Shown here: one piece after another, positions 1 through 64,000 of the stretch
How positions within the stretch are numbered: the stretch's first letter is position 1
How the letters are laid out: each line of letters begins with the position of its first letter
DNA from: Sphaerolaimus hirsutus
Lineage: Eukaryota > Nematoda > Chromadorea > Monhysterida > Sphaerolaimidae
Reading direction: 5' to 3'
NCBI GenBank assembly: GCA_964036195.1
Contig: OZ038458.1
Span: 8,817,832-8,881,831, forward strand
Length of the DNA stretch: 64,000 bases
Program-made: the position numbers and the translations under genes
The notes under the pieces: model-generated
What the model was told of the DNA's origin: nothing
Databases searched by the model: none
What the model saw: only the letters and a program-made list of their open reading frames with translations

Positions 1-212
1 AAATATTTTCTGAATTTTCGTTGCCTTTCGAACATGCGCCCATCCGAGTATGCCACATCAAATTCCGACAGTTCGACAGTCTCTTCTATGTCGTCGAAAT
101 CGAACTGTGACACATCAGCACAGTGTGTTGCGAAAGTTCTGACCGCGGGGGCTACTGATCACTGTAATAGGGAATGGTGGGAACTTTTGAGCCAGGCCGC
201 AGTGGAAGCGAG
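1..212 (+). CDS. Possible upstream exon of the coiled-coil gene (uncertain)
   Basis: The frame starting at base 1 is open from the window edge to about base 315 and is serine-rich early (SDSSTVSSMSSKSN), then contains a Cys/Trp-containing stretch (NREWWELLSQAAVEA). A possible donor follows base 212 (AG|GTGCAG). I recognise no family, and the downstream exon it should join is not identified, since the next good exon (1613) needs phase 0. It could be the end of a 5' exon of the coiled-coil gene or a chance open frame. Confidence 0.25.
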
Positions 213-844
213 GTGCAGATGTGTCGTTCACAAATGGGTTATGGATGTGCTGTCCGGATGGGCGGTGGAGGTATTTTTACATTCGGATCGGGGTTCTATT
301 TGTTTAAGTTTTTGGTAACTACTTAGACGCGATCGAATTTTGCCGATGGAATCACGAAAACTGGACATTTATGAGTAGGATTGGCAAGCGATTTGAAAAA
401 AATCCCAGTATCGAATTTGATTTTTTTTTAATCGCTTGCAAAAAATTTATGGATGCACAACGTAAAGTGAAAAAAGTTTGCGCTCTGGCGCGCTGTTTCA
501 CACCCAGACTAGTCAGTTTGGTTATTTTTGTGGCTTTGCAGCAGATTTGGTGATGTAGGAGCTCTTTCTGTATGCTTGTAAATTTGTAATGCTATTATTT
601 TTTAAGCCATGAACCATTGGAGAAGTGAACATAACTGCGCTTAAGTCCATGGCAGCACAATGTCTATCACTTAAATGGCTTGAAATTTCAGCTATGTCCC
701 CCGAGTTGTTTTGGATGAAAATAGGTGCAATTTGAACGAAAAAATTTAACAATAGACTATTTTATAAATAGGGAAGCCTGAAAAAAATGTGTCGAATTTC
801 GACCAACCTATTCATGCTTGTAAATATTTAATGTATCTACGTAT
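213..844. other. Non-coding, no feature seen
   Basis: Mostly AT-rich sequence with no splice-compatible open frame, no tandem repeat and no clear terminal inverted repeat. It is probably intronic if the 5' exon call is right. Confidence 0.5.
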
Positions 845-1385
845 GGACGGAGACTGCACTATTACGCACATATACCCATTACACACGTAGGCCCATCACG
901 CACGGAAGTAAACCCGCCACGCACAGATACCCATCACGCACATGGCTCTGTGCGTAACGGGTATATGTGCGTGACGGGTTTCTGTGCGTAATGGGCTTAT
1001 TACTGAGCATGTCGGGCTGCTGAAAAAAAAACAAATTTTATTTTCTACTAGAGTAAAATGGTGACAATGATGAAAATATCTCTAGTTCTCAATCAATAAT
1101 GCAAAATATATATCATGTGTGCTATTTAGTACTGGAATTAGTCTTTTTTGTGGAGGAAGTTGATGTGGATTTATTTCCTATCAATTGTTATTGCTGCTAG
1201 GGTTGGGGGATCATGCTCGCAGTCTCTGCTCAGTAATAAGCCATGCAATATAATGCCATGTAATAAGCACAGAGCACCAGCCATGTTCGTGATGGCTATA
1301 TGTACGTGGCGGGTTTACTTCTGTGCGTGTTGGGCCCATGTGCGTAACGGGTATATGTGCGTAATAGACCTACCCACCCCGTATG
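845..1385. repeat. Foldback repeat built of CACGCA/TGCGTG units
   Basis: The segment 845-1005 consists of degenerate units of the form ATTACGCACATATACCC, GGCCCATCACGCAC and AAACCCGCCACGCAC, and folds back on itself around 948-955. The segment 1265-1385 is the reverse complement of the same units. The roughly 260 bp between the arms is unrelated AT-rich DNA. A short fragment of the same family occurs at about 24470-24560 in an NFS1 intron. This suggests a mobile foldback element; no target-site duplication was resolved. Confidence 0.6.
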
Positions 1386-1612
1386 GGAAGAACTTTTTAC
1401 TTTTATTCCGGTATAAGCGAATCGTTCAGAAAATCAGCCACCATCATTAATCATTCATTTATCCAACATGATTCTTCATTCATTTATATATAATCTATTA
1501 ATTTTGGACTCTCATGTTTACACGTATTCATAATCCCGATAACGCGCCACCATAAAAACCGACCCCCCTACCAAAATTAACCCAAAATTCAATTTAATTT
1601 TCCAAAATTCAG

Positions 1613-4600
1613 ATCGATTCAGTCCGTCGAGAGTTGCGCGACACTCGCGTTCGATTGCAGTCCGCGGAGCGGGAAAACGTTCAATTGAGGGGAGTTTTGA
1701 AGTTGGAGAACGATGCTGCAGGGGATGACATTCAGGATGATTACGGTAGTGGAGGGCTGCGAAAGGTTGGTGGGGGGGGGGGGGGTCTAAAACACTAAAA
1801 ACTTTTGGCGTCACAATTCATAAGGGTCATTTTGACCGTCTGTCATTTTTCAAACGAAGTGCAATAGTGGCAATACTTTGACGGTGTCAAGGGCGGTTCC
1901 ACACCATGTAAAATGTCCCACAAATTGATCAAAAGTCATTTTGAATGTGCGAAAATGTTTTAGTTTTTATAATTACAGTACAGGGCATTTCACATTTACC
2001 CCATGTGATGTTCGTTCCAAATATTTGTCACATTTTTTTAACTTTTGAAGCTAAACTTTTCATTTAAATATAAAAAAATGAAACAAGGGTTCAAGAATAT
2101 TTAGGCTAGAGAATTGCTCGCCCCATAAATCTGAACGTCGGAATACAGCCGCATAGTATCCAAATAATATCAGACAGAATGTACTTTACAATTTACATGC
2201 ATCATGTTATCTCATGCAAAAGCTGTGTTTGAAGCGATATTTCAACCAAATAAAATACGAATCCTGGCACTGCTCTTTAATATTATGTTTGTGCACATAA
2301 TATTTCCATGGAATGTTACTGAAGCAATCATTAATGTCGATGGTTTTGTGTACACAACTTTTATGTTGGTCATAATTTTGGTCACACCAGTCACAATGCA
2401 CTTTGCTGCTATCTTCTCGCTGGGCTTTGTACTTAAAAAATACACTTGTAAATACACTAGTTGCGACTGTCTCTTGATAAATTTGGTCAAGTGGAGCGTG
2501 AACTTTTTTGTGTCGGTCTATTTGAATAAGCGATCGCACTATTCACAAAATGCTTGCAAATGTAGGTAAATATTGTAGGTTATATTTATTACTATTCTTG
2601 CCTATTGTAGACAGAAATTTTATTAATTTTTGTCCTGAGAGAACAGCTGTTGCATGCAAATTACGTGTTTCCGTATACACTCGTATTTCCGAATCATTGC
2701 ATTTTATGATAGTTCTAAATACTAGGGTGGCAGAATTTACCGTACCGTACCGTACCGTACCGCATTTTTGGAAAATTTACCGTACCGTACCGTACCATTT
2801 ACCGCACTTTTAGAAATTTAACGTACCGTACCGTGTACCGCATTTTCCAAAATTTACCGTACCGTACCGTGTACCGCACCCATTTACCGCAGAAAATGCG
2901 GTAAATTTTACTCAGATTGACCTTAAAAATTCACCTTAAAATTGACTTTAAGATGTGGTGTTCTGTAAAGTTTTTGCGCGCAAGCGCGCAATTTTGGCAA
3001 CATTGTTTTGACTGATTTGAAACCCTTCCATTTCCACATGCAATATTGCTGTAACGTGTTTTAAAAATCAAGCCATGTGCTTCAAATCTCACTGTAGTTG
3101 TTTTACACCATCCTCAATGTTTTGAGCTTATTTGTTGCAGGTACATATGTATGCACTTATATACTTTTTACCATTTTCACCCACTTAGCAATTTTTCACC
3201 CACTTTTAGCAATTTTTCTCCATTTCTTCCTTCTAAACCTTAAAAAAGCCTATATATTGAGCCACTGCATTGTGGTTAATGTAATTCTATGTTATCACAA
3301 TGTTATTGTGTTCTAAAGTCCATCAACAGATTGCATAATTCAATTTTCTGTCAATTCATGAAGTAAAAGTTGTCTGTAGTCCGGCATTGGTACATTTCTG
3401 ACAAGCAAAAATTTACCGTACCGTACCGCGAACCGCAATTTTCAGATTTACCGTACCGTACCGTTTACCGCAAAATGAAGATTTACCGTACTGTACCGTT
3501 TACCGCATAAGAGAAAATTTACCGTACCGTACGGTTTACCGCAAGGCCGTACCGTCTGCCACCCTACTAAATACAACGAATAAATTGTTCCTTGTTTCGA
3601 TTTTTGAAGATCACATAGTTTTTCACCAACGCAGCGTAATGTTTTTCGAAATAGAAACATCTGCCTTTTGTACACATTACACCTGCCACACATTCATGAT
3701 TTATCATCCAAATAGTAATGGCTCATGTGTAAAAATGCGTGTGTACATATGTATACTCAACGGACCGCATGCTTTACACAGAATGTTACCATATTTTCAG
3801 AATAAGGTTCTGTGATAAGCTCTGTGCTAAATTAGACCATATTAAAAGCAGTAAATAATGAACAGAAAATTTAAAAAAAATTGGTTTATTATTCTGACAG
3901 AATATGGTTTATCTCAGTGCAGTGAGACTATACCAACGACTAATGGAATATAGAATTCAATTTTGAACCACCCTCCTGCTGCGAAATTTTCATTAAACTA
4001 TTGGTTTAAAATCGTATATGCCCAAATTTCAAGTGTGGAACAAAAGCTACACTTCCAGTGAATTTCTTATTTGAAACAGTACGCCTGAACCAAACACTGT
4101 GCCTCCTATAGCAAAACTTTTTTGGCATTTTCCGTCTATGTCACTCTACCGTAATTTACCATACCCACAGTTTCCGGTATCCCCGACCCTGTCCCCATCT
4201 TCTACATCGACCGGATCGCACCACCACCAGCAACAGCCGCACTTGCACCGGTTCCCCACGGCGGTATCCCCTGGGAATTACGGTAGCGTCGGTTACGGTA
4301 CCGGTGGCGGAGAATTGCACGAATTGAAGAAGAGTTTGGCAGCTGCTCAGAGGGAAATTAGCAAGAAAGGCAGGGAGATATTGTCGTTGAGGAAGGAAAT
4401 CGATAAGGGGGTAGCTGGGGGTGCCGTGAAAGAAGGGGTGGTCGGTTGGGGTTGTTTTTTTGCCGTAGTTGCTAACTTGCTACTGCTGAGGGGTAGATCC
4501 TGGATATTATATGCCTTGTTTTTCGTGCGGAGTGCGGGAGTAAACTGCTCATCTTGGTTGTCTGAATCACATACAGGTTGAAACTTTCACTAGTTAATTA

Positions 4601-7600
4601 TACTAAATAATTCATTATTTCTCACCCCCCCCCATTATTCACAGGTCCAACAAACCCAGACATCGATCTTAAGCTCCGCCCACATGGCGACCAACACCAG
4701 TCAACTGGTCACCGAATCGATAGCTACACTCACTGAACCGATATCTCTGTACAATGCGCATGGCACCGGATTTAGGAGTGAACAAGAATGTGTGGACACA
4801 CTGGTGAGGTGTGCGCGGGCTATGGGATTGAAAGAGAATGAGGTCAGTTGAGGTTCTGATGGGATGTTAGCGTAAATGCTCGATTAGGTAGTTCTACTAG
4901 CTTGAATAGTTCATCATAGTAAGGATATTTATCTCCATGCAACAGTGTTTTTACACAATGAATTGAATAATTCTCGACGGGAACTGTCAAAAATTATGTA
5001 TTTGTTTGTGCGTCAAAAAAATAATGTGATGGGACAATTGTCAAATTCAGTATTGGTAGCGGGTTACCAAATTTTTGGGCTATAGAATTTTTGGGCTCCT
5101 TGCAATTTTGTAGTTTTATAACGCGATGAAACTTTATTGTCAACATTTTCAATTATTTTTCAACCCTTCACTCAGATCGACGCGTGCCTAACTCAATCAT
5201 CCAGTGAGGAAAATGGTGACATCAATGACCAAAAAATCGGTGTTAATGACAAATTGTATGCAATAAAAGCTGACAACTCTGAAGACCAAGCCCAATCTTT
5301 GCAAAATTCACGACCAAAACTACTCGCTTTGATGATTGAGAAAACAGTACAGAGATGGAAAGAGCAGTTGGAAAAAGCTACTGAGAAAATGGTCCATTTT
5401 GAGCAGCAGAGAAAAAGTGAAGAGCAAAAAGTTTGTTTGTCGCGTTCAAAGGAATTTTCTTTCTGTATGGAATGCGTGCGTGCCTGTAATTTTTCCCGCG
5501 GTTTATAATTTTTGTGACATTCTCTTATTTCAATGCAACTTTCCACAAGTGCACGCTAGTTTTCACTTCTAACTTATCACCTACTGGTTTATCAAACTTA
5601 CACTTCTAACTGTTGAATTTTGTCTGCATGATTATTTTGTCGCTATCACATTCACTATTTTTTAGACTTGCACTGCGGCGGCTGGCCAAAAACGCGTAAT
5701 CACAATTGACCACTGCGAAATTTGTGACAATGGAGCTGTGGTTAGAAGAATTAAGGTATGCTCGGCCTTGGTGCACGTATTTTGTAGTTTGTTTTGAATG
5801 TCATGCAAAATGTCTTTTTGCTATATTTGGTATGAATTTGCTAGCTATTTTCCTACCTATCAATCACAGAAAAATTCACTTTCGCCATTTTCCGAGCATA
5901 TTCACTATCATAACAACGCATTGACCTTATTTTTTACAATTCACCTACCCTGCACCGGCATTTGACATAACTTTATAGTCCGATTTGGACGTGTGCCAAA
6001 TGGAAATGACTCGATGGAAGCAAATCGCGAATGAGAGTCGCGCGAATTTGAGCGATTCGGGGCTCGACTCTAATTTAGCAGCGTTGGTACTCGAATTGGA
6101 ACAGGAGCTGCTCGATGTGCAGGTTGTACTTGTGATGGATTATTTCTCTGATGTTTGCCTCTTGTGCATGGAACGTGATCTTTTCTTCTTTACTATTTAC
6201 TTTCTGGAATTTACTCTCTGCATGAGTTTGCACTTTTTCCAACGTTACCTCTGAATTGATGCCAGTCCAAGGGTTCAAATGGGACTTCGATCAGTCAACA
6301 TCGATCAACAACTCGAGCAACACATTTCGTTATTTTATTGTCTCAATCCCGACACACCACCCCATTGAACGTTTGTAGCCCAGTCCCATTTGAACTCCAG
6401 TAAGTGTTCTATGAAATGGCAGATTTCACGCAAGGTATAAAATTACTGGTGAAATTTTATTAAAAATCTAGTGCGGAAATTGCCATTTGTTAGCGGTAGC
6501 GCTACATGGGCACCGGGCGGGTTGCCAGCGGGAATCGGGGATAATGGGTGGATGACATTGTACCAGTGTTGTAAAAATGTATTTACATTTACCTGAAATA
6601 CCCAGGTATTCAGGTATTTATACTTACGTTTACGTCCAAAAATACTGTTACGTTTTGTTACGTTTTCCTGGCACAATTACCTGGGTACCAGTGAAAACAT
6701 AGAAAATTGCCATTTGGTAGACTCACTATCAAAAACCCCATTTAAATTTCTTTCCAGACTCTGCACACGGAAGAACTGACTCAGCAAAATTCACGTGTGA
6801 TCCAGCTGCAGGAGCGACTGAAACACGAGGAGGAAATGAGGAAACAGCTGCAGCAAGATTTGGCTGGTATGTTCAGTTTTGCCACACTTCCTTCACACTC
6901 CACGCGGTTCCCAATGGGTAACGGATGGATCTGTGCTCTATATCTGGCGCGTCCTGGAGACAACTCCATATCTAGTATCAAATGACCTGTTATGTGATGC
7001 AAAGTTCTCAGTGTCTTCGCAGTGACAAGCAATATTATTTACTATCGTATCATCAGTTTTATGCATTGATTTCTGGAAGCACTTTACCGGGATTTTTACC
7101 AGCCCTAGCACATGGCTGGAAATTCGATACACTCTCTACATTTGCCAGTCGACAGCATGTGGTATTACAAATACCAATCTCAATTGCACCTACACGCACT
7201 CAAACAAATACTCAAAAAATTTGCTCTCTCATCGAATGCCACACTACAATTACACCCCCCCCCCCCAAAAAAAAAATTACAAAAAATAACTCTTACAGCG
7301 GCGCACCAACACTGCGAGCAGTCTGTGAGCGCCGTGCGCCGCGGCCACGAGGAATTAGTAGCCGGAATGAAGCGGGAACACGACAGGGCGCTCGCAAGGC
7401 TCAAGAGAGACCAATTGAGGGAGTTGGATGAGGAAAGGTGAGGGTTTTGGTTTGAGTTGGGGTTTTTTTTTTTGGGGGGGGTTGTGTAATTTGTGTGGAT
7501 TGATTGGAAACATGGGTTATTGATTTTGGTATTTTTTTGTTCAGGATGGCCACTAAGACGGCTCTCGACGCCCTGCAAAGAGCCCACGCTGAAGACTTGG

Positions 7601-10004
7601 AGAATTTGCGACTGAAGTATGAAAACGAGAGCAGAGGCAACAGGGCCATGTCCATCGGATCATTAGCGAAAAGTGCAAGTGAAGACTCGGTTTGTCTCAT
7701 TTCAAAATCACCAACCACCACAACCCACCCTAAAACTCACAATCAACCTTCGCAGCTGCAATCAACCTCCTACCACAACCTACAACAACCTCCCTTCTCT
7801 TCACAAAACCACAACTCAGCCAACACCAGCGGGACAAACACTACAGACAGTCCAAAATCGCATCACAAGAACCGGTCCCATCTGTGGGACTCGCTGAGCA
7901 CTGAACTGTCTGAATTGTCGGCCGCGTACAGCGCGAAATGCGTGGAGAATGCCAAATTGCAGGAGGAGTTGAGTAGGAGAAGGTGGAAGGAGGGTGAGGG
8001 TGAACAAACTGGGCAAGGGGAGATAGAGTGAGTTGTTTTGTTTGTTGTTGTTTTTTTTTTGTTTTTTTGGGGGGGTATTTTGATTGGATGTTTATATCCC
8101 AAAATGCTTGGATGTGTGATTTTTAGGGAAACTTTTTATATATTTTTTTTTGGGGGGAGGGTTGTTTTTATTATCAAAATTAGGGGAAAAATTGATTCCC
8201 CAAATATGCTCACCTGTGGGTAGCCTAATATGTTTCCGGTAAACAAAGAGAGTCTCACGCATAATGTGATGGGTTTGCGCCAGAAGCGTGTCAAGTGTCT
8301 GTATCGAATGTGCACGCCACAGCTGAATCAATATGCATCGTCCACCGTTTTTACGATCACATTGACCCAAACTCAAATTTCAGCTCCTCATCAAGCGAGT
8401 CGCCGGCCGCCTTGCTCCACACCCAACAAAAGTCTGATAAAGAATTGGAAGAATACCAGCGACAAATAGCTCAGCTCGCCGAACGGCTCAGGATTGCTGA
8501 AACGCATCTCAGCGACGCGAAGTTGGCAGAGTGCCAGAAGTGCGTCAAAAGTGAGCAGTGTTTGAATAACACCGATGTTTTGAGCCAGGATGGTGATGAT
8601 TTTGAGGATGGATCACAAATTCGGGAAACTGGACGTTATGATGAAAATGTTAAAAACGGCGAACAAAAAGCCAGTTTGTTGCAAAGAGGTGTGTGGAATT
8701 TTAAGTGCTTGTTTACTTGGTTACGATTTCTTTAAGTACGGTTGTAATTTTATCGACTACAGCTTTGGAGGCAATTGAGCAGGGGTGAGTAAACGGTGTT
8801 GTGCATTTTCCAAGTAATAGACACTAAAACCGTTTGTCGTGTTTGTAAATACATTTCTTTTTTACATCTTACAAGTTAATACAGTTTTTACAATTCTTGT
8901 TTTATCAATTTTTAAAATACATTTACAATGTTTTGCACTTTTTGTGCTGTGTCGACTTTTTATCACCACGTTTTATCGAGATTCCCACACACTAATTTCT
9001 AATTGTACCCCTGCGAGCATAATGTATTTTTACCAAACCGTGGGCGGGATATTTTTTAGCCCGAGTTTTTGGCAGCTTCTTTCATTACAAGCCTGGCAGC
9101 AGCATTGGAAAATTGGGCGATTTATATTTATAAAATATAAAATATCTGATTAAATTTTTAAAATGTTTTTACAGCTTTTCTAAGAGAGATTTCGTGGGAA
9201 TATATTTGATTATATTTTCTCAAAAGTATCCAGTTTTCCATGATACTAACAGCGAAAGAGTTTGTTTATTGTTTAATATACAATATTGTTTATTATTGGG
9301 CATCATGTAAAAAAATTCAGATAAAAAATACAATGAATCGGGCTGCCCAAAAACGTGTCGGGCTAATCAAATTTGGTCCCAACGTTGAATGTGTACATTT
9401 CAGTTGGCCCGGCGAACGACTACCGCCCGCAGCAACAGCACAGAGCGAACGGCAGGAATCGCAGAACTGGTTTGTCATTTGTCAATGTCCTACCTGAGGT
9501 TTTGATGAAACATGGGCAGTATGTAAAATGGCTTTAAACAATAAAAGTGGACACTGTACACTGCAAAGTGAGGTGTGTGGCCTATGTTAAAGATTGTTAA
9601 ATGTGTCATGTCAGGAAATGACGTATATCGACATAGACACAGACATAACTCGAACACTGTTCCTAGAACATGAATACCTTGGTAAGAATTGTTTCCTCTC
9701 ACAATTTAACGCTAGACATCATTGTATCCCTTGTGTATTTGCCAAGTCCACATCTCCCTCTATAGTTTTTGACAGTTTCCACGTTTTGTGGCTTTAGCCA
9801 TTTCTAAGGGCCATGTTTTGACTTGAAAAATCTTAAATACTCAGCTTGATGTTTTTTACGTTTGCAGACCTGCGTTACCACAGCACGCCGACATTTCTCA
9901 CAAAATCGTTAATCAAAGATTCAAATGATCCTATTTTGGGCACACCAGTGGCGGAACGTCGAAAATATTTCGAATCGCTTGCTTTTGGCGTCGTGCCAAC
10001 GTGA
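1613..10004 (+). CDS. Coiled-coil protein, MPRIP/TRIOBP/outspread-like, 5' partial
   Basis: Thirteen exons splice with consistent phase into 789 residues ending at TGA 10002-10004: 1613-1765, 4171-4410, 4645-4842, 5176-5430, 5666-5755, 5979-6122, 6758-6866, 7299-7437, 7545-7982, 8384-8688, 9404-9498, 9615-9681, 9868-10004. All junctions are GT-AG. The product is rich in heptad-like E/K/L/Q stretches (exons 1, 2, 4, 6-10), with a His/Gln/Pro-rich patch near its second exon and a Ser/Thr/Asn-rich linker in exon 9. Two segments in exon 9, ALDALQRAHAEDLENLR and LSELSAAYSAKCVENAKL, resemble as I recall them the C-terminal coiled coil of myosin phosphatase Rho-interacting protein and outspread, actin-associated scaffolds. 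The PH domains expected in that family would lie upstream of the window. The C-terminal exons (ending KYFESLAFGVVPT) match nothing I know. Exon structure is well supported; family membership is inference. Confidence 0.7.
2723..3566. mobile_element. hAT-type non-autonomous element made largely of CCGTA repeats
   Basis: Ends are TAGGGTGGCAGA and its reverse complement, flanked by a perfect 8-bp duplication CTAAATAC (2715-2722 and 3567-3574), the hAT signature. Both subterminal regions (about 2735-2900 and 3410-3555) are runs of ACCGT/CCGTACCGTA in inverted orientation. The centre carries TTTTGCGCGCAAGCGCGCA at about 2972-2990. There is no transposase ORF. It sits in the first visible intron of the coiled-coil gene. 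Confidence 0.9.
6568..6684. mobile_element. Short MITE in intron, 8-bp flanks
   Basis: About 117 bp starting GTTGTAAAAATG and rich in TTTACGTTTACG-like motifs, flanked by the same 8 bases GTACCAGT at 6560-6567 and 6685-6692. The internal ACGTAAACG/CAGGTATT motifs recur at 11.6-12.5, 13.1, 18.3, 32.0, 36.4 and 55.4 kb. Confidence 0.6.
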
Positions 10005-10244
10005 TGCCTGTGTAAATTCCTTCTTGTGTGACTCTTCTTTGTAAATTTCACTTCCAGTGAGTTGCATTTGGGGTCGGATAATTTTTTTATACCATATACC
10101 TAACATGTAATCTATCAAAAATTAAATGTGAGGTATTTCTTTTTTGGAGTACTTTTGCGTATTTTTATAAAGGGATTTAAATAAATACGAACGGCATGAA
10201 ATATATCGTGTGTGCAAATAAATATGTTCTTATGTAGGGTAATT

Positions 10245-10568
10245 TACCGTAAATCCTCGAATAAGTCCCCCTCGAATAACTCCCCCCGGTAAGCGGACTG
10301 AGGAAAAAATATCTCCCCTCTTTGATGGGTGGGATAGACCTCCATGTATATTTTTATTTTTATTTACATGTTCATTAAAAAGAATGTATTCTGTTGCAGT
10401 TGATGGCCACCAACAATGATTTCATTGCGTGAATTACGGAATTTCTGTTCACGCTTACAGGTTAATGCGAATAATTTACACCATTCATACAATGTATTGA
10501 TCATGTATTCTACTTAATGTTCTGACGAAAAAATAACTCCACCGGGGCTTATTCGAGGATTTACGGTA
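10245..10568. mobile_element. Foldback MITE, TACCGTAAATCCTCGAATAA ends
   Basis: The left end TACCGTAAATCCTCGAATAA is matched by its inverted complement at the right end (TTATTCGAGGATTTACGGTA). Both ends contain CCCCC/GGGGC next to the CGAATAA motif. It lies about 240 bp after the stop of the coiled-coil gene. Related ends occur at 19773-20065, 24931-25300, 45725-46083, 61307-61722, 62690-63004 and near 49655 and 63090. Confidence 0.75.
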
Positions 10569-11312
10569 TAATTGGTTTTCACACGTATCTGTGGGTAATT
10601 GGTAATCGCGACTGTTATTGTTTTATACCGCCATGTTTGTCTTGTTTGTTTTTTGTGTGTGATTTTTGTGACTATTTTTACAATTTTAAACACGATCGCA
10701 TTCAATCACAGCTGCCCAACCCATTTCAGTGCTGTATTCTATTTACCAAACGATGCATCTTAGTGATATTGTTAGCTATAAATTTAGGAAATTGGATAAA
10801 ATTCGTTTTAAAAATGCATTTCTGGTGTACTGACGTCGTCTCTATATTTTTTTAAAATGTTAAACTTTTTCCATTTACAAAAAGGGACATTTGCAATATT
10901 CTTGGTGCACTGTTCTGATTCGCATGTCGTCTTTAAGTAAATGTTCTTTCAAACTTTCAAATACAAAATTCTATCCGTTTCATCGTGTGATTAAAAAGGT
11001 GCCTGTGCCATTGATTTTATATTATTTCCCAGTCGCGACTGTTGTGCAGTGTTTTTAATGAAAGCGATTGAAGAGTGAGCATTTGAGACGTTGATTGGGG
11101 GTCGATTTTGAGACCTAGGGGGTGCCATTAAACTGTGAATTTCACCTAATTGCCTTATTATCAGGAAAAATCGAACCGCGTAAGATTCAGCGTGTTATCT
11201 CACGTCGGTAAGTTTCATCCAGGTGTAGCTAAATGATATAAAACGCGAAGCACTGTGCTCAACAAATTTCAAACCCTGTAGAAAAAGTGGACTACATAAA
11301 TAAGTTACCAGT
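10569..11312. other. Intergenic, nothing recognised
   Basis: AT-rich DNA with only short out-of-context open frames. No RNA gene, repeat end or splice-linked ORF is visible. Confidence 0.5.
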
Positions 11313-11506
11313 TATACTCGGCGGACAGCACACCTAGTATGGAAACCTACCATAATTTAATGAATAAAATCTTGTGATAAATTTCGAAATAAATTATTCC
11401 GTAGTAAAAACAAAATATTATAATGAAAAAACTGTATAATTTTTGGTTCATTATTCAGATGGGTTATGGTAGGTTTTCATACTAAGTGTGCTGTCCGCCG
11501 AGTATA
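11313..11506. mobile_element. Palindromic MITE, TATACTCGGCGGACAGCA ends
   Basis: About 194 bp. The first and last ~70 bases are inverted repeats (TATACTCGGCGGACAGCAC... against ...GTGCTGTCCGCCGAGTATA). The flanking and terminal TA suggest TA target duplication, as in Tc1/mariner-like elements. Copies with the same or closely related ends are at 55106-55295 and 61776-62031. Confidence 0.8.
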
Positions 11507-12497
11507 CTGTCATTAATAGAGTAATTTACACACTCCCAAAGATTTGTTTGTGTTTTTTTGTGTATTAAATTTTTTGCTTGTTTATTACAGAGTCGTTCAA
11601 AGTACTGAACTTTTTCGAAAGTAAATGTAATCGTTAAATATCTATTTTTTACTCACAGGTGAGTACAGAAAACGTAAAGTACGTATTTATTTTTTACTTT
11701 TACACATAAGTAAACGTGAGTAAATTACTTTTGTCTAAGAAAAACGTAAAAGTGGGTATTTTTGAGAAATCGTTTTCTGTATTCGCGTACTTTTTGAAAG
11801 TACGCGAGTACGTGAGTACCGGTATTTTTTCGGGAGGAAACGTAAACGTATTTACGCAGTACTTGAGTATCTGTATTTATCGAGTAAACGTAAATACGTT
11901 TTAACAACTATGGTTTTTTGAAGCACACACATTTCATTTTTAGCTCGAACATCAAGGCTTCCTTTGCGCTGCGTTTTTTTTGAACAGTCATGCGACTGTG
12001 TTGTCAATGACATAAAGGATATCCCCGTCTTTTCAATCAAGCTAAGTAGTGTCAGTCCTAAATCCGCACATGCGCGCCGCAAAGCTTTTCAATAGCTAAA
12101 CTGCGTTAAGAATGTCCGCGTGTCATCAAGATCAATGAACCAGAGTTGCTAAAATACAGGTGTCTTTGGGAAGTAATTCTAAGCGTAAGCGTAAATATTT
12201 ACGCTTTCTAAATTTTTGTATATATTTCTATTAAAGCGTAGTGTTGCAAAAACGTTTGATCATTTATCATCACACTTGATGTGAACATGCATAAAGCATA
12301 AAAGACATGGTTTTTCAAATGCTCTGATGGTGAGAGGCTTTGGAGGTGAGAGGTGATTTTTTACGTTTACGTTTTATTTTACGTTTTCCTCGGTATTTCA
12401 AAAATGCTTTACGTTTTATTATTTATACTTCAAAATTTAAAAAGGTGTTTACGTTTTACTAAATTACCATTATTTCCACAACACTGCTAAAGCGTAA
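11507..12497. repeat. ACGTAAACGT-rich degenerate repeat
   Basis: The region is dense in ACGTAAA/TTTACGT and GTACTTGAGTA motifs (for example 11690-11900 and 12180-12470), which look like arms of an older element into which the large element at 12498-18240 inserted. The same motifs resume after it at 18241-18515. No ORF is supported. Confidence 0.5.
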
Positions 12498-14425
12498 GGC
12501 GGCGTTTACACGGATTTCATGGCTACGACAACTTATTTTTTTAAAGTTCCATAACTCCGGAATAAAGTTTCATATTCCAGAGTAAAAATGGTCGAGTATA
12601 TATCATACTAAGGTGTATATGTGTGTGTAATTTCAGTTGAATTGGCCTAGTCATTTAATAGTTATGGACCGTTGAATTTTTTTTATTCCGCCCGGCCTTC
12701 CGACAGCTTTCCGACAAATCTGAAAAAACTCAATTTTCACGCTGCGACAGTGTGACGATCACAGATTGTCGTCACACGCAGAATCTGACAGGATGACAAA
12801 GTGGTTGATATTTGTCAAAAGCTGTGAACGTGTTTTTTAAGTGACGACAATGTGTCTTATTGTGTATGCACTGTAAAACGGCATGGACAAACTGAATTAT
12901 GTGACTAATAATTGATTTCAGCACATTCGGCGTACTTGAATGGTAAACTCATTCAAATTTCAATACAATTTATGCAGTTATACGGCCAAACGCGAAAATG
13001 TCATAAAGGTTTTTGTAAGGTGCTACCTCTGTCGACTTTAACATGGTAGCTCGGAAACATTGCAGGCAGTGTGTGATGTTTAGGTGGGGAGTTGCATCAT
13101 TGTTAAAACGTATTTACTTTGAATCGATAAATACGTATACTTGAGTACAGAGTAAATACGGTTGTTTCCTGGGAAAAAAAGTTCCTGTGCTCCCTTTTAC
13201 ATACTGTATTTCATAAAAAAAACCCTTGAATTCACCTGCCCGCACCCCCCCCCCCTCGAAATACCCCAGGTGTTTTCTAGTTGAGGAAAAAAACCCTCGA
13301 AATACGCCCAGTCTGGAATGATGTAAACACCTTCCCAGTCGCGTCCGGCACCCTATTTTTGATGACACTTGTGACATCCTATCTCCAGTTTTAGGGCGCA
13401 CCAGAAGCTGAAACATGGGGGAAATATTGATGCAACCCGCCTCGGTACCTATATTATCGGTAGTGAGTAATGGCGGATCGAAAAAGAATTCATGCCAATT
13501 CCCTTTTTGGAAAAATATTTTAGATCCCAATCTGAACCCGCAAGAATTATGTTTCATAGATCCTTAGCTAAGAGTGGTTGATAAGATTATTTTCAGCCCC
13601 TGTGGATGGAGCTTTATTTGTATAGTTTTTGGGTTGGCTTTTGTTGGAGCCCCCTAAAAAAGTGAAAGATATTTTTGGCGGATTCAGACTCTTCAGAGTG
13701 TTTACCTCAACATATTTGGGGAGAACTACTCTGACCATTGTATTCCAAACCCGCAAGAAATACGTTTCAAGGATTCTTAGTAATCATTGCAATTTTTGAC
13801 TAAGTACAGCCCCAACAAATGAAGGTGAGTGAGTATTTTTTGAGAGTGAGAAATGGCTGGTGTTTGTTGGGCCATAGAACCACGCCATGGTCGCTGCGGC
13901 GCTGAAAATGGTTAAACATGTTTTGGGTTTTGTTTCCCATTTTAATGAATTCATTCTAGTCAGCCCCCAAAAACTGTGAAACATATTTTTTGTGGGTTCA
14001 GTTTGGCACCCAGTTCAACTGAAATACCTAAAATGTCTCCTAAAATTGACTGGAATCCCCTAACCCAAAACCCGCAAAATTGATGTTTCATCATTTCTTG
14101 AAACATATATTTTGAGGATTGCAGTATTTCGGTGGCCTCTACAAGGGGCCACTGAAATATGGAGTGCAACTGTTGGAGCGCAACTTGCTTGCTCCAACAG
14201 TTGCTTGGCATTGCGTCTTTTAAAAGCGCACTACCGATGATCCACCTCCCACCTGCCTCTACTTTGTATGAATTTGGGGGGGTGGCAGCAACCCCTTAGA
14301 GGATGGGTCGCCATAAGTGCAAAAAAAATTATTGGCTTTTCTGGTGTCACGCACAGGTCCAGCACCCACTGTTTTCTGAGCTTTGGGAGGGATAAAAATC
14401 TAAAATTTTGGGGATTTGTTACCCA

Positions 14426-15133
14426 CGACGATGGAGAAAACAGAAACTCATTGAGTTTGAAACCGAAAAATATCAAAAAACTCAACTCAAATTAGTTTTT
14501 TTATTGGAGAACACGGAAACATGGAAACACAGAAAAGTTTTTTTTGTTTTTTCCTTGAATTTGAGGATTTGAGGATAGTCTGTAATCAACTGAACAAAAT
14601 AAGGAATGTGCATTTGATCATGGGTCTTCAGTAATTTGGTCTCGATAGATAGCAATATTTATAAATAGTGATAGATCAATAGATTGCTGGCCGATTTGGG
14701 GGCTACACCCAGCGTCCCCATTGAATACCCCTGCAATTGATTTTGTTGACCATGTGGACATTTTGTTGATTTTTGTGGTGTTTTGTCCTACATTTGAACG
14801 ATAGACAGGTTGGTACAGTGATGTTTTCATTGTATCAATCACAGTCCATGTAAAATTTCATGTGAAGTGAAAAACAGTAAAGTAAAATGTTATCAAAAAT
14901 CCCAAATGCCCAGTTAAAAAATTAAATTTGACATTTAACATGACTCAGACTGTTTACATTTTTCAGCAAATCTTTCAGGGTCTTTTGGTGCCCCCTGAAC
15001 ATGCACAAAGTAATTTTTATGAAAAAAACCGGAAAGTTATTTATTGCAAAAAAAACTCAAAACACAGGTATTCATTTTTGAAAAACTCAAAACACAGAAA
15101 GTGTTTTTTTTCTGGAGAACTTACCCATCGTTG
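14426..15133. mobile_element. hAT-type MITE, CAACGATGG ends
   Basis: Ends are CGACGATGG and CCATCGTTG, flanked by GTTACCCA (14418-14425) and GTTACCAA (15134-15141), a 7/8 match. The interior holds AACTCAAAACACAG and AGTTTTTTTTGGAGAAC motifs shared with the better preserved copy at 45355-46548. It is inserted in the left arm of the 13326-17113 foldback. Confidence 0.75.
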
Positions 15134-15929
15134 GTTACCAACACCCCTCCCCTACTATACACTATTCAATTATGAGATTAATGTTAAAAATTTCTAAAAT
15201 ATTGTTATATTCTCTTAAAAACATAGATGGATGGACCACCCAATAGATGGATGACGAATAATTCACTGTTTGGGACTTTTTATTAGACACTTGAAGAGCT
15301 GGTTACATTACTTTGAAGTGAAGGGTTTGATGATTTTCTATGTAAAGAACCACACCTCTAAAATGCCTGCATTGCAAAATTTATCTGGGGGGAATTTCAA
15401 AGTGTAAATTTTGTAAATTTTTGTTCCTGCAATGATGTCATTATGGTGTCATAAAATTCCCCCCATGTAAATTTTGCAATGCAGGCATTTTAGAGGTATG
15501 GTTCTTTACATAACTTTGATCAACCCTTCCCTTTAAAGTATCGTAAACCAGCTCTTCAACTGTTTAATAAAAAAGTTCCAAAAAGTGAATTATTTGTCAT
15601 CCATCTATTGGGTGGTCCATCCATCTATGTTTTTTAGAGAATAAAAAAATATTTTAGAAATTTTAAACATTAATCTCATTATTGAATAGTGTATACTAGG
15701 GGAGGGGTGTTGGTCACACATCCTGAAAATTTTAGATTTATACCCCTCCCACAGCTCAGAAATCAGTGGGTGCCAGACCTGTGGACACCAGAAAGCCAAT
15801 AAAAGTGTTGCACTGAGGGCGACCCTCCCTGTAAGGGGTCACCACAATCCCCCCCCCCCCAATTCATGCAAAGTAGGTGGGGGTGTGCCAATGTCTCCAT
15901 GCCTAGAACTGGAGATAGGATGTCACAAG

Positions 15930-17063
15930 TAGGGTGGCACAAAATTGTTCTTTTAACAACCCTGTTTGTTTACATATAAAACGTTTTTTTTAAAGCTCCC
16001 TTTTAAAGCTAAATGGTTATGGGTCTACACACTATGGGTACTATGTGATGTGAAATTTAGGCATAGAATAGCTGCGGAGCCTAGGGATAGCATTAGAAGT
16101 GGTACGTTCTGTCAAAAATACCCATTTTTTGTCAACTTTTTACATATATCACCTTTTGTCAAATGTTCGTGACTTCAAGTCAAGTTTTGCATGGAATAGT
16201 GTTTAAATATCATTATAAGAAAAGGCTAATACATTGACAGTGATTTTTCACAATGTAGAAGTATGTGGGAGCACATTGGCTGGATATCATACACTACACT
16301 AACATATCACAGCTTATTATGACACAATAGTATGAACAAATCGAAGCTTTTACACTAACAATGCCTCAAAACCAATGAAAACAACCACCAATGGTAATGT
16401 GTATGTGAAATTGTGCACTTGTGTGCAAAAAAAATTGCAAAATACCTAGTGCTTAGTAGGGTGTCAACTTTCCGTTTCTGCTTTCCAAAGGCAAATTTTT
16501 TTCCGTTTCTGTTTCCATTTTCTGGCAGCTAATTTTTTTTTCCGTTTTTCCGGCTCATTTTCCATTTTCCAGCTAAATTTTTGGTTTTTCCGCCTTTTTT
16601 CCATTTTCCGGTTCAATTGTCTGTTTTTCCAACTTTTTTTACTTTCCAGCTCAATTTTTTGTTTTCTGTTTCAGCCAAACTGCATGCAGGCTCTCAATTA
16701 TGTGAATTTTTCCCATTTTTAGCAAAATTTCTGCAAATTTTTTATTTCTGGATAAATTTCTGCAAATTTTTTTCCATTTCCGGCATATATGCAGCAAATT
16801 TTTCTGTTTCTGTTTCCGTTTTCCGGCCTTTCATTTCTCCGTTTTCCGGCAAGTGCAAAATTTTAGCCATTTCCATTTTCCGGCAAGTGCAAAAATTTTT
16901 CTGTTTCCATTTCCTTTTTCCGCCAAAAAGTTTTTGTTGACACCCTAGTGCTTAGTACAAAAAAATTTGGCTGCTGTTTAAAAAAACGGTTTTGATGCCT
17001 GTTTTAAAAATAAGTACAATGTTTTTTTAATTTAAAAACCGTATAAAAAACGTGCCATCCCTA
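15930..17063. mobile_element. hAT-type element, TAGGGTGGCAC ends
   Basis: TAGGGTGGCAC opens the element and GTGCCATCCCTA closes it, with a perfect 8-bp duplication GTCACAAG (15922-15929 and 17064-17071). The interior (about 16200-16450) is the conserved core shared with 22868-23981 and 63294-63948, including AAAACCAATGAAAACAA and a decayed version of the GC-rich motif (GTGCACTTGTGTGC at about 16413). It is interrupted by the element at 16457-16947. Confidence 0.9.
16457..16947. mobile_element. hAT-type element, TAGGGTGTCAAC ends, pyrimidine-tract interior
   Basis: TAGGGTGTCAAC and its inverted copy GTTGACACCCTA are flanked by the perfect 8-bp duplication GTGCTTAG (16449-16456 and 16948-16955). 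Almost the whole interior is a degenerate repeat of TTTCCGTTTTCCGG-type units with a strong C/T strand bias. This is the innermost layer of the nested stack. Confidence 0.9.
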
Positions 17064-17113
17064 GTCACAAGTGTTATCAAAAATAGGGTGCCGGACATGA
17101 CCTGGAAGGTGTT

Positions 17114-18965
17114 TAGATAGCTGGAGCATTTGGGGGGTACCCCCCACACTGAACCCCTGACATGGGTAGTGGGTATATCTAGATAGGTGCCAAATCCAGT
17201 TAAGTTCCAGGTATAGATGAGCATTGAACCTATGTCACAACCCCCTCCCAAAAAATTCACCTATCCCTCTGAAGAATCAATTTGCTAATTTTCCATCCCC
17301 CAGGAGTGTCAAAATCCAAAATACCTCTGTGTGGTATATGTAAAGAATTGACATAAAAATGGATTCCTTTTGGCAGAAATCAACACTTTTAGTGTGCTAC
17401 CATTACTTCACAGCGAATATATGGCTATATATGACATCCAAAAGTACTGCCAGTTGACTGATATACCAGTAAAAATATTTTAACTCACAACCATATTTGG
17501 GAGCTTTTAAAGAGAAATTTCCATAAAAAGACATCGTTATTAAAAAAACATGTTTTTCCATCCCTTGAGACAATTGTTTCTAGCACCCCTTAGCCCCTGG
17601 TTTAATTTTTTTCAGATGCAACGCAACACAAAGTTTTGAATGGCACCATTTTTGCCACTTCTCGCCGCTGCACTGATAGATATCACTATGTTGAACACAA
17701 AAACGGTACCCCTACATGGGCCTGATCATTTTAAGTGCTGAATGGTCAAAATTGGATGAGAATTGACCAAGAAACAGTATAATGAAAGTTGACCAGTTTT
17801 TCAAAATTTTGTTTGTCAGGCAGCCTCGCTAGCGAGGCTTTCCGACAAAAATTCCGATAACTCATGACTCCGCGATCAGGTGCATGGTGACATTGTCGTC
17901 ACAAGCTGTGAACGCGTTTTTAATGTGACGACAACACATCATATTTCTTTCAAACAACCTTTCAAAATGACATCAATGTGGGGCACAATAACGCAAAAAA
18001 TGGTGCCAACAATATCATGGCATTATTACATGATAATTTTAAATCATAAAATGTAATTTTGGGTGTATAATGAGGTAATCTGCACAAATATATGTTTGTC
18101 GGAGGTATCGAGGCCGATTTTTGTCGCAGGTAGCGAGGCTGATTTGTCGTCACATACCTAAAATTTGCAATTTTCATCGAAAAAAGGTCTGTGACGACAC
18201 AATTTTTTTGTCGTCACACGAAATCCGTGTAAACACGGCCTAAGGTATTTTCCAAATACCAGGGAAAGCATGAAAAAAGCGTAAGCGTGAACGAGTGCGT
18301 AAAAAAAACATGCACGCAGTTATTTTTTGTATACAACCCTTTCTTAAAAGCTTAAAACGGGGATGTGTCCAAAAAATTAGGCTTTCCCGGTACCCGGGTA
18401 TTTTGGCGATGGATGAGTAAGGGTATTTAATATTTTTTGAAAGCGTGAATATAAATACCCAAATACCTAGATATTTTCGGTAAGCGTTAATACGCTTTTG
18501 CAACTCTGCATTTAACTTCAGCCACTGCAGCTGTATCGACTGAACACTTCGCCGTCAGCAAATATGTAGGTATTCACGTCCCAATAAAAGCCACACTGCA
18601 ATTTCAACGTTAAACTAAATCACTAAAAACCAGGTGTCAAGTCCGCAAAAAGTGATGTTAAAAGCGACGTGAACAGTTGAGTTAAAACTGAAAAGCGAAG
18701 TGAAATTTTGAAATAAGTTTTTTTAATAGGGTAACATTTTCAATTCCGAAGTTCCGACGCACGCGAAAAATCAGCACGTTTTACACTAAAATAATCGTTA
18801 CCGTCATCAGAAACAATGCTTCCCATTTACGTCAGAATTCAAAATCCTTTACGTTTTTATTATTTATTATTTTTCACTTCCCATTCCGCTTTTCACTTTT
18901 AATTCACTTTCCTTTCCCCTTCATTTTTTCTTTACTTTTTGCTGAATTGGGCCCAATCGAACAAG
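17114..18965. other. Remaining arms of outer elements and intergenic DNA, no gene
   Basis: 17114-18240 is the right part of the 12498 element. 18241-18515 carries GTAAGCG/AATACC motifs like those on its left side. 18516-18965 is AT-rich and presumably includes the promoter of the next gene. No coding exon is supported. Confidence 0.5.
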
Positions 18966-20532
18966 ATGAGCAGCGACAGGTTGTCGGTGCTGCCCAAGTC
19001 CTCGCCGCGGCGGTCGACCAACGGCAGCGAGTCGCAGTCGCACCCAACAGACTTCTGGGCCGTGTACTCGGTGATGCACAAGTTGGCCAGAAAGATCAAG
19101 GCCAGGAGACCCAACGCCAGGTGCCAATCCCAGACCATGTCAAGTAAAGTGTCAAATGTCATGTAAATTGTCATGAAAAGTTCAGTAAAATAATAAAATC
19201 TATTTTTTTTTGTTTTAATTGACATTTTACATGACATCTGACACTTTACTTTGCGGGGTCTGGGACTGCCTCCAGGGTAGGACCCCTGCCCGTGGTGATG
19301 ACCAATGGCGTGGGCAGCAGAGCCAGACTTTCATCGGCTGTCAGCGAAGTGCAGCCGTCTGACGGCAGCAATGTTAGTCGTTAATGAGCAGACTGGTTAA
19401 TCACTTTTATCGCAGCGGTTTTTCTGTCGCTCGGCGGTGCTCATAGAAAAATGTGGCCTATTCAAAAATACACCATAGATACAGCATTTCGATACAAAAG
19501 GATTTCTTCAGCCGTATTTTCTTCAACTGGATAGAAGTGATGTAAAAGCCCCATGGCGCTGGCGATTGAGCTGAAGGAAAGGCGTAATGACTCAGTAAGC
19601 AGTGCGCAAAATCTGTTACGGTGCAAAGCGAATGGCTAACTTTTCTGCAGTGCCTGGTAGAAAAAGCGCCCGGCGTCAGCGGAAGAGGGGGACTATTTAA
19701 GCGGTGGAATATTTTCGGCAGTTTATTTCGTTAAAATTTTCAAGCATGTTTCTACCGACCCATTTCATCAAATACCCTATATACTCGAATAATTCCCCCG
19801 CCGTGAAAAATTTCCCCCCTCTTAGACGAGTGAGGAAAAATAACCCCCCCCCCTTAGGCATATGGTAAAGTTTTTGCACTCAATTTGAAGAAAAATTACA
19901 TGTTATTTACCTAGTAAGTAAAGCATATTTCATGAAATCAGTTCATAGAAACTAGTTCATATAAAGTTTTTGATGAAATAATAATCCCCTCCTTGAATAG
20001 TTCCCCCCTCAAAAAAGTCTGACGAAAAAATAATTCCCCGGGGGATTATTCGAGTATATACGGTATGTCTTATTAACACAAAAAGCGCGATTTTGGTCCA
20101 AATTGGAGAAAATAAAATGATCATGCCTTAAGGGGGAGATTGATTCAAGCGGGGTTATTTTTTTCCCCTCACTAGTCTTACGGGGGAATTATTCAAACAA
20201 AAATGGCGTTTAGACAATATTTACACCTATCTCTATACCTATGCGTTTTACTAGAAACGATTCTCACGCAGTTATACAACAGCGGACAAGGTCTGGCAAC
20301 GAAAAACTCCAACTCGTTCACCAGGCAGCTCGCGTTCGGTCAGCTGGTCGACAGCGATGCAAAGCTCAAACGCGAACAGATGGGCACCACGGCTGAGTTT
20401 TTCAGTAGCGCCTGGAGCTCAAACTTGGCTAAAGTCGCCACTGCGGCCACTCTGATTATCGCAGTCGTGTTGTTAATTGCTAATTATCATAAATATATTG
20501 TGTATGGCGAGTTCGATAGAAAGTATGATTGA
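18966..20532 (+). CDS. Small predicted single-pass membrane protein, unknown family
   Basis: Three exons fit in phase: 18966-19120, 19276-19372 and 20272-20532, giving 170 residues from the ATG at 18966 to a TGA ending at 20532. The donors are CAG|GTGCCA and AAT|GTTAGT, and the acceptors CTCCAG and CACGCAG. The N-terminal third is Ser/Arg-rich, followed by a basic stretch (MHKLARKIKARRPNA). A clear hydrophobic segment, VATAATLIIAVVLLIA, lies about 30 residues before the C-terminus and is followed by YHKYIVYGEFDRKYD. I recognise no family. A hairpin MITE lies in intron 1 and a CGAATAA-type MITE in intron 2. Its 3' end converges on the UPF0598 gene, with 126 bp between stop codons. The start could lie further upstream. 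Confidence 0.55.
19129..19265. mobile_element. Hairpin MITE, CCCAGACC ends
   Basis: CCCAGACC and GGTCTGGGA ends enclose arms built of AGTAAAGTGTCAAATGTCAT on one side and its inverted complement on the other, with a T/A-rich loop. The same family lies just upstream of the UPF0598 start (21910-22070). Confidence 0.75.
19773..20065. mobile_element. CGAATAA-type foldback MITE
   Basis: TATATACTCGAATAATTCCCCC at the left end pairs with the inverted GGGGATTATTCGAGTATATA at the right, ending in CGGTA. It lies in the second intron of the small membrane-protein gene. A further fragment (CTTACGGGGGAATTATTCAAAC) follows at about 20175-20200. Confidence 0.7.
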
Positions 20533-20658
20533 TTTTATTTGGTAACACCGTGTGCACTTTTACAAAGTGCAATGCGAATCACAGACCTACGACTACCAGT
20601 AAAATGAATTGAATTTCAATTTTAATCTGAAATGTGACCATAACTGTACCAATCAAAA

Positions 20659-21878
20659 TCACTCTCGATCTTCGATCGCCTCCAAAACATCTTCATTTCG
20701 CAATCGCACTCGCTCGCCGCTCCACTTAATGTGCGTGGGCCGGCCATCGTCGTTGAAGGTGAAGTTCGGCGCGAATTTCATGGCCAGCCGGTCGGCCACC
20801 AAAGCCGCGCCGCCCCATTTTGGGTCGCAAGGATGGTACACGCGACCGGTGCGCGGCACCTAAAACTGGCAACTGGTAGTGACTGAAAACTATGGACTTT
20901 CTCTGAACTTATGTACCAAACCAAGCTATGTGAACTAAGCTAATCAAAGGCGGTAAATTGCGTGAAATGGATTTAACGACGGGCGAGTTGCCAAAAATAG
21001 TTGAGCACGGGCTATAGCAGGTATGGAAACTGACTGGTGAAAAACAGCACTTGCGCAATGAAAATTGACTGTGCGCCGATTTTCAGGGTTGGTGGACATA
21101 AACTTAGATAAAGATTTTACTGGGGCCAGTCCTGTAAGTGGACAATTACTTGACTTTTGCTCGTGATCTAACATTCAAAATTTTACACCTGGCACCTGGC
21201 GTAACCAATTCGAGAATCGACAAACCCGCAAAGCAGTTTCCAACCCAAGCTGACCATGGCCAAGCGCTGCGGCTCGAAGGGCACGGCCAGCAGCGGGCCA
21301 GAGTGGCACAGCGACAACAGCTGGCCGCCGCCCTCCGCGGTCGCGTCGATCAGCTGCGTGAACACCACCGGCGTGTCGTTGCAGCGGACAAAGTTGCGCT
21401 CGCGACCGCACGGCGACAACCTGCATTGCAGTTAGGTCGCGGGAAGTTATGTCCCCGCTGTTTTATGGTGGGAATAGTTAACAGATGAGAACCAAGGAAA
21501 ATCGTCTTCGTATCGTTCCATCAGGTTCATTCGCAGACGTGAAAAGAAGAAGTGTAGAAATTGCTTGTCCTTGAAGCAGGATGTGAAGTTTTTCATGCGA
21601 GCGTCGTCCAGAAACAGCTGCGATTTAATTTAAAAACGATTCCTACATGAGCTATCAAAGATACAGATAAACAAAACCTGTCCATGGTGGTCCACAAAAT
21701 AAAAATACTCCCTAATCCCCTTCTCAGGACTCTGACCCTGCTCATACTCCAATTTTCCCTTCAGACTAGCAGAACTATTGAATTCATCATTTGGAGTACA
21801 CAGTGATTGTCTCGCCAGTAAAATATTTCGCAGAGGTTTCCGAATGAGTGCGCGCAACTGATTAGTTATGACGCTCAT
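20659..21878 (-). CDS. UPF0598 protein (C8orf82 homologue), probably mitochondrial
   Basis: Four minus-strand exons join in phase: 21678-21878, 21493-21617, 21255-21420, 20659-20859, giving 230 residues (the human homologue is about 216). Family landmarks are GIREYFYFVDHHGQLFLDD, MKNFTSCFKD, FPWLSPCGRERNFVRCND, PVVFTQLID, VPFEPQRLAM and GRVYHPCDPKWGG. The biochemical function is unknown. The first 25 residues (MSVITNQLRALIRKPLRNI) are basic and lack acids, as in a mitochondrial presequence, which supports the upstream ATG at 21878. A transposon hairpin begins roughly 30 bp upstream of the start codon. The gene lies on the same strand as NFS1 and 0.66 kb beyond its stop. Confidence 0.9.
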
Positions 21879-21907
21879 TATTAGGATAAAAAGACTGCCC
21901 CTGGGGA

Positions 21908-22070
21908 CACTCCCAGACCCTGTAAAAAGCCCTGTCAAATGCCATGCAAAGTGTCAACAGTCATGGAAAATGCCCTGCAAAATGGTAACCGAGTTGCCAT
22001 TGTGCAGGGTATTTTCCATGAGTTTTGACACTTTGCATGACATTTGACATTTTACAGCGTCTGGGATTGG
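21908..22070. mobile_element. Hairpin MITE beside the UPF0598 start
   Basis: CCCAGACCCTGTAAAA on the left pairs with TTTTACAGCGTCTGGGA on the right. The inner arms AAAGTGTCAACAGTCATGGA and TCCATGAGTTTTGACACTTT also pair, so nearly the whole 160 bp can fold. It belongs to the same family as 19129-19265. Confidence 0.8.
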
Positions 22071-22533
22071 CACCTGAAAAGAGAAGTCTTAGAGGAAAGT
22101 AATCGACGCGGATATTGTATGTTTTATCAGCAATATTAAGAAGCAATGCAGCAATTCAGATGCGGCATTCTATGAATCAAATGAATTGGAGCAGCACAGA
22201 ATCAGCAACAAAAAAATTCGCTGTTTTCGTTTTATCTAAAGTCTCGGCCGATGAAAAATTGATCGAATTCGAATAGTCCCGGCGATACATGAACAGCACA
22301 ATCTACTCATAAAATACCCTGTAGAAATCCGTTTAGAACGATCGCTCCATCAACACGACCGGCCCAAAAGCATGAGACATTCATGTTTTTGAAAATGTCA
22401 CTCATTAAACATTAAATTTAGTGACATTAAATAAAAATCAATATCAATTAGAAACTCTGCGACAACTAAAGCATCAACTGCTTCACCACACACATCCGAA
22501 CGAATAAATACAACATGGGAACTGAAATGAAAA

Positions 22534-27453
<4,920 letters not shown>

Positions 27454-28549
27454 GTTGGCGTCGCTGCCGCAGCGGTGGTGAAAACTGCACAAAACTGTCC
27501 TTTGAGACTACGTTATGACGACACATACGATCGAATATGGACTAGACGAATGTCATTCAATGCGTGCTACATCCCACAAATTATTGGGACATCAAGCAAC
27601 TATTTTTTCATATTAAAAGTGTGGAGTGGATAATTTTTGAGGAGAATTTTTGGGAAAAATAACACGGAAGCGGAGTTAAGCGGAGCAGATAAGGCTGAAT
27701 GAGCTCCAGTTTGGATTACTTTTCTCAGATTTCACTGGCATTTCCGATTTTTATACGATTTATTTATAACGATTTAAACAAATACGAATAAATGACACAT
27801 GTAGATACCGATATATTCGCATGATACATAAGTAATTGTTCAGACGTGACAATATAAAAATAATTTAACGTATCGAAGGGCACAATAAAGTAGAGTACAT
27901 AAAAAAATTGGATTTTATGCAGAACGTATTCCATTGGTTGTTAAATAATCCTTGTATTCTCAAAATGTAGAAGCCATTCAAGCGGAAAATTTGCGCTGTT
28001 TGGCCCTGCATATACCAAAATTTTCAAATTTTGTAGTAAACTTATAAATCAACTTTGAACTAATTTTTGTTTCTCATTCTGGTAAACTCAAATGCGTTCA
28101 AAGCTGATTTGTGTCTGCCAAAAATTTTTACATTTCGGTGTCTAACCGTGTGTGTTGACCAGAATGAGTTTTTTTGATCTCGATAAACAGTAAGATTCTG
28201 GTAAACTGAAAAGCTGATGCATGAATTTTTCGAAATTTTGGGCTGAGCAGGGCCACTGATGCCACCGTATTTACATAAATATTTACGTATATAAGAAGAG
28301 AACCGCAGATAGAAGAATACACAGTATAGTGACTAAAAATATGCGTTACATGTAATCAAAAAACCGTTAATTGTAGGTAGGTAATTAACTACCGGTAAAA
28401 AACCTCTGAGCGTGCAGCCAACCCAAAAACAATGTGCCTAACTAATAATTCTTCATTGATAATATTAATTTGGACGACATTAGAAAATTTAAAATCGATA
28501 CCACATAAAATCGAAAAACAAACACATCAATAATTATTTCATCAAATAT
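27454..28549. other. Intergenic between NFS1 (start) and the first CK2 copy (end)
   Basis: AT-rich DNA that should contain the NFS1 promoter next to 27453. No TATA box or other element can be singled out with confidence, and no repeat ends or ORFs of note are seen. Confidence 0.4.
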
Positions 28550-29186
28550 TTGAATGTTGAAGTCAATGAAAGAAACAAAACACTCTTAACACAAACCAAA
28601 AATCGCTTTTCATGTGATATTTTAAGCGCCTTCAGCGCACTAAAAATAACGATTTTTCCTAGAACAAATTTGCAGTATGAAAATGAATAAGGAAATACCA
28701 CACAACGAAAAAATGTTAAATTATTATTTTTGTCACAGGATTGTAACATATTTATGTACGATAGACCGTCCCCGAGCATGTCGAATGTAGGACACAAAAA
28801 GTACATTGTTTTCTAGTTATGGATGTGGATACACATAAAATCCATACATATATATGTTACAGTGCCAATGACATACAAACCCATTGATACCTGCCGAAAA
28901 TGAATATTGGTGAGCGCAAAGTCCACGTCGCTCCAGCGCGCAGCGACCAGAACTGAAGGCGACACGAACTTATTGCGCCGGCTTGTTACCAATCAATTAA
29001 AAGCTTGACGAAAAAAAATCCCGAAAGCAATTATTTCATACAGATACACGGTAGGAAGGGTGGGGGAGGGTGCGACTAGCTGAACTTCCCAATTAAATCA
29101 ATAGGTATTTCAGTCTATAAACTGCAGCTTCAAGGCAGCCAAACCATTTACCCCCAAGCCAACCCCCCCCCCACCCTACCCCCCGC

Positions 29187-32466
<3,280 letters not shown>

Positions 32467-32658
32467 GTTGTGATCTCTTTGTCGCAGCAGCCACAGCCGC
32501 CTGTTTGCGCGCAAAAGTTGCAACAGCGACTGGGAATGCGTCGGGTTGGACGGCGGCTGCGCACCAGTGAGCACTTGCTGCCACAGGGACGCGGTGTCCG
32601 ACTAAAGGGGAGAAAGTTGGGTTCGGATGTGACGAGAAAAAATTCCTGTGTGTGATGT

Positions 32659-32858
32659 NNNNNNNNNNNNNNNNNNNNNNNNNNNNNNNNNNNNNNNNNN
32701 NNNNNNNNNNNNNNNNNNNNNNNNNNNNNNNNNNNNNNNNNNNNNNNNNNNNNNNNNNNNNNNNNNNNNNNNNNNNNNNNNNNNNNNNNNNNNNNNNNNN
32801 NNNNNNNNNNNNNNNNNNNNNNNNNNNNNNNNNNNNNNNNNNNNNNNNNNNNNNNNNN
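32659..32858. other. Assembly gap, 200 N
   Basis: Exactly 200 undetermined bases, a typical arbitrary gap size. The sequence resumes with the start of the same block that begins at 28550, so the gap separates the two CK2-alpha copies. Confidence 1.
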
Positions 32859-33491
32859 TTGAATGTTGAAGTCAATGAAAGAAACAAAACACTCTTAACA
32901 CAAACCAAAAATCGCTTTTCAGGTGATATTTTAAGCGCCTTCAGCGCACTAAAAATAACAATTTTTCCTAGAACAAATTTGCAGTATGAAAATGAATAAG
33001 GAAATACCACACAACGAAAAAATGTTAAATAATTATTTTTGTCACAGGATTGTAACATATGTAAGATAGACGGTCCCCGACCATGTCGATGTCGGACACA
33101 AAAAGTACATTGTTTTCTAGTTATGGATGTGCATACACATAAAATCCATACATAAATATGTTACAGTGCCAATGACATACAAACCCATCGATACCTGCCG
33201 AAAATGAATATTGGTGAGCGCAAAGTCCACGCAACTCCAGCGCGCAGCGACCAGAACTGAAGGCGACATGAACTTATTGCGCCGGCTTGTTACCAATCAA
33301 TTAAAAGCTTGACGAAAAAAAAATCCCGAAAGCAATTATTTCATACAGATACACGGTAGGAAGGGTGGGGGAGGGTGCGACTGGCTGAACTTCCCAATTA
33401 AATCAATAGGTATTTCAGTCTATAAACTGAAGCTTCAAGGCAGCCAAACCATTTACCCCCAAGCCAACCCCCCCCCCACCCTACCCCCCGC

Positions 33492-36832
<3,341 letters not shown>

Positions 36833-37440
36833 GTTGTGATCTCTTTGTCGCAGCAGCCACAGTCGCCTGTTTGCACGCAAAAGTTGTAACAGCGACTGGG
36901 AAGGCCCCGGGTTGGACGGCGGCTGCGCACCAGTGAGCACTTGCTGCCACAGAGACGCGGTGTCCGACTAAAGGGGGGGGAGTTGGGTTCGGATGTGACG
37001 AGGAAAAATTCCTGTGTGATAAATATTTACATCAGTTTGAGGCGTAGAAAACAGCGGACCCTCAGTTGACCACACACATAATCCAAAATCACACTCAACC
37101 AAAATCACAAAATCCAGCCGAAACAAAAAAATCTGAAATGCACCTGCGACCCCTCCGAATGGAAGGTCGCAACGCGCAACCTGGCAACGGCGTGCGACCG
37201 GCGGCAGACGAACAGCGTAGCCAAGGTGCCCACGGCGGCGGCTAAGCCAGATATGGACCGCCACACACTGCCGCCCCCACTGCCGCTAGCCGAGGCGCCG
37301 CTGCCGCCACGCCGCTGCGTCCGCTGTCTGGCCGCCGGCGTAACTCGCGACCGCCTGGAAGCTGGAGTCACAGCAGTTGCCACCGAAGCGCACTGCCGCC
37401 GCCCGCTCACGCTGCGATGAGGGAACGGTTGGGCGACGGA
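36833..37440 (-). other. CK2-alpha 5' exons (untranslated, frame open)
   Basis: Minus strand: exon 36833-36967 (acceptor TTTAG at 36968-36972) runs straight into the coding start. An upstream exon ends at 37144 with donor CAG|GTGCAT and extends to an undefined start near 37440 or beyond. The CK2 frame stays open through both exons and the junction, reading for example [20 protein letters not shown] just before the ATG, but contains no upstream in-frame ATG. The GC-rich exon (37150-37420) contains a possible CpG-rich promoter region. Confidence 0.6.
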
Positions 37441-37908
37441 GACTTCGCGAGCAGAAACGGTAAAGAAGAATTTTCTACTTTTATTTTCTTTTTTGAAAAA
37501 TTGGAGGGAAGAAAGGGACAAAGGAACGAAAAAGATAAATGAACAGTTTTTCGGGATAAGTTGCGTAACACGGCCTCCCAAACTGTTGTAGAAGATCGGC
37601 TCTATCCTCAGTTTAAATCAGTACTCATATTACTGGATGGTCTGTATTCCATCTGAGGCGTACACTTGGCTGAATGCCAGTAAATCAAGCGCGCTTTTTG
37701 TGAACGACTGCTGTGAACACTATATACTGTGAAATTTTTGAATGCTTATTCAGTTCGCAGGTGCTAGATAATAAGTTAAAATGGACGCATTATTGCTGTC
37801 AAACTGTAAACCAACTTCGATATTCCTACACCCTCATTATCTTTTTTGTAACCTCTCATTAACTGCCTGAAATTATTTTTGATATCACTTTCTGCCTCAC
37901 TTGATATT

Positions 37909-40900
37909 GGGCCTCCACACGCTAGTTGACATCGCATTTTTTGCATGTAAAATGTCAACTCAGAGTCAACTGAAATTTTTCTCAGTTGACTCTAGTTGAC
38001 AACGTACGCACTAGTGATAATGTCAACTAGTAAATTTGGGCAGTACAGATATTTGTGTCACTGGCCGAGTCAACTAAAGCATACGCGTATGTTTTTTTGC
38101 GTACGCGTATGTTTTTTTGGCATACGCGAACGCAGAAAAACGTACGCGTATGCTTTTTTGCGTACTTATACAAATGTTTGCGTACGCGTACACAATTTAT
38201 GCCTTTTGAATTGCCAAAAGTGTAAAAGTGAAAAAGTTAATTATGAATGTGATATTATTAGTGTTTTTTATGTCAAATGTGATATGTTGTGATATTTATG
38301 ATTGTTATTTACTGTTGTTTTTACGTTTTTGAATGAAATTTTCCAAATTAGTTTTTTTATTACATATTTATTGAAGACACATACTAAAGTGAAAAATCAC
38401 ACAATCATCGATCTGGATCAAGTAAACGAATTTTTTTACGAAATTTTACATTTTGAAAAATTGAAATCAACGAAATTAAGTAACAGAAATTGCTGAAAAC
38501 TTTAAAAAGCAACAATTTTAGAATTGGAAACAACAAAGTAAAGTGTGTACTACTCGGGTTTATTGACAAGTTTTGAATATTTTGACAAGTTTTGAATTGT
38601 TTAAAGAAAAACGAACAACTAAGAAAAAAACAGATTTAGAAAAGAGAAAGAAAGATTCTTATCAAGTTGTAAAATTTTGAGAGAAATTGCAAACAGAATC
38701 TGTTGAACAAAATTTTTTCTGCTTTTTACTCAGAAATATTTAGATAGTACATTTTAAAAATTAAATTCTGAAAATTTATAAATGTTGTTGTTGTGGTTTT
38801 GTAAATCTTTACATATCAAAAAATTTGTAAGAAAAAAAAAGAAGAGGAGATTCATTTTAAACTTGAACAATTTGGAGATTGAAAATAGCAAACATGAAAA
38901 CTTTAATTGTTGCATTTTTGCATTTTTTCAAAAAACATTTACAGCTTTTGACACAACTTTTTAAATTTTTATTTTGAAAATTCAAGGTAAAAAAATTCAA
39001 AATTTAGTTATTCTTTAAAAGTTGCACTTTTGTGTCTAACAAAGAATTCATATCTGCTATCTATTTACTATTAACAACAAAACAAAAAGTTTCCAAATTA
39101 TTATAAAAACAAGCACATTCAAATCTTTCCAAAAATTCAAAAATACTCAAAAATCATCGCAAAATACCAAACAAAACCACTAATTCCAGAAAACATTCAA
39201 GCCATTTCACTTCAGACACCGCCCACTGCTGCCACTCTCCTGAAAGTATCAATAGAGTTAAGAATGGATTAGTCTATAAAATGTCAACTTATATATTGTT
39301 TACTTCACTACCATGCCCCACACAGGCTACTTGACAACGACAGAAAATGTCAACTGTTTCCTGTCCCAATCCAAAGCTTGCTTTTCAATTCCTGAAAGCG
39401 AGCTTTGAATGGGGATCAGTTTGGTTTGGAACTTTACATTTGGTGTTGATGTCAACTAGCCTGTGTGGGCCCTATTTTTCAATTATGAGGTGGAGCCAAC
39501 CACTTACACACACACTCAAACTTATATAAGTTGACATTTTCAATCTATAAATATAACTATAAGCAACATAAATGACAACATGCAACCGTAAATGTCAACT
39601 AATCTGTGTTTACATTTGCAGTTGACATTGTCATTTACAGTGTTCATTGAATTGACTTTTTGGCTGTTTCAAAAGTTTCAATAAAAGTGAAAATCATGAT
39701 CGAAAATGTCAACTGAGCTGAAAGTGTACGCTGCGTACGCTAGTATACGTTTTTTTTCATTTCAGTTGACACAAGTGTTGTGCGTACGATGTCAAGTACC
39801 CAAAATCGTATGAAAACGTCAAAAAACGTATGCAAAAGTGCGTATTTCCGGCAGTTGACTCAGCGCTCGCCGACTTTCCAAAAGTAACTTTATTTATCCA
39901 ATTTACATTCTATTTATACGAAATTTTAGGTACACATAGAGAAAAATAATGTGCATCTTTCATAGAAGAACTTTTTGCAAAGGAACAGTTCAAAAAAGTG
40001 TGAGAATTTTTTTTGTTGAAAATTTCCAAGTCAGTTGACATCGCGTTTTTTGTATACTATGAGTGCATACGCATATTGACATAAGCTACATAGACATTTT
40101 GTCAACTTCAAATTTTTTTCTACACTTCATGTGTTCAGTAAACAATGCTTTTCAATACTAATGTTCTGATTTTGTTGATGCAGAGGTAGCTGCACCAGAT
40201 ATTACTATCACAAGGGACACTACTTGGTGATTCTGTTCATTTCTGCAAGTGCTGATTTGTGTGTGCAGTATGTGCATCCTTAAATTTATTTTTACACTTA
40301 TATTTTTTGCTATATTATTATTATTTTTTAAATTATTTTTATTTAAATTTTATTTTTTTATTTGTTTTAAATGTTTTTACTTATATTTTAATGTCCATTT
40401 TTTTAAATTGTTTTTTTTCTTAAAGTTTTATTATATTTATTTTTATGGGTATTTTATCTATTTTTTATTTTTCAATTATTTTTATTTTTTAAAATAAATT
40501 TTATTGTTTTCATTTTAATTTTTACTAATTTTTTTATATTTTTACTTGAATTTTATAATTTTTATTATTATTATTTCATATTATAATTACTTTTTATTTA
40601 TGAATTTTATAATTTTTATTATTATTTTTTTCTTCCTATTTTTATAACTTTTTTATTTATATTTCAATTAAATTTTCCTTATTTAATTTAATTTTTTATG
40701 TTAATTAATTATGTTTTTTTTATACAAAAAGATACTGTATACTGGCAAGATTTCTGAGTTAATGAGTCGGATTTAAAAGTTATGTCAACTGATCCATTTC
40801 TAGGTGAAATGAATCAGTTGACATATTTTTGTAAACTGTCAGTGTCAACTCATCAATTTTTTTCAGAGTTAGATATTTAGGTGTTAAAAATTGAAAAAGC

Positions 40901-41632
40901 TGCCGTTTTTTGAAATTTCTTGTGTTACTTGCTTCAATAGTCTTAGTATATCAAATTTCACATTCAGTGCTGTCATAACTTGCCAGGAAAACTTTTTAAA
41001 ATTATTGAAGTTTGAAATATTGAAAAATTCATATCTTTCTTTTATGTTATGTGATTCTTTCAAAAAAAATACTGCTGTGTTAGCGTTTCTTTCGCCTTTC
41101 ATTTGGTTATGTTGGCATTATGATATGATTCCGTGTTGCGTGATGAAAAATAAATTTCCATTTAAAGAAAAAGATTTTTTATTCTTTCAAAAAAATTTAT
41201 TACAAATAATAATTACTACAGAAAAATTCACAGACATTTATAGTACATGAAACAACTATCTAATTAACAAGCATTCACACATGTAAACGATAAAAAATTA
41301 TTGAATATGGAACATGAAAATAATTTTTCATTTGGTTATGCTTCACACAATATATGATAATTAGGTGTCAAAAAATCAGATTAATTATGGTTTATCACAT
41401 AACACTCTTTAAATCACACAAACTGCATCGTAGAAAGCAGGGTCAACTCGTTTCTGAGAATGGATTTTTCCAGTTGACTTTTTCAATGAAATACATGAGC
41501 TAAATGCCAAAAATATGGGTTAACGCGTATGCTCTTTTAAAAAAGGCAAGTGGTGAGTGATAATGTCAACTGAAACACTAGTTGACTCTGAGTTGACTCT
41601 GAAATGCGATGTCAACTAGCGTGTGGAGGCCC
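37909..41632. mobile_element. 3.7 kb AT-rich element studded with GTCAACT motifs
   Basis: The ends are inverted: GGGCCTCCACACGCTAGTTG on the left and CAACTAGCGTGTGGAGGCCC on the right, flanked by ATT on both sides (37906-37908 and 41633-41635). Immediately inside, the arms repeat GTTGACATCGCATTTTT. More than twenty GTCAACT/AGTTGAC motifs are scattered through the interior, usually as ATGTCAACT, together with clusters of TACGCGTATG (38085-38195 and 39725-39845). A smaller inverted unit of the same kind is nested at about 39316-39470. No transposase or other credible protein is encoded; the longest frames (for example 40249-40497) are low-complexity Phe/Leu from T-rich DNA. Smaller relatives are at 52072-52296 and 59244-59495. 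Confidence 0.75.
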
Positions 41633-41635
41633 ATT

Positions 41636-42580
41636 GCAACATGTGGCTGTCTTTTCCTTTTGCACAACTTTCTTTTGCCAGGTTTCATGAATCACGAAAA
41701 TCAAAATTTTGTTTTAAGCAGTACATTTGTTTCGAATGCATTCATTCAATGTTGACATTTGCAGCCACAGCTGGTGCCCATGTTATTCCCATTCTGCATG
41801 GCACCATGTGCTTCATCATGCTTTTGCTGTATATTTAAGGGTTGGCATTAAACCACATTTGTAATACATGTAGTACCAACTGAAACAACACACATGTTAT
41901 TTTTGGACATTTTACACCCATTCTGGGATTTGTTTTCGGTTGGCATTAACAACTTGTCCCAGAAGTTTCAATGATACCCTGGTAGGAATCTGTTTGTTAT
42001 CGCCATTGCTGTGGTTGACATACAGCATTACCAAAAATCAGTGATAGTACATCAGTGTTTGCAAAGAATTTTGCAGCATTGGGATTCAACACTACACATC
42101 ACGACAGAGCTGTCAGAAAATGTGCTTAATATTTTGTAAAAAATCAATTACCCAGGGTGTTTGCGTAAACATAAATCACAAAAAATAAATAAAAACGAAG
42201 GAATAGTAACCCCAATCATCTTTACTGGATGGCTCAGTTAAAAGTCAAAGGTGTGGGTAAAAACATTATCCAGGATAGTTCAGTTGACCGTGGCGGTACG
42301 AGTGTTTCATCATTGGTAGACCAGCACCAAAATATAAATAAAGTTAGAAGAATAAAGTCGTCGCGCATTTGGGTTTGTTGAACGGTAAGCTTTGTTATCT
42401 ATTTACTTCGAAATCAGTTTTGGCTTTTATTGTCGTTATTTGAGTTCATTGATTTAAATTTGAGTCTGATTGTGCTTGAGCTCGTGTGCTGCGTCAACTA
42501 TAAGTGGTTTTTACATGTTTGGCAAGGTGCCAAATGCCACATTCGCTACTCATTTGAAACATTTCAGCGGGGAGCGCGTC
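41636..42580. promoter_or_regulatory. Region upstream of CSN2, probable promoter and 5' leader
   Basis: No repeat ends are seen here. A likely non-coding first exon ends with GTTGAACG|GTAAGC at about 42384, followed by an intron to an acceptor near TTTCAG (42562-42567) and the ATG at 42581. The promoter itself cannot be placed. Confidence 0.35.
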
Positions 42581-48777
<6,197 letters not shown>

Positions 48778-49300
48778 TTACCCAGGGTGGGGGGTATTGG
48801 CGCTGCGCATACTAGTTTGCACCGTGACTTTGGTGAAAACTAAAATTTTATTCAAACTCAAGTGAATCAACTCAATGATTTAATTTAATTTAAATTCATG
48901 AAAGTTTTAATTTGAAAACTAAAACATGGCATACTACAATTCTACACTGAGTGTCGCCGTGTGGCCATCTCAATTTCCACCGAAGTGACGGTGCAAACTA
49001 GTGTGCCCAGGGCCATTGTGACCATTACAATGTTCGCTGCGCGGCCTTGTCGACAAAGCCAACACGATAACTCTTCAGTTTACGCATTTTTGCTTTTCTG
49101 ACGTGGTTGCGCAGCGGCGGTAACTTATCCGCTGTCATTTGGCTGGGGATATAAGACGCAGTGCATTTGGGCTACTTTGCTTTTTATGATTGACCGAATC
49201 CTCTCAGTCACCGTTTGCCCATTTAGAATATTGTTTTATAGTAATACGGGTATGTCGCAGATGTCCCCCCATGCTACACTAAAATGTGTTGTGTGTACCG
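48778..49300. other. CSN2 3' flank, no further gene seen
   Basis: This includes the CSN2 3' UTR. Two copies of a CACCGTGACTTTGGTGAAA / TTTCCACCGAAGTGACGGTG-like inverted motif (about 48816 and 48973) bracket 48795-49005, so a small foldback element is likely. Nothing else is recognised. Confidence 0.4.
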
Positions 49301-49653
49301 CAGGGACGTATCCAGGATTTTTGAGCGGGGGGCTACTTGTTTACGGAGGTTGTTGTACTGGGGGGGGTCACATACACATGTAAATACACACATAAATATG
49401 TAAATATACGCATATGTAAATATACACATAAATATAGAGCGGCAAGCACGCCATTGGTGTATTTTCGGGATAATTGAGGGAACACGTACCGATTTGTCGA
49501 TAAGAACCCTCTATGAAAGAACAATGCTTGCGCGCAAAATTGTTTCACAATAGCTCGAAAATTGGTACCAAATGTAGCATTTTTACCGAGTTTTTCTGGT
49601 TTCACCCGGGAACGGGGGGCTGCAGCCCTCTCCCACCCCTGGATACGGCCCTG
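49301..49653. mobile_element. CAGGGACGTATCCAGG element, degraded
   Basis: CAGGGACGTATCCAGG at the left and CCTGGATACGGCCCTG at the right are flanked by GTGTACCG and CTATACCG (6/8). A partial core GCTTGCGCGC is at 49526-49535. Immediately right is a TACCGTATTTCCG fragment (49655-49760). Confidence 0.75.
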
Positions 49654-49868
49654 CTATACCGTATTTCCGAAGTTCGGTCTTCACTACCATCTTGAAGTTT
49701 AAATTTTTCCACTGACGCCTGTAACGTTCAAAATTCCAGAATTGGTGAAATACGGTAATAGTTAAATTGTATTTATTCATTGTGCCTAGGAAAAACGGTT
49801 ATCGCATGTTGATTTTAACTATTAAATATTACCATCGTTCAAGTGTTGTTATTCATCTTCATTATCAT

Positions 49869-50455
49869 CAGGGGTATTCCAGTTTTTGGCCCTCTAGGGG
49901 GATGGATAGGTAGCAAATTTCCGCCAAGTTTTTCAAATTGTTACGTCACAGACAGTTCATACAATGACGATTTACAGAGTTCACCAAATTAATGGACCTA
50001 CTTTTTTATGCATTTGGCACAATTCCAGTACTTTCTGAGCCTTCTATTGGGGACCGCCCTTCTATTTTTTCGTGGCCCAAATAAAGTTGAAAAGGTACAC
50101 CTTCTATTGGGGCCCACCTATTCGAGACCCGTCCTTCTATTAGAAGAAATACGGTAAGCTTATATGGTACCCAAATCAGTTCAAATGGTCAATAAGGAAC
50201 ACGAATTTGTAATTTTGAAGGCGAAAATCTCTATAAAAAGATTAGAAAATAAGCAATTTTGAGCAAAATTTTTCAATGGGGATCAAATTTCCCAAAATGT
50301 GCTGCAGATAAATAGCTTCAGATTCGATGGTGTTTCGGGGGATAGTAGCAAAAATATGCCTCCGGTATAGACAGATGAATAGCTTAGCGGCCTCCGGGAT
50401 ATTTAGATAGCTGAGCAATTTGGGGGGTTACCCCCCCCCCCCCTTCATACCCCTG
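49869..50455. mobile_element. CAGGGGTAT-family hAT-type element
   Basis: CAGGGGTATTCCAG on the left, CATACCCCTG on the right, flanked by ATTATCAT and ATGATCAC (6/8). The interior contains GGATGGATAGGTAGCAAATT and GATAGCTGAGCAATTTGGGG motifs, as in 56011-56490. Confidence 0.75.
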
Positions 50456-50518
50456 ATGATCACAGCTATTCTGCATTGTGAAATGTAACGTCTTTGTTTC
50501 CTTAAGGTGCGCTTAGGT

Positions 50519-51118
50519 GCCAATTCCGCGAGAAGTTGAGAAGTAAGAAAGACAACTTATTTAAGTGGCAGGTAAAATGGCAAGTGAAAACAAGGACGTA
50601 TCCAGGGGGGGGGGGGCGGGGGGGGCTGCAGCCCCCCCCCGCTCGCGGGGTCGGACTTGGAAAACACGGGGAAAATCAACTTTTGGTAGCAATTGATAAG
50701 GTGTGGTGTAAAAAATTTTGCGCGCAAGCGCGCATTCGTCTATCTCACAGAGGTATTATAGAAAATCGACCCTGTTAACGCAATTCCGTATTAAATACAC
50801 TAAATGGCCGGCCTGTCGCTCTATATGTAGGTGTATTTACATACATAATAAGCGACTTTTGACGCCAGCGCCAACGCCAATGGCGCCATGGCGTGGCGCC
50901 TACGAATGACGCCAGCGCCATGGCGCCATTCCCTCACTTTATAGGTAAAATTTTAGGGGGGGGGCTGAGCCCCCCCCCCCGTTCGCCGGGCTCCGTAAAC
51001 AAGCAGCCCCCCCCCGCTCAAAAATCCTGGATACGTCCCTGAGTGAAAATGTGAACAATGTGAACCAATGTGTCACTTGTAATCTTTTCTTTGTACTTTT
51101 TTACTCGCGGAATTGACC
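50519..51118. mobile_element. TTCCGC foldback MITE enlarged by a nested insertion
   Basis: CAATTCCGCGAGAAGTTGAG on the left pairs with TTACTCGCGGAATTG on the right. Most of its length is the CAGGGACGTA element at 50591-51041 inserted into its interior. Confidence 0.7.
50591..51041. mobile_element. hAT-type element, CAGGGACGTATCCAGG ends
   Basis: CAAGGACGTATCCAGG and CCTGGATACGTCCCTG are flanked by the perfect 8-bp duplication AGTGAAAA (50583-50590 and 51042-51049). GCGCGCAAGCGCGC is at 50720-50733 and the GGCGCCA cluster at 50862-50930. Confidence 0.93.
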
Positions 51119-51352
51119 CGAGAGCCGTGAACATCCCATTATTGGTTATTTATAGAGGTAGGTAGCTTAATTTTTCATATTGCTTTATTGTCATAAATAA
51201 AATTTTCTCACCAGGATTCCTTTGTTATCTACCTTTTCTTACTGTGGGAATTCTCTGCTGCTCAAAGTTTTATATGTTCGGTATCACGGAACATAATAAA
51301 TAGAATGTGCACAGCACCTTCAATTTCATCAATATTTATGTACATAAAGATT

Positions 51353-51893
51353 TACAGGGTGCGGCAATTTAGACGCCCCCATAAGTGTTCAAATAACTTG
51401 TCACTGGGTTGTCGGATTGACGTCAAATTTTAGGTCAACATTAACAACTAAAAAGGGAAGGATGCCTGAAAATATGGCTGTGATAGCTCAACTCGTTCAC
51501 AAGTAATTTATGCAAACGCGTAACTCACTTTTCCACCACCTAGCTTTACGACCAATTACGCATGCACCCGCCGTTTTCCTTATGGGCATAGCGAATTGGT
51601 GGCGGGCGTGCACGCATTCAGGCATGCAGCTGCGAAAAGAAAATCAGGAAAAAAACAATCCGATCCCAATCCCGAAAAGTCAATCCCGTTTGAACGATAT
51701 CACAAGGTGGTGGAAAAGTGACAATTGCGCGTTCGCATGAATAACTTGTGAACGAGTGGAGCTATCGCAGCCATATTTTCAGGGATCCTTTCCTATTTAG
51801 TTGTTAGTATTGACCTAAAATTAGACGTCAATCGGACCACCCAGTGACAAGTTATTCAGAAACATGGGGGGCGTCTCAATTGCCGCACCCTGT
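51353..51893. mobile_element. Foldback element, TACAGGGTGCGGCAATTTAG ends
   Basis: TACAGGGTGCGGCAATTTAG and its inverted copy (TTGCCGCACCCTGTA) bound the element; long arms pair (AACTTGTCACTGGGTTGTCG... on both sides). TA at each end suggests TA target duplication. The interior has CCCGATCCCGAAAAGTCAAT-like text. A second copy is at 56818-57380. Confidence 0.8.
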
Positions 51894-52071
51894 ATATCAG
51901 AGTCATACCGTCATATTGTCGGTCTTGAAAATGATACCTGCTTGTGCATTTACATCGAAGTGCGTATGCGACGTAGTTTGTGTGTATTTACATATACGTA
52001 CAGTGTATCTGTACAGTGTTAACTCAATTTTTTACTGGGAAATATTGTATAACACATACAATTTTGCTAAG

Positions 52072-52296
52072 TGCCCACAAACACTAGTTGATATCATAAA
52101 TTTCGTGTAAACTAAATGTCAACTAAATTACACCAAAAAATTTACTTTGAAGCATCACACTTCACAGAAAGAGTGAAAATTAAGTGTCACAGTATAAAAT
52201 TAACAATGCTTTTTCAAATATGAACGCTGAGATAACATAATTAACCAAAATTTTAGCTGAGTTTAGTTGACACGAATTTTGTTGGTGTGTGGGCCC
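52072..52296. mobile_element. Small GTCAACT-family element
   Basis: CCCACAAACACTAGTTGA on the left pairs with GTGTGTGGGCCC preceded by TTAGTTGACACGAATTTTG on the right. ATGTCAACTAAATTAC lies inside. It is a short relative of 37909-41632, about 120 bp upstream of the MEAF6 start codon. Confidence 0.65.
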
Positions 52297-52420
52297 AATC
52301 TAAGCTTTGCCTGTGTATGTAAATTGATGGGCTTGCATGTATGCATGGTATGTATGCGCGGACAGGAAATTCTATCTCCCATCCCATAGGAAATGTTCAT
52401 AACTAAACAATGTCGCAGCC

Positions 52421-53586
52421 ATGTACGGCCAGGTGTCCAAGCCGGTGCCCGACGCTCGGCACGAGCTGGCCGCGCTGCTGAAACGCCGCCGCGAGCTAGG
52501 CGACGCGTTGGAGTCGCTCGAGCGACAGATTTACATGTTCGAGGGCAGTTACTTGGACGAGACCGCTGATTATGGCAACGTGCTCAAAGGGTGGGACAGG
52601 TGCGTAGCTCAAAACGGGGGTGACGGTTTAGGTGGGTGGTGCCACTTGGTACGCAGTTGGCTGGAACCGCTGTGCCAGCAGTGTTGATATTTAGATTTGA
52701 CACTATTGACTATCGATATGACACAGGTGTGCCTTGGCTGCGGCGCCCAGTAAGTTGGCTGCCAAGATGGAAAGCAGGAAAGCGAAAAGAATAAAGGTGG
52801 GTTGGCTTGGGTAGTTTAATTTGGCCCATTGATTGCCGCACGCCCTCTGGTTGTATTTTTTCCATTCTTATGTCTACATTCGTATCGTGGGTATCGATTA
52901 CCTAGTGTTTTAGCAGCCGCTCTGTCCGTCGACTTTCATATACTTATCAATTCAGGAATCCGACCGCCTATTTTCCGCATCGTCGGTGACGTCAAGCGCC
53001 GCGGCGCGCGATCTAAGCACACCCGATGGTGGCGCCGATTTAAAGAGTATGTCAATTTTTATGTTTTTGTCGTTTTTTTGTGGTTCCACAGATGAACAAG
53101 TGATGAGGTTTCAAGTACATTTCTAAATGATAGTACTTGTCACTTGACTTATCACTCACCGCTTTTCTTGGTTTTTTGCTACTTGCCGAAATTGAACCAC
53201 GAGCTAATTCCGCACCCTACATGTGGCATGTAAAATGATTTTGTGGAAGCGTTAGGTAAAATTTTAAAGAGCTGGGTAAAAAGAAAAAATTCCCTTGTAA
53301 ATTAGTTGACGATTAAGAAATGTTCTTTATATTTTGCAGCTCACATGCAAGGCATTTTACTGCATGCGACTTTGAATTGACCTTTTTGGATTGCTTTATT
53401 CTCAACTCAAATTATTCTAAAAAAACTTTTGTAGGTGGCAATGAAAACGTGGAATCTGCCGCTTCGACGACCGGCGCAGCGTCGTCTGGTTCAGAGGTGC
53501 GACAAAGGAAACTCGCGAGTTCGGCAAAGTTGAAACACAAAGCGATTAAAAGCTCGCTCGCGAGCAAGAGCAAATCGAAAAAGTGA
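52421..53586 (+). CDS. MEAF6: Chromatin modification-related protein MEAF6 (Eaf6)
   Basis: Eaf6 is a small shared subunit of NuA4/Tip60 and MOZ/MORF/HBO1 histone acetyltransferase complexes in the nucleus. Four in-phase exons: 52421-52599, 52727-52796, 52956-53046, 53435-53586; 163 residues, shorter than the roughly 190 of human. The first exon holds the conserved helix (ARHELAALLKRRRELGDALE, then SLERQIYMFEGSYLDETADY and GNVLKGWDR); the third has RLFSASSVTSSAA, matching the family's LFSxSSVTS motif. The tail is Ser/Ala-rich and ends in a basic stretch (KHKAIKSSLASKSKSKK), as expected. The ATG at 52421 is just inside the exon whose acceptor may be TGTCGCAG; MYGQ would be the N-terminus. Confidence 0.95.
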
Positions 53587-54621
53587 TTGGCGTGTTTGAT
53601 TTGTGCAGTGATCGATTTTTGGTACTTTGGGTTTGTATTGGTTCGTGTGTTGATGCGTTTTCTTTATAAAGTTACATTTTCAAACAGGTTCGTTTAGTTG
53701 CGATCTCATCAAATGTTTTGTATTCAGCTACCGAAATAGCAAAGTAAAGAGTTCAATACCAAAAAGTGAAATGTGCTCCTTGCAAAATATTTTCTGTTAT
53801 ACTGATTTCCAACATTTTGATTTTCTACTGGGTGTTTTTTTAGAAACGCTAGCTCAATCCTAACATTTGTTTTTAAATTATGATTTTCCATTCTCGTTCT
53901 GCCTTTCACAAATCATTTATAATGTACAATTTCTCATTTAAAGCTTAGCACAATTCAACTTGCTCGCATCCCTGCACTCCTAATGATACACAGTTTACCT
54001 GTATTCATACAGGTAAACTGTGTTCACATATTTACCTGTATTAACACTGTAAAATTCCGCTGTCTTTGTCTTTACGTGAACTCTGTTAAATTAAAATGGT
54101 GAAAATTGGTGCGTGCATCCACATTAAATCTGCCAACCTCGCCTTTAATAGTTGTCCTATTACGTTGCCAGCCTGCTGTCCATCACCTCAACCACCGCCA
54201 CCGCCACCAGCACCCCCGAACCTTGGCAAGATGCCAGGGGTTGGTCGAGGCGTGGTGCTGCGCCAGCGCTGCGGGCGGGACCGGTCGCCGCGGCCCGCCC
54301 TCGCCCAGCCGCCCGTGGAGGCACGTGTATCTTTTATTGTGGCTTGCTCGTGTATTTACCGGTGGACATCACACTTATGTGGGAATGCACCATAACTCAG
54401 CTGAATGATCAACCGAAAATTACCGATCAGTTTTTCGTCGCAATATTTCGTTTTTACTGGAATCATTATTTTTACTGGAATTAATTGCAAAGTTTACCAC
54501 AAGAATTTTTTAAATTATGGTGGGATTGTGCATAGTGCTGTCTGTCGAGTTTACTGTTTGTGGTTTGTTGTGCTGGTGTATTTTGGTAATTTACCTATGT
54601 AGTTTTAGAGGATTGGGGTAT
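53587..54621. other. MEAF6 3' flank with an isolated GC-rich exon-like block
   Basis: 53587-54060 is AT-rich and includes a short palindromic ACAGGTAAACTGTGTTCACA stretch near 54000. 54172-54320 is GC-rich and listed separately. The remainder shows nothing recognisable. Confidence 0.4.
54172..54320 (+). CDS. Exon-like block, paralogous to exon 57534-57692
   Basis: A GC-rich block after acceptor TTGCCAG. In the frame that reads PQPPPPPPAPPNLG it continues GVGRGVVLRQRCGRDRSP and AQPPVE, matching GLGRGVALRRRRSQSRP and AQPPQE of the block at 57534-57692. The 3' boundary has GAG|GCACGT rather than the GT donor of the other copy, so it may be a dead duplicate exon or use a different site. No function can be assigned. 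Confidence 0.4.
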
Positions 54622-54624
54622 CGG

Positions 54625-54835
54625 GTGCCGGTTCCGCGGGTGGAAAAGTTAAGATTTGAGTAAAATGATAAGTGAGGAGTCAAGGTAAGAGTTGACTAAA
54701 ATCATTTGTCGTTTTACTCAACTCTTAACTTTACTCATAACTTGTCGTTTCACTCTACTCTTAACGTTACTCATAACTTGTCATCTGTCATTTTACTCAA
54801 CTCTTAACTTTTCCACTTGCGGAACTGGCCCCTGG
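54625..54835. mobile_element. TTCCGC foldback MITE
   Basis: GGTTCCGCGGGTGGAAAAGT at the left pairs with CTTTTCCACTTGCGGAAC-type sequence at the right (ACTTTTCCACTTGCGGAACT); the interior is AACTCTTAACTTTACTCATA units. Its right tip was used as target by the element starting at 54836. Confidence 0.7.
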
Positions 54836-55105
54836 TAGGGTTGGGGAACCGAACCAAGAACCGAGCAATATTTTGGAACCGAGCTTGAGAACCGAACCGG
54901 AACCGAGAACCGGCACTTATACCCGGAACCGAAGTAAATACCCGAGAGAACCGAAATTTTCTACGAATCTTAAAGTTTTTAAACAGCGTTTTTTCAACAC
55001 CTACATCTAAGGCCTTTAAACAGCAGCTGAACATCTTGGTGTGTGTTTAGAATTGCAAAATTCATCTGTTTGCAAAATGATTGCGCGGGAGCGTGTAATT
55101 TTACA

Positions 55106-55295
55106 TATACTCCAGCGACATTACACCTTACAATGAAATCTACCATATCCCACCTGAATAAAAGAACAAACAGAAAAATTTCATCATATTTATCAAATTG
55201 CTTTGATAATTATGATGAAATTTTTTTATGTATGTTCGTTTATTCAGATGGGATATGGTAGATTTCATTGTATGGTGTAATGTCGCTGCAGTATA
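55106..55295. mobile_element. Palindromic MITE, TATACTCCAGCG ends
   Basis: TATACTCCAGCGACATTACA and its inverted complement (TGTAATGTCGCTGCAGTATA) bound about 190 bp. The inner arms ATGAAATCTACCATATCCCA also pair. It splits the core of the 54836-56769 element right after the GC-rich motif. Confidence 0.8.
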
Positions 55296-56010
55296 CACAT
55301 TATCACTATAGTAGTAGTAGTTTTCATTGGTTTTGTGGCAGTTTTCACCGTAGTTGGCAAAAGTTATTTATGTTTGTACTCAAAATAATACGCGTACTCA
55401 CTCGCGTACTACATAAATAGATTTACGTTTCCTCCAGAAAAAATACTAGTACTCATTAACTTGTGTACTTTTTGAAAGTACGCGAGTACAGAAAACGTGG
55501 TGTTTTATACTTATTGTCAGTACTTTTCTATTGCACACGGCGTGTGGCTTGGGTCAACGGGTGTGCAACAGACGCCATTATGCGGATTAGGCGGATTAAC
55601 GTGACATTTGTAGATAAATTATGAAATACAGACGAAGAAATAATTGAGTGCATGATTACACGCCACACAATGTGTCTTGATAAAACAACGCAAAGTTTTC
55701 ACCTGCATATGGATGACAGTCAGTTGCAGAAATTGTGCAAATCATTGGTCCGAAGTTCATTTGTAAATCACAGCACTGTATTATTTTTTACTTTACATAT
55801 GAATTGCGCTATTTGTGCTAATGGCGTCTGTTGCACACTCATTGACCCAAGCCACGCGCGTATGCAATAGAAAAGTACTGACAATAAGTATAGTGAACCG
55901 AAAACGTATATGTTTGCTTTTACACTTTTTAGTTAAATACCAGTATTATTATAACAACTCTGATTTCTGCATTCTACCATGAATTAATAAGCTGTGATAT
56001 GCTCCTGTAG

Positions 56011-56490
56011 CAGGGGTCTCCAAGATTTTGGCCCTCGCGGGGGCTGGATGGATAGCAAATCGCTCCTCCCGAGGGATAGATAGCTGAAAAAAAATTTCTG
56101 GGGGGGCTTTGGGGGGGCTCGCGGGGGCAAAATACATAGGCTTTTTCAGTGCATAGAAGGCCGAAAGGGGAAAAATCGCTAGTAATTGGTTAAAAGTGGC
56201 TCAAAGTAGGTTTAAAATGGCTAAAAACAGGCATATAACCATGTATATAGCTGGAGAGCACGATTTTGAAGGTGAAAAACTAGAATAAGGTGCAAAAATG
56301 AGTGATTTTGAGCGAAAATTGGGGGAAAATTTCTCAAAAACCAGATAGATAGATAGCTGAGCGATTTGGGGCGGGTCTTTGGGGGTAGTAGCCAAAAAAT
56401 TTGCCTCGGGATAGATAGATAGATAGCTGAGCGGCCTCCGGGATAGATAGATAGCTGGTGGATTTGGGGGCCCCCCCTAGGAGACCCCTG
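56011..56490. mobile_element. hAT-type element, CAGGGGTCTCC ends
   Basis: CAGGGGTCTCC and GGAGACCCCTG are flanked by the perfect 8-bp duplication TCCTGTAG (56003-56010 and 56491-56498). The subterminal regions hold GATAGATAGATAGCTGAGCG repeats. Inserted in the 54836-56769 element. Confidence 0.93.
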
Positions 56491-56817
56491 TCCTGTAGTA
56501 TGAAATATCCAACCAATGTACTTACATATGTAAACTTGGGTATATTGTTTTTCTGTTGTTCAGCCAATTATTACCCGATACCCGGATTTTTTATTACCCG
56601 GAACCGAAATTTTGATCATTTTAGAACCGAAAGAACCGAACCGGAACCGAGTTCAAGAACCGAACCGAGAACCGGAACCGAAAATTTTTAGGAACCGAGA
56701 ACCGATACCCGAACCGAAATCTTTTAGAACCGAGAACCGCAACCGAAAATTTTGAAATTCCCAACCCTAGCCCCTGGTTTTGGGTGTAATGATTCTGTCC
56801 GCGACGTGGCAGATATA

Positions 56818-57380
56818 CAGGGTGCGGCAATTTAGACCTGCGCTCTAGATTTCGAATAACTTGTCGCTGGGGGGTCGGATTAATGTCAAATTTTAGGTCT
56901 ACATTAACAACTAAATAGGAAAGGATTCCTAAAAATATGGCTGCGATAGCTCTACTTGTTCACAAGTTATTCATGCGAAAGGGTATTTGTCTCTTTTCCA
57001 CCACCTTGTGATATCGTTCAAACGGGATTGACTTCTCGGGACCGGAATCGGGACCGCATTGTTTTTTTCAGTTTTTTTTCTTCTGATTTTCTTCTCGCAG
57101 CTGCATGCTTAAATGCGTGCACGCCCGCCACCAATTCGCTATGCCCATAAGGAAATCGGCGGGCGCTTGCGTAGTTGGTCGTAAAGCTAGGTGGTGGAAA
57201 AGTGACAATTACACGTTTCCATGAATTACTCGAGAACGAGTGGAGCTATCGTAGCCATATTTGTAGGGATCCTTTCCTATGTATTTGTTAATGTTGACCT
57301 CAAATTTGACAGTAATCCGACTACCCAGTGACAAGTTATTCGAAATCTAGAGCGCAGGTCTAAATTGCCGCACCCTGTAG
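56818..57380. mobile_element. Foldback element, ACAGGGTGCGGCAATTTAG ends
   Basis: Second copy of the family at 51353-51893: ACAGGGTGCGGCAATTTAGA on the left, TAAATTGCCGCACCCTGTAG on the right, arms pairing over more than 100 bases. The flanking TA is consistent with TA duplication. Confidence 0.8.
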
Positions 57381-57533
57381 ATGGGCGTACTCTCGGGTAC
57401 ATTCGAAATATTTCTGTGTTTGGAAATAGACCATACCTCAGCCATACTGCTATCGTAAATTTACACGCGGTTACATTCTTCACCCAAAGAAGCTGCTCTC
57501 GCGTTTTACACCCCCATTTCACCCCACCGGCAG

Positions 57534-57692
57534 CCCGCCGCCGTCGCTGCCAGCACCGCCCTGAGCGGCCCCGGCGCCGACATCAGCGCGGCCGGCGGCT
57601 GGAAAAGCGGGCTGGGCCGTGGCGTGGCGCTGCGCAGACGGCGCAGCCAGAGCCGGCCCTGCCCGCGTGTGCCCGCCCAGCCGCCTCAGGAG
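57534..57692 (+). CDS. Probable exon of the unrecognised gene (phase link unresolved)
   Basis: Acceptor CACCGGCAG, donor GAG|GTGAAT, 53 codons in the frame reading ADISAAGGWKSGLGRGVALR, then RRRRSQSRPCPRVPAQPPQE. Strong third-position GC supports coding. In this frame it ends in phase 0, while the next exon (58027) needs one carried base, so either a small exon is missed or a different frame is used. Similar to the block at 54172-54320. Confidence 0.5.
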
Positions 57693-58026
57693 GTGAATAT
57701 GCATGGCTTGGGTTTTTGTCACTTGTAGTTTTGGTGGTGCTTTCGTGGAAAACTTCTTTGCAGGTTCTTGTAAGTTTGGGTGTTCGGATGGATGGTATGT
57801 ATTTATCTCGCTCCTCCCATGGGGTATATTGCGGGGCGGGTACAATATATTTCTATGCTTTTTCCAAACTGCAGGAGGCAGAAGAAGGAAATAACCAAAA
57901 TCTTTTCTTGTCAGTTTGCGTTCCATTCGCGAATGGCACCATGTAAACGAACCATCAGTGACCATCACATGATTCACATTGCGCAATTCAATACGAGTTG
58001 ATATTTTTATGTTAAAGTAATTACAG

Positions 58027-61000
58027 CACCAATATCCACAATAACTCAGCCATTGGACGACTCCGGGGACGAGGCGACCCTGACGGCCGGCTGGGCGGGC
58101 ACGTGCCTCGTGGCCCCGCCGCCGGCCCGCCCCCCGCCAGTGGTCTACAGCGAGCTGGCGGCGCTCACGGAGAAGGTCGCCAAGTTGGCGCCGCACCTGC
58201 TTCAGGGGTTCGTTGTTGCGATTAGAGTATTTGTGTAGGTATTTTCATTGGGGGTTCGGGGGATGTCAGTTCATATGGGCTTTTCGTGTTTATGTGTTTT
58301 TTTGCAATTTTGATTTAGCCGGATTTCTTACACAAGATAATGATGGATAATAAAAACAATGTTCGCTTCAGTGTCCGGATTTCTGGCCGCCTTCATTCCC
58401 GCCATTTTATCTTTTTTCATACAAATATCAGAATCCTTCTGTGCTGTTTGACAGTTTGAGTTCCCACCGCACTATCACTACTGCAGGAATATACTACCTA
58501 TATTGTTGTCTCACCCAGGCACACCACCCTGAGCAGCATGAAGTTGATAGCATGCACCCTGGACAGGCTCTATGCTGGGGAGCCGTCCATGCGTGCTGTC
58601 AAACTGAATAATTTGGCAGCGTGTGTTATTCGCCAGCTCGAGGTGGTGCTGGTGCCAGTGGAAGAAAAAATGAAAGAAAGTGGCAGTGAATCAATGTGAG
58701 CATGTTTTCAGGGTTTACCTATGTGAACACCTTCCCGGACAAGTACACCACCCATTTTTTTTTCACTTCGGTTGTAATATCTCCATCTATGGGGGTGTTA
58801 TAAAGCTGAAACTTTTAATAAATAAAGTTGTAACACCCCCCTACTCTGCTTCAATGGGGGGAGGTGGGACGACTCACTACAGGGTGGGTTGCCCTATATG
58901 CAACAATTTTTTTGGTTTTTTGGTGTCCCAAACAAGTTCACCACCCACTTGATTAGCTACACTTCGAGGGTCATATCTCCAGCTGTGAGGCTGGTATAAA
59001 GCTGAACTTTGGGGGATGTCTTGCCAACAACCCCCCCTTACAGTACACCAGTGGGGTACCTGCCAGCGACCCACTTTGATACGCGTTGCTGCATGAACAG
59101 TTGTTAATTTTTTCAAAACAACCCAAGTGTCCCAAACAAGTTTGCCACCCAGCTGCATTATAAATAATGTTGTGAGAACATACCTTATATAAAATTCAGT
59201 CAGATTTGAAACCTAGTTCTCCTCATAAAAATTTTTTCCAGTAGGGTCCCACACACGCTAGTTGACGCCAAAAATAGCGTCAACTCAGAGTCAACTGGTC
59301 AAAAATTCAATTGACTCTGAGCCATTTACAATATGTATCCAAAAAATCTCCTTCTTTCATTCTACATCAATCGACTTCTCAATATTTCTTAATCAACACA
59401 GGTAAAAAATTAAAAATAGTTATACTTAAAACAGTTGACTCTGAGTTGACTCAATCGACTTCTAAAAAGTAGCGTCAACCACCGTGTGGAGCGCCTAGGG
59501 CACCCACCCCGTCCCAAAAACAGCAGACCGAAAATTTCACTTTGAACCAATTTTTTGTTTCACACTTCAAAAGTTGGTTTACAAAGTTCAATAGGGAAGG
59601 GTTCAAGGTTCAAAGTTATGTAAAAAACATTACCTCTAAAATGCATCCATAAGGAAATTTATTTGGTGTGAATATTATGATGTCATAATCACAACATTAC
59701 AGGAACAAAATTTGACAAAATTTTCACTTTTTCATTCACCCCAAATAAATTTCGTTATGCAGGCATTTTAGAGGTTATGTTGTTAACATAACTTTGGACC
59801 TTAGACCCTCCCCTAGTGAACTTTGTAAACCAACTTCTTATGTATGAAACAAAAAATTGGTTTAAACTGAAATTTTCAGTATGCTGTTTATGGGACAGGG
59901 TGGGTGCCCTACTGGAAACTTTTTGATGAGTAGAACTGAGGTTCAAATCTGATAAAATTTTATATCACGTTTGTTCTCACAACACTTTTTTATAATGCAG
60001 TTGGGAGGCGAACTTGTTTGGGAGACTTGAGTTGTTTGTAAAAAATGAACAACTTTATAAGCGGAGACCCATGCTGTAGTGGGCCGTTGGCGGTCACCCA
60101 CTGGTGTATTGTGAAAGGGGGTTGTTTGCAAGGCAACCCCCAAATTACAGCTTTCTATCACCGTCACAACTGGAGATATGGCCCTCGTAGTGTAGATAAT
60201 TAAGTGGGTGGTGAACTTGTTTGGGACACCAAAAAAGCCACAAAAAATGTTTGCATATTGGGCGACCCTCCCTGTAGTGAGTCGCCACACCTTCCCCCAT
60301 TGATACGGAGTAGCGGGGTGTTAGGACAATATACCCACCAAATATTAGCTTTGTACCACTACCATAGCCAGAGATATTGCATCTGAAGTGAAATAAAAAA
60401 ATGGGTGGTGAACTTGTCCGGGAAGGTGTTTACTTAAAAGATGTTTTATATATTATTAATGTGTGCATCCATGTCTGCACCGATTTCAGTTGTTTTTGTG
60501 CATACAGGTCACTGTCCAGCGCCACTCCACAAATTGGGCAGGGGGATGAGGACAACCCTTGTGCCAAATTTCTACCTTCTTGGTCGACTGTGGAGGGTGT
60601 GAGTATTGGGGAATTGCGGGAAGTTGTTTACTCATCACTAGGGTACAAATGGGATAGACTTTCGGGATCAGGATTTTTTTTTTATCTTCAGGATTCGGAT
60701 TGAATTTTTGACTTCTGGGATTGAGTCGGGATTAGGGTCTCAGGGTCGGAATCAGGATTATAGCCAAAACATTCTGGTATTTAGGGTTTTTTTGTAATTT
60801 TTCCCATAGTAATCGTGTTTCAAAAAGGGTAAAAGTTTCAAATAGGTATGTAAGTGACGTAAAACTTGGCGCCTATATCAATGAAGTCAATGCAGGCGCC
60901 ATTTGAAATCGCCGGACTATGGGAGGTTTAGCGTTGGCATTGACACCCATGTCCTATCATTGACACCATCGTGAGACATAAATAACTGCGTGTGCAGAGT

Positions 61001-62636
61001 GTCATGTCAGTTGAGTATAGTGGGATGGGCAACGCATTGAATGCATTTGTAGTGGTGTTTACACCCATGCAACACAGATACTGTGAGGTGGGGAAATCTG
61101 CGTGAAACATTAAATTTAAATGCCTACAAACTCGTCATAAAAGTGCCATTTTATGTCTGGCCTGGGAAGGGGGTGGCAAATTTTTCTGGGATCAAGGTTT
61201 GTTCAAGCTTAATCGGGGTGAGTATTGGGGCCTCAGATTGAGGGCTCTGGCCTCTAGATGAGGATCTGGATCGCTTAATACTTTGCTGTCGCTGAGTATA
61301 TCATATCCGTAATACTATTTCCTCAAATTACTCTCTTGAATAAACCCACCTCCTTGACATACCCCCAGGACTGAGCGAGCTGAGGAAAAAATAACGTGCG
61401 GAATACCCCCGTCCTGGAATAAGGTTCATGTATGCAGTGTACATGACTGCTCCCAATATGCATGGCAGCTACACATTCATTTTTCAGTTGTTTTTCAATT
61501 TTTCATCCCATTTGACTGGTTTGTGTAGCCATCTATGTTGATATGTCTAAATATATCCTGTTTTATCACATTTATTACTAGTTTTGGGTATGTAAAGCCC
61601 ATCTTGATTATGATCCATTTCGAAAATTACCGGAGAAATGATAAAACCTTCCTCGAAATACCCCCCTCAAAATGTGCACTGCAAAAACAAACCCACTGGG
61701 GGTATTTTGAGGAAATACGGTACATCATGTATGCAATGTACATATGTATTTATTTATTGCAATTTGCATCTTAGTTATACTCGGCGGACAGCATGCTATG
61801 CATTTTTCTGAAGGAAACACTCCATCATGACGTCATCATTAAAAAAATAAAAATAATTCCAGCAAAAAAAGAAACATTTCGGGAAAAAACATTCCTCGTT
61901 TGTACGCGACTCCGCCTTTTCTGTTTTCAAAATATTTTTCTTTTTGTGAAAGTGCATAAGTATCCAGTTCGCGCGTTCTCGACCAAGACATAAATAATTT
62001 TGGGCGCATACTTTGCGGTCCGCCGAGTATACACAGAGTATTATTGTGTTGTTCATCAGCATTTTCATGAAAGTCTGTTTTTCATTTACTCATGAATAAA
62101 GTAAATATTTCAAACTTGAAATTTTAAGTGGAGTAGCTCCACAAACCAGTTGATATTCAGCTCTGATCACTGTGATGTGTTGAAATAATACATCATTATT
62201 GTTGCGTGCATCCTTTAACCAACACTACTCGCTCAGCATTTCCATTTTTCAATTTCCATTTGTATTCCATGTGTCAATTAGGTCCTGGGCACTCTCACTG
62301 TTTTTTTATGTTGTCTTTATGTTTTATGTTACATTGTCTAAACTTCTCCATATTACATTCTACATCATTTACATTCTCATTACACTCAGTTCAGTGGGAT
62401 CAAGGGTGGATTTTTCTCAGCTCACACAAACCTGGGGCTATTTCAATGGGTGGGGGGTATTCAAGGCAATATGATAACTCTAATATTCCCGCAGGCATTA
62501 ATCTTTGTCTCTGTGGCCAGTTGGTTGCTGTATGGCAACCCAAGGTTGCTGCTGGATATGCTCCTTGTGCTAGTTGCCATTAGGTGCCTTCCTGATGTGG
62601 CGCATTGTGTGGATGGCACTTTGCTTCTTGTGGCTG
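58027..62636 (+). CDS. Unrecognised protein with hydrophobic segment, partial
   Basis: Four exons join in phase: 58027-58207, 58519-58695, 60508-60598, 62495-62636 (donors GG|GTTCGT, AT|GTGAGC, GGT|GTGAGT, G|GTATGT). The reading begins PISTITQPLDDSGDEATLTA, has a Pro-rich linker (VAPPPARPPPVVYSEL), a probably helical region (ELAALTEKVAKLAPHLLQG, KLIACTLDRLYAGEPSMRAV, NNLAACVIRQLEVVLVPVEE), an acidic linker (ATPQIGQGDEDNPC), and ends with a hydrophobic stretch (ALIFVSVASWLLYGNPRLLL, DMLLVLVAIRCLPDVAH, GTLLLVA) that looks like one or two membrane segments. Both ends are missing, the 3' end probably beyond the window. I do not recognise the family. A 1.7 kb foldback element fills the intron before 60508. 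Confidence 0.6.
58726..60430. mobile_element. Foldback element, AACACCTTCCCGGACAAG ends
   Basis: AACACCTTCCCGGACAAG at the left pairs with CTTGTCCGGGAAGGTGTT at the right. Inner segments also pair: TCACCACCCACTTGATTAGC and neighbours at 58935-59160 against 59990-60230, and a central hairpin at 59520-59640 against 59750-59900. The central motif CATTTTAGAGGTTATG also occurs in 13326-17113, which has the same CACCTTCC ends. It contains the small GTCAAC element 59244-59495. Confidence 0.75.
59244..59495. mobile_element. Small GTCAACT-family element
   Basis: CCACACACGCTAGTTGACG on the left pairs with GCGTCAACCACCGTGTGG on the right; internal AACTCAGAGTCAACTGG and AGTTGACTCTGAGTTGACTC. The uninterrupted host sequence can be read from the opposite foldback arm (GGGTGGGTGCCCTACTGG), which shows the interruption follows CCAGTA. 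Confidence 0.75.
61307..61722. mobile_element. CCGTATTTCC foldback MITE
   Basis: The left end ATCCGTAATACTATTTCCTC and right end GGTATTTTGAGGAAATACGG are inverted, with CCCCC/GGGGG adjoining. Internal CATGCAGTGTACATGACTGC text also recurs near 45800 and 61730. Confidence 0.6.
61776..62031. mobile_element. MITE, TATACTCGGCGGACAGCA ends
   Basis: TATACTCGGCGGAC on the left and GTCCGCCGAGTATA on the right. Only about 25 terminal bases pair here; the interior differs from 11313-11506, so the two share ends but not middles. Confidence 0.75.
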
Positions 62637-62689
62637 GTATGTGGGGGATAAGGCTTAACTATATTTTTTTAGCCTGGATGACTACAAAT

Positions 62690-63004
62690 TACCGTATTTC
62701 CACGAAATACCCCCGGGGGGTTTATTTTTTCAGAGTGCTAATTTTAAGGGGGGTATTGCGAGGGGGTATTATTTACCAGGAAATTTTTGAGACAGATCGT
62801 AGTAAAGATGGGCTTTTACGTACCCAAAACTGGTAATAAAAGTGACAAAACAGGATATATTTAAATGTATCGACATGGGTAGATGGCTACACAAACTAGT
62901 CTCATGTGTAGCATGATGTACCTTTTTCCAGACGGGGGTATTTTGAGGGGGTTATTTTTTCCTCTTCTCAAAAAGTCCTGGGGGTATTTCGAGAAAATAC
63001 GGTA
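62690..63004. mobile_element. CCGTATTTCC foldback MITE
   Basis: TACCGTATTTCCACGAAATA with CCCCCGGGGGG on the left; GGGGGTATTTCGAGAAAATA followed by CGGTA on the right. It begins about 50 bp after the exon ending at 62636. Confidence 0.7.
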
Positions 63005-63293
63005 GACAGAATTCACCCTTAGCCCAAGGGGTGTTTTGTGGTAAATGGTTTGTTTAACTATCATGGTAAATAATTTGCAAAATAATGAATACCATATATC
63101 CTTGAATAAGTACCCTGGGGAGTTATTTTTTCACCAGAATTTTTTCAAGGAGGGGGGTTATTTTTCGAAAGAAAATCCAGGAAAGTTTCCAATTGATTTG
63201 TAGTGTGAACAGGTTAAATTAAATTCATCTATATATTTTATTATGCATTCATAATAACTTTACACCACCAATGACTAAAATTTGTGCTCATCA

Positions 63294-63948
63294 TAGGGAT
63301 GGCCAAAAAATGTTTTTTTAATGACCCTGATTTAAAAATAAAAAAAACGTGGGTTTTTTTAAAAAGCTCCCAAATATGGTTATGGGTCAACATATACAGG
63401 TATATCAGACAATTGCCAGTACTTTGTGATGCTAAATATAGCCATGGAATGGCTGTGGAGCCATGGGATATCATTACACATGGCTATTTCTGTCAAAAAA
63501 TATCCATTTTTTGTCGACTTGTTACTTAAATAGGTATATCGCCTTTCGTGACTTCAAGTCAAGTTTCACATGGAATAGTGCTTGAATAAGGTTATAAAAG
63601 AAGGCTAATACATTGACAGTGATGTTTCACACTGTATGTGTTTGTGGGAGCACATTGGCTGGATATTATATACTACACTAACATATCACGGCTTACTATT
63701 ACACAATAGCATGAACAAAGTTTTCACACTAAAAATGCTTCAAAACCAATGAAAACAATCACCAATGGTAAAGTGTATGTGAAATTGCGCGCTTGCGCGC
63801 AAAAAAATTGCAAATACCTAGTACATAGTACAAAAAATTTTGGTTGACGTTTTTTTTATTTAAAAAAAACCGGTTTCGATGTCTCTGTTTTAAAAAAAAA
63901 ACAAAAAACATTTCTTAAAGGACGGTTAAAAAACATCGGCCATCCCTA
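63294..63948. mobile_element. hAT-type element, TAGGGATGGCC ends
   Basis: TAGGGATGGCC and GGCCATCCCTA are flanked by GCTCATCA (63286-63293) and GTTCATCG (63949-63956), 6/8. Just inside are AAAAACG/CGTTTTT runs. The core includes AAAACCAATGAAAACAA and a perfect GCGCGCTTGCGCGC at 63787-63800. This is the least interrupted copy of the family. Confidence 0.85.
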
Positions 63949-64000
63949 GTTCATCGGCATCGGAATCATTCAAATACACAACATCCATACACATACTTTT

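Follow-up and report, generated by a model that had tools for sequence, protein, structure and literature searches.

The closest described counterpart of the arrangement analysed here, in which a 14-bp core (GCGCGCAAGCGCGC) lies inside transposable elements with different ends, is found in corals. According to the available text of Wang et al. 2010 (PMC2872659), the CMITEs of Acropora have different TIRs around a shared 75-bp internal region that is more conserved than the TIRs, a CMITE insertion created a novel element, and the authors suggest that the internal region aids transposition; these elements are piggyBac-like, with a TTAA duplication, CCYT ends, a length of ~100 bp and an estimated ~1,600 copies in A. 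millepora. The preliminary description of the DNA studied here knew of no description of such an arrangement, a claim that the coral report of 2010, as far as its available text goes, overturns. What differs from CMITEs is the superfamily, the scale, the one-sided geometry and the multi-family mosaics.

Among hAT transposons, the available text on the Hermes transpososome (PMC10368747) describes BED domains on the left end and none on the right. In the same text, left-end DNA is needed in cells to between 140 and 190 bp, with the responsible deep feature stated to be unidentified, roughly 100-220 bp of the ends are required in cells by several hAT elements, and Hermes retains ~70% activity after mutation of its deeper BED sites. 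For domesticated hAT-derived proteins, the available part of a further study (PMC8097297) reports that CGG or CGC is usually preferred, and that four hAT-encoded proteins have motifs which match subterminal sequence in their own elements. Given this preference, the CG-rich core could by analogy be a plausible target of such proteins. In Brassica, high-copy MITEs have spread an E2F factor site that belongs to particular MITE families; the likeness lies in the amplification of one motif, but the core described here is carried by families with unrelated flanks.

The window, a stretch of 64,000 bp from the nematode Sphaerolaimus hirsutus (contig OZ038458.1, positions 8,817,832 to 8,881,831), contains the elements listed in Table 1. 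In the 348.5-Mb genome, GCGCGCAAGCGCGC has 10,683 exact copies (5,358 + 5,325), compared with 0 + 1 copies for the control in which its letters are read backwards, and the AA/TT centre is present in 10,683 of the 12,248 genome sites of GCGCGCNNGCGCGC. Within the window, 17 matches with up to 2 mismatches were counted (the near-palindrome scores on both strands), while shuffles gave an expectation of 0.06; a chance origin of the core is ruled out by the window shuffles and the genome counts. The seven exact cores of the preliminary description were recovered at their positions and its decayed copies are likewise present, while the core at 22999, for which one mismatch had been given, has two. 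The 15-mer TTTCATTGGTTTTGT, said to accompany the core, does so in B and D (exact at 23045 and 55322, with one mismatch at 16366(-) and 63740(-)) but not in the TAGGGTGGCAGA element of family C; at up to 3 mismatches it is weakly enriched in the window, with 16 matches against 9.2 expected, a count that 2 of 100 shuffles reach. The window contained no Rfam matches or tRNAs, the 19-base core had no exact match in viral contigs, and the core sequence was not found in print in the papers of an open-access library.

Table 1. Elements, cores and related features in the window (positions counted from its first base)
Feature	Position	Strand	Core	TSD	Remarks
Family C hAT-like MITE (putative family)	2723..3566	+		CTAAATAC	TIR TAGGGTGGCAGA, ACCGT arrays
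Core of the C element	2976..2989	+	exact		left end 253 bp away
B-type element	15930..17063	-	16413-16426, decayed, 4 mismatches	GTCACAAG (by eye)	
Family B element (TAGGGTTGGCCGATG)	22868..23981	+	22999-23012, own core, 2 mismatches	GATATACC	encloses nested A element
Family A MITE (CARGGACGTA)	23121..23563	+	23252-23265, exact	CCGACATA	nested in B element
Family A MITE	30653..31065	+	30769-30782, exact	TTCAGGAC	
Empty site for 35929-36374 insertion	31944..32043	+		one copy	other copy of local duplication; 97% over 100 bp
Family A MITE	35929..36374	-	36230-36243, exact	TATACTTC (GAAGTATA on +)	
Family F MITE (TAGGGTTSAAACGG, ATCCCG arrays)	42920..43333	+	none	ATTGAAGA	comparison element
Family A element	45073..46681	-	46568-46581, exact	6/8 (by eye)	exceeds other A copies in length; left end CAGGGCCGTATCC at 46681
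Family A MITE	49301..49653	-	49521-49534, last four bases changed	6/8 (by eye)	
Family A MITE	50591..51041	+	50720-50733, exact	AGTGAAAA	
Family D element (TAGGGTTGGGGAACCG arrays)	54836..56769	+	55083-55096, remnant, 4 mismatches	GCCCCTGG	B-type interior
B-type element (TAGGGATGGCC)	63294..63948	-	63787-63800, exact	6/8 (by eye)	

The hAT-type ends proposed earlier are borne out by 8-bp TSDs, which agree at 8/8 positions in eight window elements and at 6/8 in three (partly by eye), and the TIRs are short and of the [CT]A[AG]GG type. In contrast to CMITEs, with their TTAA duplication and CCYT ends, the elements have 8-bp duplications and CARGG or TAGGG ends, are hAT-like, mostly measure 410-850 bp as full copies, and carry a one-sided core of ~28 bp with more than 10,000 exact copies. 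As expected of MITEs, they are short and non-coding, with copies in the thousands; subfamily lengths are 420-477 in A and 517-665 in B, the full-length copies having been filtered at 330-600 bp and 500-750 bp, respectively. The element bearing the core at 23252 is nested within 22868-23981, which corrects the preliminary description. An empty site was recognised for one A insertion (Table 1), and the same search for 30653-31065 found none.

The core was sampled at 75 sites, comprising the first 68 of 100 listed (all on C1) and the seven exact window sites. Average-linkage clustering of the flanks gave 40 A, 33 B-like and 2 other sites, the labels being rough, as three E copies were placed with B despite their A-like interior; average linkage was used instead of single linkage, which merged 73 of the 75 sites via simple sequence. 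Outside the core, flank identity between groups was 0.43-0.57, against a shuffled left-flank null of 0.46 (sd 0.11). This shuffle-level identity rules out A, B and C as one family that aligns end to end, the outcome that the preliminary description had named as fatal to its proposal, and for these three families its proposal of one core inside elements with different ends is confirmed. Column by column, clear sharing between A and B is limited to ~28 bp, AAAwwTTTT-GCGCGCAAGCGCGC-AwTTy, spanning -9 to +18 from the core start. Beyond these 28 bp, 12 profile tests gave p values of 0.06-0.08 for A/B, 0.09-0.65 for A/C and 0.01-0.65 for B/C, and the lowest (0.012, B/C left) was not significant once corrected for 12 tests. 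The shared block might be somewhat longer, because single B-type elements, compared with A or C by unmasked BLAST, match them around the core over 34-74 bp with 73-88% identity. Judging from the sequences, the core of A, B and C may reflect either common descent or a very old capture, both of which are compatible with the data.

The placement of the core is strongly one-sided. With one mismatch tolerated, 68 of the 75 sites show an end-like motif (A-type, CAGTGGCGTAGCC, TAGGGWTGG or C end) at 55-280 bp upstream of the core, compared with 8 of 75 on the opposite side and 40 of 500 random core-free positions, and the remaining seven cores have A or B flanks in what by eye appear to be truncated elements. 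The concern that the core might be as frequent outside elements as inside them was thus not borne out in this sample. Matched left and right ends with a TSD of at least 7/8 enclose 51 of the 75 core sites, compared with 25 of 300 core-free positions drawn at random. Of the 51, no fewer than three (L012-, L020+3249, L029+6759) are spurious or enclosing, and one (L026) has a low-complexity TSD. The distance from core to left end is 69-265 bp in the sample overall; for exact cores with both ends found, it is 69-134 bp in A (69 once, the others at least 111), 119-176 in B, 205-225 in E and 253 in C, and the single F copy has a core with one mismatch 265 bp from its left end.

Genome-wide counts give the same picture of direction. 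At 101-131 bp from A-type (CARGG) ends, the core stands in the right orientation 3,895 times (1,955 + 1,940) and flipped 13 times (6 + 7), a flipped pattern that also captures a core beside an A right end at equal distance; a core at 101-131 bp from the A right end is nearly absent. At 119-149 bp from TAGGGWTGG ends, the right orientation occurs 2,341 times (1,186 + 1,155) and the flipped one 27 times (12 + 15). Assuming no double counting, the two right-orientation sets make up 6,236 of the 10,683 exact copies, and the rest presumably have ends that are mutated, at different distances or of different types.

Within family A, 19 copies from 7 subfamilies align end to end, with 20-35% divergence between subfamily consensuses. 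Conservation in 20-bp bins is 0.90 at the left end, 0.40 before the core, 0.96 in the core and 0.43 after it; other conserved bins are the GGCGCC cluster (0.90) and those near the right end (0.84-1.0), and the core 14-mer comes seventh among the 433 windows. In family B (20 copies in 4 subfamilies, one of which is a single outlying copy with 48-57% divergence), the core bin is at 0.89, as is the preceding bin (GCACTAGGTATTTTGC), and the core takes rank 11 among 664 windows. The earlier suggestion that the core is selected for is partly supported by the constraint seen within A; in B the adjoining block is equally conserved.

Because most copies had been selected by their exact core (68 of the 75 sites), which favours apparent conservation, the A test was repeated on a core-independent set of seven elements, namely six window A elements picked by their ends and L012, which had not been a retrieval target. 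In this set the core had a mean pairwise divergence of 0.10 and the terminal 12 bp one of 0.175, compared with 0.43 to the left of the core and 0.57 to the right, so that the A core appears constrained, changing far less than its neighbours. All six window elements chosen by ends keep the core (five exactly, one with the last four bases changed). An internal region that exceeds the TIRs in conservation recalls the CMITEs, and here the core is common to A, B and C; the likeness extends to just ~28 bp and not to most of the interior. This seven-element set, with one core damaged, and the non-exact rows alone are largely free of the selection bias. In the latter, CpG transitions account for 35 of the 41 changes in 21 of the 24 copies, the other 3 rows having been left out since base-by-base comparison was impossible. 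The long retention of four CpGs despite such decay argues for selection on source elements; as old individual copies do decay, selection, if any, would act on the source elements and not on inserted copies.

Position, orientation, copy number, conservation between A subfamilies and CpG decay of the core are direct observations, and the reading of them towards which we lean is that the core is a short (~28 bp) left-end cis element of several hAT-type MITE lineages, needed for their propagation. Its fixed place and direction in thousands of MITEs suggest that it is a part required for spreading. The transposase or a host protein could dock on the core, and once bound would assist in locating or pairing the left end; source elements that keep the core would continue spreading, while the surrounding DNA drifts. 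Hermes is similar in its left-end-specific protein contact, quasi-palindromic site pair and deep left-end need; in contrast, its BED sites are AAGT/AAGC, the bound ones lie near the tip, and the available text contains no description of a cross-family motif (PMC10368747). Since Hermes keeps most of its activity when the deeper BED sites are mutated, its deep feature is probably no BED site, which, if the parallel holds, points to a host factor over the transposase as the binder. More tentatively, and with doubt outweighing confidence, the core might supply the deep left-end feature that is missing from accounts of hAT transposition in cells, one-sided, constant in orientation and common to lineages with different ends, so that an element gaining it by nested insertion would be more likely to spread. 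Constant in side, distance and direction while its neighbours change, the 14-bp word is a concrete, assayable candidate for this feature.

The main rival, which we regard as unlikely, is that the core serves the transposase gene of autonomous relatives as its promoter or as a transcription-factor site, and that MITEs keep it passively along with the left end. Such a site could account for a core on the left side only, in one orientation and mostly 110-250 bp inside, for AT-rich rims and a CpG-rich palindrome that look factor-site-like by eye, and for CpG decay in MITE copies. However, the non-coding A subfamilies (~445 bp) align end to end with a strongly diverged middle and an intact core, which implies that the core was kept through long MITE-level evolution, when a promoter is useless; this argument fails if each A subfamily arose separately from an autonomous source. 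The hAT dimerisation domain PF05699 has at least 28 matches in the genome, and the one such locus examined (L049) contains neither the core nor GCGCGC. No autonomous carrier of the core was seen at this locus or among five B-type elements, four of them unusually long, in which no transposase was recognised by eye and the ORFs of 70+ aa bear no resemblance to one. Two of the extra pieces in the long B-type elements, one in L043 and one in 15930-17063, are other MITEs, and L018 and L025 carry extra pieces of no recognised type.

A second and decidedly less likely alternative is module swapping between unrelated families by recombination, gene conversion or nested insertion, with no selection on the core. 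Such swapping is seen in E and F, which have an A interior, and in D, which has a B interior. In the core-bearing E elements (L010, L026, L032), E ends with TATCGAA arrays flank an A-like interior that lacks its G/C-rich termini, and L038:4919-5722 has E ends around a different interior with no core. Matches to the A profile reach 9e-11 to 3e-13 in the three E copies and 7e-17 in the F copy of L019, where, by eye, part of the A right end also survives. In D (54836-56769), pieces of B interior (profile 1e-5 and 1e-4) lie between GAACCG arrays. In these new end sets, the core is carried by an A or B interior that lacks its own ends. A second exchange joins an F-type 12-bp TIR to E-type TATCGAA arrays (L026:1120-1918, L033:1893-2136), and ends, arrays and interiors thus occur in varied combinations, for which nested insertion would be the probable maker.

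These composites have multiplied. A 22-base word of the E/A interior has 149 genome copies (74 + 75), a repetition which indicates that composites spread, and on C1 below 20.4 Mb an E end lies 181-234 bp upstream of it in 12 of 12 places (by eye), which suggests that the E/A composite travelled in one piece. The genome has 598 + 587 exact E ends, so that, as a very rough estimate, between one fifth and one quarter of the E copies contain the A core. The E/A, F/A and D/B mosaics show a route by which a MITE interior gains new ends and then multiplies, and the E/A series is datable. The proposal that the core has been recombined into new sets of ends stands for E, F and D. A, B and C have ~28 bp in common with no clear donor flank, whereas a recent swap should have brought more flanking sequence with it, as it did in E and F. 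The data on A, B and C are compatible with a swap in the distant past, but swapping leaves the conservation inside A unexplained.

Plain descent from an old hAT ancestor, with no present function and with conservation as an artefact of how sites were selected, seems very improbable. It draws on the fetching of most sites by their exact core, but the window A elements chosen by ends all keep the core while the flanks of their set, L012 included, differ by 43-57% on average, and the four core CpGs are of a kind that mutates fast. That the core is a small insertion or hairpin element placed in many MITEs is barely credible, since the near-palindrome, with a stem of 6-7 bp predicted on one strand, has an unexceptional fold (z -0.7 to -1.4 relative to shuffled sequence), keeps a fixed side, distance and orientation, and among the sampled copies was in no case clearly outside element sequence.

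In the fetched sequence, 71 elements were recognised by TIR and 8/8 duplication, and the core was sought up to 420 bp from either end; it was exact in 41 (22868-23981 being scored through the core of its nested A element), had 1-4 mismatches in 9 and was absent from 21, in a sample that is enriched for core loci by design, so that its proportions differ from those of the genome. The core is thus not a general requirement for hAT movement in this host. By eye, the 21 core-less elements comprise nine of CAGGGGTCTC, four of TAGGGTTCAAAC, three of TAGGGTGTCAA, two of CAGGGTTGG and one each of CAGGGGTTTAG, E and B, and the core is absent from 4 of 5 elements with F-type TIRs. The CAGGGGTTTAG element encloses a B element, and in the core-less B copy the core region is deleted.

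Short tandem arrays lie immediately internal to the terminal inverted repeat (TIR) in several TAGGG-type elements, and the array differs by family; a single TIR type is also paired with different arrays among these elements. These family-specific arrays look like transposase sites that evolve fast. One family of hAT-like MITEs, whose ends are CAGGGGTCTCC, lacked the core, the 14-bp word near the left end of other groups, within the ≤420 bp searched from either end of its elements. It serves well as a control family.

In the A elements, a conserved cluster of GGCGCC words lies in the right half (e.g., of element 23121-23563; identity 0.90 in its 20-bp bin) and may be the right-end counterpart to the core. 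In element D, a long inverted repeat lies directly past the decayed core, within the B-type interior.

Features and their positions (window coordinates, or locus coordinates where a locus is named)
Feature	Position	Detail
ATCCCG array	element 42920-43333	
GAACCG array	element 54836-56769	
ACCGT array	element 2723-3566	
TATCGAA array	element L026:1120-1918	
CAGGGGTCTCC-ended family	56011-56490; also L015, L021, L031, L043, L045	8-bp duplications
Inverted repeat	55115-55295	arms ~70-80 bp, by eye
Two-copy region	28550-37018	two copies, ~4 kb each; aligned pieces 91-94% identical
200-N gap	32659-32858	one copy either side

Both copies of the two-copy region at 28550-37018 contain kinase sequence, which appeared CK2-like by eye, and the piece common to both is PF00069. 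The copies may represent a true tandem duplication or two haplotypes that the assembly has kept. They differ in one A MITE, which only one of them carries.
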